Shown: in pieces, positions 1 through 64,000 of the stretch
Layout of the letters: every line of letters starts with the position of its first letter
Position numbering within the stretch: the stretch's first letter is position 1
Origin: Paraburkholderia sp. Tr-20389
GTDB lineage: Bacteria; Pseudomonadota; Gammaproteobacteria; Burkholderiales; Burkholderiaceae
Assembly (NCBI RefSeq): GCF_017104565.1
Contig: NZ_JAAGPD010000031.1
Span: 62,001 to 126,000 of the forward strand
DNA: 64,000 nt
Reading direction: 5' to 3'
The notes under the pieces: model-generated
Database searches by the model: none
What the model saw: the letters and a program-made list of their open reading frames with translations, nothing else
Told to the model about the DNA's origin: nothing
Program-made: the position numbers and the translations under genes

Positions 1-1199
1 CCCATCAAGGTGAGTCCTTCTTCCAGATTGCGCGGCAGCTGATACGGCAGTTCATAGCCGTCGCTGGAGAGAGGCTCGGTGGGCGTGAGCCGCTGCGTGA
101 TGCCGAGATAACCGGCCGCGAGCGTGCCCGCAATCGCGAGGTACGGATTGCAGTCGACACCCGGAATGCGGTTCTCGATGCGGCGCGCCTGCGGGCCCGA
201 ATGCGGAATGCGGAAGCCGACGGTGCGGTTGTCATAACCCCATTGCACGTTGATCGGCGCAGCCATGAAACGCGACAGGCGGCGATACGAGTTGATGTAC
301 GGTGCGAAGATCGGCATCAACGCAGGCGTGTACTTCTGCAAACCGGCAAGGTACTGGTTGAACATTTCCGTCGGCTTGCCGTCGCTGCCCGTGAACAGGT
401 TCTGGCCCGTCTCTTCATCGACGAGGCTTTGATGCACGTGCATGGCCGAGCCCGGTTCGCCTTCCATCGGCTTCGCCATGAACGTCGCATACATGTGATG
501 ACGCAGCGCCGCTTCGCGCACCGTGCGCTTGAACAGGAACACCTGGTCCGCGAGCTTGAGCGGATCGCCATGCAGGAAGTTGATTTCCATCTGCGCGGCG
601 CCCACTTCGTGAATCAGCGTGTCGACTTCGAGTTCCTGGATGTCGCAGTACTCGTAGATGTCTTCGAACAGCGGGTCGAACTCGTTGACGGCTTCGATCG
701 AATACGCCTGGCGTCCCGTTTCAGCGCGCCCCGTACGTCCGACGGGCGGGCGCAACGGCAGGTCGGGATCCTTGTTCATGTCGACCAGATAGAACTCCAA
801 CTCCGGTGCGATGACGGGCTTCCAGCCCTTGGCCTTGTACAGGTCGAGCACGCGGCGCAGCACGCGGCGCGGCGAGATCGCAACGGGCGTGCCGTCGAAA
901 TGCACGCAGTCGTGGATCACCTGCGCGGTCGGATCGACGGCCCACGGAATGATGCGGATCGTCGACGGATCGGGCACGCACACCATGTCGGGATCGGTGA
1001 CGCCCGTGAGCGTGCCGTCTTCGGGATACTCGCCCGTCACGGTCTGGATCATCACCGCTTGCGGCAGACGCATCGACTCGCCGGATTCAAACTTGCTGCG
1101 CGGAATGATCTTGCCGCGCGCGATGCCCGCCATGTCGGGAATGATCGCTTCGATTTCAGTGATGTGATGCTTCTTCAGAAACTCGTCAATTTCATGCAT
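1..1199 (-). CDS. puuA: Gamma-glutamylputrescine synthetase (glutamine synthetase family), 3' end outside window
   Basis: ATP-dependent ligation of glutamate to putrescine, first step of the Puu putrescine pathway, in the cytoplasm. The reading frame starts MHEIDEFLKK and runs 399 residues to the window edge; the E. coli enzyme is about 472, so roughly 70 residues are missing. Glutamine synthetase signatures are visible: APELEFYLV, GAAQMEINF, the ATP-site stretch PGSAMHVHQSL and NRTVGFRIP followed by NRIPGVDCNPY. It lies 35 nt downstream of puuD in the same direction, so the two are probably co-transcribed. The puu neighbours favour PuuA over a plain GlnA; GlnA-like paralogues of this type (GlnA2/GlnA3) are the alternative name. 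Confidence 0.9.
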   Translation of the reverse strand, partial: MHEIDEFLKKHHITEIEAIIPDMAGIARGKIIPRSKFESGESMRLPQAVMIQTVTGEYPEDGTLTGVTDPDMVCVPDPSTIRIIPWAVDPTAQVIHDCVHFDGTPVAISPRRVLRRVLDLYKAKGWKPVIAPELEFYLVDMNKDPDLPLRPPVGRTGRAETGRQAYSIEAVNEFDPLFEDIYEYCDIQELEVDTLIHEVGAAQMEINFLHGDPLKLADQVFLFKRTVREAALRHHMYATFMAKPMEGEPGSAMHVHQSLVDEETGQNLFTGSDGKPTEMFNQYLAGLQKYTPALMPIFAPYINSYRRLSRFMAAPINVQWGYDNRTVGFRIPHSGPQARRIENRIPGVDCNPYLAIAGTLAAGYLGITQRLTPTEPLSSDGYELPYQLPRNLEEGLTLM

Positions 1200-1234
1200 G
1201 ATCGTTCTCTCTGTTTTTTTGCGCTGGACGGGGA

Positions 1235-2023
1235 TCAGACATGTGCGCTTGCAGCCGCTGCCGAACCCGTCCTGATGCGCATTCGATCGCGGCACGCCGC
1301 ACCGAACGCACGGAAGATCGCGGTCGATAACGCGTCGCTCGCATGCTTCCACTCCGGGTGCCACTGCACACCCAGCGTGAAGGCACGCGCATGCGATACG
1401 CCGATCGCTTCGATCAAACCGTCCGGCGCGCGGGCTTCGACCGTGAGGCCGTCGCCGAGCCGCTCGACGCCTTGTCCATGCAGCGAATTCACGCGCACTT
1501 CGCTCGCGCCGCCGGCGAGCTTCTGCAACAGCCCGCCTTGCACGAGATGCAGCGCATGCGAGGGCGCGTACTGCAGGTCGAGGTCGTCTTCCTTGTTCTC
1601 GCGATGGTCGTCATAGCCGTCCACCGTTTGAACGCTTTGATGCAGCGTTCCGCCGAATACGACATTCATTTCCTGGAAGCCACGGCAAATAGCGAGGACG
1701 GGAATGCCCGCGTCGATCGCGGCACGCATCAGCGGCAGTGTCGTCGCGTCGCGCGCGGCGTCGTGCAGCGTGCCGGGCGCGCTCGCATGACCGCCGTAGC
1801 GATCCGGTTCGACATTCGAGTAGCTGCCCGTGAAGAGCAGGCCGTCGATATGTGCAAGCAGATCTTCGGGCGCCTGCCGCTCGCCTAACGCGGGCAACAG
1901 CATCGCGAGCGCCTGTGCGCCGTCCACGACGGCAGCGATGTATTTCTCGCCGGCGACGTGCGACGGGTGCGGGCCCATCATCGTTCTGTCGGCGCTGATG
2001 CCGACCAGGGGTTTGATTTGCAT
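1235..2023 (-). CDS. puuD: Gamma-glutamyl-gamma-aminobutyrate hydrolase
   Basis: Releases GABA from gamma-glutamyl-GABA, the last glutamyl-dependent step of the Puu pathway. It is a 262-residue class I glutamine amidotransferase-like fold. The nucleophile cysteine sits in LAICRGFQEMN and the catalytic histidine in GVQWHPEWKH. The open frame extends upstream, but the conserved N-terminus begins at MQIKPLVGISAD, so I place the start at 2023. It is first of the leftward puuD-puuA unit. The family usually has about 250 residues, so this is full length. Confidence 0.92.
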   Translation of the reverse strand: MQIKPLVGISADRTMMGPHPSHVAGEKYIAAVVDGAQALAMLLPALGERQAPEDLLAHIDGLLFTGSYSNVEPDRYGGHASAPGTLHDAARDATTLPLMRAAIDAGIPVLAICRGFQEMNVVFGGTLHQSVQTVDGYDDHRENKEDDLDLQYAPSHALHLVQGGLLQKLAGGASEVRVNSLHGQGVERLGDGLTVEARAPDGLIEAIGVSHARAFTLGVQWHPEWKHASDALSTAIFRAFGAACRDRMRIRTGSAAAASAHV

Positions 2024-2972
2024 GACTAACGTGTATTCGTTGTTGATTGCTGGAACGCAGCAAATATTGCATCGTGTACGTGCGGCACGATTCCGCCGCC
2101 GTGCGCAGAGCGCAAAGCTGCTGAATGGTGCTTGCGTGGCAGCGCCGTCAGCGCATCGCGCCGCGTGTTGCAATCAGATACGCGGTCCGGTTGGCTCCGC
2201 TGCGTGCAATCGCAGGCGTGCAACGGCGCGAGCCCGTTTTAAGGACGAGCGCGACCGATGCCGCAGCGCATGCAAGCGCGCGAAGCGTTGACCCGCGAGC
2301 GGGCCGGACTGCGAAAGGCGGAGAGGCGCTAGGGCAAGAGCGATGCGACTTCGTCGGTATGCACCGCGATAAACGCACGCGCTGAAATGGAGTTGTGACG
2401 ACGAACGGAACGGCGCGACAGGATCGTGAAGACGGACAGAAAGCGGCGAAACGCAAGCCTGCCGTTGCTGCCGTCGGCGATGGCGTTGTCAGCGCGAAGA
2501 CACCTCGCGAACTGACTACGATCCCACCTAACCAAAGGGCCTCGGACTCTCACGATTACACTCGACTGGCACGTTGAAAGTATTGAACGCCCCGCTCGAA
2601 AAACGCGTCTGACGTTTAAAGAAACGGGACGACAGGTTGTTATTCGAATTGCATCTTTTACCCGTTGCGCGGCGATGAATCGAGCCTTTCAACCGGCTAA
2701 ACAAGCAAAGCAACATCAACCTGTAGTTCAGCATATACGAGTCAAAAAGGCCGTCAAAGTCTTTTTACGAATCTTTGATGAGGGCTTACCCTGAGCTATC
2801 TATACGCATTTATGTCCACTTTGAAGCGGGTCGATGCGTAAAAATTTCGTTTCGCTTTCAGGGTTTTCCCCAGCGGCGATCAATTTAAAGTGATTAGAAT
2901 ATTCAACACACGCGCGTGCTATTCGAGCGACGTTTTCCTTGTGCAGAACTTTCCGTTTTCGTGAGTACATCG
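2024..2972. promoter_or_regulatory. Long divergent intergenic region between puuDA and puuRC
   Basis: About 950 bp without a convincing gene; the short frames here have no recognisable protein features. The left 500 bp is GC-rich. The stretch 2530-2910 is clearly AT-richer than its surroundings and is the likely promoter zone for puuR and perhaps puuC. A perfect GAATATTC palindrome near 2897 could be part of a PuuR site, but I cannot match it to a known motif. Confidence 0.4.
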
Positions 2973-3524
2973 ATGTCCATTGAAGTCGCCACCCGCCTGC
3001 AATACATCCGCAAAAAGCACGGTCTTTCGCAGCGCGAGCTGGCTAAACGGGCGGGCGTGACGAATGGCACGATTTCGCTGATCGAACAGAATCGCGTGAG
3101 TCCTTCCGTCGGCTCGCTAAAGAAGTTGCTCGAATGCATTCCGATGAGCCTCGCCGAATTCTTCACATTTGAAGTCGAGGCCGATCGCACGGTGGTGTCG
3201 CGCCGTGCCGACATGCCGAATCTCGGCAATGAGCAGATCGAGTTCTATCTGGCGGGCGCGAGTGTCAAGGACCGCAATATGGGCATCATGCGCGAGGTGT
3301 ATCAGCCTCACGCGGATACGGGCCCTGAAATGTTGCAGCATGCGGGGCACGAGGGCGGCGTGGTGGTCAGCGGTCAACTCGAATTGACCGTCGACGGCAC
3401 CACGTGGCTGCTCGACCCCGGTGACAGCTATTACTTCGAAAGCCGCTTACCGCATCGTTTTCGCAATCCCAGCGCGCAGCAGGTGTGCGAAGTCGTGTCG
3501 GCCAATTCGCCGCCCACTTTCTAG
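2973..3524 (+). CDS. puuR: Putrescine-responsive transcriptional regulator, XRE-cupin type
   Basis: DNA-binding repressor of the puu genes. It has 183 residues, matching the usual ~185. An N-terminal XRE helix-turn-helix (about residues 8-62, GLSQRELAKRAGVTNGTISL) is followed by a C-terminal cupin ligand-binding domain (about 105-175, ending in DSYYFESRLPHRFRNP). I use the ATG at 2973 (MSIEVATRLQ); a GTG four codons upstream is in frame and possible. It lies 101 nt before puuC on the same strand and is divergent from puuDA, the expected position for the pathway regulator. Confidence 0.92.
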   Translation: MSIEVATRLQYIRKKHGLSQRELAKRAGVTNGTISLIEQNRVSPSVGSLKKLLECIPMSLAEFFTFEVEADRTVVSRRADMPNLGNEQIEFYLAGASVKDRNMGIMREVYQPHADTGPEMLQHAGHEGGVVVSGQLELTVDGTTWLLDPGDSYYFESRLPHRFRNPSAQQVCEVVSANSPPTF

Positions 3525-3625
3525 GTCTTTTCGCACGCCGCTTCGCGTCAACGCGTATCGGCGCAGCATTGAATGATGCGCATACCGGATGGTCTGCGCT
3601 GAACGCATAACATTGAGGCATCCTG

Positions 3626-5119
3626 ATGGACAAGACGACATTGGCTTACTGGCAAGAAAAGGCAGCAGCGCTTGCAATCGAAGGGCGCGCATTTATCGAC
3701 GGTGAATACCGTTCCGCCGGAAACGGGCGGACGTTCGACTGCGTCAGTCCTATTGACGGCAAGGTGCTCGTCAAGGTCGCCGATTGCGGCGAAGCCGACG
3801 TGAATGCCGCCGTGCGCGCTGCGCGCCGTGCATTCGATGCAGGCGTATGGTCCGGACTCAATCCGCGTCAGCGCAAGGCAAAGCTGCTCAAATGGGCAGC
3901 GCTGATGCGCGAGCATCTCGACGAACTCGCGTTGCTGGAAACACTCGATGCGGGCAAGCCGATCGGCGACACGACGACGGTGGATGTGCCGGGCGCGGTC
4001 TATTGCGTCGAATGGTTTGCAGAAGCGATCGATAAAGTAGGCGGCGAAGTGGCGCCCGCCGATCATCACCTGGTTGGACTCGTGACGCGTGAGCCGCTCG
4101 GCGTCGTCGCGGCCGTGGTGCCGTGGAATTTCCCGATCCTGATGGCGTCGTGGAAATTCGGTCCCGCGCTTGCGGCAGGCAATAGCGTGGTGCTCAAGCC
4201 TTCGGAGAAGTCGCCGCTGACCGCGATTCGCGTCGCGCAACTCGCGCACGAAGCGGGTATCCCTGCTGGCGTATTCAATGTCGTGCCGGGCGGCGGCGAG
4301 CCGGGCAAACTGCTCGCGCTGCATCACGATGTGGATTGCCTCGCGTTCACTGGTTCGACGAATGTCGGCAAGCTGATCATGCAGTATGCAGGTCAGTCCA
4401 ATCTGAAGCGCGTGTGGCTCGAACTGGGCGGCAAGTCGCCGAATATCGTGCTGCCCGATTGCCCCGATCTCGACCGCGCGGCCAGGACGGCGGCGGGCGC
4501 GATCTTCTACAACATGGGCGAGATGTGCACGGCGGGCTCACGTCTGCTCGTGCATCGCGACATCAAGGACGCATTTCTCGACAAGCTGGTCGCGGCGGCT
4601 CGCGGCTATGCGCCGGGCAATCCGCTGGATCCGAAGACGTCGATGGGCGCGATCGTCGATCAGGTGCAACTCGATCGCGTGCTCGGCTATATCGAAGCAG
4701 GTCGCGCCGAAGCGAAACTGCTGCATGGCGGCGCGCGCGTGCAGCAGGAAAGCGGTGGCTTCTATATCGAGCCGACTGTTTTCGATGTGCCGAAACACGA
4801 CGCGAAAATTGCGCGTGAAGAGATCTTCGGTCCGGTGCTCTCGGTAATCACGTTCGATACGGTCGACGAAGCCGTGCAGATCGCGAATGACAGCGACTAT
4901 GGTCTGGCCGCAGCCGTGTGGACCTCGAATCTGACGACGGCGCATGAAGTGTCGCGGCGTCTGCGCGCGGGGACGGTATGGGTCAACTGCTATGACGAAG
5001 GCGGCGACATGAACTTCCCGTTCGGCGGCTACAAGCAGTCGGGCAATGGGCGCGACAAGTCGTTGCATGCACTGGAGAAATACACGGAGCTGAAGTCGAC
5101 GCTGGTGCGTTTGCGTTGA
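3626..5119 (+). CDS. puuC: Gamma-glutamyl-gamma-aminobutyraldehyde dehydrogenase
   Basis: NAD(P)-dependent oxidation of gamma-glutamyl-aminobutyraldehyde in putrescine catabolism. It has 497 residues, full length for an aldehyde dehydrogenase. The catalytic cysteine is in FYNMGEMCTAGSR, the general-base glutamate in LELGGKSPNIV, and VPWNFPILMASWK is the cofactor-site stretch. The N-terminus (LAYWQEKAAALAIEGRAFI) closely follows the PuuC pattern, which sets it apart from generic ALDHs. It follows puuR. The oxidase PuuB is not in the window. Confidence 0.92.
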   Translation: MDKTTLAYWQEKAAALAIEGRAFIDGEYRSAGNGRTFDCVSPIDGKVLVKVADCGEADVNAAVRAARRAFDAGVWSGLNPRQRKAKLLKWAALMREHLDELALLETLDAGKPIGDTTTVDVPGAVYCVEWFAEAIDKVGGEVAPADHHLVGLVTREPLGVVAAVVPWNFPILMASWKFGPALAAGNSVVLKPSEKSPLTAIRVAQLAHEAGIPAGVFNVVPGGGEPGKLLALHHDVDCLAFTGSTNVGKLIMQYAGQSNLKRVWLELGGKSPNIVLPDCPDLDRAARTAAGAIFYNMGEMCTAGSRLLVHRDIKDAFLDKLVAAARGYAPGNPLDPKTSMGAIVDQVQLDRVLGYIEAGRAEAKLLHGGARVQQESGGFYIEPTVFDVPKHDAKIAREEIFGPVLSVITFDTVDEAVQIANDSDYGLAAAVWTSNLTTAHEVSRRLRAGTVWVNCYDEGGDMNFPFGGYKQSGNGRDKSLHALEKYTELKSTLVRLR

Positions 5120-5131
5120 TGCGAAGGCGGC

Positions 5132-5159
5132 GCGCGGCGCGTTAAAAGACGCGCTGCGC
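5132..5159. terminator. Hairpin between convergent puuC and MFS gene
   Basis: An 11-bp stem (GCGCGGCGCGT with ACGCGCTGCGC, one G-U wobble) around a TAAAAG loop fills the 42-nt gap between two convergent genes. No U-tract follows, so termination here is an inference from position. Confidence 0.45.
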
Positions 5160-5161
5160 GT

Positions 5162-6370
5162 TCATGGCGACGAAGGCGAGGGCGTACGCTGTCGCGCCTG
5201 GCGGTGCCCTTCGCGCATGCCTAGCGTGTAGATCATGAGTGCGCCGCTCATGATCGCGAGTTGCCACATCAGCAGATCGTTACCGAGTGCTTTCATCGCA
5301 GGGCCGGCAAACAGCGGCCCGGCGATCGAGCATGCGGTGAAGGCTAGCGATAGAACACGCATGTTGCGCGTGATCGCCTCTTTGTCGCTGCACGCGGCCG
5401 CATACATGCCGAGCGTGATGTACGCGCTGTTCATGCCGCCGAGAACGAGCGCGGCCACGATACAGGCAAACGAAGCCGACGGCGCGAACGAAAACCCAAC
5501 GATCGATATCGTGCTCGCCAACGCACAAACGATCACCGTCGCGGCGAGACCGAAACGGTCTGCCAGCCATCCAACGGGAAATTGCAGCACCATCCCGCCC
5601 ATGCCGAAACACGCGAGCATCGTCGCGGTTTGTGCGATGGTGAGGCCGCGGCTGTCGGCGAAGAGTGGAAAGAGTCCATAGAGTGCGCCATCGCCGATGC
5701 CGCCGACGGCGATCGTGACCAGACCGAGGCACACGACCGGGCCGAGTTCGACGCGTTTGCCGTGCGCGATATGCGGCACGGAGGCGTGCTGCCGCGCAGA
5801 CGATCGCGTGAACCAGAGCGGAATCGCGGCGGCTGCCGTCAGGAACGAGCCCGCGAGGAATACGAGTGTTCCGTTCACGCCGCACACGACGGCCAGCGCG
5901 GGCGCAAGCACGCCCGCCGATCCGATCAGCGCCTCATGGATGCCGACCACTTTGCCGCTCTTGCCGGCGGGCACGAGACTGTAGAGCCAGGTTTCGTTCG
6001 CGATCCAGCGCAAGCCGATGCCAAGTCCCGTGAGCATGCCCGGCACGATCCACGCGGGCCACGACAAGGCGACCAACGACCCGTACGCAATCAGCGAGGC
6101 CGCGAGTCCCAGCGACACCGTCGCCTTCGAACCCACACGCTCTATCAAACGCGGCGCGAACAGCAGGCCGATGAACATGCCCGTCCATTGAGCGGCTGCG
6201 AACAGTCCGGCGCGCGGCGCGTCGAGCCCTTGTTGCGCGAGCCACACGGGCAGCACCATGAAGCCGATGCCGAACTGACCGATCTGCGCAAGCGTCGAGA
6301 CGGCCGTCAGCGCGGCCACGGCGCTCCAGCGCACGGGCGGATTTGCCGTGCGGTTATCGGGTGCGTTCAC
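5162..6370 (-). CDS. MFS transporter (YcaD-like)
   Basis: Inner-membrane carrier of about 402 residues with 12 predicted transmembrane segments, beginning after a short cytoplasmic tail (NAPDNRTANPPVRW). The TM2-3 signature region reads FAPRLIERVGSKATVSLG, and a second-half equivalent is GWLADRFGLAAT. I choose the GTG at 6370, which overlaps the stop of the upstream MarR gene (GTGA), over a longer in-frame start whose leader looks non-coding. The translational coupling to the regulator suggests an exporter under its control. The substrate is unknown. Confidence 0.8.
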   Translation of the reverse strand: MNAPDNRTANPPVRWSAVAALTAVSTLAQIGQFGIGFMVLPVWLAQQGLDAPRAGLFAAAQWTGMFIGLLFAPRLIERVGSKATVSLGLAASLIAYGSLVALSWPAWIVPGMLTGLGIGLRWIANETWLYSLVPAGKSGKVVGIHEALIGSAGVLAPALAVVCGVNGTLVFLAGSFLTAAAAIPLWFTRSSARQHASVPHIAHGKRVELGPVVCLGLVTIAVGGIGDGALYGLFPLFADSRGLTIAQTATMLACFGMGGMVLQFPVGWLADRFGLAATVIVCALASTISIVGFSFAPSASFACIVAALVLGGMNSAYITLGMYAAACSDKEAITRNMRVLSLAFTACSIAGPLFAGPAMKALGNDLLMWQLAIMSGALMIYTLGMREGHRQARQRTPSPSSP

Positions 6371-6900
6371 GATGCGTCTCCGCCCGGCATCGGCAGCCCC
6401 TGGTCGCGGCATTCGACGGGGCAGCCCGCTTTCAGGCACGGCTTGTCGTCGCAGAAGCGGCACAGCTGCATGGCGTGCGACGCGTCGCGCGTCTCGTTCC
6501 AGAGAATCTTGATCAGCAGATGCTCGAATACATCGCGCTCGTCTTCGTCAAGGCGTGCGACGATCCGTTCGAGCATGCGCCCGCGCGCGGTCCGCAAGCG
6601 GTTCGCTTCGCGGCGCCCGCTTGCCGTCAACACCAGCGCGACGGAGCGCTTGTCGCTGCCCGCCTTCTTTTCGACCAGCCCCGCATCGACGAGGCCCGCG
6701 ACGGCGCGCACGGCGGCGGGATGCGAAAGATCGACGGCATCGCGCAGCAGTTCGATCGATGAATTCGGATACTGGCCGATCGCATTGAGCATCGCACGTG
6801 CTGTCGAGCCGGACAGCGCGGGAATGGAAGGCTGCGCGTCGAGTTCGTCCGTCACCAGAAGGGCAAGCACGCCAAGCAGATTTTCCGTGCGCCGGGTCAT
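6367..6900 (-). CDS. MarR family regulator with C-terminal cysteine cluster
   Basis: A 177-residue winged-helix regulator. The HTH lies around residues 45-80 (SIELLRDAVDLSHPAAVRAVAGL) with the wing AGSDKRSVALVLTASGRREA. The unusual part is the C-terminal extension with five cysteines (C147, C150, C155, C160, C164) in LCRFCDDKPCLKAGCPVEC, which could bind metal or sense redox state. Its stop overlaps the MFS start, so the pair forms an operon, and a strong palindrome lies just upstream, suggesting autoregulation. Confidence 0.82.
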   Translation of the reverse strand: MTRRTENLLGVLALLVTDELDAQPSIPALSGSTARAMLNAIGQYPNSSIELLRDAVDLSHPAAVRAVAGLVDAGLVEKKAGSDKRSVALVLTASGRREANRLRTARGRMLERIVARLDEDERDVFEHLLIKILWNETRDASHAMQLCRFCDDKPCLKAGCPVECRDQGLPMPGGDAS

Positions 6901-6915
6901 CGCGTCACCTCAATG

Positions 6916-6948
6916 TGTGCACTGTGCATATGTGCATGATGCACATAT
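6916..6948. promoter_or_regulatory. Candidate MarR operator
   Basis: A perfect 21-bp palindrome (ATATGTGCA-TGA-TGCACATAT, 6928-6948) sits 28 nt upstream of the MarR start codon. Two further TGTGCA half-sites in direct orientation begin at 6916 and 6923. The spacing and position fit an autoregulatory operator for the MarR-MFS operon; binding is inferred. Confidence 0.65.
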
Positions 6949-7109
6949 ACGGCGGCAACTTCAAGGTGAATTTCGTCCATCCTTTTTTACCTTTGCTCAG
7001 CGTCTTGCACAGAAATATCCAGTAACGGATTAGTAACTCACTTGCGAGTCGATTCGACTATTGTTCATATATTGCAGGTTGGTTTTTTCACATTGGCAGG
7101 TCGACGAAG

Positions 7110-7694
7110 ATGAACAAGACTCAGGTCGCTAGAAAGGTCGCTATGCCGGCGGTCGTCGTCGGGGTGTTGCTTGCATTGGGTGGTTGCGCAGTGGCGCCGC
7201 CCAGCGGGCCGAGCGTCGTGGCGTTGCCGCGCAAGGGCGAGCCGCTCGAACAGTTCCAGCAGGAAGACTACGCGTGTCGCGACTACGCGTACCACAGCAC
7301 GGACGCGAACGGCGCAGCGCAGGCGGCGACGAACAATGCGGCGGGCAGCGCGGCGGTCGGCACGCTGGGCGGCGCAGCCGTCGGCGCGCTGCTCGGTGCG
7401 GCGGCGGGTAATGCCGGCGCGGGCGCGGCGATCGGGGCGGGCAGCGGCCTGCTGATCGGCGGAGCGACGGGGGCAAATGGTGCGTCGTATTCGGCGTATG
7501 GTTTGCAGGCCCGCTACGATGCGGCGTACGCACAGTGCATGACGTCGAAGGGCAACAGCATTGCGCAGCCGCAGGCGCCCGTCTACGCGACGCCGCCTGC
7601 ATACTATGCGCCAGCGCCTGCTTACTATGGGCCGCCGCGTCCTTACTACTATGGCCCGCCGGGTGTGGTCTACGCGCCGTATCCGTACTACTGA
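7110..7694 (+). CDS. Glycine-zipper outer-membrane lipoprotein
   Basis: A 194-residue envelope protein. A lipoprotein signal peptide ends at a lipobox LGGC (acylated C26). Residues about 75-125 are a glycine-zipper segment (repeated GxxxG in GGAAVGALLGAAAGNAGAGAAIG). The C-terminus is rich in Pro-Tyr (PAYYAPAPAYYGPPRPYYYG). Proteins with this layout are common in Burkholderia, and their function is largely unknown; the zipper may insert into or oligomerise at the membrane. It is a single gene with its own terminator. Confidence 0.82.
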   Translation: MNKTQVARKVAMPAVVVGVLLALGGCAVAPPSGPSVVALPRKGEPLEQFQQEDYACRDYAYHSTDANGAAQAATNNAAGSAAVGTLGGAAVGALLGAAAGNAGAGAAIGAGSGLLIGGATGANGASYSAYGLQARYDAAYAQCMTSKGNSIAQPQAPVYATPPAYYAPAPAYYGPPRPYYYGPPGVVYAPYPYY

Positions 7695-7712
7695 TTCGCA
7701 CGTCTGAAAAGT

Positions 7713-7743
7713 GTGAGCGCGTCATCCGCGCTCACGCTTTTTT
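7713..7743 (+). terminator. Rho-independent terminator after the lipoprotein gene
   Basis: A perfect 9-bp stem GTGAGCGCG / CGCGCTCAC with loop TCATC is followed by GCTTTTTTG, 18 nt after the stop codon. This is a strong intrinsic terminator. Confidence 0.9.
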
Positions 7744-7746
7744 GTT

Positions 7747-9291
7747 TCAGTCTGTGGATTGCGCGCATGTCGTAGCACGCGCTTCGCGGAGTGACGGACG
7801 TTTCGTCAACGCGCCGAACGTCACGAAGCTCGCCAGCGCGAGCAACCACACACCCACGCCGCCATACATCATCACCCAGCGGAACCCGTGCACGAGCGCA
7901 TCGTGTGCCATCTTCGGATCGAGCGCGACGACGTGGCCTGCAGCAATTGCAGCGCTCACCGCGTGAATCTGCGCAGCGTCCTGCACGTCCGGCAATGCGT
8001 GCGACAAGTACGCTTTCACACCCGCCACCAGCACGAACCCCATCAACGCGATGTTGATCGCGAGCGCGATCATCCGCGCACTCATGTCGACGCCCGAAGC
8101 CATGCCCGCGCGCGCCGTCGATACAGCGCCTGTCGTCGTATTCGTCACCGTCGTGTTGGTGAGGCCGAGCCCCACGCCGGCGACGATGCAGCCCGGCAGC
8201 ATCGTGACCCAGCTCGCATGTTCCGCGCCGCTGCCGGCGTGCATCAGAAAGAAGCCCAGGCCGATCGTGAACAGCCCGCCGGGAATCACGAAGCCCGGCC
8301 GATAGCGATGCGCGAGGCGCTCAGCGACAGGCGGCACGACGAGCGTCGGCAGTGTATAGGCGAGCAGCGCGAGTCCGGCATGCAGATCGTCGTAGCCGAG
8401 CACATGGTGAAAGTACACGGGCAGATAGATCATGAAAGGCCAGAAGCTGAAGTTCATCGCCGCCGATCCGATCAACGCGCCCGAGAATGCACGGATGCGG
8501 AACACGGAGAAGTCGAACATCGGATGCGCGTTGATGGTCTCGGCGATGCAGAACGCGATCAGACACAGCGCGCTCGCCGCGACGATGCCGAGCGCGGTCA
8601 TGCTCGCAAAGCCGAGACCGGCGCCTTGCGTGATGTAGAAGGCGACGCCGAACACGGCCAGCGACAAGGTCACGATGCCCCACACGTCGAGCTTTTGCGC
8701 ATGCGGATCGCGCGACTCGCCGACGCCGCTTGCCGCGAGCGCGATGGTAGCCAGTGCGAGCGGCGCGTGAGCGAGAAACACCCATTGCCAGCCGATCAGC
8801 GCAACCGTCGCGCTGCCGATGATCGGCCCGAATCCCAGTCCGATCCCGAAGATGATGCCCCACGCGGCGAACGCCTTCACGCGCTCGTGGCCCTGCTGGA
8901 ACTGATGCGACAGCACGGCCACCTGGCAGATCAGCATCGCGCCGCCGCTTGCGCCTTGCAGAAAGCGGCCCGCGATGAGCACTGCCATGTTGGGCGCGAG
9001 CCCGCACAGCAACGACGTGATGCCGAACAGCGCAATGCTGACGACGAACACGCGCTTGCGTCCGTAGCGGTCCGCGAGCGTGCCCGTCGCCATCAGCACT
9101 GTCGTGCAGGCGATCGTGTAGGCGTTCATGACCCATTGCATGTCGTTGAAATCGCCGTGCAGAAGCTGTTCGAGCGCCGGCAGGATCGCGGGCACGCTGG
9201 AAATTTCGAGGCCGAACATCAATGACGAAAGGCAGGCGGCGAGCAGCGCGAGTGTGTTCTTGCGAGGATGAAGACGCGGCATGGCGTGCAC
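7747..9291 (-). CDS. DHA2 (EmrB/QacA) family MFS drug transporter
   Basis: A 514-residue inner-membrane protein with 14 predicted transmembrane segments. It has the DHA2 signatures WVMNAYTIACTTVLMATGTLADRYGRKRVF (split here by TM2; key residues G-x-L-A-D-R-x-G-R-K) and the motif-C-like GIGLGFGPIIGSATV. It is typically a proton-driven exporter of toxic compounds. The gene is divergent from a LysR regulator with an inverted repeat between them, a common arrangement for regulated efflux. The start may be the second Met (MPRLHPRK), three codons in. Confidence 0.85.
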   Translation of the reverse strand: MHAMPRLHPRKNTLALLAACLSSLMFGLEISSVPAILPALEQLLHGDFNDMQWVMNAYTIACTTVLMATGTLADRYGRKRVFVVSIALFGITSLLCGLAPNMAVLIAGRFLQGASGGAMLICQVAVLSHQFQQGHERVKAFAAWGIIFGIGLGFGPIIGSATVALIGWQWVFLAHAPLALATIALAASGVGESRDPHAQKLDVWGIVTLSLAVFGVAFYITQGAGLGFASMTALGIVAASALCLIAFCIAETINAHPMFDFSVFRIRAFSGALIGSAAMNFSFWPFMIYLPVYFHHVLGYDDLHAGLALLAYTLPTLVVPPVAERLAHRYRPGFVIPGGLFTIGLGFFLMHAGSGAEHASWVTMLPGCIVAGVGLGLTNTTVTNTTTGAVSTARAGMASGVDMSARMIALAINIALMGFVLVAGVKAYLSHALPDVQDAAQIHAVSAAIAAGHVVALDPKMAHDALVHGFRWVMMYGGVGVWLLALASFVTFGALTKRPSLREARATTCAQSTD

Positions 9292-9318
9292 CCGATGCGG
9301 TGAAGGTGCGGCTACTAT

Positions 9319-9339
9319 ATCGGGAACACTAGTCCCGAT
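9319..9339. promoter_or_regulatory. Candidate LysR operator in the divergent promoter
   Basis: The inverted repeat ATCGGGA-ACACTAG-TCCCGAT (7-bp arms, 7-nt spacer) sits in the 102-bp gap between the DHA2 transporter and the LysR gene. Position and dyad symmetry fit a LysR-type site. Confidence 0.6.
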
Positions 9340-9393
9340 TGGCGAGGCATATTCCGATGAATGATTCCCTTACGGAACCAATGAGGCGGCGCG

Positions 9394-10299
9394 ATGACTG
9401 ATCGGCTCGATGGCGTGATGACCTTCGTGCAGGTCGTCGAAGCAGGCAGTTTCGCCGTTGCGGCGGAGCGGCTGAACCTCACGCGTTCGGCCGTCGGCAA
9501 GGTGATTGCGCGGCTCGAAACGCGCCTCGGCGTGCGGCTGATACATCGCACGACGCGCAGTCAGAGCCTGACGGAAGACGGCCAGGCGTACTACGAGCGC
9601 TGCGTGCGCGCGCTCGCCGAACTGGAAGCTGCCGAGGCAGAACTCGAAGGCGGCCGGCGCACGCCGCGCGGACGTCTGCGCGTGAGCCTGCCGCTCGCGT
9701 TCGGCCAGTTGTGCGTCGCGCCCGTGTTGATGAATGTCGCGCGGCGACATCCGAAATTGCAGATCGACATGTCGTTCAGCGACCGCATGGTCGATCTCGT
9801 CGAAGAAGGCTTCGACCTTGCCGTGCGGATCGGTGAGCTGCGCGACAGCACGAGTCTCGCGGCGCGGCGGCTCGGCGTGCAGTACACGAGCATCGGCGCG
9901 GCACCGTCGTATCTCGCGCAGCACGGCATGCCCGTTTCGCTCGACGAGATGGACGGGCGCGACGGCATTGTGTACGCGCGCGCCGGTGCGCTGGTGCCGT
10001 GGGATCTGCGCGACGATACGGGACAGGTGAAGCGCGTGAAGATACGCCCGCAACTGAGCATGGACGACGTGCAGGCGATCGCCGCAGCGGCGATTGCCGG
10101 CTTCGGGCTCGCGCGCATTCCGTCGTGGCTGCTCGCGCGTCATGTGAAGGCGGGCGAACTGGTGCTGGTCAAGGGGCGTTGCAGTCTGCCGCCGCAGGAG
10201 ATCAACGTGGTGTGGCCGCAAACGCGCTACATGGCGTCGAAGACACGCTGCGCAATCGATGCGCTCGTCGCTGAGATTCCGGCGCTGATCGAAGAGTGA
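9394..10299 (+). CDS. LysR family transcriptional regulator
   Basis: A 301-residue regulator. The N-terminal winged HTH (about residues 1-60) reads FVQVVEAGSFAVAAERLNLTRSAVGKVIARLE with the typical RTTRSQSLTEDG wing. The C-terminal substrate-binding domain starts near residue 90 (GRLRVSLPLAFGQL). It resembles the common LysR group that regulates a divergently transcribed MFS or oxidoreductase gene, and here the neighbour is the DHA2 exporter. The inducer is unknown. Confidence 0.88.
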   Translation: MTDRLDGVMTFVQVVEAGSFAVAAERLNLTRSAVGKVIARLETRLGVRLIHRTTRSQSLTEDGQAYYERCVRALAELEAAEAELEGGRRTPRGRLRVSLPLAFGQLCVAPVLMNVARRHPKLQIDMSFSDRMVDLVEEGFDLAVRIGELRDSTSLAARRLGVQYTSIGAAPSYLAQHGMPVSLDEMDGRDGIVYARAGALVPWDLRDDTGQVKRVKIRPQLSMDDVQAIAAAAIAGFGLARIPSWLLARHVKAGELVLVKGRCSLPPQEINVVWPQTRYMASKTRCAIDALVAEIPALIEE

Positions 10300-10300
10300 A

Positions 10301-10337
10301 CATGGCCGCTTTGCACGAGCGGTGCGCAGCGGCCATG
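10301..10337. terminator. Hairpin between convergent LysR and PRC-barrel genes
   Basis: 10-bp perfect arms CATGGCCGCT / AGCGGCCATG enclose a 17-nt loop starting just after the LysR stop codon. There is no U-tract, so it is a probable bidirectional terminator by position. Confidence 0.4.
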
Positions 10338-10362
10338 CAGCGGGAACAGCGGAAGCGGCGGC

Positions 10363-10776
10363 TCAATCCGGTGCGTACTTGAATTCGGGCAGCGCTTCCA
10401 GCGACGACTTCGTCGCGTCCGGCATCGTCACCGCCTTCGCCGTGATCTGCAGATCGCCCAGCGGCACGGCGACATAGTGCTTGCCCATGCCGAGGAAGCC
10501 GCCCACCGACAGGATCGCGAATGCGTTGTGGTCGGACGGCGAGACGATCACATCGTCGATGGTGCCGATCTTGTCCTTGTCGCGGTTATAGACGCTCGTG
10601 CCCGACAGCTTCGAAGCGCGAAAGCCGCTGCCCGTCTGCGTGACTTCCGTGTGGCGCTCGGTGATCGATTGCGGCGCGCCTTGAGCGAACGCCGCCGTCG
10701 ACGCCGATGTGGACGCGATGGCGAGCAGCGCACTCGCGAGGCCGATCCGGCAAGTTCTGTTGATGGCGTGTTGCAC
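10363..10776 (-). CDS. Exported PRC-barrel domain protein
   Basis: A 137-residue protein with a cleavable signal peptide (hydrophobic stretch IGLASALLAIASTSASTAAFAQG) followed by a PRC-barrel domain (FRASKLSGTSVYNRDKDKIGTIDDVIV, AILSVGGFLGMGKHYVAVPL). Such periplasmic PRC-barrel proteins are frequent in Burkholderiales and are often stress-induced; the molecular role is unknown. I use the GTG at 10776 because a strong ribosome binding site (GGGAGG) precedes it at the right spacing and the signal peptide follows directly. Confidence 0.8.
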   Translation of the reverse strand: MQHAINRTCRIGLASALLAIASTSASTAAFAQGAPQSITERHTEVTQTGSGFRASKLSGTSVYNRDKDKIGTIDDVIVSPSDHNAFAILSVGGFLGMGKHYVAVPLGDLQITAKAVTMPDATKSSLEALPEFKYAPD

Positions 10777-10822
10777 GATGATCCTCCCTGTTTTTGTGGT
10801 GAACGGATGCGCGAACGCCGCT

Positions 10823-10978
10823 CTAAGGCTTTTCGTTCTCGTGATCGGGATCGACGTCGGGATCGAGCGGCGGCGCATCCGGGTCCTGCGGCGGCCCGAC
10901 ATCGGGCAAGTCGGTTTGCACGACATCGGACTGATCGGGGCGGATCGGGTTCTCGCCTTTGTTGGGCGTGGTCGACAT
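10823..10978 (-). CDS. Small acidic Pro/Asp-rich protein (51 aa), unknown function
   Basis: A short frame starting MSTTPNKGEN and ending DPDHENEKP. It is preceded by an excellent ribosome binding site (AAGGAGG, 6 nt before the ATG), the main reason to call it real. The second half is almost only Asp and Pro with a few small residues (DPDAPPLDPDVDPD), so it is probably intrinsically disordered. It ends 46 nt upstream of the PRC-barrel start on the same strand and may be co-transcribed. No family is recognised. Confidence 0.7.
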   Translation of the reverse strand: MSTTPNKGENPIRPDQSDVVQTDLPDVGPPQDPDAPPLDPDVDPDHENEKP

Positions 10979-11065
10979 GGCCGGTCCTCCTTGGGTTTCA
11001 TTGCTGGCATGGAATCGTCAGCAAGTCGCGCGCCCGGCCGGGCGCGCCTGTTGATACCTGCGGGT

Positions 11066-11830
11066 TCAGGTGTCTTCGTTCGTCTGTGCGAGCCGGGGCG
11101 CGCGCTGTTTGTGCACGGCTTCCGCTTCAGCGAGACGGCGTGTCGCCTCGCTCACTTCCTGACGAAACTGCACGAGCGCATTGAGCGATGCATCGGGCGG
11201 CTGCAGCGCCGACCACAGCACGTCGATCAGGCGGTCGGCGGTGGCGTCGATATCGGTGCGGCGATTGCCGAGCGCCGCGTCCCACAGCACGTGTTCCATC
11301 GGGCCGAACACGAGCGAGCGCAGCAGGCGCAGCGGCATGTCCGAACGGATGTGCCCCGTCTGCTGCCCCTGCGACAGCACGCGCATCAGCGGCGCCGTGT
11401 AGCGCCGTTGCAGCCCCGTCAGTTCTTCGCTGAGTTCGTGCTGACGCGTACGGCCTTCCGACAGCACGAGCGCGCACAGCCCCGTTCCGTTGACCAGCAT
11501 CAGCCGCAAATGCGTGCGGACGATGAACGCGAACTGCTGGCGGATGCTGCCGTCGCGGGGCAGGCCCGATTCGATCGCTTCGATGATCTCGTCGTACCAG
11601 TCGCCGATCACGCGCGCGCACAGTTCGCGCTTGCCGCGAAAGTAGCTGAACACCGTGGCCTCGGAAATGCCGAGCCGTTGCGCGATCTCCGCCGTGGTCG
11701 CGCGCTCGTAACCCTTTTCGGAAAAGACGTCGCGGCCCGCCTGAAGAATTTCCTTCACGCGTTGCTGCGACTTGCGTCCCGCCGGCTGGCGGCGCGATGC
11801 CGGTGCTTCGGCCCTGGCTACGCCCATCAT
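11066..11830 (-). CDS. TetR family regulator, probably of the liu operon (LiuQ-like)
   Basis: About 254 residues, with an N-terminal TetR HTH (residues about 20-70: RVKEILQAGRDVFSEKGYER, TTAEIAQRLGISEATVFSYF) and a helical ligand domain. It is divergent from liuA with two palindromes in between. In beta-proteobacteria a TetR regulator named LiuQ is known from comparative genomics to control branched-chain amino acid genes, so by context this is the likely liu repressor, responding to a CoA intermediate. Start chosen at MMGVARAEAP; the upstream extension is non-coding in character and covers the operators. Confidence 0.82.
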   Translation of the reverse strand: MMGVARAEAPASRRQPAGRKSQQRVKEILQAGRDVFSEKGYERATTAEIAQRLGISEATVFSYFRGKRELCARVIGDWYDEIIEAIESGLPRDGSIRQQFAFIVRTHLRLMLVNGTGLCALVLSEGRTRQHELSEELTGLQRRYTAPLMRVLSQGQQTGHIRSDMPLRLLRSLVFGPMEHVLWDAALGNRRTDIDATADRLIDVLWSALQPPDASLNALVQFRQEVSEATRRLAEAEAVHKQRAPRLAQTNEDT

Positions 11831-11918
11831 ATGAGTCCAGTTCAGATTTCGGAGCAGGATGGCTCCGTTGCGGCCGATACTACCACGGTAAATAGACGCT
11901 GATGGCGTGCCGTAGAAA

Positions 11919-11935
11919 TTTGAGTGACACTCAAA
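11919..11935. promoter_or_regulatory. Palindrome A in the TetR-liuA intergenic region
   Basis: TTTGAGTG-A-CACTCAAA is a perfect 8-bp-arm palindrome with a single central base, 89 nt upstream of the TetR start. This compact form is typical of TetR operators. Confidence 0.6.
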
Positions 11936-11942
11936 AATACTG

Positions 11943-11960
11943 ATTGACGCATACGTCAAT
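11943..11960. promoter_or_regulatory. Palindrome B in the TetR-liuA intergenic region
   Basis: ATTGACG-CATA-CGTCAAT is a perfect 7-bp-arm inverted repeat only 7 nt to the right of palindrome A. It differs in sequence from A, so the two may bind different proteins, for example the local TetR and a second global branched-chain or fatty-acid regulator. Confidence 0.6.
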
Positions 11961-12130
11961 CTGGAGTGAAATGCGCTCTATGCCGCTGCGCGCTGGTCTT
12001 ATGTCGGATGAATCGACTTTTCACACAGCTTGCGCGGCGCAGCCGGTTGAGCCCGGCTCAGAAAAATGGCCTGATGCGACAGGGCGCTTGCGCGACGCAA
12101 GCCGCCCGCGACGAACTCCTGGAGACACAC

Positions 12131-13312
12131 ATGAGCAACTTGCCCGGTTTGCAGTTCCCGCTTGGTGAAGAGATCGAGATGCTGCGCGACAGCGTCGCGT
12201 CGTTTGCGGCGAAAGAGATTGCGCCGCGCGCGGGCGAAATCGACCGCACCGACCAGTTCCCGATGGATCTGTGGAAGAAGTTCGGCGATCTGGGCGTGCT
12301 CGGCATGACCGTCTCCGAGGAATACGGCGGCGCGAACATGGGCTACACCGCGCACATGATCGCGATGGAAGAGATTTCGCGCGCGTCGGCGTCGGTGGGT
12401 CTGTCGTACGGCGCGCATTCGAATCTGTGCGTGAACCAGATTCACCGCAACGGCACCGCTGCGCAGAAAGAAAAGTATCTGCCGAAGCTGGTATCGGGCG
12501 AACACGTCGGCGCGCTGGCGATGAGCGAGCCGAACGCCGGTTCCGACGTGGTCAGCATGAAGCTGCGCGCGGAAAAGAAGGGCGACCGCTACGTGCTGAA
12601 CGGCACGAAGATGTGGATCACGAACGGCCCGGACTGCGACACGCTCGTGGTCTACGCGAAGACGGATATCGAAGCCGGTCCGCGCGGCATCACGGCGTTC
12701 ATCGTCGAGAAGGGCATGAAGGGCTTTTCCGTTGCGCAGAAGCTCGACAAGCTCGGCATGCGCGGCTCGCATACGGGCGAACTCGTGTTCGACAACGTCG
12801 AGGTGCCGGAAGAGAACATCCTCGGCGAACTGAACGGCGGCGTGAAGGTGCTGATGAGCGGGCTCGACTACGAGCGCGCGGTGCTCGCGGGCGGCCCGAC
12901 GGGCATCATGCTCGCGGTGATGGACGCCGTCGTGCCGTACATCCACGACCGCAAGCAGTTCGGTCAGTCGATCGGCGAATTCCAGCTGATCCAGGGCAAG
13001 GTCGCCGATCTGTACACCACGTTGCAGGCTTGCCGCGCGTATCTGTACGCGGTCGGCCGTCAGCTCGATACGCTCGGCTCGGGCCATGCGCGCCAGGTGC
13101 GCAAGGACTGCGCAGGCGTGATTCTGTACACGGCCGAAAAGGCGACGTGGATGGCGGGTGAGGCGATCCAGATTCTCGGCGGCAACGGCTACATCAACGA
13201 GTATCCCGTCGGCCGTCTGTGGCGCGACGCGAAGCTCTATGAAATCGGCGCGGGCACGAGCGAAATCCGCCGCATGCTGATCGGCCGCGAACTGTTCGCG
13301 GAAACGATGTAA
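12131..13312 (+). CDS. liuA: Isovaleryl-CoA dehydrogenase
   Basis: FAD enzyme oxidising isovaleryl-CoA to 3-methylcrotonyl-CoA in leucine degradation. It has 393 residues and the acyl-CoA dehydrogenase fold. Diagnostic features: the isovaleryl-CoA-specific catalytic Glu is in [14 protein letters not shown], while the position used as catalytic Glu in other family members is Gly ([12 protein letters not shown]). The FAD/ETF stretch [12 protein letters not shown] is also present. The ATG at 12131 follows GGAGACAC; an upstream in-frame extension lacks conservation. First gene of liuABCD. Confidence 0.94.
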
Positions 13313-13351
13313 GTCATCGCAAGCCACGTAGAACAATCAGGAGAAGGCGCG

Positions 13352-14959
13352 ATGCCCGTCATCGAATCGAAGTTGAACCCGCGTTCCGACGATTTCCGCA
13401 CGAACGCAGCCGCGCTCGAAGCACTCGTCGAAGACCTGAAGGCGAAGATCAGCAAGCTCGCGTTGGGCGGCGGTCCCGCTGCGCGCGACAAGCACGTGTC
13501 GCGCGGCAAGCTGCTGCCGCGCGAGCGCATCGCGCAACTGCTCGATCCGGGCACGCCGTTTCTCGAACTGTCGCAACTCGCGGCGTTCGGCATGTACGGC
13601 GACGATGCGCCGGGCGCGGGTGTGATCACGGGTATCGGGCGCATTGCCGGCCAGGAGTGCGTGATCGTCTGCAACGACGCGACCGTGAAGGGCGGCACGT
13701 ACTATCCCGTGACGGTGAAGAAGCACGTGCGCGCGCAGGAAATCGCGGAAGAAAACCGCTTGCCGTGCGTGTATCTCGTCGATTCGGGCGGCGCGAATCT
13801 GCCGAATCAGGACGACGTGTTTCCGGATCGCGATCACTTCGGCCGCATCTTCTACAACCAGGCCAATCTCTCAGCGCAGGGCATTCCGCAGATCGCCGTC
13901 GTGATGGGTTCGTGCACGGCGGGCGGCGCGTATGTACCCGCGATGAGCGACGAATCGATCATCGTCAAGAATCAAGGCACGATCTTTCTGGGCGGCCCGC
14001 CGCTGGTGAAAGCGGCGACAGGCGAAGAAGTCAGCGCGGAAGACCTCGGCGGCGGCGACGTGCATACGCGTCTGTCCGGCGTCGCCGATCATCTCGCGCA
14101 AAACGATCCGCATGCGCTGGCGATTGCACGCAGCATCGTCGGCAATCTGAACCGGCGCAAGGACGTGCCCGTCACGATGCAGGAACCGAAGCCGCCGCGC
14201 TACGACGTGAAGAGCATCTACGGCGTGATTCCCGTCGATACGCGCAAGCCGTTCGATATCCGCGAAGTGATCGCGCGCATCGTCGACGATTCCGCTTTCG
14301 ACGAATTCAAGGCGCGTTACGGCACGACGCTCGTGTGCGGCTTCGCGCATATCTGGGGTCACCCCGTCGGCATCGTCGCGAACAACGGCATTCTGTTTTC
14401 CGAGTCGGCGCTGAAGGGCGCGCATTTTATCGAACTGTGTGCGCAACGCAAGATTCCTCTCGTGTTCCTGCAGAACATCACGGGCTTCATGGTCGGCCGC
14501 AAGTATGAGAACGAAGGCATCGCGCGCAACGGCGCGAAGATGGTGACGGCCGTCGCCACCGCGAAGGTGCCGAAGTTCACGGTGATCATCGGCGGCTCGT
14601 TTGGCGCGGGCAATTACGGCATGTGCGGCCGCGCGTATTCGCCGCGCTTCCTGTGGATGTGGCCGAACGCGCGCATCTCGGTGATGGGCGGGGAGCAGGC
14701 GGCGTCCGTGCTGGCGACGGTGAAGCGCGACGGCATCGAAGCGAAGGGCGGCACGTGGACGGCCGAGCAGGAAGAGGCATTCAAGCAGCCGATCCGCGAG
14801 CAGTACGAGCATCAGGGTCATCCGTATTACGCGAGTGCCCGCTTGTGGGACGACGGCGTGATCGATCCCGCGCAGACGCGCGACGTGCTGGGCCTCGGTC
14901 TGTCGGCGGCGATGAACGCGCCGATCGAAGACACGCGCTTCGGCGTGTTCCGCATGTAA
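13352..14959 (+). CDS. liuB: Methylcrotonyl-CoA carboxylase, carboxyltransferase (beta) subunit
   Basis: Transfers carboxyl from biotin to 3-methylcrotonyl-CoA, giving 3-methylglutaconyl-CoA. It has 535 residues with N- and C-terminal crotonase-like carboxyltransferase halves. The stretches [17 protein letters not shown] and [16 protein letters not shown], plus [18 protein letters not shown], are typical of the MCC beta subunit rather than propionyl-CoA carboxylase. It lies 39 nt after liuA with a ribosome site (AGGAGAAGG). Its partner subunit is liuD two genes downstream. Confidence 0.95.
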
Positions 14960-14983
14960 GGCCATCGGCGAGGAGCTTGTGCC

Positions 14984-15769
14984 ATGCAATACGACACTCT
15001 GACCATCGCATTCGATAACGGCGTGGCGACCGTCACGCTGAATCGCCCGGACGTGCGCAACGCGTTCAACGAAGCGATGATCGCGGAACTCACGTCCGCG
15101 TTCCGTGCGCTGGACGAGCGCGACGACGTGCGCGCCGTCGTGCTCGCGGCAAACGGCAAGGCCTTCTGCGCCGGCGCGGACCTGAACTGGATGAAGAAGA
15201 TGGCCGGTTACTCGGACGACGAGAACCGCGCCGACGCGCTGCGTCTCGCCGACATGCTCGCGTCGATCTATCGCTGCAACAAGCCGGTGATCGCGCGCGT
15301 GAGCGGCGACGCGTACGCGGGCGGCATGGGCCTGATCTCGGCGTGCGACATCGTGGTGGCCGTCGATACCGCGAAGTTCTGTCTGTCCGAAGCGCGCCTC
15401 GGCCTGATTCCCGCGACGATTGCGCCCTACGTGATCCGCGCGCTCGGCGAGCAGGCATCGCGCCGCTACTTCATGACGGCGGAAGCGTTCGATTGCGCGA
15501 CCGCGCATCGGCTCGGCTTCGTCAGTGAATGTGTGAGCGCCGACAAGCTCGACGAAACCGTCCAGCAACTCGCGGCGACGCTGTGCGCGAACGGTCCGCA
15601 AGCGGTGAAGGCCTGCAAGCAACTCGTGCACGACATCGCGGGACGCGAAATCAGCGCGGCATTGATCGAAGATACGGCGGTGCGCATCGCGAAGACACGC
15701 GCGGGCGCGGAAGGGCGCGAAGGTGTTGCGTCGTTCCTCGAAAAGCGCTCGCCTTCGTGGCGCGCGTGA
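14984..15769 (+). CDS. liuC: Methylglutaconyl-CoA hydratase
   Basis: Crotonase-fold hydratase converting 3-methylglutaconyl-CoA to HMG-CoA. It has 261 residues. The oxyanion-hole region AFCAGADLNWMKKMAGYSDDE is characteristic of the LiuC/AUH group, and SGDAYAGGMGLISACDIVVA is the second conserved segment. It starts 24 nt after liuB with GGAG upstream and is part of the liu operon. Confidence 0.93.
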   Translation: MQYDTLTIAFDNGVATVTLNRPDVRNAFNEAMIAELTSAFRALDERDDVRAVVLAANGKAFCAGADLNWMKKMAGYSDDENRADALRLADMLASIYRCNKPVIARVSGDAYAGGMGLISACDIVVAVDTAKFCLSEARLGLIPATIAPYVIRALGEQASRRYFMTAEAFDCATAHRLGFVSECVSADKLDETVQQLAATLCANGPQAVKACKQLVHDIAGREISAALIEDTAVRIAKTRAGAEGREGVASFLEKRSPSWRA

Positions 15770-15834
15770 CGTCACGCGACGGGCGCAGCAACTGAGTGCA
15801 GCAACCGCACAGAACAAACTCATCGAGACACCTC

Positions 15835-17847
<2,013 letters not shown>

Positions 17848-17869
17848 GGCCTGATTCGAAGGGCAGACG

Positions 17870-18658
17870 TCATGCGAGGCGCGCGTAGTTTGCTATGCGT
17901 GCCTCGTTTTCCATCTGGCGGATGCTGTCATAGTCATCTGCCGTCAAGTGCGAAAAGCCTTTGAGTTTCAGACGCTGCGCACGCTCTGGTTGCGCATGCA
18001 GCGCTTCGTTCAACGCGGCACGCAATGCATCGGCCTGTTTGTGCGAGACGTGTTTCGATGCGATCAACGGCAGGCCCGGCGTCTTGCGCGTCGTACCGAT
18101 TCCGCGCAAGCGACCCGTGAGTTCGGGATATGCGTCGCGCGCGAAGGCCATCGTAACGCAGTCGATCGCGGCGACGTCCGCGCGATCCTCAGCGACGGCA
18201 CGCAGCGAGCCGAGATGCGAGCCCGTCTCCAGCGTCGAGGCGAAGAATCCGCCATCTCGCGCAAACGGCGCAACTGAGTGCCGCAATGCGTTGTAGCCGC
18301 TGTTCGAATCGGTGGAATTGAAGGCGGCGCGCGCACCGCGACTGGCTTCGATCGAATCGAACGGCGCGTCGCTGCGCGTGACGATCACACTCGAATAGTT
18401 TGCACCTTCGCAGCCGGGCGCGTCGAAGTGCGGCGTCGCGATCAGTTGCACGTACTCATGCAGTCCGAGCACGTACGGATAGCCGCAGGTCTGCGCAAGC
18501 AGCAGATCGGGACGCCGCCAGAATGCGTGCAGATCGTGCGGCTCGACGATCACGGCGGCAGGCTCCACACGGCGCAGTACGTCCGCGAGCAGTGCATGCC
18601 AGTCGGCTGCGAGCGAGGGCGATACGTTGTACATCGGCAGGGCGGCGACGCGGTTCAT
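17870..18658 (-). CDS. PhnD-like phosphate/phosphonate-type substrate-binding protein
   Basis: A 262-residue protein of the COG3221 type (periplasmic-binding-protein fold). Supporting segments are LLLAQTCGYPYVLGLHEYVQLIATP, FNSTDSNSGYNALRH and RADVAAIDCVTMAFARDAYPEL. It lacks a signal peptide, so it probably stays in the cytoplasm and is not an ABC receptor; no permease genes adjoin it. It is convergent with liuD, 22 nt apart. Function unknown. Confidence 0.75.
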   Translation of the reverse strand: MNRVAALPMYNVSPSLAADWHALLADVLRRVEPAAVIVEPHDLHAFWRRPDLLLAQTCGYPYVLGLHEYVQLIATPHFDAPGCEGANYSSVIVTRSDAPFDSIEASRGARAAFNSTDSNSGYNALRHSVAPFARDGGFFASTLETGSHLGSLRAVAEDRADVAAIDCVTMAFARDAYPELTGRLRGIGTTRKTPGLPLIASKHVSHKQADALRAALNEALHAQPERAQRLKLKGFSHLTADDYDSIRQMENEARIANYARLA

Positions 18659-18718
18659 GAGGGCGATTCTAAACGCGGATCGATTCGCGCGCCGCCCGTC
18701 GTCGAACCGGTCGCGCCA

Positions 18719-19909
18719 TCATGCCGCCGCGCCAAGCTGCGCGCGCGGTTCGTCCGGTTCCTGTGCGTGGGTGGCCGACTGCACGACCGCGTCCACGACG
18801 CGCCCGGCAGCCGGCCAGTCGTGCAGCCGTTCTCCTTGCGCTGACCGTTCGGGCGCGACGCTGACATAGTGCGTCGGATAACCCCAGATCGCGTCGTGCA
18901 CATCCGGCTTCGTGATGCTGCCGCCGAGCACGGCGACCGTCGGGCGGCGGAACGCAGCCGCGACGTGCATCAGCATCGTCGAGTTCGTCAGCACGACATC
19001 GGCTTGCTCGACGAGCGCGAACATGATGCGCATCGGCACTTCGCCAGCGAGCGAGCGGACGGCAACGCCAGGACCCGCGGCCGCGATGGCCTCGGCCGCG
19101 CGCGCCTGATCCGCCGTGCTGCCGACGATCACGATGTCGCACGCGCTGCCGTTTTGCGCGAATGCCTGCGCGATCTGCAACAGCGCCGCGCCGACTTCGC
19201 GTGCGGGCCATGCCTTCGTCGGCACGCCCGCGCCGACGCCGACGACGACGTGCACCGTGCGTCGTCCGTCCGCCGTATTCGTCGCCCAACGCTGCCGCGC
19301 CTGGGCGCGCTCGTCGTCCGTCAGGAACAGTTGCGGACGCACTTCGGGCAAGTCCGTCGCGCCCAGCAGTTCGCCTTGCGCCAGCGCGGCGCGTCCGCAT
19401 TGCCGTCTCGCATACACGACATGCGCCTGACACCCGCTGTCGCCGCCTCGATAGCCGCGCACGCCGATCCGGTAGCGTGCGCCGAGCCGCATCATCAGCA
19501 GCGCGCCCATATAGCTGCCCAGCACGTCGATCGCGACGTCGAAGCCGCCGCGCGCGCGCAGCGCCGCGACCTCCGGCGAGTTCAGCAGAAAGCGCAGCAC
19601 GTTCTTGTGCGAGCGGTCCGCGACGATCTTGTTGTTCCAGGGCGCGTCGAGTTCGACGATTTCGTCGATATACGGATTGTTCTCCAGGATCGGACGGCCC
19701 CAACTGCCGATGCCGGCGATCAGGCGCGTCGACGGAAAGCGCTTGCGCAACGCTTCGAAGAGGGGCGTGGTGGTGAGCAGTTCGCCGAAATCGTTCGGCC
19801 GCAGCACGAGGATTTCGCGCGGCGTATCGCGGCGCGGATCGAAGCGCGGCGGATAGAACCGGCTCATCAGCCAGACGGGCGTTTCGATCAGCAGATTTTT
19901 CCAACCCAT
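18719..19909 (-). CDS. Glycosyltransferase family 9 (ADP-heptose transferase-like)
   Basis: Probable lipopolysaccharide or surface-glycan heptosyltransferase, about 396 residues, GT-B fold. N-terminal half: EILVLRPNDFGELLTTTPLFEALRKRFP, the GT9 signature. C-terminal half: VVVGVGAGVPTKAWPAREVGAAL, and ADVVLTNSTMLMHVAAAFRRPTVAVLG near the nucleotide site. Start taken at MGWKNLLIETP; the frame extends further upstream without conserved sequence. No other LPS genes are nearby. Confidence 0.82.
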   Translation of the reverse strand: MGWKNLLIETPVWLMSRFYPPRFDPRRDTPREILVLRPNDFGELLTTTPLFEALRKRFPSTRLIAGIGSWGRPILENNPYIDEIVELDAPWNNKIVADRSHKNVLRFLLNSPEVAALRARGGFDVAIDVLGSYMGALLMMRLGARYRIGVRGYRGGDSGCQAHVVYARRQCGRAALAQGELLGATDLPEVRPQLFLTDDERAQARQRWATNTADGRRTVHVVVGVGAGVPTKAWPAREVGAALLQIAQAFAQNGSACDIVIVGSTADQARAAEAIAAAGPGVAVRSLAGEVPMRIMFALVEQADVVLTNSTMLMHVAAAFRRPTVAVLGGSITKPDVHDAIWGYPTHYVSVAPERSAQGERLHDWPAAGRVVDAVVQSATHAQEPDEPRAQLGAAA

Positions 19910-20036
19910 GAGTGGCTCCCTCTTCGCAGGCAAGGCCGACCGACATGTCTGCGATTGTGCCGGGTTGCGTCCGCGCGAAAGCGCCGAGGTTCCGCTCTTT
20001 TCGGTCATTCAGGCCGGCATGGCGAGGGATGCGCGT

Positions 20037-20399
20037 TCAACGTGCGGCATGCGTGCGGTCGCTGTGCGCGCCGTTGCCGGCGGTTCGGACCCGGACGTAG
20101 CCGTACGATTCGGGATCGAGCGCGAAGGATGCGGTCGGCTCTATCCGGACGACGTCAGGCAGCCCGCCATGCACGGGGTTCGTCACGGGCGCGAACGCTT
20201 GACGCTTCGCCCATTCGCCGTAATCGTTCACTAGAAAGCCGCCCGAGCGCTCCCGGTATTGCACGTGAGATGCCGTATAGACATCGCGCAGCGCAAACCA
20301 CGGCACATGCGGCAGGTCGTGATGCACGAGGTGATAGTTGTTGCTCAGGACCAACTCAGGATCGCATTGAACCCTGCTGGTTGGGATTTGCAGGCTCAT
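20037..20399 (-). pseudogene. C-terminal remnant of a membrane fatty-acid desaturase
   Basis: The frame encodes the desaturase C-terminal histidine motif NNYHLVHHDLPHVPW followed by a typical tail (RERSGGFLVNDYGEWAKRQAFAPV). The remaining 250 or so residues of a desaturase, with its transmembrane helices and first two His boxes, are absent: upstream sequence changes character within about 40 nt. I read this as a gene cut by the insertion or deletion that created the left edge of the accessory island. Confidence 0.72.
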
Positions 20400-20673
20400 T
20401 ACCGAGCGAAAATTTTGATTTTTACCCGCAATTTACCTGCAGCTTGCTACCGCTGGTCGCAGCGGCGCTTTGAAGGCCATATGGGCAGTGCTCGCTCGTC
20501 GCTCTCGATCGATTCTGCTGAGGTTCGCGTGGCTACCGCCCATCGAAGGCACAGAGGAGTTCATCGGGCAGCCGTAGAAAACGACAACCGAAGAACCGCC
20601 GGCCCTCTCTTCAGGGCGCAGGCGGTTCGATCAAAAGACCTGAGTCAAACCCGCATCATCTACATCGGATGAT
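20400..20673. other. Left edge of accessory island, no gene
   Basis: 274 bp between the broken desaturase and the first island gene. No open frame with recognisable product, no tRNA and no integrase remnant. Base composition shifts here away from the GCG/CGC-dominated style of the left flank. Confidence 0.4.
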
Positions 20674-21981
20674 TCAGGTTGCATCGTGGGCGGTAGCGGG
20701 GTAGAGCCGCGACAGCTCGTGGACGCGCTTTCCAGGTCCAAATTGGCAGCGCATCCGCTCGAAAATAGCGCGCGTCTCATTTGCGATCATCAACGGAACA
20801 CCGATTCGGCTGGCGAATGAACAGCCTTCCTGGAGGTGCTTCAGCGCATCGTCGACAGATGAGTTGCTCGGACGTTCGCCGCTCATCAGCTCGCTAAAGA
20901 TGTTCCGCGACCCGGTACTCCAAGCCGAACTGCCATGGAGAACCTGGCTCATGTCTTTCAGTTGCAGTCCGTAGTTCAGGCCAGCAGAGATGCACTCGTA
21001 AGAAATCGCGCGAGACTGTGACGCAACGATGCTAGCGATGGTTTCCAGCGTGTCGGCCCCGCTGCTTTCCGACTGTGCCGCCGCAGACTTAAGCGCATCG
21101 TCGGCAATGCTCGAGCCTGCCATCGACCCAATGATCTTCACCATATCCTCGAGGCGAGCCTGTGGACCCTGCAGATTCCCACCAATCTGCAGGAGACCCT
21201 GGACGATGCCAGTGATCGGCATCGGGGTACCGTGCTTCATGCCGAGCGACAGCGCCTGATAGATGTCCTTCAGCATCAGGGACAGTGCGAAATCGGTCGA
21301 CGCCTTGCCTTGAAGAAGGGCTGGCAACATACGGTCGGTGATCTGACAGCACGCTTCGCCGTCTGAAAGATGGTCCGCGATAGTCTGAAGCGTGAGTCCG
21401 GATTTCCGGCCGAATGCCAGCACCTCCAGTATGCCGAGACGGTTGCCCGCGTTCATCGCGTTGTTGACTGTTTTCAGTGCCTGGCCGTCGCCCACTCGGA
21501 ATCCACAGCGAAAAATCTTGTCCGTGATCGCTCGAAGCGCCGGGTCTGCCCGATCCAGCACCTCCGCAGATGCCGACACCATCAGGTTTGCGTTTCCCGT
21601 GGAGACTATCTGAGGACTTGCTGATACCGCGGCGTCCATCATCAGCACGCCAGACTCGGCGAGCGCGGCGGCGATCTCACGGGTCTCTTCGGGTACACCG
21701 CTAGTCTGATCAACCACGATCTTTCCGGGGCTCAACCCCGCAGCCAGCCCATCCGGTGCGAACACCGCGTTCTTTACGTCGGCGCTGCGCGGCAGGCAAA
21801 GGAAGACCACGTCAGCGCGCTTCGCGAGCTCGGCGGCTGTGGGCGCCACACTTGCGCCAAGAGAAGCCAGCTCTCCCACAGCAGCCGCACTGATGTCCCA
21901 TACCGTCAACTGATGATCTTTCAGGAATCGCCTGGCGAGCTGGCCGCCCAGCGCGCCAAGCCCAATATATCCGATGTTCAT
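20674..21981 (-). CDS. HIBADH-family dehydrogenase with an extra C-terminal helical domain
   Basis: NAD(P)-dependent beta-hydroxyacid dehydrogenase family, 435 residues against the usual ~290. Rossmann motif GYIGLGALG at residues 4-12. The substrate loop DAAVSASPQ departs from the usual D-x-P-V-S/T-G-G. Catalytic lysine K170 is present in GQALKTVNN. The helical domain ends near 285; residues about 310-425 then form what looks like a second copy of that helical domain (SYECISAGLNYGLQLKDMSQVL parallels NRLGILEVLAFGRKSGLTLQTI). Start set at MNIGYIGLGA, with its own operator upstream. The reaction is unknown; a 2-hydroxyalkyl acid is the family norm. Confidence 0.8.
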   Translation of the reverse strand: MNIGYIGLGALGGQLARRFLKDHQLTVWDISAAAVGELASLGASVAPTAAELAKRADVVFLCLPRSADVKNAVFAPDGLAAGLSPGKIVVDQTSGVPEETREIAAALAESGVLMMDAAVSASPQIVSTGNANLMVSASAEVLDRADPALRAITDKIFRCGFRVGDGQALKTVNNAMNAGNRLGILEVLAFGRKSGLTLQTIADHLSDGEACCQITDRMLPALLQGKASTDFALSLMLKDIYQALSLGMKHGTPMPITGIVQGLLQIGGNLQGPQARLEDMVKIIGSMAGSSIADDALKSAAAQSESSGADTLETIASIVASQSRAISYECISAGLNYGLQLKDMSQVLHGSSAWSTGSRNIFSELMSGERPSNSSVDDALKHLQEGCSFASRIGVPLMIANETRAIFERMRCQFGPGKRVHELSRLYPATAHDAT

Positions 21982-22081
21982 TGTCGCCTCACATGACTGT
22001 TTGATTGATGGTATCTGGTTCTTGTCGGAATGCGTCCCGCGATGATTCCAGTAATCCCGAGGCTGTAGCGCATTTGGAGCG

Positions 22082-22129
22082 ATCGTATCATGCAAATCAC
22101 TGATCGATATCGATTCCACTAGATGGAAT
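22082..22129 (-). promoter_or_regulatory. Island operator 1 plus extended -10 (for the gene starting 21981)
   Basis: 17-bp inverted repeat ATTCCACTAGATGGAAT at 22113-22129. On the minus strand, TGATACGAT (extended -10, hexamer 22087-22082) begins exactly 42 nt from the operator start. It precedes the HIBADH-family gene by about 100 nt. Confidence 0.75.
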
Positions 22130-22135
22130 CTAAGG

Positions 22136-23155
22136 TTATTGACCAATGTGTAGGTCGAAATGGGTCGCTGCATGGAACTGGGCCCATTTTTTCGTGTCGT
22201 GAAGGACGTAGTCCTTCACGGATTGGGGCGTGCTGATACCTGGCTCGTACCCGAGCTTGTGCATGTAAGCGACCGTCTCGGGCATACGGGAGACCGCGTT
22301 GATCGCACCATTCAGCGTCTGGACGATGTCCGCCGGAAGCCCTTTTGCCCCTACCAGCACGTAGTACGTGTAGGGATCGACGTTTCCCAGGCCGGGGATC
22401 TTCGCCTCTCCCAGCGCTGGGACGTTGGGCAGTGAAGCGACGCGTCTGTTACCCGTAACGGCCAGGGCGCGCACCATGCCACCCTGAATCGACGGGAGCG
22501 CGCCCTGAATGGGGGTCATCCCGATCTGTACCGATCCGGAGAGCAGTGCCGTGATGATTTCGGCGTCAGCCTTGAAGGGAATGTGCGTCATCCGTATCCC
22601 GGCGAGGCTCGACAGATATTCCATCTGTATATGGCTGGCTGAGCCGATGCCGGAAGACCCGAAGTTCAGCGAGCCGGGGTGAGCCTTGCAGTACTTCACA
22701 AGCTCTGAAATGTCGGCGATGGGAAGGGACGGGCTCGCAACGATCACGCCGGGTGCCTCTCCGACAAGCCCGATAAACGAAAAGTCTTTGACGGGATCGT
22801 AAGGAAGGTCCTTCTGCAGGCCCGGGTACTGGGAAGCGGCGCTGCCGGTGATCAGGAACAGTGTGTATCCATCGGCCGGCGCGGACTTCAGGTTCCGTAT
22901 CGCAATCATCTGATATGCACCGGGACGGTTCTCGATGTAGACGCTCGCCCGCAGGACATCGCTGAGTTTTGACGCGTAGTACCGGGCGATCGTGTCGGTG
23001 GCGCCAGCAGCATTGAATCCGACGAGCAGCCTCACCGGTCGCGCCGGATAGCCGTTTTCTGCGCGCGCGTGTCCCGAAACGAACGCGGCTGCGAAAATCC
23101 ACACGCTTACTCCAAGCAAGGGCCCAAAAGCTCCGAATCTCCAGTGCCTGCGCAT
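22136..23155 (-). CDS. Bug-family (TctC-like) periplasmic solute receptor 1
   Basis: A 339-residue extracytoplasmic receptor of the tripartite tricarboxylate transporter type. Signal peptide with hydrophobic core FGPLLGVSVWIFAAAFVSG, cleavage near GHARA. The mature part has the family pattern YPARPVRLLVGFNAAGATDTIAR, LNFGSSGIGSASHIQMEYL and HIPFKADAEIITALLSG. Family ligands are carboxylates. It is divergent from a LysR gene. The TctAB permease is 14 kb away in the same island and could be its partner. Confidence 0.9.
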   Translation of the reverse strand: MRRHWRFGAFGPLLGVSVWIFAAAFVSGHARAENGYPARPVRLLVGFNAAGATDTIARYYASKLSDVLRASVYIENRPGAYQMIAIRNLKSAPADGYTLFLITGSAASQYPGLQKDLPYDPVKDFSFIGLVGEAPGVIVASPSLPIADISELVKYCKAHPGSLNFGSSGIGSASHIQMEYLSSLAGIRMTHIPFKADAEIITALLSGSVQIGMTPIQGALPSIQGGMVRALAVTGNRRVASLPNVPALGEAKIPGLGNVDPYTYYVLVGAKGLPADIVQTLNGAINAVSRMPETVAYMHKLGYEPGISTPQSVKDYVLHDTKKWAQFHAATHFDLHIGQ

Positions 23156-23226
23156 GTCTTCCTCCCGTCGATGAAATTTCTAACAGTTTGCCCGATCGAT
23201 GCGGTACAGTGTTTAAAATGGTACGA

Positions 23227-23243
23227 GTTCCAATGGTCGAAAC
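23227..23243. promoter_or_regulatory. Island operator 2
   Basis: GTTCCAATGGTCGAAAC matches the island consensus RTTYC-N7-GRAAY. It lies in the divergent region between Bug receptor 1 and the LysR gene. No good -10 is at either standard spacing; CAAACT at 53 nt toward the Bug gene is weak. It may therefore serve as a modified or repressive site. Confidence 0.5.
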
Positions 23244-23387
23244 GCGACATCTATGCGGCGATAACTTCCCTGATTCACGCCGGGTTCGGAATTCGCTGTG
23301 TCCCGGTGATGGGTGATAGCGACAACTCGCCATTGCGATGCAGATGGCGCATTGACCCGGCTGGACGCGCTGAATAAGGCAACGCAA

Positions 23388-24311
23388 ATGGAAATCCGGC
23401 AGCTCCGCTATTTCGTGCAGGTCGTCCAGAGCGGTAGCATGGGGCGCGCTGCCATCGAACTCGATCTCGTCACGTCGGCGCTGAGCCAGCAGGTCAGTCG
23501 ACTGGAAAGCGAGCTTTCCGTGCGACTTCTGAAACGCACCAAGAACGGTGTGCAGCCTACAAGTGCAGGTCTCGCTTTCTGGCACAAGGCGCAACTGATC
23601 CTGCGCATGGCCGACGATGCAGCCAAAGCAGCGCAGTTGGGACGTCTGTCGGGAGAAGCGTCGGTGGGACTCGCGCCGAGCACATCGGGCGTGCTTGCAC
23701 TGCCATTCCTTCGCGAAATGAGGTCCCGGTACCCGGATGTCGGTATTCGCATCGTCGAAAGTCTGTCCGGCAACCTGGGGTCGTTGCTTGCGTCACGGCA
23801 GATCGACGTAGCCATCATCTTTGGCGGTTCAAGGGCGAAGCGTGTCCAGACCGCTCCACTGCTTTCCGAGCGGCTGTATGTGATTTCGGCTGACACGTTG
23901 CCGCTTCCCGCGGATCCGTCTGGATATGACATCGCCGAATTGGCGCAATTTCCGCTAATCCTTCCAAGTAGTCCGCATGGACTGCGGTCACTGGTGGATG
24001 GCGCTTTTTCGCGAGCCGGCTGCGCGATGAGCGTAGCTGCTGAAATAGACGGACTCGCAACGCTGATGGAGGCGGTCAGCAGTGGCATGGGCGTGACGAT
24101 TCAGCCCGCCGCTGCCCTGGCGCGCTGCAAGGGATCAAAGCTGCACACGGTGCCGATTCTTGGAGCCACCCTCAGCCGTATCAATCTCGTCGCGTCTCTG
24201 GCGGATGAGGAGTTGACGCCTGCCGGACTGGCCGCGCGTCTTGTTTTGCGGGAGGTGGCATTGAGGCAGGTCGACGAAGAGCGGTGGCTCGGGGTGACGG
24301 CGTTGATCTGA
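23388..24311 (+). CDS. LysR family regulator
   Basis: A 307-residue LysR protein: HTH MEIRQLRYFVQVVQSGSMGRAA and SALSQQVSRLE, then an effector domain from about residue 90 (GEASVGLAPSTSGVLALPF). The pattern resembles the Nac/CbbR-like group of LysR proteins regulating organic-acid catabolism. It is divergent from Bug receptor 1 and followed by an IclR gene in the same direction, so two regulator types sit side by side. Start taken at the conserved MEIRQLRYF. Confidence 0.88.
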   Translation: MEIRQLRYFVQVVQSGSMGRAAIELDLVTSALSQQVSRLESELSVRLLKRTKNGVQPTSAGLAFWHKAQLILRMADDAAKAAQLGRLSGEASVGLAPSTSGVLALPFLREMRSRYPDVGIRIVESLSGNLGSLLASRQIDVAIIFGGSRAKRVQTAPLLSERLYVISADTLPLPADPSGYDIAELAQFPLILPSSPHGLRSLVDGAFSRAGCAMSVAAEIDGLATLMEAVSSGMGVTIQPAAALARCKGSKLHTVPILGATLSRINLVASLADEELTPAGLAARLVLREVALRQVDEERWLGVTALI

Positions 24312-24403
24312 CCAGAGCGCACGCCCGGTGATGCGTTTTCCAGTCGGAGTGGTTCGGCGATGTGCCGCGCGAGGCTGGAGTCAACCAATTTGAGGGGTTT
24401 TTC

Positions 24404-25216
24404 GTGAAAGAGACCATGCGCTCGGTGCAACGCATCCTGGCAGTGTTCGAAAGTTTCAGCGTCGACAGAACAAGTCTCATGCTGCAGGAGATAGCGGACC
24501 GCATCGCGCTTCCCAAGTCGACCGCGTTCCGTATTGTCCAGAGCCTGGAGAAGGCGGGGTACCTGGTCCGCCTCGAAGATCAACAGTATTGCCTGTCATT
24601 CCAGTTCACCCGCCTGGCGGGCCACGTCCGCAGCACCCTGGGGATTCGTGAGATATCGCGACCGGTCCTTCTTCAGCTTGCGGACCGCACCCGCGAGACG
24701 GCTTCATTGCACACGCTTTCGGGTAGCTACCGGATCTGCATCGACGCGGTGGCAACTGTCGCTGCACCGCTCAGGATGGTTGCCCAACCTGGCGAGCAGG
24801 TACCGATGGTGGCGGGCGCTGCATCGAAGGTCCTGATGGCGTACATGCCGTCGGAGAAGTTGTCCGCGATGGTGGTCGATGTCGCGCGAGTGACTAGAAA
24901 GCCGAGGGCCGAGATCGAGAAGGAGCTGGAGAAGATCCGCTCTCAGGGGTTTGCTGCCTCTCATGGCGAGCGTCTGCTCGGCATTTCAGCGGTCTCTGCG
25001 CCGATTCGCGACTCGGACGACCAGGTCAGATATTGCATCTCGGTTGGCGCTCCCAGCGTTCGGATGAGAATCAACGAGGATGAAATCGTACGTAGCCTCC
25101 TGATTGCAGCAGCCGATATCTCGCGCCAGTTCGGCGCCGCAACGGTGGATTTTCATGAGGGGACCCAGTTTCTCGCGAAAGATGCAGGAACGATTACCCA
25201 TCGCATCAGCGGTTGA
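24404..25216 (+). CDS. IclR family regulator 1
   Basis: About 270 residues. Winged HTH at residues about 5-65 (VQRILAVFESFSVDRTSLML, PKSTAFRIVQSLEKAGYLVR) and an IclR effector domain ending in the GERLLGISAVSAPIRDSDDQV region. It is nearly identical in its DNA-binding part to the second IclR gene at 39197: about 12 differences in the first 83 residues. The GTG at 24404 has GAGGGG upstream; ATG four codons later is the alternative. Candidate regulator of the 17-bp island operators. The effector is unknown. Confidence 0.88.
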   Translation: MKETMRSVQRILAVFESFSVDRTSLMLQEIADRIALPKSTAFRIVQSLEKAGYLVRLEDQQYCLSFQFTRLAGHVRSTLGIREISRPVLLQLADRTRETASLHTLSGSYRICIDAVATVAAPLRMVAQPGEQVPMVAGAASKVLMAYMPSEKLSAMVVDVARVTRKPRAEIEKELEKIRSQGFAASHGERLLGISAVSAPIRDSDDQVRYCISVGAPSVRMRINEDEIVRSLLIAAADISRQFGAATVDFHEGTQFLAKDAGTITHRISG

Positions 25217-25239
25217 ATCGCAAAAAATCCAGCTATTAA

Positions 25240-25287
25240 GTTTCGAGCAGTGGAACCAATGCTGTTCAGTAGAACGCGTGATAACAT
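25240..25287 (+). promoter_or_regulatory. Island operator 3 plus extended -10 (for the gene starting 25417)
   Basis: GTTTCGAGCAGTGGAAC at 25240-25256, followed 42 nt from its start by TAACAT (25282-25287) within an extended -10 TGATAACAT. It directly precedes the multifunctional crotonase/dehydrogenase gene. Confidence 0.8.
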
Positions 25288-25416
25288 CGACCACATCTGT
25301 ATGTGAGCGGGAAGGTGCACTCACGGTGGGTTGATGCACGTCGACACGTGCTGCAGGGACTTCGCTATCGGGCATCGTGCGCTCGGAACTGGATTTTTGC
25401 TGAAAGGAGACCGGCG

Positions 25417-27528
25417 ATGTCGGAAGAAAGGTTAGTTGGATATAAGGTCGTCGATGGCGTAGCGGTGATAACGCTTAGCAATCCACCGGTGAACGCGCTT
25501 GCGCCAGGGATGCGGGAGAGCCTGATTGAATGCCTTGAGCAGGCGAATGCGGACCACAGGGTGAAGGGCGTCGTTGTGACGGGAGGCGGGGGCAATTTCG
25601 TGGCGGGCGCCGATATCCGGCAATTCGGCAAAGAGCGCAAGGTTTCATCGTCGGTCAGCACTGCAGCGATCGACGCCAGTCATAAGCCGGTCGTGGCGGC
25701 CATCCGCGGCTACGCTTTGGGTGCAGGTCTGGAACATGCGCTCGCATGCCACTACCGATTCGCGTCGTCCGACGCAAAACTGGGTTTGCCTGAGGTCAAG
25801 ATCGGCATCATTCCTGCCGGAGGAGGCACGCAACGCCTTACGCGGCTTGTCGGGCCGAAAGCGGCCATCGATATCATCGTTAGCGGGCGCCACGTGTCTG
25901 CAAAAAACGCTCTGGAATTGGGTCTGATCGACCGCGTGGTGGCCGACGAACTCGTCGTCGCGGAAGCACTGGACTTTGTAAGAAGTCTTCCGCGGGGTGA
26001 AGGCGTGCGACGCGTTCGCGACATGAACGACCGGATCGAGCATGCGAAAGCCAATCCGCAGGAGTGGACACCCGCGCGTGACGAAGCCGCGAGGAAGGCG
26101 CGATTCGTCAAGGCGCCGCACAGCGCGTTGGCCTGTATCGAGATGGCGGTGAACGGATCGTTCGAGGAAGGCATTGCGCTTGAACAGTCGCTTTTTGCGG
26201 AACTCGAAAGTTCCGATGAGGCAAAGGCGCTCCGCTACGCATTTTTCGCGGAGCGCGAAGCTGCGAAGATTCCGGGCAAGCCGGATCACTACAAGCCCGA
26301 GGCGGTTCGCAGCGCAGCTGTGATTGGAGCAGGAACGATGGGTGGCGGGATTGCCATCTGTTTCGCCGACGCCCATGTTCCAGTGAAGGTGCTCGAAGCA
26401 AGTCAGGAGGGCCTCGATCGCGGAATGCAGAAAATCAGGGACACTTATGCGACGAGGGTGAGCCGAGGCAGTCTGACGCAGGGTGAGATGGACGAGAGCC
26501 TGACGTACATCCAGCCCGTGATGGACTATGAACAGATCGGTGACGCTGATGTGGTGATTGAGGCGATTTTCGAGCGCATTGACCTCAAGAAGGAGGTTTT
26601 CGGAAAAATCGATAGCGTAATGAAGGAGGGGGCGCTGTTGCTGACCAACTCCTCGGCGATCGATATCGATACGATGGCCAACGTGACGCGCCGGCCAGCC
26701 GACGTGGCCGGCGCGCACTTCTTCGCTCCGGCAAACGTCATGAAGCTCTGTGAGGTGGTGCGAGGCACGAGTAGCTCTGTCGAGACCATCCTGCGTACCG
26801 CACGGCTCGGACGCGACCTGAACAAGGTAAGCGTCGTTGCGGGATCGTGCGACGGTTTTGCAGCAAACCGAAGTCGTGCGCCGCTGGTCACGGAGGCGAT
26901 GCTTCTGCTCGAAGAGGGTGCTCGACCAGACCGGATCGATCGCGTCATGAAGGCGTTTGGCTATCCGATGGGACCGTTCGCGGTCAGCGACCTGTCAGGG
27001 CTCGATGTCAGCTACGACACCCGGAAACGGCGGGCGGCTGCGGATCCAACCTATCGCAAGCTGCACGTGCCTGACCGGATGGTTGAACTTGGCCGCAAAG
27101 GGCAGAAAAACGGCACCGGCTGGTACCGATACAACCCTGGCGACCGAAAGCCGATCGTGGACCCCGAGGTCGACGCGATCATTGCAGGCGTGGCACGCGA
27201 ACTCGGCGTCGAACAGCGAGAGTTCTCTGACGACGAGATTCTGCAGCGCCTGCTCTTCGCGTCAGTCAACGAGGTCTGCAAGATTCTCGAGGATGGGAAA
27301 GCGTACCGCGCAAGCGACGTCGACGTGATGTGGTTGTACGGCTTCGGATTTCCGCGGCACCGGGGCGGCCTGATGTATTGGGCGGACACCGTTGGGGCAG
27401 GCAAGGTCGGCCAGCAGGTCCAGGCATGGCACGAGCAGTTCGGAAAACGCTGGAAGCCGGGCCGCCTCTTGCTCGAAGCTGCGGCTGCAGGATCTCAACT
27501 GCGCGACCTGCGCGCGCCGGGCATCTGA
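25417..27528 (+). CDS. Enoyl-CoA hydratase / 3-hydroxyacyl-CoA dehydrogenase fusion (FadB/FadJ-like)
   Basis: Hydration of enoyl-CoA and NAD-dependent oxidation of the 3-hydroxyacyl-CoA product on one 703-residue chain. N-terminal crotonase domain with both catalytic glutamates (E106 in LGAGLEHA, E126 in LPEVKIG) and oxyanion loop FVAGADI. The dehydrogenase starts near residue 300 with VIGAGTMGGGIA (302-311), the catalytic His is in GAHFFAPANVMKLCEVVRG, and two C-terminal helical HAD domains follow (GFGFPRHRGGLMYW). Start chosen at MSEERLVGYK. It is a monocistronic unit with its own operator and terminator region, and probably acts on the island's acyl-CoA intermediate. Confidence 0.9.
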   Translation: MSEERLVGYKVVDGVAVITLSNPPVNALAPGMRESLIECLEQANADHRVKGVVVTGGGGNFVAGADIRQFGKERKVSSSVSTAAIDASHKPVVAAIRGYALGAGLEHALACHYRFASSDAKLGLPEVKIGIIPAGGGTQRLTRLVGPKAAIDIIVSGRHVSAKNALELGLIDRVVADELVVAEALDFVRSLPRGEGVRRVRDMNDRIEHAKANPQEWTPARDEAARKARFVKAPHSALACIEMAVNGSFEEGIALEQSLFAELESSDEAKALRYAFFAEREAAKIPGKPDHYKPEAVRSAAVIGAGTMGGGIAICFADAHVPVKVLEASQEGLDRGMQKIRDTYATRVSRGSLTQGEMDESLTYIQPVMDYEQIGDADVVIEAIFERIDLKKEVFGKIDSVMKEGALLLTNSSAIDIDTMANVTRRPADVAGAHFFAPANVMKLCEVVRGTSSSVETILRTARLGRDLNKVSVVAGSCDGFAANRSRAPLVTEAMLLLEEGARPDRIDRVMKAFGYPMGPFAVSDLSGLDVSYDTRKRRAAADPTYRKLHVPDRMVELGRKGQKNGTGWYRYNPGDRKPIVDPEVDAIIAGVARELGVEQREFSDDEILQRLLFASVNEVCKILEDGKAYRASDVDVMWLYGFGFPRHRGGLMYWADTVGAGKVGQQVQAWHEQFGKRWKPGRLLLEAAAAGSQLRDLRAPGI

Positions 27529-27785
27529 TATCGACTGGCCGATGACCTTCGGTTCATGTAACTCGGGATCGAAGGTCTCGTCGCACCAACCCTCTGCGTT
27601 GTGATTGATGCCGTATGTTTGCCAGCGCCGGCAACACCAGCATCGCTCATATCTGACACTGCCGCGGCACTCGTTTCCCGATAGATGCTGGACGGCCCGT
27701 AATTGGCTGATCCTACCCTCTCGTGTCGAGAAGGCAGACCTGTGCCGCAAACGCCGATCCGAACGTTCGTCGAACAAAAAGTGAA

Positions 27786-27818
27786 AACCCCGGAGACAGC
27801 TTACGTGTCTCCGGGGTT
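27786..27818 (-). terminator. Strong hairpin between convergent units
   Basis: Perfect 13-bp stem AACCCCGGAGACA / TGTCTCCGGGGTT with a 7-nt loop. On the minus strand it is followed by TTCACTTTTTG, giving an intrinsic terminator for the cupin gene; it probably also stops rightward transcription. The 257 bp to its left (27529-27785) hold no gene. Confidence 0.85.
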
Positions 27819-27842
27819 CGGCCTGAAAGTCCGATAGCTGGG

Positions 27843-28601
27843 TCAGGCGTTGTTTTCCTCGCGTGGGTACTGGAGGACCAGCGCCTCGAGCCCCTTGTCG
27901 CCGGATCGAATCGTAAATTTTTCTTCGTTCGGCTCGACGACAACCATTGACCAGAGCGGAAGTTCTTCGTCGTTGTGCAGGAGGGTGCCGTTGCCGACGA
28001 ACACGTAGTAACCGGCAGCGGCCTTCGGATCCGGACCTTCGACGCTCTGACCAGCTCCGAGTCGAACGATCTGCGCGTGCATGCCGTCCGAGTCATCCTT
28101 CAGAAGCGTTTCCCAGACCGGCTCGGCCCGTTCCTTCAGCACCGGCTCGATGGAGAAGCGCACGCGTTCCGAGGTCAGATGGCGGCGCTTGCTCGGCTTG
28201 AGCCGGTCCCGATACCCTTCCTTGTTCAGATACACGGGTTCCGAATTGCCGGTGTACATGCGCATTGCGACAAACGACAGACCTTGCGGACCTGCGACGA
28301 TCGGGCCGTAAGCGGTGTGATGGTCCTTGAACTGCACTGTCAGGGGCTCGAGTGGCTGTTGCTTGTTCCCAAGCGTCCCGGAGCCGGCGATGAACATCTG
28401 GAACATCGTCACGCCGTGAAAATGCGGAACGACCGACTCGTGCGGTTGCAGTTCCGACATGGTGGCCTGCGGCCCCGAACCCGTGGCGTTCGAGCTGCGA
28501 GGGCCAAAAAACACCGTTCCCCAATGCTGGTTTCCGGTGCCCGGAGAAACTACGACGTCTCTCTTGGAAAGAGCGTCGGCGCCGCTTCGTGTGTAGATCA
28601 T
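27843..28601 (-). CDS. Bicupin protein of unknown function
   Basis: 252 residues with two cupin-like halves. The first half has the metal-binding pattern SVVPHFHGVTMFQMFIAGSGTLG (His-x-His). The second (about 165-245: AGYYVFVGNGTLLHNDEELP) lacks the His pair. Metal-dependent oxygenase or isomerase activity is possible but not shown. It has its own promoter from island operator 4 and a terminator, and is divergent from the acyl-CoA synthetase operon. Confidence 0.7.
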   Translation of the reverse strand: MIYTRSGADALSKRDVVVSPGTGNQHWGTVFFGPRSSNATGSGPQATMSELQPHESVVPHFHGVTMFQMFIAGSGTLGNKQQPLEPLTVQFKDHHTAYGPIVAGPQGLSFVAMRMYTGNSEPVYLNKEGYRDRLKPSKRRHLTSERVRFSIEPVLKERAEPVWETLLKDDSDGMHAQIVRLGAGQSVEGPDPKAAAGYYVFVGNGTLLHNDEELPLWSMVVVEPNEEKFTIRSGDKGLEALVLQYPREENNA

Positions 28602-28686
28602 TCAAAGTCTCCTTGAATCTGCCATCGTCCGCAGATCGCTCTGCGATGCTTGTTGCGTTCGCCGGCATCTGGCAAACCACAATAGG

Positions 28687-28734
28687 ATCCTAGCATGAGT
28701 TTTAAAGAACAGTATCGATTCCGATCAGTGAAAC
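28687..28734 (-). promoter_or_regulatory. Island operator 4 plus extended -10 (for the cupin gene)
   Basis: ATTCCGATCAGTGAAAC at 28718-28734. Reading the minus strand, TGCTAGGAT (hexamer TAGGAT, 28692-28687) begins 42 nt from the operator start, the same geometry as operators 1, 3 and 6. Confidence 0.8.
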
Positions 28735-28784
28735 TTAGGCGATGATCATTCAAACCTGGCCGTGTTTTGCGGTCTTTTTTTGCT

Positions 28785-28845
28785 GTTTCATTCATCGGAA
28801 CGCATTTCATTTATCGTTGACGCCGGTCGATCCAGGGTCTACAGT
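28785..28845 (+). promoter_or_regulatory. Island operator 5 plus -35/-10 promoter (for the acyl-CoA synthetase operon)
   Basis: GTTTCATTCATCGGAAC at 28785-28801, then TTGACG (28817-28822), a 17-nt spacer and TACAGT (28840-28845). The operator starts 55 nt before the -10. The expected start site lies about 90 nt before the ATG at 28945. Confidence 0.8.
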
Positions 28846-28944
28846 CAAGTCCATTGGATCGCTCACGACGCGGAGCGACCGCCGAGAAATCGCTCGCTGT
28901 CAGAGCAGACTTTTCAGGAACAACCAGCTGGAGACGGATCGGAA

Positions 28945-31065
28945 ATGAACGATTTCAAATATCTGCTCGAACCGCGGTCGATCGCGGTTGTCGGGGTTTC
29001 GGACGAAGCGGGCCGCCCGGGTTCGCAAGCTGTCCGTGCGCTTGTCGGGAACGGTTACCAGGGACACATCTATCCAGTCAATCCAAAGTACGCGGAGTTC
29101 GACGGCCTCAAGTGCTACGGCGCGGTGAGCGACATCGATGCGCCGATCGACCTGGTCGTGATCGGCGTACCTGCGAAAGGCGTTATCCCGGTGCTGAAAG
29201 CATGTGCGGAGAAGTCGGTTCCATATGTCGTGGTTCTGAGCGGGGGCTTTCGCGAGAGCGGGCCGGAAGGCGTCGAGCGCGAGCGCGAGATGCTGGAGAT
29301 CGCGAAGGCGGCCGGAATTCGCATCATCGGCCCGAACTGTCTGGGCTTCGCAAACATACACTCGCAGGTGTTCGCTGCATTCGGGAGCATCACGCGGGAG
29401 CCCAAGCTGAAGAAGGGGGGCGTTTCCCTCGTCACCCAGAGTGGTGGCTTCGGCTACAGTCTGGCGCTTGCCTGTGCCGAGGCGGACATCGGCTTTCGCC
29501 ATGTGATTGCCACCGGCAATGAGACGGACGTCGACACCGTACAACTGATCGATGCGTTGCTGAACGACACGGAGACCCAGATCATCCTCGCGTACATCGA
29601 AGGTACGAAGGATGGCCGGTCGCTGCTCGATGTCGGCAGGCGCGCACTCGCGGCTGGCAAGCCGGTTCTGCTCTGGAAGGGCGGCGTCACTGAAGAGGGT
29701 GCGCGGGCTGCCGCTTCGCATACCGCAAGTATGACCGGAAGCTACGACTTCTATCGTGCGCTCTTCAAGCAGACCGGTATCGTCGAAGTCAGGGAGATTC
29801 ACGAGGCTGTCGACTTCCTCAAGGCTTTCGCGGCGAAGAAATATCCGGCCAACGGCGGAATGGCGGTCATGGGGGTTTCCGGTGGCTCGGCCATCGTATT
29901 TGCTGATGCAGGTGAACCCGAAGGGCTCCATCTCGCGAATCTTGCGGAAGAGACGGAACGGCTGCTCGCGGAGGTGGTGCCGAATATCGGCGCGGTGCAC
30001 AATCCGATCGACCTGACCGCAGGCTATTTTTCTGCGAGCAATCGCGACAAGCTGCGCACGGCTATCGAGGTCACACTTGCCGACCCCGGAGTGGATGCCC
30101 TTTGCGTGAACCTGGCAACGACGGGCAGCGCTGGCAGTACCGCTGCTGCCGAAGTGATCGCCGATGTGGCAAAGGGGTCGGCCAAGCCTGTCTGCGTATT
30201 CTCCTCGGCTCCCCGTGATCAGATCGCAGATGCCAGCAGATTGCTCGATGCTGCAGCAGTGCCTCTCTTCCCATCGCCATCCCGCGCGGCAAAAGCGCTG
30301 GCGATGCTTGCGCGCTACGGTGCCGCACGAAGCCTGGTGGGAACTTCCGAATCTGCAGATTCCCGCCCCGCCCAGTCATCGAAAGACGTCCTCTCGGGCT
30401 GGGCCGGCAAACTGTCCGAAGCACAGTCCAAGGACATCCTGTCGCGCGTAGGTATTCCTGTCACGCGCGATGTGCTGGTGACCGCTGCCGACGGCAGCCT
30501 GCCGGATCAGTTGTCATGGCCTGTCGTCGTGAAGATCGTATCGCCCGATATCGCTCACAAGACGGAAGTTGGCGGCGTCAAGGTCGGAATCCGTGACCCG
30601 AAGGAACTTGAGTCGGCCATCGCCGAAGTGCGCGCGAACGCGCAGTCTCATGTCCCCGACGCGCGAATCGAAGGCGTGATGGTCTCCCAGATGGTCAAGG
30701 ACGGGTTCGAGCTGATCGCGGGTGTCGTGAACGATGAGGTGTTCGGGCCCGTGGTGGTGGTCGGAGCAGGTGGGATTTACGCTGAACTGATGCGCGACTC
30801 CTCCTGCCGCCTCGCGCCCTTCGATGAAACGGTCGCGCGGCAGATGCTCGACGAACTGCGGTGTCGTCCGATTCTGGACGGGGCTCGAGGTAAGCCTGCG
30901 CTCGACGTCGATGCCACGTCGAAAGCGCTTGCGGCGCTCTCCCGGTTCGCATGGGAGCATCGCGACGGCGTATCCGAGATCGATGTCAACCCGCTTTTCG
31001 TTCTGCCAGACGGCGTCCTGGCGGCCGACGCGCTGATCGTGCCCGTGTCGTTTCCGGGACATTGA
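28945..31065 (+). CDS. NDP-forming acyl-CoA synthetase (fused alpha-beta)
   Basis: Makes an acyl-CoA from the free acid, CoA and a nucleoside triphosphate through a phospho-histidine. 706 residues: CoA-binding domain (RSIAVVGVSDEAGRPGSQAV, residues 11-30), succinyl-CoA-ligase-like domains (SLVTQSGGFGYSLALA), phospho-accepting His259 in ASHTASMTGSYDFYRALF, and a C-terminal ATP-grasp half from about 490 (VVVKIVSPDIAHKTEVGGVKVG). The ATG at 28945 begins the conserved NDFKYLLEPRSIAVVG. It heads a long rightward gene string and is probably the activating enzyme of the pathway. Confidence 0.9.
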   Translation: MNDFKYLLEPRSIAVVGVSDEAGRPGSQAVRALVGNGYQGHIYPVNPKYAEFDGLKCYGAVSDIDAPIDLVVIGVPAKGVIPVLKACAEKSVPYVVVLSGGFRESGPEGVEREREMLEIAKAAGIRIIGPNCLGFANIHSQVFAAFGSITREPKLKKGGVSLVTQSGGFGYSLALACAEADIGFRHVIATGNETDVDTVQLIDALLNDTETQIILAYIEGTKDGRSLLDVGRRALAAGKPVLLWKGGVTEEGARAAASHTASMTGSYDFYRALFKQTGIVEVREIHEAVDFLKAFAAKKYPANGGMAVMGVSGGSAIVFADAGEPEGLHLANLAEETERLLAEVVPNIGAVHNPIDLTAGYFSASNRDKLRTAIEVTLADPGVDALCVNLATTGSAGSTAAAEVIADVAKGSAKPVCVFSSAPRDQIADASRLLDAAAVPLFPSPSRAAKALAMLARYGAARSLVGTSESADSRPAQSSKDVLSGWAGKLSEAQSKDILSRVGIPVTRDVLVTAADGSLPDQLSWPVVVKIVSPDIAHKTEVGGVKVGIRDPKELESAIAEVRANAQSHVPDARIEGVMVSQMVKDGFELIAGVVNDEVFGPVVVVGAGGIYAELMRDSSCRLAPFDETVARQMLDELRCRPILDGARGKPALDVDATSKALAALSRFAWEHRDGVSEIDVNPLFVLPDGVLAADALIVPVSFPGH

Positions 31066-31079
31066 AAGGATGGCCCATT

Positions 31080-32144
31080 GTGGAACTACCTGTTGATCTT
31101 TCCATGAATGACGAAATGGTTCACGCTGAACGCCACACGGTCACGTTCCAGCCGCTCGATCGCGTGCTCGAGGTCCGTCGTGGAGAGAAGATTCTCGCGG
31201 CGGCGCTGGCGGCGAACTTTCCCGTTCCGTACAGCTGCCAGAGTGGCGTCTGCGGATCATGCAAGGCCAAGGTGACGGCTGGCGACTGCGATCACGGCGA
31301 AGCGCAGTTTGCGGGTCTTTCGGCTTCGGAGGCAGAGCAGGGCTATGTCCTGCTGTGTCAGGCAACGCCGGCATCGGATGTGACGGTGGAATGCCGGGCG
31401 GTCCCGTCCATCGAGGGCTATCCAGTCAAAAAGACGCCGTGCCGCGTCGCTGCGCTGGAACGGCTGGCCGACGACGTCATGCGCATCCGGCTCAAGCTGC
31501 CAGCGAACCTGCAGTTCAGATTTCTTCCGGGGCAGTACATCGACTTGCTGATCCCAGGTGGAATCAGGCGCAGCCTGTCGATAGCCAACTCGCCAGAGGA
31601 TGAAGGCTTCATCGAACTGCATCTTCGCAATTACGGCGGACCCTTGAGTACCTTCGTATTCGGCAAGTTGAAGGAGAACGACCTCCTTCGACTGGAGGGG
31701 CCGTTTGGCACGTTTTTCGTGCGTGACGATTCCGACAAGCCGATGATTCTGCTGGCAAGCGGCACCGGGTTCGCTCCGATCAAGTCCATCATCGAGCACG
31801 AACTGCGAAAGCGCAGTGGTCGACAGATGACACTGTACTGGGGCGGCCGGCGGCCGCACGACCTGTATTTCGATTCACTCGCCCGGTCCTGGGCTGACCA
31901 CGGAATCAACTATGTTCCGGTCGTCTCCGATGCCCTGTCCGAAGACGACTGGAGAGGACGTTCGGGATTCGTTCACGAAGCGGTGATGAGGGACTTCGGT
32001 GATCTCTCGTCGTATCAGGTCTACGCGTGCGGGGCGCCAGTGGTTGTGCTCTCGGCCAAGAGAGATTTTACCGAGCGATGCGGCCTGCCTGAAGACGAAT
32101 TCTTTGCCGACATTTTCGTGTCCGGTGCGCTCCCCTCCGCTTGA
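31080..32144 (+). CDS. Ferredoxin-flavin reductase (2Fe-2S, FAD, NAD)
   Basis: Electron-transfer protein, 354 residues. N-terminal plant-type 2Fe-2S domain with cysteines C53-x4-C58-x2-C61-x31-C93; FAD domain with RSLSIANSPEDEGFIELHLR; NAD domain with ILLASGTGFAPIKSIIEH. Similar reductases feed phenol hydroxylases, or act as CDP-6-deoxy-glucoseen reductases (AscD type). The GTG at 31080 is 14 nt after the upstream stop, with AAAGGA before it; ATG at 31104 is possible. No obvious oxygenase partner is in the window, so its acceptor is unknown. Confidence 0.88.
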   Translation: MELPVDLSMNDEMVHAERHTVTFQPLDRVLEVRRGEKILAAALAANFPVPYSCQSGVCGSCKAKVTAGDCDHGEAQFAGLSASEAEQGYVLLCQATPASDVTVECRAVPSIEGYPVKKTPCRVAALERLADDVMRIRLKLPANLQFRFLPGQYIDLLIPGGIRRSLSIANSPEDEGFIELHLRNYGGPLSTFVFGKLKENDLLRLEGPFGTFFVRDDSDKPMILLASGTGFAPIKSIIEHELRKRSGRQMTLYWGGRRPHDLYFDSLARSWADHGINYVPVVSDALSEDDWRGRSGFVHEAVMRDFGDLSSYQVYACGAPVVVLSAKRDFTERCGLPEDEFFADIFVSGALPSA

Positions 32145-32170
32145 ATACGCAAAAAAACTCAGGAGTCCGC

Positions 32171-32899
32171 ATGTCGTTAGATGGGCTGCAAATCGGAAAA
32201 CGGGATTCGCAACTGTGGATCGAGATCGACCGCGCCGGGAAAGCGAATGCCATGACGGTCGCCATGATGGAAGGGATCGCGTCGGCGATCATCCAGGCCA
32301 GCGCGGACGATAAGACGCAGGCCGTGGTGCTGACGGCGAAAGGCGAAAAGCTCTTCTGTGCAGGAGTAGACGTGCGCGAGCAGTCCCCGGACGGAGATGC
32401 TGCACGTCAGCGGGAGCGACGGTCTCACGCGCTCGCGGCACTTCAGGATTCCGTCATCACAACGCCGGTTCCGATCGTCGTAGCGCTGAACGGGCTCGCA
32501 GTGGGCGCTGGCGCCATGCTCGCACTGATGGCTGACGGATGTGTCGCCGTCGAAGGGGCGGCGCTCTCGCTTCCGGAAATCGATATCGGCATCGCCACCT
32601 TTTCGGGCGCAAACATCCTCACTGTACTCGGCGGACGCGCCCTTGCGGCGGACCTGATCCAGACCGGGCGACGGCTGCCGGCCCAGGACGCGTTGAATCG
32701 CGGCCTGATCAGCGCGGTGGTCGAAAGGGGGGAACTCGAACACTCGGCCACAAAGATCGCAGAGGCACTGGGATCCAAGAACCGCGCGGCCTTCGCCGAC
32801 AACAAGCACTGGATCAATCGGGGCTTGTGCTCCGCGCTCGAGGAAGCCCGGCAGGAACACGCGCGCCATCGGGCCAAGGTGCAGGGTGTCGGAAAGTAA
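32171..32899 (+). CDS. Enoyl-CoA hydratase/isomerase family protein A
   Basis: 242-residue crotonase. The oxyanion-hole stretch KLFCAGVDVREQ and the second segment VALNGLAVGAGAMLALMADGCVAV identify the fold. At the two usual hydratase glutamate positions it has Ala/Met (GAGAMLALMAD) and Glu (LPEIDIGIATF), so it may be an isomerase or lyase, not a classical hydratase. The ATG at 32171 follows AGGAG; a TTG start overlapping the previous stop is less likely. Member of the acyl-CoA synthetase operon. Confidence 0.85.
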   Translation: MSLDGLQIGKRDSQLWIEIDRAGKANAMTVAMMEGIASAIIQASADDKTQAVVLTAKGEKLFCAGVDVREQSPDGDAARQRERRSHALAALQDSVITTPVPIVVALNGLAVGAGAMLALMADGCVAVEGAALSLPEIDIGIATFSGANILTVLGGRALAADLIQTGRRLPAQDALNRGLISAVVERGELEHSATKIAEALGSKNRAAFADNKHWINRGLCSALEEARQEHARHRAKVQGVGK

Positions 32900-32949
32900 G
32901 GGGGCCGGCGACTGGCAGAACATGATCACGAATTTAAACGGAGACGGAC

Positions 32950-33738
32950 GTGGCGGATCTTGAAATCAGCAGGGTGGGTCGTGTAGTGGTTGCTACGCTG
33001 AATCGGCCGGAGAAAAAGAACGCGTTGAGCGAGGACATGCTTGAGATGCTTCGCAACGAGCTGAAGAAAGCGAACGACGACGACGATGTGGGAAGTTTCG
33101 TTCTCACGGGAGCAGGAGACGCATTCTGCTCGGGCGGCGATCTTGGACGCCGCGCGGCCGAAGGCGGGGACCCCACACCGCTTGAGCGGAAACACAGACT
33201 CCAGCGCGTCACTCACAAGGTCGCTCGGGCGGTTGAGGAATTCGAAAAGCCGTTGATTGCGGCCGTGAACGGTGCGGCCGTCGGCGCGGGCATGGACCTG
33301 TCGCTCATGTGTGACATCCGCTTCGCCGCCCGGTCGGCCCGGTTTGCAGAAGCGTACATCCGGGTTGGCCTGATCCCGGGTAACGGAGGCTGCTATTTCC
33401 TCCCCAGACTGGTTGGGCCGGCCAAGGCGCTGGAACTGCTGTGGACGGGTGACTTCGTCGACGCATACGAAGCGAACAGGCTCGGCATCGTCAATCGCGT
33501 CACGCCGGACGAAAGCCTTCAGGACGAAACGCTGGCATTTGCGGCCCGTCTGGCAGACGGACCGCCCGTTCAGACGCGCGATATCAAGAAGCTGATGTAC
33601 CAGTCAATGCGCACTGATCTTCGCACGAGCCTCGAGACCACCTCGGCTCTTATGGCGGTAGTCCAGTCGACCGATGACTATCGGGAGGCGATCACCGCCT
33701 ACAAGGAGAAGCGCAAGGGCGAATTCAAGGGGCGTTGA
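32950..33738 (+). CDS. Enoyl-CoA hydratase/isomerase family protein B
   Basis: 262-residue crotonase with a GTG start preceded by GGAG. Segments AFCSGGDLGRRAAEGGD (oxyanion hole), NGAAVGAGMDLSLMCDIRFA and AEAYIRVGLIPGNGGCYFLPRLVG (Asp and Gly at the two acid positions, not the paired Glu). Closest in style to 2-(1,2-epoxy)phenylacetyl-CoA isomerase-like or PaaG-like members. Its sequence is clearly distinct from protein A just upstream, so the two probably catalyse different steps. Confidence 0.87.
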   Translation: MADLEISRVGRVVVATLNRPEKKNALSEDMLEMLRNELKKANDDDDVGSFVLTGAGDAFCSGGDLGRRAAEGGDPTPLERKHRLQRVTHKVARAVEEFEKPLIAAVNGAAVGAGMDLSLMCDIRFAARSARFAEAYIRVGLIPGNGGCYFLPRLVGPAKALELLWTGDFVDAYEANRLGIVNRVTPDESLQDETLAFAARLADGPPVQTRDIKKLMYQSMRTDLRTSLETTSALMAVVQSTDDYREAITAYKEKRKGEFKGR

Positions 33739-33820
33739 AGCGCCTCGAGCATCCGGTACGGCCAGCCTCCGCGCGACTCGCAGCGAGGCTGAAAGCAGAC
33801 CTCGACCCTCAGATCAGACC

Positions 33821-34078
33821 ATGCAACAGATCGTGCGCTCGTTGAGATGGAACATCGACAAGTGGTTCGGACCGGCGTGCCGCGACCGCATCATCGTGAC
33901 GCGGGCCCAGGGTGCGAGATGGGGCGCGAGATATGTTTGCGTTCGTGAAAAAGATTCGGGTAACGAAATAGCGCTCTTCCTGTTTCGACATATGGACGGC
34001 TCATGGAGCGTTTTTCCGCCCGACCGGATCAGGCCGTCGTTCACCGTGCAATTGCGGGAATCCGGTGACAGCGACTAG
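33821..34078 (+). CDS. Small conserved-type hypothetical protein (85 aa)
   Basis: Compact basic-then-mixed protein starting MQQIVRSLRWNIDKWFGPAC, with a C-terminal segment IALFLFRHMDGSWSVFPPD that resembles small Burkholderia proteins of unknown function. No signal peptide or membrane segment. It lies between crotonase B and tcuA on the same strand. The weak ribosome binding site keeps confidence moderate. Confidence 0.5.
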   Translation: MQQIVRSLRWNIDKWFGPACRDRIIVTRAQGARWGARYVCVREKDSGNEIALFLFRHMDGSWSVFPPDRIRPSFTVQLRESGDSD

Positions 34079-34209
34079 TCGCTGTTGTGGAATTCAGGCA
34101 TGAGGACCGGATTCGGGTCTTCAAAAAAACTGAAGACGTGTTGTCTGAAGGCTGGTGGCGATGACCCCAACGCCACCGTAGCATGGCCTCTCAGAATAGG
34201 ACAAATATT

Positions 34210-35619
34210 ATGGTAGACGTTCTCGTAATTGGAGGAGGCAACGCCGCACTTTGCGCCGCGATCATGGCGCGGGAAGCGGGTGCCAGTGTACTGATGCTCG
34301 AAGCGGCGCCGCGGGAGTGGCGCGGTGGCAATTCGCAGCATACGCGCAACCTGCGCTGCATGCATGATGCACCCCAGGACGTACTCGTCGACGCGTATCC
34401 CGAAGAGGAGTTTTGGCAGGATCTGCTCAAGGTAACGGGCGGCAACACGAATGAGGAACTGGCTCGTATTGCAATTCGCGCGTCGTCGAGTTGTCGCGAC
34501 TGGATGCGCAAGCACGGCGTGCACTTCCAGCCCCCACTTTCCGGCGCTCTTCATGTAGCCCGTACCAACGCATTCTTTATGGGCGGTGGAAAAGCGCTGG
34601 TCAACGCTTATTACCGCAGCGCCGAGGCGATCGGTGTCGCTATCCGGTACAACGCCCCCGTCGATTCGATCGAGCTCGACGGCACCCGGTTTGTCGCCGC
34701 AAGGATCGGCAATGAGCGTATCGCAGCGAAGAGCTGTGTGCTTGCAGCCGGTGGCTTCGAATCGAATCGCGAATGGTTACGCGAGGCATGGGGGCAGGTG
34801 GACGGTGTTTGGGTGGCAGACAACTTTCTGATCCGTGGCACCCGCTTCAATCAGGGCACGTTGCTGAAGTTCATGATCGACGCTGGCGCGGACGAGATCG
34901 GTGACCCGTCCCAGTCGCACTGCGTGGCAATCGATGCGCGCGCGCCGCTCTACGACGGCGGAATCTGCACGCGCGTCGACTGTGTGTCGCTGGGGGTGGT
35001 GCTCAACCGCGACGGCAAGCGATTCTACGACGAAGGTGAGGATTTCTGGCCCAAGCGTTACGCGATCTGGGGGCGCCTGGTTGCGCAGCAGCCTGGACAG
35101 ATTGCCTATTCGATTATCGATTCCAAAGCGATCGGCCGGTTCATGCCTCCCGTGTTCCCTGGTACCAGAGCGAACTCGCTACGCGAGCTGGCAACGGCAC
35201 TCGGTTTCAACGAGGAAGAATTTCTGGAGACGATCCAGACATACAACCGGTCGTGCCGGCCAGGTACGTTCAATCATGCCGTGCTCGACGACTGCCATAC
35301 CGAAGGTCTGACGCCGCCGAAGACGCACTGGGCCCAGCCGTTGGAGCGTGCGCCGTTTTACGCATATGCATTGCGCCCCGGCATCACATTCACATACCTC
35401 GGCCTGAAGGTGAATTCGAATGCCGCCGTTCATTTTGGCGGCGAGCCGTCCCGTAACCTGTTCGTTGCAGGCGAGATGATGGCGGGAAACATTCTCGGCA
35501 AGGGGTACACGGCCGGCGTGGGTATGTCGATCGGAACTGCCTTTGGCCGGATCGCCGGCACTCAGGCCGCGGCAGCGGCGCAGCACTACAGGGAAGCTAT
35601 CAATCATGCAGTCGCTTGA
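34210..35619 (+). CDS. tcuA: FAD-dependent tricarballylate dehydrogenase-like protein
   Basis: Flavoprotein of the fumarate reductase/3-ketosteroid dehydrogenase family, 469 residues, nearly the same length as Salmonella TcuA. FAD-binding N-terminus [23 protein letters not shown] (split by a cofactor Gly-rich turn), [13 protein letters not shown] near the flavin, and a C-terminal FAD segment [25 protein letters not shown]. TcuA oxidises tricarballylate to cis-aconitate. The ATG at 34210 with AGGAC upstream is preferred over 34183. Followed by tcuB with a 14-nt overlap. The real substrate may be another polycarboxylate. Confidence 0.87.
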
Positions 35620-36766
35620 AGCATTGACCCGCGAGGCGGCATCGCTCGCGGCAAACGAAGTCGTCGCCCGGACTGACATGACGCAGGCGGAGAAGGAAGT
35701 CAGCCGCATCATGCAGATCTGTAACGCCTGCCGGTATTGCGAAGGGTTCTGTGCGGTATTTCCGGCAATGACACGGCGGCTCGAGTTCGGCAGGGCCGAC
35801 GTGCATTTTCTCGCGAACCTTTGCCACAACTGTGGAGCGTGTCTGCACGCGTGCCAGTACGCGCCCCCGCATGAGTTCGCTGTCAACGTGCCACAGGCGA
35901 TGGCGAAGGTGCGAGTGAACACCTATACGGAATATGCGTGGCCCGCTTCGTTCGGGGCGTTGTACCGGAAAAACGGTACGACGGTCGCGCTGGCGCTTGC
36001 CGGCGGTCTTGCGCTGTTTCTCGCCCTCGCCGCGATCGCAGGCAGACCGCAGCCCGGCAGCGCAAACTTCTACAGCGTGTTCCCGCACAATCTTCTCGCG
36101 CTCATCTTCGGGGCCGTGTTTCTTCTCGCCCTCATCTCGCTGTCGATCGGTGTGCGCAGATTCTGGAAAAACGAAAATCCGGGCGAGCTATCGGTCGATG
36201 CCGCCGCGGAAGCAGCGGGATCGGTGCTGACGCTCAGATACCTCGGAGGAGGACACGGCGAAGGTTGTAATAACGAGAGCGACAGCTATTCGCTTTCCCG
36301 GCGACGGTTTCATCATCTGACGTTCTACGGTTTCATGCTCTGTTTTGCATCGACCTGCGTCGCTACGCTTTATCACTATGTCTTTGCTCTGGAAGCGCCT
36401 TACGGCCTGACCAGTCTTCCCGTGTTTCTGGGGTCTCTCGGCGGGATGAGTCTCGTCGTGGGTTGCAGCGGGCTGTTTATCCTGAATCTCAGGCGCCATC
36501 CGCTACACGGCGATGCATCGCAGAAGGGCATGGACCGGGGATTCATTGCGCTGCTCTGGCTGGCCGGGCTCACAGGACTGGTACTGCTGGGCGCCCGGGA
36601 AACGGGTGCGATGCCGGTGCTGCTGGCCGTACATCTGGGTGTGGTGATGGCGCTTTTCATGACACTGCCCTACGGAAAGTTTGCGCACGGTATCTATCGA
36701 TCTGCCGCCTTGCTGAAGTGGGCGATCGAGAAGCGAAAGCCGTCCTCGTTAATGGTCGAGGAGTAA
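35606..36766 (+). CDS. tcuB: TcuB-like membrane electron-transfer protein
   Basis: Re-oxidises TcuA flavin and passes electrons to the quinone pool. 386 residues: N-terminal part with two four-cysteine iron-sulfur clusters ([11 protein letters not shown] and [11 protein letters not shown]), then a membrane part of about six helices ([42 protein letters not shown]). The ATG at 35606 lies inside the tcuA end, suggesting translational coupling. Size and order match known TcuB. The genes for the usual TcuC carrier and TcuR regulator are absent here. Confidence 0.88.
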
Positions 36767-36959
36767 TCGCACGGGAAGAGAGCTAACGCGAAGTACCGGC
36801 CTTCAGGCCGGGCGAAATGCTGCAGCCGGCGGGCACTGGACATCATCAACATATCCAACGTAAGTCCTGGTCACCGGTATCGCAGCGACGTGATGGGAGC
36901 AGATCATCTCCTCGCGGGGAGAGAACTGGGTGTGATTGACGTTCATAGGAGGAGACACC

Positions 36960-37445
36960 ATGAACAGAACACTGTTACATAAGGATCTGATCGGCGGCAC
37001 ACTGCTGATCGTCGTAGGAATCGCAGTCCTAACGCATTCCGTTTCTTACCATATCGGCACGCTGGTTCAGATGGGGCCGGGGTTCTTCCCGTTTTTTCTG
37101 GGCCTCATTCTGGCTCTGGTCGGCTGCGGGATTGCCGTTCAAGGGTATCTCTCGGTCCATGCCGAGGCAGTGCCTGACAGACCCACCGCGAAAAAGAAGC
37201 TGCGGCCGGAGTGGAAGGCGTGGATTCTGATCTGCCTGGGCATGGTTGCCTTCGTCGTCCTGACAAAATGCCTCGGACTCGTTGCAGGCACGTTCGCCGT
37301 GGTCTTTATTTCGGCGCTCGGCGATCGGGATAACAACTTCAAATCGGCGGTCCTGCTGGCACTGGCGATGGTCGCCATCGCCGTGACCGTCTTCTGGTGG
37401 GCGCTGCAGATCCAGTTGCCGTTGTTCAAGTGGGGTGTCGTATGA
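36960..37445 (+). CDS. tctB: Tripartite tricarboxylate transporter small subunit
   Basis: Four-helix inner-membrane subunit, 161 residues (DLIGGTLLIVVGIAVLTHSV; MGPGFFPFFLGLILALVGCG; AWILICLGMVAFVVLT; AVLLALAMVAIAVTVFWWAL). The segment MGPGFFP is conserved in TctB. ATG at 36960 follows AGGAGGAGAC. Its end overlaps the start of tctA (ATGA). The 193 bp upstream hold no gene. Works with TctA and one of the Bug receptors in carboxylate import. Confidence 0.92.
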   Translation: MNRTLLHKDLIGGTLLIVVGIAVLTHSVSYHIGTLVQMGPGFFPFFLGLILALVGCGIAVQGYLSVHAEAVPDRPTAKKKLRPEWKAWILICLGMVAFVVLTKCLGLVAGTFAVVFISALGDRDNNFKSAVLLALAMVAIAVTVFWWALQIQLPLFKWGVV

Positions 37446-39004
37446 TCGCGCAAACGCTGCATGATCTCATGTATGGTTTTAGCATCGCAGCGATGCCGCA
37501 AAACCTGTTATGGTCGTTTGTCGGTGTGCTGGTCGGCAATCTGATCGGTGTGCTTCCAGGCATGGGAGCACTCTCCGCGATCGCCATGTTGCTGCCGCTG
37601 ACCTATTCGATGCACGCGGTTCCCGCGCTTCTGATGCTGGCCGGGATATTTTACGGGTCGCAGTACGGCGGTGCGCTCGGTGCGATCCTGTTGAACCTGC
37701 CGTCGCATCCACCGCATGCCGTAACCTGTATCGACGGGTATCCGATGACGAAGCAGGGGCGTGGAGGAACGGCGCTGGGCATCACGATGGTGTCGTCATT
37801 TTTCGCGGCGTCGGTCGGCATCGTGGTGATGATTTTTCTTTCGCCATGGCTCGTCAAGATCGCTTTTGATTTCGGGCCGACTGAGATCGTCTCGATCATG
37901 CTGCTCGGTCTGATTGCCGGGGCGACGATGTCCCGGGGCTCGCGGCTTAAAGGGATCGCGATGACGGTCTTCGGGCTGTTGCTGGGGATTGTCGGTACGG
38001 ACGTCAACAGCGGCGTGGAGCGGTTTACGTTTGGATTTGCCGAGCTGTCTGACAAGGTCGAACTCGTTGCGCTGTCGATGGGGCTGTTCGGCGTTGCAGA
38101 TTTCCTGATCAACGTGAACCGGATCAGCTTCGTCGGGACGCAGACGAAGGTGCGCCTGCGTGACATGCGGCCAACGCGCGGCGAGCTGAAGCAGGCCTTC
38201 TGGCCGATGGTCCGGGGTACATTCGTGGGGACTCTTTTCGGCGCCATGCCGGGAACGGGCCCGACCATCACCACGTTCCTTGCGTACGCGCTCGAAAAGA
38301 AGATATCGAAGCATCCGGATCGCTTTGGCCAGGGTGCCATTGAGGGTGTGGCCAGTCCTGAAGCGTCTACTCACGCAAAGACCCAGGTTGATTTCATTCC
38401 GACCATGACGCTCGGTATTCCGGGCGATGCGGTAATGGCCCTGCTGCTTGGCGCGTTGCTGATCCAGGGATTCCAGCCTGGTCCCCAACTGATCACGCAG
38501 CATGCCGATCTCTTCTGGGGGCTGATAGCGAGCTTCTGGATCGGCAATGTGCTCCTTGTGCTGCTGAACGTACCGCTCATTGGAGTCTGGGTAAAACTCC
38601 TGCAAGTCCCTTATCGCCTGATGTATCCGTCTGCACTCTTCTTCATTGCGGTCGGCGTCTTCAGTACGAACAACAGCCTGTTCGAAGTCGGTGAGGTACT
38701 GGTGTTCGGGATCATCGGGGCGGTCCTGCTCGCACTGGATTTCCCTGTAGCCACCATTCTTCTCGGATATGTTCTGGGGCCCATGGTCGAGGAAAATTTC
38801 CGGCGGGCACTGCTGCTGTCGCGCGGCGACCTCGCGATATTTGTGCAACGGCCGATCAGTGGCGCGTTCATGGCGATCTGCCTGGTGCTGGTCGTCGGAC
38901 AGTGCTACTTTGCGTGGCGTGAGCACAGGAGCAAGCGCTCGAAGGGCCGGTCGCCGGAGGTAGCGGTGCCTCCGTTATCTCACGCTCCGCTGACCGAGGA
39001 GTGA
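37442..39004 (+). CDS. tctA: Tripartite tricarboxylate transporter large subunit
   Basis: Large polytopic permease, 520 residues, about 11-12 transmembrane helices. Conserved TctA motifs: IGVLPGMGALSAIAMLLPL, YGSQYGGALGAILLNLP and the second-half repeat FGAMPGTGPTITTFLAYALE with SPEASTHAKTQVDFIPTMTLGIPGD. It starts at the ATGA overlap with tctB. No receptor gene is adjacent; two Bug genes lie elsewhere in the island. Imports a di- or tricarboxylate with sodium or protons by family precedent. Confidence 0.94.
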   Translation: MIAQTLHDLMYGFSIAAMPQNLLWSFVGVLVGNLIGVLPGMGALSAIAMLLPLTYSMHAVPALLMLAGIFYGSQYGGALGAILLNLPSHPPHAVTCIDGYPMTKQGRGGTALGITMVSSFFAASVGIVVMIFLSPWLVKIAFDFGPTEIVSIMLLGLIAGATMSRGSRLKGIAMTVFGLLLGIVGTDVNSGVERFTFGFAELSDKVELVALSMGLFGVADFLINVNRISFVGTQTKVRLRDMRPTRGELKQAFWPMVRGTFVGTLFGAMPGTGPTITTFLAYALEKKISKHPDRFGQGAIEGVASPEASTHAKTQVDFIPTMTLGIPGDAVMALLLGALLIQGFQPGPQLITQHADLFWGLIASFWIGNVLLVLLNVPLIGVWVKLLQVPYRLMYPSALFFIAVGVFSTNNSLFEVGEVLVFGIIGAVLLALDFPVATILLGYVLGPMVEENFRRALLLSRGDLAIFVQRPISGAFMAICLVLVVGQCYFAWREHRSKRSKGRSPEVAVPPLSHAPLTEE

Positions 39005-39013
39005 TGTCAAAGC

Positions 39014-39080
39014 GCCGCCGATAGGCGGCTGCTCGTTCATGCCGGCAGGGGCCACTGCCGGCGCAAACCGGGTGGTTTGC
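39014..39080. repeat. Three consecutive perfect hairpins after tctA
   Basis: GCCGCC-gata-GGCGGC (39014-39029), GCCGGCA-8 nt-TGCCGGC (39041-39062) and GCAAACC-gggt-GGTTTGC (39063-39080) follow one another directly after the tctA stop. None has a U-tract. They may stabilise the 3' end of the upstream mRNA or attenuate read-through into the IclR gene. Confidence 0.5.
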
Positions 39081-39172
39081 GACGCGCCATGTCGCCGGGG
39101 CCGCGGTTCAGTACTGGGCATCCCGGCGGCCTGAACGTTTCAAAAGGGCCGGTTTCGACCACACCTGATGTA

Positions 39173-39200
39173 CCATACGGTTGTCTTTGACCCCGTATGG
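39173..39200. promoter_or_regulatory. Inverted repeat covering the start of IclR gene 2
   Basis: CCATACGG and CCGTATGG are perfect 8-bp arms with a 12-nt spacer, the right arm including the ATG at 39197. It could be an autoregulatory operator or an mRNA structure hiding the start codon. It differs from the 17-bp island motif. Confidence 0.5.
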
Positions 39201-39949
39201 AACGTTGCGAAATGATGCGCTCGGTTGAACGTATTCTGGCTGTTTTCGAAAGTTTTAGCGTTGAGCGGAGCAGCCTGTCTCTTCAGGAAATCTCCGAACG
39301 CATCGATTTGCCGAAGTCCACCACTTTCCGGATCGTGCAGAGTCTGGAGCGAGCCGGGTATCTGGTCCGGCTGGAGGATCAACAGTACTGTCTGTCGTTC
39401 CGGTTCACGAGGCTCGCTGGTCTCGTGCGCGGTACCCTGGGAATTCGCGAGATTGCCCGTCCGTTTATGACGGAGCTCGCCGAGACGACGAAAGAAACCG
39501 TGTCCCTTCACACGGTCAACGGTCCCAACCGCGTGTGCATCGATTCCATTTCGACGGTCACCGCCCCTCTCAGAGCAGTGGTGCAGGCGGGCGAACAGAT
39601 ACCGCTGCAGGCGGGCTCGGGTTCCAAGGTGCTGATGGCGTATATGTCAAAGGCCGATCTGACGCCGTTGCTGCCGGCTGCCACGAAAGCCACCAAGCAG
39701 ACCAGGGCGGCCTTTCTCGAAGAACTCCAGCGCATCCGCGAGCGTGGCTATGCTGTCTCTCACGGTGAACGACTGATGGGCATCTCGGCGATCTCGGCTC
39801 CGATCATGGGGGTCGACGAACAGGTCCATTATTGCCTGTCCGTTGGTGCCCCCACGGTGCGCATGGAGATGCATGAGAAGAACTTCATCAAGCTCGTCGT
39901 CGAAGCCGCTGTGAATATCTCGCGTCAGTTTGGAGGGCACGCGGAATAG
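39197..39949 (+). CDS. IclR family regulator 2
   Basis: 250 residues, paralogue of the regulator at 24404. HTH VERILAVFESFSVERSSLSL and PKSTTFRIVQSLERAGYLVR, effector domain with KVLMAYMSKADL and GERLMGISAISAPIMG. The recognition-helix segment differs from IclR 1 only by conservative changes, so both probably read the same operator, while their effector domains diverge more. It follows tctA by 193 nt. An alternative start is the MMRSVERIL at 39212. Confidence 0.9.
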   Translation: MERCEMMRSVERILAVFESFSVERSSLSLQEISERIDLPKSTTFRIVQSLERAGYLVRLEDQQYCLSFRFTRLAGLVRGTLGIREIARPFMTELAETTKETVSLHTVNGPNRVCIDSISTVTAPLRAVVQAGEQIPLQAGSGSKVLMAYMSKADLTPLLPAATKATKQTRAAFLEELQRIRERGYAVSHGERLMGISAISAPIMGVDEQVHYCLSVGAPTVRMEMHEKNFIKLVVEAAVNISRQFGGHAE

Positions 39950-39973
39950 GGCGGGGAAGGCGGTCCAGGGCGT

Positions 39974-40750
39974 TCAGAACAACGATCCCAGCATGCCGCC
40001 TTCAACCGGGATCGTCGCGCCGGTGATGAATCCCGCCTGTACCGACGCCAGAAACGTCACGACACCTGCAAGTTCGCCTTGCGTGCCCATCCGGCCAAGA
40101 GGCGTCAACTTCTTGCGCGCCTCGGCCTGAGCAGGAGTGTAGGCAGCGGATCCGGCGCGATGCGGGGTTTCGATCAAGGCGGGTGCGACACAGTTGACCG
40201 TGACCCCGCTCGAGCCAACCTCATTCGCGAGATGCTTCATATACGCGGTCACACCGGCCCGGAAGACTGTCGACAGGCTATGGTGAGCCATGGGGGCTTT
40301 CACAGAAGCCGAGGTGATCGCAATCACACGGCCCCATCCGCGCGTGGTGATCAGTGGGATGGTCTGACTAACGACCTGCAACACACCGGCGAGCTGGTTC
40401 TGATACGCCTCGTCCCAGCGCGCCATATCGACCTCTTCCGTCGTTTCGCGAATAGGATTTGGCGGACGAGCCGTGTTGAGTACGACGATGTCAAGTCCGC
40501 CAAACTCCGCTTTCACCACCTCGACCAGCGCAGCGACGTCGTCGCCGACGCGCATGTCTCCCGCTTTCACAACAGCCCGCACGCCATGCTGCTGAGTGAT
40601 CTCGTCAGCGACCGCCTTCAGCTTGTCCTCTGAGCGCGCAAACAGCACCACGTTTGCTCCCTCTGCTGCAAGCGCGTGAGCGATGTTTCGCCCCATGCCG
40701 CCACTCGACGCGGTGACCAGAGCGGTCTTGCCCTTGATGCCCAAATCCAT
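39974..40750 (-). CDS. SDR family oxidoreductase lacking the usual Tyr-x-x-x-Lys
   Basis: 258-residue classical-size SDR. Nucleotide site TASSGGMGRNIAHALAAEG (GxxxGxG) and VLNTARPPNPI (NNAG region) are present. At the active site the expected YxxxK is replaced: the aligned stretch is SLSTVFRAGVTAYMKHLA, with Ser and Arg at those places. A subgroup of SDRs with this LSxxxRAG signature exists, and its chemistry is unclear. Convergent with IclR gene 2; in the leftward direction it follows the CapA-like gene. Confidence 0.8.
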   Translation of the reverse strand: MDLGIKGKTALVTASSGGMGRNIAHALAAEGANVVLFARSEDKLKAVADEITQQHGVRAVVKAGDMRVGDDVAALVEVVKAEFGGLDIVVLNTARPPNPIRETTEEVDMARWDEAYQNQLAGVLQVVSQTIPLITTRGWGRVIAITSASVKAPMAHHSLSTVFRAGVTAYMKHLANEVGSSGVTVNCVAPALIETPHRAGSAAYTPAQAEARKKLTPLGRMGTQGELAGVVTFLASVQAGFITGATIPVEGGMLGSLF

Positions 40751-40800
40751 GATTGACTACCCTTCACTCTGATGGTTGAACGGTTGATGCAGCAGTTGCC

Positions 40801-41922
40801 TTACTGCGCTGTGACTACGACTTCATCGCCCTCGATCTCGAACCGGTGCGGCATGTCTTCCGAGGCCCATTTCATGTATTCGACGACTTCGTCGAATCGC
40901 GGATCGCCTGCGCGAAGCACCTCGGGGCGATAGCGGCCGTCGAATTTGACGGGAAGAAACGAGACCTTCGCGACTCCCTGGGGGGAGACGTACGCTTTTG
41001 CGAGTAGCGCGAGCGTGCAGTCTTTGCCGTAGGGCATCAGAGGGTATTGCGGATCGAGGTCCATGAAGTTGCGCACTGCACCCTGCGCCCACGCAGGCTC
41101 GTTCGTCCAGGCGGGGGCGGCGAAGGACTTCGTCATCGCGAAGACGCCAAGGCTGTAGAAAATGACCTTACCCCTGTACACCTCGATGGCTTTGGGGATG
41201 TGCGGAGCGTGTCCGACGACAAGATCGGCGCCCGCGTCGATCGCTGCGTGGGCGACGTCGACCTGATAGTCGGAGACGATTCTCGGAAGACGGATTGCGC
41301 CGGCGTGATACGCCAGTATCACCACGTCGACCTGCTTGCGCAGAGCGGCGATGTCCTCCGTCAGCCGGGCAAGATCCTGAGGGTTTGGCGAGGTCCATAC
41401 GCGTACCGGCTGGTGGGGCCCACGCGGCTCGTAAGTCGTTTTGATACGGATGTTGACGACCCCGGGTTTCCCTTTGCCTGCGTCGGTCCCGGCAGTGGCT
41501 ACCGACGTGTAGCCGAGATAGCCGACGCGCACGCCTGCCTTTTCAACAATCGCCGGCTGACGGGCCTCGTCCAGATCGCGTCCCGCACCGGTAACCTGAA
41601 GACCGTTATCGAGGAAAAGCTTTCGGGTGTCGAGCATGGCTTCCGGACCAGCGTCGAGACTGTGGTTGTTCGCCATCGTCACGGCGTCGAACAGACCGCC
41701 CGTAAAAAGCGTCGACATTTCAACCGGCTGACAGACCTGAGGCGCGTGGTCCGACTTCACTCCACGTGTGGAGTAGGTCCGCATGCAGTTCACGAAGCGG
41801 AAATCGGCCTCCCGCAGGGCGGGCGCTACCAGTTCCGTATAGCCTTCGATGGGGAACCCTTGCTCTGGCCCATGGGTGGGACCGCAGTCGCCACCAATCA
41901 GAATCGATGCAAGCCGTGTCAT
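40801..41922 (-). CDS. CapA-family metallophosphatase-like protein
   Basis: 373-residue protein of the PGA_cap/CapA fold, a relative of calcineurin-like phosphatases. Matching segments: ILIGGDCGPTHGPEQGFPIEG, ANNHSLDAGPEAMLDTRKLF, VVILAYHAGAIRLPRI and GADLVVGHAPHIPKAIEVYRGKVIFYSLGVF. It lacks a signal peptide or membrane anchor, so a role in capsule export is unlikely. Similar cytosolic members occur near catabolic genes, role unknown. Probably co-transcribed with the SDR downstream (50-nt gap). Confidence 0.8.
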   Translation of the reverse strand: MTRLASILIGGDCGPTHGPEQGFPIEGYTELVAPALREADFRFVNCMRTYSTRGVKSDHAPQVCQPVEMSTLFTGGLFDAVTMANNHSLDAGPEAMLDTRKLFLDNGLQVTGAGRDLDEARQPAIVEKAGVRVGYLGYTSVATAGTDAGKGKPGVVNIRIKTTYEPRGPHQPVRVWTSPNPQDLARLTEDIAALRKQVDVVILAYHAGAIRLPRIVSDYQVDVAHAAIDAGADLVVGHAPHIPKAIEVYRGKVIFYSLGVFAMTKSFAAPAWTNEPAWAQGAVRNFMDLDPQYPLMPYGKDCTLALLAKAYVSPQGVAKVSFLPVKFDGRYRPEVLRAGDPRFDEVVEYMKWASEDMPHRFEIEGDEVVVTAQ

Positions 41923-42035
41923 TCCGCCTCCTTGTGCATGTTGCCGGCCGCCTGCTAAACGGCTCCCGTTGAAAGGCTAGCGCAACCCGCCATCCGTGGG
42001 AACCCGAAAAAACGCGCCGGCGATTGATGTGTGAA

Positions 42036-42083
42036 GTTTCGATCAGTGAAATCAGTATTGATTATAGGAACCCATGATAGCAT
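42036..42083 (+). promoter_or_regulatory. Island operator 6 plus extended -10 (for the SDR starting 42178)
   Basis: GTTTCGATCAGTGAAAT at 42036-42052 with TGATAGCAT (hexamer TAGCAT, 42078-42083) starting 42 nt from the operator start. Lies between the divergent CapA-like and SDR genes. Confidence 0.8.
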
Positions 42084-42177
42084 CTGACGACGCGGCGATG
42101 TACGCGAATACAGCTCGCGCGCTTCTGTTTTGCGCGCGACGTGTTTCGTTGTGACTTACAACACGAAGGAGACAACG

Positions 42178-43005
42178 GTGGCTGATACTGATGGCTGGAC
42201 CTCGAACGCCCGCCTCGCCGGCAAGGTGGCGGTCGTGATCGGGGCGGGACAGAGTCCGGGTGAGGGCGTAGGCAATGGACGGGCGGTCGCGATGCGTTTC
42301 GCGAGGGAAGGAGCGCGCGTGCTGGCCGTCGACAGATCGGTGGAATCAGCGCAGGAGACCGCACGAATTATCAGGAACGAGGGTTTCGAGGCTGATGCGA
42401 TCGGCGCTGACGTTGCGCATGAGGATCAACTCGCGGCGGCCATTCATGGCGCCAGACAGAAGTGGGGGACCGTCGACATCCTGCACAACAATGTCGGCGT
42501 CAGTCTGGGCGGCGGCGACGCCGACCTGATGGATATCACAGAAGAACGGTTTGACAACATCTGCCGCATCAATCTGCGCGGCACCGTGTTTGCGTGCAAA
42601 CACGCGGTGGCGATCATGCGCGAGCAGCGATCGGGCGTGATCGTCAATGTCTCGTCGGCCGCTGGACCTGGAAAGTATCCCTATGTCGCCTACAAAGCGA
42701 CCAAGGCTGGCGTTATCGCATTCACGGAGCAGCTCGCGCTGCAGAATGCTCCGCATGGCATCCGCGCCAATTGCATCCTGCCAGGGCTGATTGCCACCCC
42801 GATGGCGGTCGATACGCGAGCTCGCGAATGGAACCAGAGCAGGGAACAGGTCCTGGCAGAACGGGACGCGAAGGTCCCGCTCGGCCGTCAAGGAACCGCA
42901 TGGGATGTCGCGAATGCCGCCCTGTACCTTGCGTCCGACGAGGCGTCCTTCGTTACGGGCGTGTCATTACTTGTCGACGGCGGCCGGATTCTGAACCGCA
43001 TCTGA
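42178..43005 (+). CDS. Short-chain dehydrogenase/reductase with intact active site
   Basis: 275-residue SDR. Cofactor site VVIGAGQSPGEGVGNGRAVAM (extended glycine-rich loop), ADVAHEDQ, HNNVGVSLGG, catalytic Ser in VNVSSAAG and YVAYKATKAG providing Tyr and Lys. It starts at GTG 42178 with GAAGGAG seven bases upstream; the open frame upstream overlaps the promoter. Probably an alcohol dehydrogenase step on the pathway, controlled by island operator 6. Contrast the catalytically atypical SDR at 39974. Confidence 0.88.
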   Translation: MADTDGWTSNARLAGKVAVVIGAGQSPGEGVGNGRAVAMRFAREGARVLAVDRSVESAQETARIIRNEGFEADAIGADVAHEDQLAAAIHGARQKWGTVDILHNNVGVSLGGGDADLMDITEERFDNICRINLRGTVFACKHAVAIMREQRSGVIVNVSSAAGPGKYPYVAYKATKAGVIAFTEQLALQNAPHGIRANCILPGLIATPMAVDTRAREWNQSREQVLAERDAKVPLGRQGTAWDVANAALYLASDEASFVTGVSLLVDGGRILNRI

Positions 43006-43015
43006 AAGTGAGCGG

Positions 43016-43035
43016 AGGCAGCGCAGAAGCTGCCT
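43016..43035. terminator. Hairpin between convergent SDR and lactonase genes
   Basis: Perfect 7-bp stem AGGCAGC / GCTGCCT with a GCAGAA loop, followed by TTCGCTTCTTC on the plus strand. It fills the 43-bp gap between convergent genes. Confidence 0.55.
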
Positions 43036-43048
43036 TTCGCTTCTTCCG

Positions 43049-44215
43049 TCAGGCTACCGCAACAATGCTCATCCAGTACTGCAACTGACCATCGTGCGTG
43101 TCCACCGGGTATTGATGGGCGTACTCGAGCGAGCCGTCGTCGCGCACCCGGAATACCGTGAGAGCCGCCGGGATAGGCTTGATCTCGCCCCCGACCTTTA
43201 CCGCGAGCGGTTTGATGCTCGCCGTCACCAGTAGTCTGCCGGTAGGATCACACGCAAAAGTACGAACGTGAATGCTTCGCGTGCCGGCATGCTCCACGAG
43301 CGTCGGCTCACCTGTCAAAGAGTTGATCCTGAACACCGCGATGGTGTTCTCGCCGCCTGCAAAAACCTTCTGGCCGTCGATTTCCTCAGTCCGGTCGGCG
43401 CGGTTTGCCACGTATACGTATCGACCCGAGGGGTGGACATGGATCGGACCGCCCAGTTGCCGGGCGTCTACGCGGTCCGGCGCCTCAAGGAGGCTGCAGC
43501 GGTATGCGGGTTCACTCGCGATGGTGCTGTCCGTGATCCGGAACATGTAAAGCTGGTTGGTGCGCTCGTCCGAAACGTACATCCACGGTCGTGTCGGATG
43601 AAAGTCGACGTGCCTTGGGCCGAAACCGTAACCGCGATCCGGTGCAATCACGTCGCCCGATGAGAGGACGCCGCGCGAAAGGGGGAACAGCCTCAAAGCG
43701 CCGGGATCCTCTGGCTTGTCCGGTCGGGCGTGGTTCCCCCGGTCGACGATTAACGCGGCCTGTGCCGATGGCAGCACGCGAACCTGATGAGGGTAGGCCC
43801 CGCAGTCAGGGGCGGCGCTCTGGGTAACGGGCTCGCCGATGGTGCCGTCTTCCAGAAGGGCGTGAATCGTTAGACCGCTGCGTGGAAAGTTGTGTGCGCT
43901 CAGAAGGTACTTTCCCTCCGGATCTACGCAGACATGGACAGCCCGTCGGTCAAGCGGGCGCGATGGGCCATGCCTGGTCAGCGACCCGTCGCGGCCAATC
44001 CGGTACGCACTCACGTGGTTGAAATCGGAGGGTACGCGCGGACCCGCGGCGCTGGTTGCTACGTAAAGATACGGGCCGCCTGGATGGCGCCAGGCATACT
44101 GGACTTTCGCGGCTGTCCGGATGCTTTCCCGTCGGGTCAGGGTTGCCGCAGCGACGTCGACATCGTAGCGCGTCAGGGTGTCGTCGACGGCACTGAAAAG
44201 CGAAATGAGGCTCAT
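43049..44215 (-). CDS. Beta-propeller lactonase (6-phosphogluconolactonase-like)
   Basis: 388 residues made of repeated beta blades. The characteristic lactonase segments are GFGPRHVDFHPTRPWMYVSDERTNQL and IHVHPSGRYVYVANRA, also FACDPTGRLLVTASIK. No signal peptide, so cytosolic. Family members hydrolyse gluconolactone or muconolactone types, suggesting that a lactone is formed in the pathway. Downstream of the thiolase-DUF35 pair on the same strand, with an 88-nt gap. Confidence 0.82.
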   Translation of the reverse strand: MSLISLFSAVDDTLTRYDVDVAAATLTRRESIRTAAKVQYAWRHPGGPYLYVATSAAGPRVPSDFNHVSAYRIGRDGSLTRHGPSRPLDRRAVHVCVDPEGKYLLSAHNFPRSGLTIHALLEDGTIGEPVTQSAAPDCGAYPHQVRVLPSAQAALIVDRGNHARPDKPEDPGALRLFPLSRGVLSSGDVIAPDRGYGFGPRHVDFHPTRPWMYVSDERTNQLYMFRITDSTIASEPAYRCSLLEAPDRVDARQLGGPIHVHPSGRYVYVANRADRTEEIDGQKVFAGGENTIAVFRINSLTGEPTLVEHAGTRSIHVRTFACDPTGRLLVTASIKPLAVKVGGEIKPIPAALTVFRVRDDGSLEYAHQYPVDTHDGQLQYWMSIVAVA

Positions 44216-44303
44216 TGCTTGAGGCTCCAGATTGCGGAGTAGCGGGCGGTTTCGCCGTCCTTATCACTGTTGCGCGACGGCCCGCCCGATCGAGGATTGC
44301 GTG

Positions 44304-44705
44304 TCAGACCGGCGTGAACATCGGGATAGCGACGCCGCTTTCCGATCTCTTGAAAACTACCTGAACCCGTTGGCCAATTGCGATCGCGTCATAGTCGGTG
44401 TTGACAATATTTGTGAGCATCTTCGGACCCTCGTCCAGCTTCACGTAAGCGATGCAATAGGGCGCTCCGGCGCCCCGCCGCATGACGCTGTACGAGTAAA
44501 TCTCGCCAGTTCCGGAGGCCTCCTTCCACGTCAGATCGGTGCTCCAGCAGAAGGGGCACAGGGACCGGGGATAGTGATGAGGCCGGCCGCAGCTCGTGCA
44601 GAACCTGAGCAGCAACTGCCCTCTATCGGCAGCCTCGAAATAAGGCTCGTCACCGGGATTGATAGCGGGATCCTTGATCACGCGTTCTACGACGGTTGAA
44701 GTCAT
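44304..44705 (-). CDS. DUF35 OB-fold/zinc-ribbon partner of thiolase
   Basis: 133 residues: N-terminal rubredoxin-like zinc ribbon with C36, C39, C50 and C53 (FCTSCG, LCPFCW), then an OB-fold (GTGEIYSYSVMRRG, YCIAYVKLDEGPKMLTNIV). DUF35 proteins bind thiolase-fold enzymes, for example in the steroid side-chain aldolase Ltp2-DUF35. Five bases separate it from the thiolase gene, so the two surely form a complex. Confidence 0.9.
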   Translation of the reverse strand: MTSTVVERVIKDPAINPGDEPYFEAADRGQLLLRFCTSCGRPHHYPRSLCPFCWSTDLTWKEASGTGEIYSYSVMRRGAGAPYCIAYVKLDEGPKMLTNIVNTDYDAIAIGQRVQVVFKRSESGVAIPMFTPV

Positions 44706-44710
44706 GCGAG

Positions 44711-45880
44711 TTACTCCCTTTCAAGGATCACGGTTGCGCCGCCATGGCGACTTCCAATTGCGCCGCCGATGCCTGTAGCCAGGGCAAGCGTGCAGTTCGG
44801 GACCTGTACCGACGGATGGGCCTCAGCGCGCAACTGTCTTACCGCTTCGATAATTTTCGTCATTCCGCCGCGATTCGATGGGTGGTTGTTACAGAGGCCG
44901 CCCCCGTCGGTGTTGAAGGGAAGCTTTCCCATACCGGAGATCAGGTTGCCATCGGCGACGAACCGGCCACCTTCGCCCTTCGGGCAGAACCCGAGGTCCT
45001 CGAGCTGCAGGATCACCGTGATGGTGAAGCTGTCGTAGATAGACGCGTACTGGATGTCGGCAGGCGTCACTGCGGCCTCTTCAAAGGCACGTGGCCCGGT
45101 CCACGCGGCTGTCGTGTAGGTCAGGTCGATGTCCCCACCCGTCAGGTGCTTCGCCGATTCACCGCATCCGAGCACCCGAACGCGCGGGCGTGAAAGCGAC
45201 TTTGCGATCTCAGGTCGTGCAATGACGATAGCGCCCCCGCCGTCGCTGACGACGCATGAGTCAAGCCGGTGAAGCGGGTCCGAGATCATCGGCGATGCCA
45301 GAACGTCCTCGACGGACACAACGGAACGCAGCATCGCGTGCTCGTTGTATTGCGCGTGGTGGGACGCGGCCACCTTAACCCATGCCAACTGTTCGTTTGT
45401 CGTCCCGAATTCGTGCATATGGCGTTTTGCCGCCATCGCATACAGGTTGAGCGGTACGGGGCTGTATGGAATTTCAAACGGAGCGTCGGGAAGATTGGTG
45501 CCCCTGTTGCGCACCTGTGTTCCGGCGCTCCCCTCGGAGTTGGGCCGGCCCGCAAGCGTCACGAGCGCGACATTGCACTTGCCGGCCGCAATTGCCTGCG
45601 CGGCATGCGCCACGTGGATCAGATATGAGCAGCCGCCCATGTCTGTCGAATCGATGTGGCGCAGCCTCGTCAGATTCAGATAGTCCGAGAGCGACCACGG
45701 GTTTGCGCCGGGCGCGTCGCCTGCGCAGAAAAAACCGTCGATGTCGTCGCGTGTAAGACCGGCGTCCTCGATCGCGCCCTTCGCGACTTCAGCATGAAGC
45801 TGGGCGACCGAGTGATTGGGAGCCTTGCGCAACGGGTGTTCGTAGGCACCGACGATATAAGCCTTGCCTCTGATGGTCAT
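44711..45880 (-). CDS. Thiolase-fold protein (SCP-x/Ltp type)
   Basis: 389 residues. N-terminal MTIRGKAYIVGAYEHPLRKAP; thiolase core GGCSYLIHVAHAAQAIAAG, and C-terminal NTDGGGLCNNHPSNRGGMTKI with the conserved His. The layout is of the lipid-transfer-protein thiolases that work with DUF35 and may act as retro-aldolases or thiolases on CoA esters; a classical FadA-type active site is not obvious. Start at 45880 with GGAG upstream; a longer frame lacks support. Operon thiolase-DUF35, followed by the lactonase. Confidence 0.87.
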   Translation of the reverse strand: MTIRGKAYIVGAYEHPLRKAPNHSVAQLHAEVAKGAIEDAGLTRDDIDGFFCAGDAPGANPWSLSDYLNLTRLRHIDSTDMGGCSYLIHVAHAAQAIAAGKCNVALVTLAGRPNSEGSAGTQVRNRGTNLPDAPFEIPYSPVPLNLYAMAAKRHMHEFGTTNEQLAWVKVAASHHAQYNEHAMLRSVVSVEDVLASPMISDPLHRLDSCVVSDGGGAIVIARPEIAKSLSRPRVRVLGCGESAKHLTGGDIDLTYTTAAWTGPRAFEEAAVTPADIQYASIYDSFTITVILQLEDLGFCPKGEGGRFVADGNLISGMGKLPFNTDGGGLCNNHPSNRGGMTKIIEAVRQLRAEAHPSVQVPNCTLALATGIGGAIGSRHGGATVILERE

Positions 45881-45979
45881 ACGGTACGTCTCCTGTCTCA
45901 GTGATGCATCCGCAGCGACAAACCGCCTTGTCGCCCGGGATGCTCGAGGTTTCGATGACTGTGCTTTTTGTTGTCTCAA

Positions 45980-46026
45980 GTTCCGATCAGTGGAATCAAT
46001 GCTATCAGTCAGAACCATGATACCAT
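45980..46026 (+). promoter_or_regulatory. Island operator 7 plus extended -10 (for the rubredoxin operon)
   Basis: GTTCCGATCAGTGGAAT at 45980-45996; TGATACCAT (hexamer TACCAT, 46021-46026) begins 41 nt from the operator start. It drives rightward transcription, with a leader of about 200 nt before the rubredoxin. It may also affect the divergent thiolase gene. Confidence 0.8.
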
Positions 46027-46235
46027 CGCTTCACGCTTGAAAGTTCTTCTGCGAAACGGACTGAAAATCGTGGAATGACGTGCTCGCGCTTAGTGGAGGT
46101 CGCCGCAGGTGGATGTCACCCCGCTGGCTTCATCGGCGCGGCTGCCCGAGCCGGAGGCTGCTGATCAGGCGACACCTGATGGCCCGGCATCTGTATGTGG
46201 GTTGTCAGCGCTGGCGCGCTGTCATGGAGAGGATC

Positions 46236-46460
46236 ATGATTGAACAGGTGAAAGAAGTGACTACGGAAATTGCTGCGTCTCAGCCGCAGGCGGAATTCAG
46301 GATCTGGCAATGTGCACTGTGTGGCTTCATTTACGATGAGGCGGAAGGCCTGCCGTCGGAAGGCATTGCACCAGGTACGCGCTGGGAAGATGTGCCGGAC
46401 AATTGGGTTTGCCCCGAGTGCTCGGTAGGCAAGGCCGACTTCGATATGGTGGAGGTCTAG
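46236..46460 (+). CDS. Rubredoxin with N-terminal extension
   Basis: 74-residue iron protein for one-electron transfer. The C-terminal ~50 residues are a rubredoxin domain with CALC and CPEC pairs (WQCALCGFIYDEAEGLPSEG, NWVCPECSVGKADF). About 20 extra residues precede it. Start at the ATG with GAGAGGA upstream; an earlier ATG four codons before is possible. First gene of the rubredoxin-MFS-HIBADH-amidohydrolase unit. It could accept electrons from the ferredoxin-flavin reductase at 31080. Confidence 0.9.
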   Translation: MIEQVKEVTTEIAASQPQAEFRIWQCALCGFIYDEAEGLPSEGIAPGTRWEDVPDNWVCPECSVGKADFDMVEV

Positions 46461-46660
46461 GTCTTCAGGGCGAGGTGCCAGTGTGTGCCGTGGCTAGGCA
46501 CGTCCGGCACGCGACACCCGCAGCGCATCCGTTACCCGGACCGCAGGCACGAGACGCATGCAGGCAACGGTTGAATGACGGCTTCAGGGCTGGTGGAGCC
46601 CTGAACTGCCAGTTCGCACAAAAACGACTCAGCCGCAGAAGACGGTTGAAGGAGACACCC

Positions 46661-48028
46661 ATGAACCATTCAGTGCAGCCGCCCATCGAAAAATGGGGCG
46701 AAGGCTTCGCAGGCAGTCCGGTCGTAACCGACCAGCAGATTCAGCACACGTATCGCAAGGTTGCGTTCCGACTCGTGCCGTTTCTTTTTCTATGCTGGGT
46801 CGTCAACTACCTCGACCGGGTCAACCTCGGCTTCGCGAAGATGTCGCTATCCCAGGATCTTGCACTCTCGGACGCGGCTTACGGTTTGGGGGTCGGGCTG
46901 TTTTCGATCGGCTACGTGCTTTTCGAGGTACCCAGCAACCTGATGCTCGAGAAAATCGGGGCGAGGCTCACCATGACCCGCATCATGGTCCTCTGGGGCG
47001 CAGTAACGTGTTCGATGATGTTCATCCATAACACTACCCAGTTTTACATTGCGCGCATCCTTCTCGGTGCCGCTGAAGCAGGTTTTTACCCAGGGCTTCT
47101 TCTTTACCTTACCTACTGGTTCCCGTCGGCCCGACGGGCGCGGATCACGTCGCGCTTCCTGCTGTCGATTGCCGTTTCGGGAATTATCGGCGGCCCCATC
47201 GCAGGCTGGATCCTTCACAGCTTCAACAACGTGGCGGGACTGCGTGACTGGCAGTGGCTTTTCCTGCTTGAGGGGATGCCGGCGGTCCTGCTCGGCGTCA
47301 TCGCTTACTTCTATCTCGATGACAGGCCGACGGACGCGAAGTGGCTGACCGAGGCCGAAAGGCAGATCCTGATCGACAACATCCAGGCAGACAGGAAGTT
47401 CAAAGGATCGACGGGCCATCAGGGGCTGCTCGCGGTTCTGCGGGATCCGCGCGTCTACGTGGTCGTACTCGCGTCTCTGGTTACGCCAATGCTTGGCATC
47501 GTGATGAATTACTGGATCCCCACGATCATTCATCGGGCAGGGGTGAAAGACATTCTGCATGTAGCGCTGCTTTCGGCGATACCGTCAATCTTCGGGGCAA
47601 TCGGGATGGTTCTGATCGCGCGCCATTCCGACAAGCGCGTAGAAAGACGCTGGCACTACTTCTTCTCGATTTCGATCGGAGCAGTTGGTCTCGTGCTGCT
47701 GCCTCAGGTGGGCAGCAACCCCGTGCTGACGATCGGATGCCTGTCGCTACTCGGCATCGCCTACTACGCAGGCAGTACGATGTTCTGGACGATTCCACCC
47801 GCATATTTCTCGGCCGCATCGGTCGCAGCGGGGATAGCGTTAATGAGCAGCCTTGGACAGGCAGGGTCGCTTCTTACACCAACCTGGCTCGGATGGCTCA
47901 TGACGAATACCCACAGCATTGCGATCGGGCTGTACACCATTGCGGCAATCGCGCTCGCTGGTGGTGTGATCATCCTGGTCGGCGTACCGGCCGCTGCGCT
48001 GCGGGAACGTCAGGACACCTCCATTTAA
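46661..48028 (+). CDS. MFS anion:cation symporter (ACS family)
   Basis: 455-residue importer with 12 transmembrane helices, of the phthalate/tartrate/glucarate permease type: CWVVNYLDRVNLGFAKMSL after TM1, FEVPSNLMLEKIGARLTMTRI, GAAEAGFYPGLLLYLTYWFP. ATG at 46661 follows GAAGGAGAC. These carriers import organic anions. The 200 bp upstream of it hold no gene. Second uptake route besides TctAB. Confidence 0.9.
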   Translation: MNHSVQPPIEKWGEGFAGSPVVTDQQIQHTYRKVAFRLVPFLFLCWVVNYLDRVNLGFAKMSLSQDLALSDAAYGLGVGLFSIGYVLFEVPSNLMLEKIGARLTMTRIMVLWGAVTCSMMFIHNTTQFYIARILLGAAEAGFYPGLLLYLTYWFPSARRARITSRFLLSIAVSGIIGGPIAGWILHSFNNVAGLRDWQWLFLLEGMPAVLLGVIAYFYLDDRPTDAKWLTEAERQILIDNIQADRKFKGSTGHQGLLAVLRDPRVYVVVLASLVTPMLGIVMNYWIPTIIHRAGVKDILHVALLSAIPSIFGAIGMVLIARHSDKRVERRWHYFFSISIGAVGLVLLPQVGSNPVLTIGCLSLLGIAYYAGSTMFWTIPPAYFSAASVAAGIALMSSLGQAGSLLTPTWLGWLMTNTHSIAIGLYTIAAIALAGGVIILVGVPAAALRERQDTSI

Positions 48029-48074
48029 TCACCATCCCGGTTTCGGGTATGAGCTAACCACGGTAAAAGAGTGC

Positions 48075-49925
48075 ATGGACACGGCAGAACTGAAAGCAGA
48101 ATCCGATCTCGGCACGTCGATCGGGTTCATCGGACTTGGCGCCATGGGAGCGCCCATGGCGCGCCACCTTGCCCGCCAGGGCTACAGGCTGATCGTCAAC
48201 GACTTCAACCGTTCCGCGGTCGACTCGGTCGTCGCGCTTGGCGCGCAGGCGGCGGCTTCGGCCAGGGAAGTGGCAGATCAATGCAGCATCGTCCTGCTGT
48301 GTCTGCCGTCTCTGCCGGCGATCCGCGATGTCGTCTTCGGTGAGGCCGGTGTTGCCAGTGGTTCTGCGGTTCGCGTCGTGGTCGATTTTTCGACGACGGG
48401 AGCGAATTTCGCCAGGGAAGTTGCCGAGGGTCTCGCGGCCCGCGATATCGCGCTGCTCGATTCTCCGATCACCGGAAATGTCACGACGGCAGGTAATGGC
48501 ACATTAGGAATCATGTGCTCGGGGCCACGGGCAGCATACGAACAGGTGGCTACGGTCATGTCGACGCTTGCGAGTGCCACCGTGCTCTACCTTGGTGAAG
48601 AATCGGGTAAGGCACAGACCCTCAAACTACTTAACAACCTGTTGTCCGCAACGGGAATGGCGTCGACGTGCGAGGCGTTCATCCTGGGCGTCAAAGGTGG
48701 ACTTGCGCCGCGACGGATGCTCGAGATCATCAATTCGGGAGACGCGAGTTCCAGTGCCTCACGGAACAAGTTCGCGCGTTCAGTGTTGCCCCGCCGCTTC
48801 GATTTCGGCGCGCGGATGGCGATCACGGCGAAGGACATCAGCCTGTCCGTCGAAGAAGCGCAGAGTCGCGGCGTTCCAATGTGGGTGGCGCAGACCGTCC
48901 AGCAGATCTGGAAGTTCGCCTCCACGCAGGGAGGATACGACCGCGATGGCACCTCCCTGATCACCTACCTCGAACCGTGGGCTGGCATCGAGGTTTCCAG
49001 CCCCGAAGAGGAGCCGTCCTGCCGGATTTCGTTTCCTGAGCCCGCGCATCGATCGCTGGTGCTGATCTGCGCCCTCGCGGACGTCCGCGCGCTCGCCGAC
49101 AGACTGGTCGCGTCAGGATACAGCAGCCAGCATGACGATGAAGACGTGCATGTGATCCGTTTGGGGTTGCCGTACGCTTCCCGGATTACCGTGACGCTCC
49201 TCGGCGTAGCAGAGGGGCAATCTGAAGAGTCGATGGCGGTCGGTATTGTAAAGGCTGCTCACGGCGGCGCCGCAGTTGTGAACATGTGCGCGATGGCCAT
49301 GAGCAAGGCTGTCAGGATGAAGGCGCTGCTTGGTCCGGAGATTCCATATTGCGACGCGCTTCACACCGGCACACATCGCCAGATTGCGGCAGGTGACGGC
49401 GTGATCATCGTGGGCGGGGACGCATTGGCCATTCAGGCTGCGGGCCACGTGATTGTGAACCTGTGCCGCGACGCCTTCCAGATTGGCTCGGCAGCCGGCG
49501 CCGCGCATCTGATGCTGAACATCCATGCGTCGTTGTTCGCGACGCTGCTGGTGGTCACCAGCGAAGCGTACGTTGCCGGCGCCAAGGCAGGATTGACGCC
49601 CGGGCAGATGGCGAAAATCATGGGCATTGAGACGGGGCGCAACGCGGCAAGTTCGCGAATTCTGCCTGACGAGGTGGCAACGGGCCAATTCAACTACGGC
49701 TTCAGCCTGGGCGAAACGTTCTCCCGACTCACCGCTGCGACCGACGAGGCGCGTCAACTCGGTGTGACGACCTGGATCTTCGACAAGGTACGGGGTATCT
49801 ACGGTCTCGTGCAGGCGTGCTCCTGCCCGACCGATGATGTCACGGCCGTGGCAAAACAGTATGAACGATGGGCTGGCGTTGAAGTGAGGAGTGCCGCATC
49901 GATCGCTGTCGAGCCTGTTCGGTAG
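48075..49925 (+). CDS. Tandem HIBADH-family protein (intact half + degenerate half)
   Basis: 616 residues, two dehydrogenase units in a row. Residues 1-310: intact Rossmann GFIGLGAMG (17-25), substrate loop DSPITG (129-134) and catalytic K184 in LKLLNN. Residues about 325-610: same fold order but no glycine-rich loop (RSLVLICALADVRALADRL), and the lysine stretch reads AAHLMLNIHA with no Lys; the helical part (EAYVAGAKAGLTPGQMAKIMG) is well kept. The second half is probably non-catalytic, giving a built-in dimer partner. In the rubredoxin operon, between MFS and amidohydrolase. Confidence 0.85.
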   Translation: MDTAELKAESDLGTSIGFIGLGAMGAPMARHLARQGYRLIVNDFNRSAVDSVVALGAQAAASAREVADQCSIVLLCLPSLPAIRDVVFGEAGVASGSAVRVVVDFSTTGANFAREVAEGLAARDIALLDSPITGNVTTAGNGTLGIMCSGPRAAYEQVATVMSTLASATVLYLGEESGKAQTLKLLNNLLSATGMASTCEAFILGVKGGLAPRRMLEIINSGDASSSASRNKFARSVLPRRFDFGARMAITAKDISLSVEEAQSRGVPMWVAQTVQQIWKFASTQGGYDRDGTSLITYLEPWAGIEVSSPEEEPSCRISFPEPAHRSLVLICALADVRALADRLVASGYSSQHDDEDVHVIRLGLPYASRITVTLLGVAEGQSEESMAVGIVKAAHGGAAVVNMCAMAMSKAVRMKALLGPEIPYCDALHTGTHRQIAAGDGVIIVGGDALAIQAAGHVIVNLCRDAFQIGSAAGAAHLMLNIHASLFATLLVVTSEAYVAGAKAGLTPGQMAKIMGIETGRNAASSRILPDEVATGQFNYGFSLGETFSRLTAATDEARQLGVTTWIFDKVRGIYGLVQACSCPTDDVTAVAKQYERWAGVEVRSAASIAVEPVR

Positions 49926-49985
49926 GACGCACGATGCACACTGCTTCCCGGTTTCAGTGGAATCTGTCGCAAAGGTTGGTACAGC

Positions 49986-51068
49986 ATGAACAGGAATGAA
50001 GTGATGCAGTCCCCCGGAACTGCAGGTGTTGCGTTCAAGGGAACGACCCACCGCCAGATCGCCGAACTGGCGAAGTGGACCGACCTGCTGCGCGAAGAGG
50101 CGCTCGAGCCGGAGCTTCCCATCATCGATCCGCATCATCATGTCTGGGATGACGAACGCGGACGGTACATGTCCACGGAACTGATGCACGATCTGTCGAG
50201 CGGTCACCGTATCGAAGCGACGGTATTCGTGCAGTTCAAGTCGGGATACCGGAAGAACGGCCCGGCGTCGATGCAGCCCGTCGGCGAGGTTGAGTTCGCG
50301 CGTTCGTTCGCCGATGCATGCGCGATTCGGATGCCTGACGGGCCACGACTGTGCGAAGGGATCATCGCTCACGCCGATCTGACGCTCGGAGACGAAGTGC
50401 AGCCTGTGCTAGATGCGATGGCAGTGGCCGGAGGCAAACGGCTCAAGGGCATCCGGCATGGCGCTACCTGGGACAGCGGCAGCGCCGGGTATGGGCGGAC
50501 CTTCGCAAAGCCCCATCTTCTCTCCGACGCAGCTTTCCGACGCGGATTCGCAAGGCTCGCGCCGATGGGGCTCACATTCGATGCATGGCTTTTCTACCCG
50601 CAACTGCCTGACCTGGTGTCGCTACTGCACGATTATCCCGATTCCCCGGTCGTCATCGATCATGCGGGAGGCGTCCTCGGCGTCGACCCGCACACCGATC
50701 GTGCTGCCGTCTTCGACATCTGGCGCGAGAACCTGAAGCAGGTCGCCGGGTGCCCGAACGTATCGGTCAAGATTGGCGGGCTGGGGATGCTTTACACAGG
50801 ATGGGATTTCCATCTTCGCGACACGCCGCCGTCCTCCGAAGATCTGGCAACACGCTGGAGGCCGTACGTCGAAACCTGCATAGACCTGTTCGGTCCCGAA
50901 CGATGCATGTTCGAAAGTAACTTCCCGGTCGACAAGCAGACATGCGGCTACGGCGTTCTCTGGAATGCGTTCAAGCGGATCACCGGACGCTTCTCCGCGA
51001 CAGAAAAGCTGGCGCTCTACAGTGGCACCGCAGCGCGGGTCTACGGGCTTGAGCAACCGATCGCGTGA
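49986..51068 (+). CDS. Amidohydrolase-2 family metal-dependent hydrolase A
   Basis: 360-residue TIM-barrel hydrolase/decarboxylase family (as LigI, ACMSD and others). Metal motif PIIDPHHHVWD (residues 46-55) and C-terminal FGPERCMFESNFPVDK, the conserved Asp/Ser region. Members hydrolyse lactones such as 2-pyrone-4,6-dicarboxylate or decarboxylate. Paralogue of the protein at 57353. Last gene of the rubredoxin operon. An upstream segment resembling half an island operator (49951) was not accepted. Confidence 0.88.
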   Translation: MNRNEVMQSPGTAGVAFKGTTHRQIAELAKWTDLLREEALEPELPIIDPHHHVWDDERGRYMSTELMHDLSSGHRIEATVFVQFKSGYRKNGPASMQPVGEVEFARSFADACAIRMPDGPRLCEGIIAHADLTLGDEVQPVLDAMAVAGGKRLKGIRHGATWDSGSAGYGRTFAKPHLLSDAAFRRGFARLAPMGLTFDAWLFYPQLPDLVSLLHDYPDSPVVIDHAGGVLGVDPHTDRAAVFDIWRENLKQVAGCPNVSVKIGGLGMLYTGWDFHLRDTPPSSEDLATRWRPYVETCIDLFGPERCMFESNFPVDKQTCGYGVLWNAFKRITGRFSATEKLALYSGTAARVYGLEQPIA

Positions 51069-51201
51069 CGCAGTCGTAGGCGTCCCTTCACCGTACCGCT
51101 ACCCGCATCGGTTGCCGCCAACGTAGGCTCGCAGGTGGGAGGGCCGCCCTGGCCACCACCTCTATCGGCGCGAGTCCTGCTGACCGACCGGCGATTCGGG
51201 C

Positions 51202-51223
51202 GAGCGCGCTTCGCTCCTTTTTT
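51202..51223 (+). terminator. Weak hairpin and T-run after amidohydrolase A
   Basis: Five-base stem GAGCG / CGCTC with a five-base loop, then CTTTTTT. It is in the right place to end the rubredoxin operon, but the short stem keeps confidence low. Confidence 0.4.
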
Positions 51224-51268
51224 GTTTCTGCCTAACGCAAGGAACTGCAACGCTCAGTCGATTTTCTA

Positions 51269-51329
51269 GTTTCACTGATTGAAACGCGTTTCTTTTTTGT
51301 TGACTCGAATCCTGTTGCGGTCGTAAAGT
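51269..51329 (+). promoter_or_regulatory. Island operator 8 plus -35/-10 promoter (MmgE/PrpD operon)
   Basis: GTTTCACTGATTGAAAC at 51269-51285, TTGACT (51300-51305), 18-nt spacer, TAAAGT (51324-51329). Operator start to -10 is 55 nt, the same as operator 5. The rest of the 365-bp gap 51069-51433 holds no gene. Confidence 0.8.
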
Positions 51330-51433
51330 CAAATGAACGGGTTCCGTTCTCGCCAGCTTTAGTTCACATCCGGAAAAGCGGTCCCGACAGACCCGGCAAG
51401 CAGGGTCAGCAAAAATATCAACAGGAGACGGAT

Positions 51434-52810
51434 TTGTCTTATCGCACTGAAACAGTTGCCCAGCGCTACGGCCGCTTCATCGCGGATGCGGATCTTGGAA
51501 GCTTCCCGGGCGACGTCGCAGAATACGGAAAGATGCTGGTGGCGAGCACTCTGGCGAGTGCAGCGCTGGGATCGACGCTGCAATCGAGCAAACTGATCAG
51601 GCAGCTCGAAAAGGAGCGCGGCGGATTGCCCGTCAGTACGGTCTGGTTTGGCGGATGGGACCGGCTACCGGCCGTCGCCGCCGCGCGCCTGAACGCCCTC
51701 ATGAGCGATGCGGCCGCATCTGATGACAGTGACCTTCGCAATATCGTTCACAGTGGCACACAAGCATGCGCGGCCGCTATCGCCGTGGGTGAAGCGTGTA
51801 ACGCAAGTGGGACGCAGGTGTTGGAGGCGGTCGTCACGGGCTACGAAGTTGCGGGAAATATCAACACCGCGATGATCGGTGGCCTGCAACGCAAGGGGTT
51901 TCATGGTTGTGTGGTCGCGACCTTCGCTGCGGCTGCAGCGGCGGCACGCCTGCTCAAGCTGCAACCAGATCAGGCTGCACATGCGCTGGTGCTTGCCGCG
52001 ACGTCGCTGGGAGGGCTGCATGCCGTGGCTGCAACGAGCCTCGCGCGCGAGTACCACGCGGGCAATGCAGCGATGATGGGCGTGTCGGCCGCCGAAGCGG
52101 CGAAGCATGGATATACCGCAGATCTGGCTGGTTTCGAGATGCCGAGGGGTTTTTTCGACACGCTCGGCACGGGCAACCACGCACAGGACGTTGTCGGGCA
52201 GCTAGGCAGCAAGTGGAGTCTCCAGGCAGAACTGGGCATCAAGCTGGTACCTGGAGGCTCTCCATTCCATGCGGTTGCGGAAGCCGCAGCCATCGCAGCG
52301 GGAGAGGGCGATCTTGATGTGGCCGACATCAGGGAAATCGAATTCACGCTGCCTGACTACCCGTTTCCCGGTCCGAAGCACCCAACCGATCTGATCGGTA
52401 TCGCCCATAGCCCCTTCTACTTCGCGGCCGCGGGCGCGGCAGACCGCGAGTATGGCTGGCAGCATGCGCTTCCTGAAAAGATCGCAGATCCACGCATCCG
52501 CTCGCTCTTCGATCGTGTCACGCGGCTCGACTATGACGTTCCGAACAAGACCGACTTCAAGAGCGGAGCGATCGTGCGGATCACGACGGTTGATGGTGCA
52601 CTCCACGAGGCTTCTGTTCTGGCGCCGAAGGGTGCGGCGGTTCGTGGCATTCACTGGCCCGAACTCAGGCAGAAGTATGAGGCGCTCATGCCATACGGAG
52701 GGGTGAGCGCAAAGCAAGTGGGGACGAGTTTCAGCCAGATCCAGGACTTGAACGCCCTGACATCCATCCGCGACCTGACCGACACGATAAAAGCAGATAT
52801 GCCGTCGTGA
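51434..52810 (+). CDS. MmgE/PrpD family protein
   Basis: 458 residues, all-helical N-terminal domain plus C-terminal lid as in 2-methylcitrate dehydratase PrpD, cis-aconitate decarboxylase and iminodisuccinate epimerase. Segments: LASAALGSTLQSSKLIRQLE; AAAIAVGEACNASGTQVLEAVVTGYEV; PGGSPFHAVAEAAAI. TTG start at 51434 with AGGAGACG upstream; other starts are far inside. Heads the operon MmgE-Bug-HIBADH-ALDH. A dehydratase or epimerase acting on a polycarboxylate is likely. Confidence 0.88.
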   Translation: MSYRTETVAQRYGRFIADADLGSFPGDVAEYGKMLVASTLASAALGSTLQSSKLIRQLEKERGGLPVSTVWFGGWDRLPAVAAARLNALMSDAAASDDSDLRNIVHSGTQACAAAIAVGEACNASGTQVLEAVVTGYEVAGNINTAMIGGLQRKGFHGCVVATFAAAAAAARLLKLQPDQAAHALVLAATSLGGLHAVAATSLAREYHAGNAAMMGVSAAEAAKHGYTADLAGFEMPRGFFDTLGTGNHAQDVVGQLGSKWSLQAELGIKLVPGGSPFHAVAEAAAIAAGEGDLDVADIREIEFTLPDYPFPGPKHPTDLIGIAHSPFYFAAAGAADREYGWQHALPEKIADPRIRSLFDRVTRLDYDVPNKTDFKSGAIVRITTVDGALHEASVLAPKGAAVRGIHWPELRQKYEALMPYGGVSAKQVGTSFSQIQDLNALTSIRDLTDTIKADMPS

Positions 52811-52907
52811 GAGGAGACTTGCGCCGCATTGGCGTAATTGACTTAACTATCGCGCAACTCAGCCTCCATATCCTGCTGTCGCGCGAAACTGAAGTGAGGA
52901 GACGCAA

Positions 52908-53882
52908 GTGAAAACTTTGAACAGGATCGCAATCGGGGTGCTCGTCGCAGCAACGAGCACTTTTTCCAGCATCGCGTCGTCAGCCGAATTCCCGTCCCGA
53001 ACGATAAGGATTATCGTCCCCGTCTCGGCCGGTGGATGGGGCGACGTCACGACCCGGGTCGTTGCACAAAAGCTCGGCGAAGTGCTCGGGCAGTCGGTAC
53101 TCGTAGACAACCGGACTGGCGCAGGCGGGCTGGTTGGAATTCGTTACACGAAGGAGCAGTCGGCGGACGGATACACCCTGATGTCTACTGGCAGCACCCT
53201 CTCCATCCAGGAAGCAGTTAACAAGGAGCCGGGATATGACGCCCTGAAGGACTTTATTCCGGTTGGGACCATCGCACGTTCTCCCGCCCTGGTCATCGCC
53301 GGTGCAAAGTCCAGCTACAAGAGCTTTAGTGATCTCGTCGCCGACGCGAAAGCGCATCCTGGGCAGATCAGTTTTGGTTCGGCCGGGATTGGGACAACGA
53401 CGCATATCGCTGCTGCGATGATGCTCAAACAGGCAAACCTCCAGATGCAGCATGTGCCTTATAAGGGCAACGGTGCAGCGATGCCTGATGTGATTGCGGG
53501 ACGGGTGAGCTTCATGGTTGACGCGTACGGTAGTAGTGCTGCTGGCCTTCATGGCGGACTTCTCAAAGCTCTCGCTGTCACGAGCGATTCGCGCCTTCCC
53601 GTGTTGGCAGACGTCCCCACCACCGCACAGCAAGGTCTGCCGGGCTTCACCTATTTCTACTGGCTCGGACTGTTCGCGCCCGCAGGAACGCCCCCGGACG
53701 TCATCAAGAAGCTGAACGACGCCATGGCGAAGGTGCTCAGCGATCCGGGCTTGAAAGCAAAACTGGAAGCCCAGGGCACGGAGCCGTTCTACAAGACCAC
53801 GGCGGATTCCGCTGCGTACGTGAAAAAAGATCTGACCGACAACCAGGACATGATCAAGACGATGGGAATTCCCAAGCAGTAG
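52908..53882 (+). CDS. Bug-family (TctC-like) periplasmic solute receptor 2
   Basis: 324 residues. Signal peptide MKTLNRIAIGVLVAATSTFS-SIASSA, then the family pattern FPSRTIRIIVPVSAGGWGDVTTR, ISFGSAGIGTTTHIAAAMML and VPYKGNGAAMPDVIAGRVSFMVD. Carboxylate receptor by family. ATG follows GTGAGGAGACGCA. Second receptor of the island; the only TctAB pair is at 36960-39004, so both receptors may share it. Confidence 0.92.
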   Translation: MKTLNRIAIGVLVAATSTFSSIASSAEFPSRTIRIIVPVSAGGWGDVTTRVVAQKLGEVLGQSVLVDNRTGAGGLVGIRYTKEQSADGYTLMSTGSTLSIQEAVNKEPGYDALKDFIPVGTIARSPALVIAGAKSSYKSFSDLVADAKAHPGQISFGSAGIGTTTHIAAAMMLKQANLQMQHVPYKGNGAAMPDVIAGRVSFMVDAYGSSAAGLHGGLLKALAVTSDSRLPVLADVPTTAQQGLPGFTYFYWLGLFAPAGTPPDVIKKLNDAMAKVLSDPGLKAKLEAQGTEPFYKTTADSAAYVKKDLTDNQDMIKTMGIPKQ

Positions 53883-53902
53883 TCGCGTAAAGGTTAGGGG
53901 CA

Positions 53903-55657
53903 ATGATGCGATCGGTCGTGTGTGTCGGAAAACCATCTGGGAGATGGTTGCCTGCGTTGCAGAAGCTGGATGCCTTGACGTGGGCGAGCGCGGGCAAAGA
54001 ACAGGGCGCCTGGTTGTTGGCTCTCGATCCCAGGTGCGTCCTGATCTCCTCCGACGTGAGTCCCGAGTTCAGGAGGCGGATTCTCACGGGCTGGAAGCCG
54101 GCGTCGAACGTCGTAGTCGTGGTGCTGGCTGACGAGTATTCGCACGAGGGGGACCTCTGTCTCGAGACGACGGCGCACGTACCGGTCGTATCGGCCGCAT
54201 TGTCGCTCGATGAGAAGGCTGGGGGACGAGTTTTTCTGTCGGGTGACGCGGCGGCGAGTGAAGTTGCCGCGTCGATCTTCGCGCAAATGTCGCTGGACCC
54301 GGTGTATTGCGGATCCCGTGCACAGGACGCCCGGTTGATCGCACTAATGCAGCATGCAATCTGTGCGGTCGGCCGGATGGTGGTCATTGAAGCTGCCGGC
54401 ATGGGCGTGCGCGCAAGTTTGCCCATAGACCTTGCTGCGTCGGTGATTGCTCGCAGCAGCGGTCGCAGCCGGCAGGCAGACATATTTTTTGATGGCCTGC
54501 TTCATCGGGATCGCGATGAGGCGGGTGCGTCAGGGGCGGTCACGAGGATGCTGGGAAACCTCGTCGACGTGGCGATGACACTGGGCCTGCCGCTTCCCCT
54601 GACTTCAGCCGCCCTGGCTCTGTTAAGCCTGGAACCGGTCGCTGGCGTCGATGACGGACCGCCTGCCGCCGCTCCGTTCGCGCGCTATGAACGGCTCGTT
54701 GGATTACGAAGGGACCGGGTCGTCACCAGTAACGCAGATGAGTCTGCGGGAGGCGATCCCTCGCTTGCGCCTGTTATCGGCTACGTCGGGCTGGGAGCGA
54801 TGGGTAGCGCTCTGGCAATGCAGGCCCTGCGGGTTGCCCGGGAACTCCATGTTTACGATCCTGATCCTGCGAAGGTCGAGCAACTGAAGAGGGAAGGGGC
54901 ATGTGCTGCTGTGGACGTCTCCTCTCTTGCTTCGGTATGCGACCTGATCTTTCTTTGCGTTCCCAGTGCGAAAGAGGTTGAACAGATCCTCTTTGGCGCC
55001 GGTGGGATGTATGCGGCCCTGGGCCGCGGAAAGATAGTGATCGACCAGACGACGTGCAGCCCAGCTGAAACCGTTCGCTTCGGCGAGCGACTTGCGGTTG
55101 CGGGGGTGGCGATGATCGACGCTCCGGTGACGGGTGGGCCAGACGGAGCCCGCAGTGGTGGTCTGGTTACGATGTGCGGCGGCCAGGAGGCGGCGTTTTC
55201 CCGCGTGAGGCCGGTACTCGAAGCGATGGGGGGCGAGGTTGTGTATTTCGGTGCGCCAGGTTCCGGGCAGGCAATCAAGCTTGTCAAGAATTCACTTGGT
55301 GCGGGCAACCGGCTGATCGTCTATGAAATGTTGTCCATTGCAGCAGCTTCCGGCTTGCAGATCGACACGTTGCGCGCTGCGCTGTCGACAGGTGCGAGCG
55401 CCTCGGGTGCGCTTGACCGGATCCTGCGCTCCATCATGACAGGCTCTCCCACTGCGGACGCAAGTCTCAGGACCGTGGTTAAGGATCAACAACTGATCGG
55501 CCGCATGGGGCGCGCTGCCGGGTCGCCTCTACCCCTGCTCAATGTGGCAAGGACGGTGCTGGAGGCCGGATCAAGAATGTTGGGACCGGCGGCACAGATC
55601 GATGAGATCGGCCGTCTCTACGGAATTGAATCTTTTCAAGGAATCGAGAAATCATGA
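53903..55657 (+). CDS. Tandem HIBADH-family protein (degenerate half + intact half)
   Basis: 584 residues, the mirror image of the protein at 48075. Residues 1-280 keep the helical-domain pattern (AICAVGRMVVIEAAGMGVRASLPIDLAASVI) but have no glycine-rich loop, and Arg where the catalytic Lys should be (QDARLIALMQ). Residues about 290-575 are a complete dehydrogenase: GYVGLGAMG (293-301), DAPVTGG (406-412), K459 in GQAIKLVKN. Ends in an ATGA overlap with the aldehyde dehydrogenase, so the two are translationally coupled and act in sequence. Confidence 0.85.
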   Translation: MMRSVVCVGKPSGRWLPALQKLDALTWASAGKEQGAWLLALDPRCVLISSDVSPEFRRRILTGWKPASNVVVVVLADEYSHEGDLCLETTAHVPVVSAALSLDEKAGGRVFLSGDAAASEVAASIFAQMSLDPVYCGSRAQDARLIALMQHAICAVGRMVVIEAAGMGVRASLPIDLAASVIARSSGRSRQADIFFDGLLHRDRDEAGASGAVTRMLGNLVDVAMTLGLPLPLTSAALALLSLEPVAGVDDGPPAAAPFARYERLVGLRRDRVVTSNADESAGGDPSLAPVIGYVGLGAMGSALAMQALRVARELHVYDPDPAKVEQLKREGACAAVDVSSLASVCDLIFLCVPSAKEVEQILFGAGGMYAALGRGKIVIDQTTCSPAETVRFGERLAVAGVAMIDAPVTGGPDGARSGGLVTMCGGQEAAFSRVRPVLEAMGGEVVYFGAPGSGQAIKLVKNSLGAGNRLIVYEMLSIAAASGLQIDTLRAALSTGASASGALDRILRSIMTGSPTADASLRTVVKDQQLIGRMGRAAGSPLPLLNVARTVLEAGSRMLGPAAQIDEIGRLYGIESFQGIEKS

Positions 55658-57084
55658 AAAAACTTGACCGGTTTTACATCGACGGGAAATGGACGAAGCC
55701 TGCAGGTACGGACCTCTTCGAACTGATCAATCCCGCAACCGAAGAAGCATACGGACACGTCACCCTCGGAAACGCCGAGGATGTCGACAGGGCAGTTGTT
55801 GCAGCCCGGCGAGCATTCGCATCCTTCTCGCAATTGAAGAAAGAATGGCGGATGGAAATCCTGAGCAGCATTGTTGAGTCGCTGCTGCGCCGGGAGTCGG
55901 ACCTGATGGATGCGGTAACCGAAGAGATGGGCGCTCCCAGCAGTTTGAAGGGGCAGACGGGCACCGCGGTTCAGGCATTCCGACAGGCGATCGTCACGCT
56001 GCGCGACTACTCTTTCGAGCATATGCTCGGCGACAACGTGGTTCGCCGCGAGCCCATCGGTGTCTGTGGCCTCATCTCCGCATGGAATTGGCCTTTGCAG
56101 CTGATGTGCCAGAAGCTGGCATCTGCATTCGCAGCAGGTTGTACGGTCGTTGCAAAGCCGAGCGAATTCACTCCGCTCAGTGCTGTTGTGCTCGCAGAGG
56201 CGCTTGACACTGCGGGATTGCCGCCGGGCGTGTTCAATCTGGTGAATGGAGATGGTCCGACCGTTGGCGAGGCTATTTCACGTCATCCCGGCATTGATAT
56301 GGTTTCGTTCACCGGGTCCACTCGTGCCGGCGTGATGGTGGCTCAGGCTGCGGCCGGCACCGTGAAGCGTGTGTGCCAGGAGCTAGGTGGGAAGTCCGCA
56401 AACATCATTCTGCCCGACGCGGATCTTGCGGCCGCTGCGCGATTTAATGTTTCTCGAGGCTTCTCGAATACAGGGCAGTCCTGCCATTCGCCAACTCGCA
56501 TGCTTGTATCGGAAAACCAGGCAGACGAACTGATTGCGCTGATCCGGGAGGAAGCTCAGTCGGTGAAGGTAGGCGACCCGAAGAATCCCAGGACAACTAT
56601 TGGACCTGTTGTCAATCGGGCACAGTTCGAACGGGTTCAGCACTTTATCGAGCGCGGTATCGAAGAAGGTGCGAAGGTGGTCACGGGAGGCCCGGGTCGC
56701 CCAGAGGACATCAAGAAGGGATTCTTCATTCGCCCAACAGTATTCTCGGACGTCCGCCCAGACATGTCGATTGCACAGGAGGAAATCTTCGGCCCCGTAC
56801 TTTCCGTCATCACGTATCGCGATATCGATGATGCTGTCGAAATTGCCAACGGAACCCGCTATGGTCTGGGCGGATATATCTTCTCTTCGAACGTGGAGAA
56901 GGCTCGCCAGGTCGCTGAGCGCATGCAGGCCGGCCGCATTTTCCTCAACGGCGCGCCATCGAACAACGTTGCGCCGATGGGTGGCTACAAGCAGTCCGGC
57001 AATGGCCGGGAGATGGGGGTCTTCGGACTTGAAGAATATCTCGAAGTAAAGGCGATGCTCGGGTTCGCGAGCTCGGCGGGATAA
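55654..57084 (+). CDS. NAD-dependent aldehyde dehydrogenase
   Basis: 476 residues. Catalytic Cys in GFSNTGQSCHSPTRMLV, Glu in CQELGGKSANII, VVAKPSEFTPLSAVVLAEAL in the cofactor region. The overlap with the upstream dehydrogenase suggests that it oxidises the aldehyde or semialdehyde that enzyme forms. Family level only; CoA-acylating methylmalonate-semialdehyde type is unlikely because the classical Glu is present. Last gene before a strong terminator. Confidence 0.9.
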   Translation: MKKLDRFYIDGKWTKPAGTDLFELINPATEEAYGHVTLGNAEDVDRAVVAARRAFASFSQLKKEWRMEILSSIVESLLRRESDLMDAVTEEMGAPSSLKGQTGTAVQAFRQAIVTLRDYSFEHMLGDNVVRREPIGVCGLISAWNWPLQLMCQKLASAFAAGCTVVAKPSEFTPLSAVVLAEALDTAGLPPGVFNLVNGDGPTVGEAISRHPGIDMVSFTGSTRAGVMVAQAAAGTVKRVCQELGGKSANIILPDADLAAAARFNVSRGFSNTGQSCHSPTRMLVSENQADELIALIREEAQSVKVGDPKNPRTTIGPVVNRAQFERVQHFIERGIEEGAKVVTGGPGRPEDIKKGFFIRPTVFSDVRPDMSIAQEEIFGPVLSVITYRDIDDAVEIANGTRYGLGGYIFSSNVEKARQVAERMQAGRIFLNGAPSNNVAPMGGYKQSGNGREMGVFGLEEYLEVKAMLGFASSAG

Positions 57085-57192
57085 GCGAAATTCCATCGCG
57101 CCGAGAACCTGAAGCAAATGAGAACTCGGCGCCTCAACAGTGCGTAGTTTCCTGGAGCAGCTTACAAAGTGGCGGCGCAAAGCACAGGGTTT

Positions 57193-57219
57193 GCCGGCGC
57201 GAGTGCGCCGGCTTTTTTT
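57193..57219 (+). terminator. Rho-independent terminator after the aldehyde dehydrogenase
   Basis: Perfect 8-bp stem GCCGGCGC / GCGCCGGC with GAGT loop and seven Ts. Ends the MmgE/PrpD operon. The remaining bases to 57352 hold no gene. Confidence 0.93.
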
Positions 57220-57352
57220 CGCTAATGACGATAATGTCGCCGGTTTCCTTGTCCGTCCATGTGTAGTCAGGACGAGGTCGCCCCAAGGTCAGTGCTTATG
57301 CACTGAGCTCGGCTTGGCACGCTGTCCGGTTTGTCCAGCGTGTTGACGGATG

Positions 57353-58420
57353 TCAGGACTTTGCGATGGTTACAGGAAGCTGGGGCAGATCAAGACGATA
57401 GATTCGCGCTGCAGTATCTGAGAACAGGTTCCGGCGTTCGGCGGCGGTAAGATCGGCAGCGATTTTCTTGTATGCGTTCCAGATCACGCTGTAGCTGCAC
57501 ATCGCCTTGTCGACCGGAAAATTGCTTTCAAACATGCAGCGATCGGGACCGAAAAGATCAATGCACAGGCGCATGTAAGGCTTCCACGCTGCGACGAGAT
57601 CGTCGGACGATGGCGGCAACGTCCTTTCGTTGAATCCAAACCCGGCGTATCGCATGGCGAGCCCGCCCAGCTTCATCACTGTATTTGGGAGAGCAGCAAG
57701 TTCCTCGACTCGCGAACGCCATTCCGCGAAGACCTCCGTCCGCTTGTCTTTGTACGGGCCGATACCCAGTGGGCCACCAGTATGATTGATGACCACAGTT
57801 AAATCCGGGTGGTCACGGCAAAGCTGGGCGACATCTCTGAGTTGCGTGAAGAATGCCCATAGGTCTAACGTCATCCCCATTTTATGGATGCAGGAGACAG
57901 CCGCTCGCGTTGGTGCGGCCCTCAGTAAGCCCTCAGGGTTGGCCACTGGCAGGATCTCGCGGCTTTCATGCCATACGACCGTTGGTCGTATTCCCCTGAA
58001 CCGGCCAACCCCGGCCTCGATGTGCGCCTCGAGCACCGGCTGGACGTCGTCACCAAGCAGGATGTCCACAGTGCCTACGATTCCCGCGCAAATGTGAAGC
58101 GACGTGTCCGATCTATTCCTTCCGGTTGCGAGTTGGCGGACGAACTCCGTCTCCCCAACCGGCTTCAGTGATTCCGGGCCGTGCTCTCGATACATGCTTC
58201 TGCACTGTACATGTACGGTCGAAATGACGTTATGACCAGATGAAAAATCAGCGATGGCTCGGTCTGCCAGGTATCGATCGCCGGGATGGTCCCACAAGTG
58301 GTGGTGGGGATCCACAATCAACAGTTCTGGTTCGAGAATTTCTTCGGAGCGCAATGCCAGCCAGTCACTTCGTACCGTCGGGTGTGCCTTGAGTACAGCT
58401 TCAATTGATTCGTCAGACAT
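57353..58420 (-). CDS. Amidohydrolase-2 family metal-dependent hydrolase B
   Basis: 355 residues, paralogue of the hydrolase at 49986: both share LEPELLIVDPHHH-x-W-D-type N-termini and FGPDRCMFESNFPVDK. Metal ligands HHH in DPHHHLWD (37-44). Start at MSDESIEAVL (58420); an in-frame extension further upstream is non-coding in style. Lactone hydrolysis or decarboxylation by family. It lies downstream of an MHS transporter on the same strand, 118 nt apart. Confidence 0.87.
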   Translation of the reverse strand: MSDESIEAVLKAHPTVRSDWLALRSEEILEPELLIVDPHHHLWDHPGDRYLADRAIADFSSGHNVISTVHVQCRSMYREHGPESLKPVGETEFVRQLATGRNRSDTSLHICAGIVGTVDILLGDDVQPVLEAHIEAGVGRFRGIRPTVVWHESREILPVANPEGLLRAAPTRAAVSCIHKMGMTLDLWAFFTQLRDVAQLCRDHPDLTVVINHTGGPLGIGPYKDKRTEVFAEWRSRVEELAALPNTVMKLGGLAMRYAGFGFNERTLPPSSDDLVAAWKPYMRLCIDLFGPDRCMFESNFPVDKAMCSYSVIWNAYKKIAADLTAAERRNLFSDTAARIYRLDLPQLPVTIAKS

Positions 58421-58538
58421 GTGTGATATGCGATGACCTGGAAAGCGAGAAGGGCAACCGTGTTCACGGTTGCCCCGAGGTGACAAGAGCCGGCTTACGG
58501 ATACGTCGGCGCTTGTGGTGATCCTGATATCCGGAAAT

Positions 58539-59873
58539 TCAGTGCGACGTGTTGATCTGTCGATTCTCGGACGGCTGAGCCTCGAACTTTCGCACCAGCG
58601 AGTAGTGCGGTTTGCTTGCCATGATGGCAATTAAACTGACTATGCCAATAATCATGGTGTACCCGAAAAACACCCGAATCCCTCCGTGCTGATATGCGAT
58701 TAGCGCAGTTGCAATGATTGGCAACGGGCCTCCGAAGATGGCTCCAGACATCTGGTAACCGGCCGAGATCCCCGTGTACCGTACCGAGGTCGGGAACATG
58801 TCAGAAAACAGCGATGCCTGAGAGCTGTGACATGCTGCATGACCGATGCCAAGAACCCAGACATAACCGGCAACCATCCCTGCATAGGATTGTGCTTCCA
58901 CCGCGAGACAGAACGGGATAGCACCCGCGAGAAGCGCACAGATACCCCAGACGAAAACTTTTCGGCGACCGATTGCGTCGGACAGCATTCCGTAGATCGG
59001 GATCGTAACCATCTCAACCGCTGCACCAATCGAGACTGCGATGAGCATATCGGCTTGGGGCATCTTGAGCCTTGAGACCGCGTACGACACCATGGCGACG
59101 GCGCATGTGTAGAAAAACGTGTTTGGCGCCGCTTGCGCGAACAGGACGCCGAGCAGCTGACGCGGATACTCGCGCAGTACGGTCATCACCGGCAATTTTT
59201 CGATGTTGCCAGACGCTTTCGCTTTCACAAACGCAGGAGACTCAGCCACCCGGTTGCGGATGTAGATGCCAACCAACAGCATGGCGGCGCTCAGGATAAA
59301 GGGTACGCGCCAGCCCCATGCCAACAACGCCTGCTTGTCGAGAGCCGTCATGGCAAGGAAGGTAAGATTCCCTAACAGGAGACCGAAAAAGGCAGCGCTC
59401 TGCGGAACGCTGCCAAAGAGGCCACGACGTTTTTCGTCAGCGTGCTCGACGACCGCCACGATCGCGCCACCGTATTCCGCTCCCGCCGACAGGCCCTGTA
59501 CGATGCGCAGCAGCACGAGCAGGACAGCGCCGATGTAGCCTGCGCTTTCGTATGTCGGCAACAGCCCGATCAGGGTCGTCGCCGCCCCCATGATAATGAA
59601 GCTCCACAGCAACGTCGTCTTGCGTCCAATCTTGTCGCCGAGGTGCCCTGCAATGACACCGCCGATAGGGCGCACCAGCCATGCGGTTGCAAACGTCATG
59701 AAGCCGAAGATCGTTCCCATCGTGGGATCGACGGCAGGAAAAAACAACTTGTTCAGAAACAGCGCCGAAACCGTGCCGAAAATGAAAAAGTCGTACCACT
59801 CAATAGTGGATCCAATGAAAGTCGACGCAATGATGAGTCGCTTTTGACGTGCAGTCGATGCAGGGCTTGCCAT
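58539..59873 (-). CDS. MHS family MFS metabolite:proton symporter
   Basis: 444 residues, 12 helices. Signature IASTFIGSTIEWYDFFIFG, GHLGDKIGRKTTLLWSFIIMG and VQGLSAGAEYGGAIVAVVEHA are typical of the shikimate/citrate/proline-betaine (ShiA, ProP) branch. A third potential importer of organic anions in the island. Divergent from the epimerase gene. Start at MASPASTARQ with GGAG upstream. Confidence 0.9.
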   Translation of the reverse strand: MASPASTARQKRLIIASTFIGSTIEWYDFFIFGTVSALFLNKLFFPAVDPTMGTIFGFMTFATAWLVRPIGGVIAGHLGDKIGRKTTLLWSFIIMGAATTLIGLLPTYESAGYIGAVLLVLLRIVQGLSAGAEYGGAIVAVVEHADEKRRGLFGSVPQSAAFFGLLLGNLTFLAMTALDKQALLAWGWRVPFILSAAMLLVGIYIRNRVAESPAFVKAKASGNIEKLPVMTVLREYPRQLLGVLFAQAAPNTFFYTCAVAMVSYAVSRLKMPQADMLIAVSIGAAVEMVTIPIYGMLSDAIGRRKVFVWGICALLAGAIPFCLAVEAQSYAGMVAGYVWVLGIGHAACHSSQASLFSDMFPTSVRYTGISAGYQMSGAIFGGPLPIIATALIAYQHGGIRVFFGYTMIIGIVSLIAIMASKPHYSLVRKFEAQPSENRQINTSH

Positions 59874-59976
59874 CTTTTTGTCTCCGTGATTTGAATATAC
59901 TTTGGCCGTCGGTTAGGGGCGCGACCTTCTCACGAATCTAGTTCGTTTACCCTATCTGGTCAATATTCCGGAATTT

Positions 59977-60023
59977 GTTCCGATCATCGAAACTTATGAG
60001 TTCGGGCGGTGATCCCGCATAAT
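59977..60023 (+). promoter_or_regulatory. Island operator 9 plus -10 (for the epimerase gene)
   Basis: GTTCCGATCATCGAAAC at 59977-59993 and CATAAT (60018-60023) 41 nt from its start. Divergent region between the MHS transporter and the epimerase. Confidence 0.75.
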
Positions 60024-60093
60024 GTTTGAAAGGACGAGTTCGCGCCGAGTACGGGATGTTGCAGGTCTTTCGGTCAATCAATCAGGGAAAGTC

Positions 60094-61062
60094 ATGAAGG
60101 TTCTTCTTACCGGCGGTGCGGGATTTCTCGGTACTTACATCTTTGCTGAGCTCGAAAGGAATGGTCATCACGTTTGTGTATATGACCGGGCCGATATCCC
60201 GCCGGATCTTGCATCGATTTCCCCAAATCTCTCGAGGTCGCTTGTCTTCGGTGAAATCTCGGATTCGGAGAACTTCGCTGCCGTCTGCAGCGACGTCCAG
60301 CCAGAAGTAATCGTGCACGCTGCCGCACGCGTTGGATTTGAGCCGTCGATCGAAGATCCGGCCAGTTTTTACCAGACCAACGTTATGGGGTTTGTCAACG
60401 TCTGTGAGGCCGCCCGGAAAGTCGGGGTTCGAAAAGTTTTGCTAATCTCCAGCAACACTGCCTGCCACGCAGGGGTTGGGTCTATCCAGAAGGAGAGTGA
60501 TCCCGCATTTTCGATCTTTAAGGCCAATCCGAGCGCTCACTACGGCACAACGAAAATGATCACCGAGGCGATTGGCATGTCCTATGGGCAATTTCACGGA
60601 ATCGAGTTTCTCGCACTGCGCATCGCGGCCGTCTACGGGTTCGGAATGCGAACACCGCTTTATATCAAGCCGATGGTTGAAAACGCAGTTGATGGTAAGA
60701 AGACTGTTTTCAGGACCGGTGGCCGGATGAAGCGTGACCTCACGCACGTACTGGACGTCAGTCGCGCTGTCGTGAAAGCTGTCGAGGTGCAACGACCGGG
60801 TGCTGACCAGTCGCACATAATCAACGTTGCAGCGGGCAACTTGGTCGCTCCTTCCGAGATTGCCCGAATTGTTCGCGAGACGGTTCCCGGCGCGGATATC
60901 GCGATCGGCGATGAGTTGACAGATCTCGAAGAAGAAAACCTCAAGACGCGGGTGCCATTGGACATCTCGATGGCTCGCTCTGTTCTCGACTGGACGCCCA
61001 TCTTTCAGATCGAGGACGGAATTTCGGAGTATGTAGAAAGGTACCGGATATTCAAGGGATAA
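60094..61062 (+). CDS. NAD-dependent epimerase/dehydratase (extended SDR)
   Basis: 322 residues. Cofactor motif VLLTGGAGFLGTYIFAELE near the N-terminus, VIVHAAARVGFEPS, active site with YGTTK providing Tyr and Lys (SAHYGTTKMITEAIG). Acts on a sugar nucleotide or on a small hydroxyacid/lactone as in uronate dehydrogenase relatives; the substrate cannot be told. Start at MKVLLTGGAG (60094). Monocistronic with island operator 9 and a shared terminator. Confidence 0.87.
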   Translation: MKVLLTGGAGFLGTYIFAELERNGHHVCVYDRADIPPDLASISPNLSRSLVFGEISDSENFAAVCSDVQPEVIVHAAARVGFEPSIEDPASFYQTNVMGFVNVCEAARKVGVRKVLLISSNTACHAGVGSIQKESDPAFSIFKANPSAHYGTTKMITEAIGMSYGQFHGIEFLALRIAAVYGFGMRTPLYIKPMVENAVDGKKTVFRTGGRMKRDLTHVLDVSRAVVKAVEVQRPGADQSHIINVAAGNLVAPSEIARIVRETVPGADIAIGDELTDLEEENLKTRVPLDISMARSVLDWTPIFQIEDGISEYVERYRIFKG

Positions 61063-61088
61063 CGAACACTTCGGGATTATAAAAACGC

Positions 61089-61124
61089 GAATAGCCGGGC
61101 AGATGCAAAAATGCCCGGCTATTC
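61089..61124. terminator. Bidirectional terminator between epimerase and porin
   Basis: Perfect 13-bp stem GAATAGCCGGGCA / TGCCCGGCTATTC, 10-nt loop. On the minus strand GCGTTTTTATAA follows, terminating the porin transcript; in the plus direction an A-run precedes the stem. Convergent genes on both sides. Confidence 0.88.
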
Positions 61125-61158
61125 ACGTGCGCTTCGAAACTCGAGCGGTTAGAGAAAC

Positions 61159-62340
61159 TTAGAATTTGTGACGGATGCCCAGCCGAACGGCGACTTGGCG
61201 ATTGGAAGTCGAAGGCGTCAACTGGTTGATCGACGCAACAGCCGTTCGCCCGGTTGAATCGGTTCCTCGCGCCTCTTGGAACGTTGCGACTGTGTACACG
61301 TCGGTTCGCTTGGAAAGAAAATAATCCAGACCGGCCGACCCTTGATTGTAGATAGCCGATCCGTGACCCGATGCGCCGCTGTTGTGCGTGTACACATAAG
61401 CCAGGCCTGCAACGAGCGCAGGTGAGATCTGATACTTGAAGTTTGCTTCGGCAATGTTGAATGTTGCAGTACCCGCGATTCCACCGGCGGGTACCGGTCC
61501 GGAAGTCCTGTCACCAAGACTCATGAACTTGGTGTTTGAATAGGTAAGTCCGAACGTCGCAGCACCGAACGTGTACGCTCCACCTGCGCCGATAACCTGC
61601 AAGGTGTGAGCAGAGGCATATCCCGAGATAACCGGTGAAGACCCAAAGTTGGAACCGGGCACACCGCCGGTAGTGGCTGCCGGTGATCCGCCACTGCCAT
61701 AGAATGAAACATTAGGATTGCGGACATTAAGGTAACCAACTCCCGCGAGCAACGGACCATTGGCGTAGTTGGCTCCCAGCGACCAGATCTGATTGCGGCT
61801 GATGTTACCCGCCACGCCCCCCAGGGAGTACGCGCCGCCAAACGTGAACCCCCCGATAGCCTTGCTGGTGTACTTGATCTCGTTGTTAACGCGGTTTGTA
61901 TTATTAAAATTGTCGAGGTCCGAGGGGTGAGCGGCCATGTATCCGCCCCACTGATCGCCAACTTCAAACTGGCCCAGATTGTCGACGACGAGGTCGTATT
62001 GTCGACCGAGTGTTACTGTGCCGTATGGGCTCGTCATCCCAACGAACGCCTGCCGGCCAAAAATGAGGCCACCTTGGCCCATCTTGCCGTTGTTCACATC
62101 GAACCCGCTTTCTATCGTGAAGATCGCGGCAAGTCCACCTCCAAGGTCTTCACGACCTTTCAAACCCCAACGACTGCCGTTGAGGACGCCGCTCGATAGG
62201 TTGTAGAGACGCTCGCCACCAGCGTTGCTGTTGTAATTGACCCCCTCATCGATGATGCCGTAGAGCGTCACATTGCTCTGAGAAAAGGCTGCGCAACTGA
62301 ATGTGCTGACGGCAGCAAGTGCGAACAACTGCTTTTTCAT
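61159..62340 (-). CDS. Gram-negative porin (OmpC/Burkholderia type)
   Basis: 393-residue outer-membrane trimeric porin. Signal peptide MKKQLFALAAVSTFSCAAFS; N-terminal strand SNVTLYGIIDEGVNYNS and SRWGLKGREDLGGGLAAIF; C-terminal Phe in VRLGIRHKF for BAM recognition. Porins of this group often accompany catabolic clusters and broaden uptake of acidic substrates. Controlled by island operator 10. Confidence 0.93.
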   Translation of the reverse strand: MKKQLFALAAVSTFSCAAFSQSNVTLYGIIDEGVNYNSNAGGERLYNLSSGVLNGSRWGLKGREDLGGGLAAIFTIESGFDVNNGKMGQGGLIFGRQAFVGMTSPYGTVTLGRQYDLVVDNLGQFEVGDQWGGYMAAHPSDLDNFNNTNRVNNEIKYTSKAIGGFTFGGAYSLGGVAGNISRNQIWSLGANYANGPLLAGVGYLNVRNPNVSFYGSGGSPAATTGGVPGSNFGSSPVISGYASAHTLQVIGAGGAYTFGAATFGLTYSNTKFMSLGDRTSGPVPAGGIAGTATFNIAEANFKYQISPALVAGLAYVYTHNSGASGHGSAIYNQGSAGLDYFLSKRTDVYTVATFQEARGTDSTGRTAVASINQLTPSTSNRQVAVRLGIRHKF

Positions 62341-62476
62341 TACCTGTCTCCGATGTCTTGTACTTGATAGATGTAGATCTTCAACTAATCAACAGCGTGT
62401 CCTTAACGTTGCCTGTGAGGCTGCTGGTGCCATCTATGAAACTAGATGCTGGTCAAACAGGAACCACGCTCATAGA

Positions 62477-62535
62477 AATCTATTCGCGGCTTCGCCGACA
62501 GTCAAATAAATGGAAATGGTTCCGATAAGTGAAAC
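62477..62535 (-). promoter_or_regulatory. Island operator 10 plus -35/-10 promoter (porin)
   Basis: GTTCCGATAAGTGAAAC at 62519-62535; on the minus strand TTGACT (62505-62500), 17-nt spacer and TAGATT (62482-62477), with the -10 beginning 53 nt from the operator start. The remaining bases of the 428-bp gap (62341-62768) hold no gene. Confidence 0.78.
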
Positions 62536-62768
62536 CTGGTGCGGGGTCTTATATTGGATCTTCCCCACAGGCGAGAGAACAGCCGAACCTCAAGAACGCT
62601 TCATGAAGGTCGATACGGTGCGCCCCAAAGTGTCTTGCTCAGTTCGCTACCATATCCAAATCGTTACTTTCTGCGTTTTCGCATTTGCTTCGAGCCTTCA
62701 GACATGCGGGGTGGACTCTTTAAGCTTGCCGACAGGGACCGCTTTGAAAGTAAGGGCGGGGTTGCGAT

Positions 62769-63101
62769 CTACGATGCACCTTTCTGGTTGCAGACGTCAT
62801 CTAACCAACCAATTGAACGGGCCACTTCACACGCAATCAGAGTTGCGCCGAAGCCGATCATGAGTGCCGCTCGCAAAGTGTCTTTGGTTGCGCCATGATC
62901 CAACGCACGACGCGCGTGAATCTTGAAAGGATCTTCGTGCCCCAATACGGCGAACTGGGCCACAAGTACGATCTCGCGCACGCGTGCATCGAGAGCAGGG
63001 GATGCCAAGATTGTCGCGCGCATCCTGTCATAGTGCAGCATGGTTTCTGGAGCCGCCTGCGACAATCGTAGGGAAGATGGTGTTCTGGATTTCGTCGACA
63101 T
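62769..63101 (-). CDS. Carboxymuconolactone-decarboxylase-like small protein
   Basis: 110-residue helical protein. RVREIVLVAQFAVLGHEDPFKIHARRALDHG and a following helix pair match the CMD/AhpD-like fold, with the His in KIHARRAL. The CxxC pair of AhpD-type members is missing (GHEDPFKIH). Could be a decarboxylase or an orphan subunit; function unknown. No clear ribosome site upstream, hence moderate confidence, but operator 11 lies 170 nt upstream. Confidence 0.6.
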   Translation of the reverse strand: MSTKSRTPSSLRLSQAAPETMLHYDRMRATILASPALDARVREIVLVAQFAVLGHEDPFKIHARRALDHGATKDTLRAALMIGFGATLIACEVARSIGWLDDVCNQKGAS

Positions 63102-63228
63102 GGAAGGTTTTTCGGAGGAGTCGTTGCTGGAAGAGATAGGTGACTGCGGTCGTGCACTGCTCGTGTGGCTCGGTTAGCAACAAGAGATTGCGACAGCTTT
63201 GAATAGTGGCCGACTTCCACAGGACGAC

Positions 63229-63287
63229 ACACTATGTCGGCTCTTAAGATCGCGCAAAAAATAGAACATTATTCCGCTTATTGAAAC
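63229..63287 (-). promoter_or_regulatory. Island operator 11 plus promoter (for the CMD-like gene)
   Basis: ATTCCGCTTATTGAAAC at 63271-63287; on the minus strand TTGCGC, 17-nt spacer, then TAGTGT (63234-63229) beginning 53 nt from the operator start, as at the porin. The 310-bp region 63102-63411 holds no gene. Confidence 0.7.
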
Positions 63288-63411
63288 TCGCTGATTGACG
63301 TCATTGACACCGAAGAGCGACCGACGACCGTTATATCTAGCTACTGATGGTCAAGCCCGGTCCAGCTAGCTGACTTGGTTCCAGAGCGGGTGCGATACTA
63401 GCTAACCGGGT

Positions 63412-63807
63412 TTATGCCCTAGTTGCGCGGATCGCACGTTGCAGATTGGCATGACTGAACATGCCGCTGGCGGTCAGATAGAGGCCATGGCAGACCGCCG
63501 AGACGATTCCGCCCGCCTCCCAGATCGACCGGATGACCCTTTGCACGGCCTCACTGTCGGCGAAGTCCCACATCGTGCCGTGGCCCCCGGCGAAGAAGAC
63601 TGCCGAGTAGCGCGAGGGGTCCACGTCGCCAAGGATCTGCGTGCTCGCCAGCGCATCGCGGAACGAACGGTCCTTCCAATAGCGGTCGATAACTGGATCG
63701 GAGAGATCGAAGAAGTCAATCGGTGGATGGCCGCCGCGGATCGAGGCAATCTCGACAGGTATGCCGGCCTTCTCGAATACGTCGAGGGGATGGGTCAGCT
63801 CGACCAT
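63412..63807 (-). pseudogene. Fragment of a DJ-1/PfpI-family protein
   Basis: Keeps the family middle: VELTHPLDVFEKAGIPVEIAS, AVFFAGGHGTMWDF and the nucleophile elbow SAVCHG with Cys. After that the sequence departs from the family and stops within about 22 residues (ending AIRATRA). At the N-terminus the first strand is also missing: upstream in-frame codons do not continue the family pattern. Normal members have about 230 residues. A remnant cut at the right border of the island is the best explanation. Confidence 0.65.
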
Positions 63808-63889
63808 CGCGAAGCCTCCCGTCAGGACTCGACCCGGAGAGGAATCCTGATGGATGAGACGAGAGGCGGCCTTCGTGTCCCTTTCGTGG

Positions 63890-64000
63890 CTACGCCTTCA
63901 TCTGGCGCATGGCGTCCGCGAACATCCAGAGGGCGCGGTTGAGCTTCACGTTCTGGTCGATGCCGGTGATGGGGCGGGTGGACATCGAGCGGCCCGTGCG
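63890..64000 (-). CDS. C-terminal end of an unidentified protein, partial
   Basis: Only the last 36 codons lie in the window (SMSTRPITGIDQNVKLNRAL, then WMFADAMRQMKA and a stop). It reads as a normal coding frame with GC-rich third positions like the left flank. No family assigned. Confidence 0.4.
   Translation of the reverse strand, partial: RTGRSMSTRPITGIDQNVKLNRALWMFADAMRQMKA

Follow-up and report, generated by a model that had tools for sequence, protein, structure and literature searches.

Strong and weak tandem palindromes in two promoter registers mark a catabolic island encoding IclR-family regulators in Paraburkholderia sp. Tr-20389

In this study, we analysed a window, meaning the whole stretch of 64,000 nucleotides, and describe as new a tandem of one strong and one weak palindrome 19 bp apart, with predicted sigma-70 promoter elements placed at fixed distances in two registers. 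The tandems belong to a block of about 42 kb which comprises uptake and breakdown genes for an organic acid. Its control is a clear case of a known type of gene regulation, and the layout is unusually regular. Taken as a whole, it is highly probable from the sequence comparisons that each palindrome forms the strong half of a tandem operator, and that the IclR regulators encoded in the island read these operators.

Results

All eleven palindromes of the form RTTYC-N7-GRAAY listed in the earlier note could be confirmed in position and in pattern (Table 1), compared to 0.70 expected from 100 dinucleotide shuffles of the window (sd 0.92, maximum 4). They all reside in the right-hand part, while the left 20 kb, described before as free of the motif, contains no pattern match and only a weak matrix match at 18302. 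From a symmetrised matrix of the eleven sites the same eleven emerged as the top eleven window matches, and every site stayed within the top eleven when it was omitted from the matrix; the matrix cut-off of 13 bits was our own choice. The N7 spacer, although free in the pattern, is also constrained, position 8 being T in 19 of the 22 symmetrised half-sites. The intergenic location of the sites holds, given start codons placed by recognisable N-termini (dehydrogenase at 21981, acyl-CoA ligase at 28945 and thiolase at 45880). A site in front of nearly all transcription units, as had been proposed, is found for most operons, but no recognisable gene follows the site at 63271, and the gene block, present as described, extends from 20674 to 62535, about 42 kb instead of 43 kb. 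The sites are almost certainly real and regulatory.

A weaker second palindrome often lies exactly 19 bp nearer to the gene than the strong one. Such a partner scores above 0 in 48 of 240 flanks, compared to 0 at every other offset from 10 to 29; it sits on the gene side in 46 of 56 cases and is weak in most of them. In register A, an extended -10 element TGnTAnnAT follows the weak palindrome at a fixed distance, with no -35 consensus seen in these promoters, while in register B a -35 element TTGAC overlaps the weak palindrome, again at a fixed distance. One full register or the other was observed at nine of the 11 window sites; site 23227 fits neither. TGnTAnnAT occurs nine times in the whole window, five times at the register position where 0.005 are expected, and over 298 flanks 49 of its 64 occurrences share one offset. 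Overall, register A or B is present in at least one orientation at 101 of 149 sites and neither at 48, and in two plasmid copies of the island 5 of 6 and 8 of 10 sites are in register; many of these site and register counts represent orthologous promoters and are not independent.

Table 1 Palindromes and genes of the island, in window coordinates
Feature	Coordinates	Strand	Remarks
Strong palindrome	22113..22129	-	Register A, to dehydrogenase gene (start about 21981); weak palindrome 22094-22110; extended -10 22082-22090
Strong palindrome	23227..23243		Between divergent TctC1 and LysR-IclR1; neither register
Strong palindrome	25240..25256	+	Register A, to FadB-like gene; weak palindrome 25259-25275; extended -10 25279-25287
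Strong palindrome	28718..28734	-	Register A, to cupin-like gene; weak palindrome 28699-28715; extended -10 28687-28695
Strong palindrome	28785..28801	+	Register B, to acyl-CoA ligase...TctA-IclR2 run (ligase start about 28945); weak palindrome 28804-28820; -35 28817-28822
Strong palindrome	42036..42052	+	Between CapA and SDR2; register A, to SDR2; weak palindrome 42055-42071; extended -10 42075-42083
Strong palindrome	45980..45996	+	Between thiolase and rubredoxin; register A, to rubredoxin; weak palindrome 45999-46015; extended -10 46018-46026
Strong palindrome	51269..51285	+	Register B, to MmgE-TctC2-HIBDH-ALDH; weak palindrome 51288-51304; -35 51300-51305
Strong palindrome	59977..59993	-	Between MFS2 and SDR3; register B, to MFS2; weak palindrome 59958-59974; -35 59958-59963
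Strong palindrome	62519..62535	-	Register B, to porin gene; weak palindrome 62500-62516; -35 62500-62505
Strong palindrome	63271..63287		No recognisable downstream gene; TTGACA 63304-63309 without well-spaced -10
HIBDH_A, 3-hydroxyisobutyrate-dehydrogenase-like gene	20674..21981	-	
TctC1, tripartite tricarboxylate transporter receptor	22136..23155	-	
LysR-family regulator	23313..24311	+	Rival reader; absent in several related islands
IclR1, IclR-family regulator	24362..25216	+	HTH_IclR and IclR_C
FadB-like hydratase/dehydrogenase	25417..27528	+	Start set by N-terminus MSEERLVG
Cupin-like conserved protein	27843..28601	-	Called from sequence; no Pfam match; mostly-strand model, low confidence
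NDP-forming acyl-CoA ligase	28945..31065	+	
Remainder of ligase run	30951..39004	+	Ferredoxin/FAD reductase, two crotonases, small ORF, TcuA, TcuB, TctB, TctA
IclR2, IclR-family regulator	39197..39949	+	62% identity to IclR1; final gene of ligase-led same-strand run
SDR1 and CapA/PGA_cap-like protein	39974..41922	-	
SDR2	42130..43005	+	
Beta-propeller lactonase-like, Zn-ribbon/OB-fold-like (44304-44705) and thiolase-like proteins	43049..45880	-	
Rubredoxin, MFS1, HIBDH_B, amidohydrolase 1	46080..51068	+	
MmgE/PrpD, TctC2, HIBDH_C, aldehyde dehydrogenase	51434..57084	+	
Amidohydrolase 2 and MFS2	57353..59873	-	MFS2 named by eye from translation
SDR3 (epimerase family)	60022..61062	+	
Porin	61159..62340	-	Named by eye from translation

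IclR1 and IclR2 both carry the HTH_IclR and IclR_C domains, scoring 50.9 and 56.4 bits with PF09339 (curated cut-off 22) and 105.4 and 119 bits with PF01614 (curated cut-off 24); their DNA-reading helices are almost identical. Each of the two genes lies downstream of a site in a same-strand run, and both are therefore probably self-regulated. From the protein families of the pathway the substrate could not be named, and nothing specific emerged when the PDB was searched with the cupin-like, lactonase-like, amidohydrolase and crotonase proteins. The model of the cupin-like protein is poor (mean pLDDT 56.6), a family search with the small ORF at 33674-34078 in the ligase run gave no match, and no tRNA genes were found in the window.

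The loose pattern yields 95 matches in the whole genome (8,997,065 bases), 11 of them in the window; the other 84 come close to the rate in the window shuffles (about 98 per 9 Mb, calculated by hand), while the reversed-pattern control gave only 36. With the refined pattern RTTYCRHTNADYGRAAY, 11 places were found at 0 mismatches, eight of them in the window, and 44 at up to one mismatch, namely the 11 window sites and 33 elsewhere, against 3 for the reversed control. Only two further site clusters exist outside the window in the 9-Mb genome, both beside other IclR genes. Matches strewn equally densely among unrelated genes, which the earlier note had named as evidence against a regulon, were not seen in the genome-wide pattern scans, where matches elsewhere are thin.

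Sites are present in all 37 named loci carrying this IclR clade, 108 in total compared to a control mean of 4.0 and a largest control value of 25. A site lies within 1.5 kb of iclR in 22 of these loci and in 15 none does; within L041-L055, 8 of 15 loci have no site in that range. For the distant homologues in L119, L120, L122 and L123, the sites lie shortly upstream of iclR, with their centres 97-127 bp away from the matched iclR start. The island occurs sporadically on Burkholderiales chromosomes and large plasmids and also in Pseudomonas. Its core, consisting of the acyl-CoA ligase, reductase, two crotonases, FadB-like, thiolase-like, rubredoxin, lactonase-like and CapA-like proteins and SDRs, recurs largely alike from Pseudomonas lini to Comamonadaceae, with some members missing from some loci.

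Discussion

We consider it very likely, on the strength of the comparative data, that the sites are read by the IclR proteins of the island. The suggestion that the island is the regulon of its own IclR is supported, since sites track the loci of this clade and persist in the absence of the LysR gene. With respect to the proposed IclR pair, an island-encoded IclR reader is supported, but a pair is not needed everywhere, as three Cupriavidus-group genomes contain a single match each.

Agreement with a published class points in the same direction. The GTT-11-AAC subgroup of IclR group 1 has, as given in Suvorova and Gelfand 2021 (PMC8222616), the consensus GTTYCRYW3RYGRAAC and tandem sites with centres 18-22 nt apart, mainly 19-21, in 94 of 181 orthologous groups. 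The assignment of the sites to IclR-type short palindromes is in line with that paper as to arms, length and tandem spacing: 17-bp palindromes with GTTYC...GRAAC arms stand in tandem, centres about 19 bp apart, before iclR and neighbouring genes. All 11 sites share the odd length of 17 bp and the TTYC...GRAA arms, with positions 2-6 and 12-16 agreeing with the consensus throughout, and of the class spacings only 19 bp is found. None of the 11 matches the full consensus exactly, each deviating by 1-4 mismatches at positions 1, 7-11 and 17; since a consensus is the summary of a logo, this speaks neither for nor against membership of the class. In contrast to the class as described in PMC8222616, the partner palindrome of the island tandems is frequently weak, lies in most cases on the gene side and merges with promoter elements in two fixed registers. 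Among PDB sequences, IclR2 is related to TtgV of Pseudomonas putida (structures 2xrn and 2xro, E 6.9e-15), an IclR-family protein with a described DNA complex; TtgV controls efflux pumps (PMC8222616), whereas the island candidates face uptake and catabolism genes. Among NCBIfam models matching both IclR proteins, the PcaR/PcaU/PobR model TIGR02431 has the lowest E-value, but scores of 112.4 and 119.9 bits against a cut-off of 284.75 place neither protein in that family, and no beta-ketoadipate pathway enzyme appeared as best match among the 30 ORFs scanned. A paper specific to this regulon was not recognised among open PMC papers; the supplement of PMC8222616 may already list it.

We propose a model in which IclR1 and IclR2 would bind as dimers of dimers (tetramers), with one dimer per palindrome. 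The palindrome pair would then span about -54 to -19 of the extended -10 promoter in register A and, in register B, about -67 to -32, where it overlaps with the -35 element. Bound IclR would most likely shut out RNA polymerase until it is released by a ligand from the pathway, which is probably either the substrate or an intermediate linked to CoA; this release would lead to a joint switch-on of uptake, activation and breakdown genes. Judged from the promoter layout, we lean towards repression instead of activation.

Activation is a variant compatible with tandem operators read by IclR: from its place near -46 or -59, the strong palindrome would attract RNA polymerase to promoters with no good -35, as in register A. 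PcaU and PobR are examples of activators in the IclR family, and the tight operator-promoter spacing would suit an activator too. In register A, however, the weak palindrome would occupy the stretch separating -35 from -10, and in register B it would overlap a good TTGAC -35. The registers differ by about 13 bp, a distance that does not correspond to full turns of the helix, and we regard activation as possible but rather unlikely. More doubtful still is a division of labour, in which a single IclR pair would govern the entire island, with one asymmetric tandem operator serving two promoter designs: the outer strong palindrome would anchor IclR, while the inner weak one is shared with the -35 or with the stretch preceding the extended -10. 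The two operon classes would then differ in their response, for instance with repression of one and activation of the other, or with different ligand levels needed, and the paralogues would divide the task.

Reading of the sites by the LysR-type regulator of the island is very improbable. LysR proteins recognise a T-N11-A box, which the TTYC-N7-GRAA geometry also suits, site 23227 sits between lysR and a divergent gene, and LysR homologues adjoin IclR in Pseudomonas lini (L106/L107, 62%) and Cupriavidus D384 (L124/G178, 53%). However, the islands of P. phenoliruptrix HU18 (G275) and Trinickia symbiotica (G114) have no homologue between TctC1 and iclR1 and keep 11 and 10 sites, respectively; sites likewise remain in G030, G139 and G296, where none was found in the examined stretches, and in G281, which holds only a 35% homologue outside the core. 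Where LysR homologues occur apart from this IclR, 1 of 28 loci has a site within 1.5 kb, compared to 22 of 37 IclR loci, and the 19-bp tandem spacing is a published IclR spacing (PMC8222616). We therefore rejected LysR as the reader, its gene being absent from site-bearing islands and its homologues elsewhere mostly lacking sites. The many similar copies within one region could also suggest that the palindromes are a dispersed repeat, or a structural element with no part in regulation. This is extremely improbable and was rejected on the promoter register, the sites being locked to promoter elements. The sites are also intergenic, the flanking columns of the window sites hold little information, and the same promoters keep their sites across genera while the letters drift.

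The reading by island-encoded IclR regulators ties an uncharacterised catabolic island to its likely regulator, for which exact operator and promoter coordinates are herein provided. The strong/weak tandems in two registers constitute a compact natural series on how IclR proteins meet RNA polymerase.

Results and discussion

The earlier note had described 11 palindromes in the window, and all were recovered in place, where 0.70 would be expected. A symmetrised weight matrix built from them (cut-off 13 bits) finds no higher-scoring match in the window than the sites themselves, each omitted site remains in the top 11 upon leave-one-out, and the N7 spacer is informative beyond the search pattern (RTTYC-N7-GRAAY), with T8 present in 19 of 22 half-sites. 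The last site, 63271, is followed by no recognisable gene up to the window's end, while an outer site of the sampled genome G219 precedes a gene resembling MFS2, so that the target at the right end may have been lost or replaced.

Pfam assigns both IclR1 and IclR2 to the IclR family; they share 62% identity and have near-identical recognition regions. The window motif has the same arms, length and tandem spacing as the published GTT-11-AAC class of IclR operators, yet not one of the 11 sites fits the published consensus in full: each deviates by 1–4 mismatches at positions 1/17 and 7–11.

For tandem layout we analysed 120 sites, comprising 12 from the window (including the weak hit 18302) and 108 from 37 IclR loci. 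Of the 240 flanks, 48 show a second palindrome that scores above zero at offset 19, and no flank shows one at offsets 10–18 or 20–29. A set of 149 sites includes 56 that are flanked by a recognised gene on just one side, and in 46 of these the partner facing the gene scores higher (Wilcoxon p 4e-6, but the sites include orthologues and are not independent). Predicted promoter elements recur in two registers, at least one of which is found in at least one orientation at 101/149 sites. Register A, the extended −10 element TGnTAnnAT at offset 40, covers 49 of the 64 copies of that element across 298 flanks and lies at the FadB, cupin, SDR2, rubredoxin and dehydrogenase promoters; register B, a −35 element TTGAC at offsets 31–33, covers 40 of 75 and lies at the promoters of ligase, MmgE, MFS, porin and others. 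The window holds only nine TGnTAnnAT on both strands, five of them in register (0.005 expected), and five TTGAC in register (0.09 expected), one belonging to the orphan site 63271.

Assuming the usual distance from −10 to start, register A would have its strong palindrome between about −54 and −38 and its weak one between −35 and −19; in register B the strong palindrome would run from −67 to −51 and the weak one from −48 to −32. In either register the inner palindrome would therefore overlap positions contacted by RNA polymerase, and this speaks for repression by the IclR proteins. That they activate instead, which the missing −35 element of register A and the tight operator–promoter spacing would also suit, we consider less likely. 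Feedback on the iclR genes is likely: a same-strand gene run with IclR2 last stands behind the 28785 operator, and IclR1 lies behind LysR after 23227, or directly behind the site where LysR is missing.

IclR1-like proteins (E ≤1e-50) occur in 10 of 299 sampled family genomes, the window's own genome included. Strict sites number 0–6, mostly 0–4, in genomes lacking this IclR and 1–11 in carriers; for the carriers G281 and G296 the strict pattern gives one site each, the matrix four and eight (60 kb read). Stretches of 80 kb from G219, Paraburkholderia phenoliruptrix HU18 (G275) and Trinickia symbiotica (G114) contain 11, 11 and 10 sites, all within the island or just beyond the porin gene. In named genomes, 37 IclR loci (40–94% identity) span Paraburkholderia, Caballeronia, Cupriavidus, Trinickia, Pseudomonas lini, Comamonadaceae and others; none lacks a site above 13 bits, and together they contain 108, compared with a mean of 4.0 and a maximum of 25 for 100 column-permuted matrices. 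In four distant homologues (L119, L120, L122, L123), 97–127 bp separate the site centre from the matched iclR start, and their neighbourhoods are otherwise different. A site lies within 1.5 kb of iclR in 22/37 loci; the 15/37 with none count against reading by IclR, as do the single strict-pattern sites of G281 and G296. The earlier note's regulator pair exists in the window as two IclR genes, but seems not to be needed everywhere: since G178, G281 and G296 each yield one match at E ≤1e-50 (in G296 spanning only residues 17–155), a single IclR seems enough. Many listed genomes of genus g12 carry recurring paired sites, and the 299-genome search found no match to this IclR in them.

That the island's LysR-type regulator reads the palindromes is very improbable, for although its homologues adjoin this IclR in Pseudomonas lini (62%) and Cupriavidus D384/G178 (53%), sites are kept where G275 and G114 have no LysR counterpart between TctC1 and iclR1, where none was found in the fetched stretches of G030, G139 and G296, and where the sole homologue of G281 is 35% identical and outside the core. 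Of 28 loci fetched from a longer list of LysR homologues away from this IclR (56–61% identity), 1 has a site no more than 1.5 kb away, against 22 of the 37 IclR loci.

Scanning the own genome (9.0 Mb, 129 contigs) with the loose pattern gave 95 matches; the 84 outside the window are near the shuffle prediction (~98, worked by hand) and exceed the reversed-pattern control (36). The refined pattern with at most one mismatch gave 44, the window's 11 and 33 elsewhere, against three for its reversed control, so the outside matches need not all be chance. The earlier note had named many matches scattered through unrelated genes as speaking against its reading; matches elsewhere in the genome are thinly scattered. 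Clusters of at least two refined sites occur outside the island at only two spots, L088, probably a separate small IclR regulon, and L089, labelled a second look-alike regulon. Four of the 33 lie shortly upstream of an IclR gene (~0.1 expected by hand estimate).

Coordinates of features within and outside the window
Feature	Location	Strand	Remarks
Zn-ribbon/OB-fold-like gene	window 44304–44705	minus	adjoins thiolase-like gene; annotated so in C. necator copy
Window end	window 63271–64000		no recognisable gene
G219 outer site	C16:21133		following gene 33% like MFS2
L088, own genome	C77:147442–147622 (locus C77:147442–148395)		three ATTCCATTCAATGGAAT-type sites immediately upstream of IclR-family gene, divergent from ABC-transporter-like genes (latter named by eye)
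L089, own genome	C19:842141–842204		two sites between acyl-CoA ligase/crotonase-like operon and MFS-like transporter gene; IclR gene next in line; remaining neighbours named by eye
Single site, own genome	C115:25606		end 130 bp upstream of another IclR helix-turn-helix
Single site, own genome	C32:333446		near, not upstream of, weak HTH match
Paired sites, g12 (e.g. G032)	C3:232297 and 232442		ATTTCATTGAACGGAAT-type, ~145 bp apart

Conclusions

The putative regulon comprises about 34 genes, for tricarboxylate-type uptake (TctABC), for CoA chemistry (NDP-forming acyl-CoA ligase, crotonases, FadB-like and thiolase-like proteins), and for TcuA/TcuB, rubredoxin and a reductase, dehydrogenases, amidohydrolases, further transporters and a porin. 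The pairing of a Zn-ribbon/OB-fold-like with a thiolase-like protein is known from side-chain aldolase/thiolase systems. The island looks like a system for the CoA-dependent breakdown of an organic acid. Large plasmids carry it too, namely pENH92 of Cupriavidus necator NH9 (L127; six sites, five in register) and pNK81 of Caballeronia NK8 (L128; ten sites, eight in register), which, together with the few IclR carriers in the sampled family, points to a sporadic and possibly mobile distribution.
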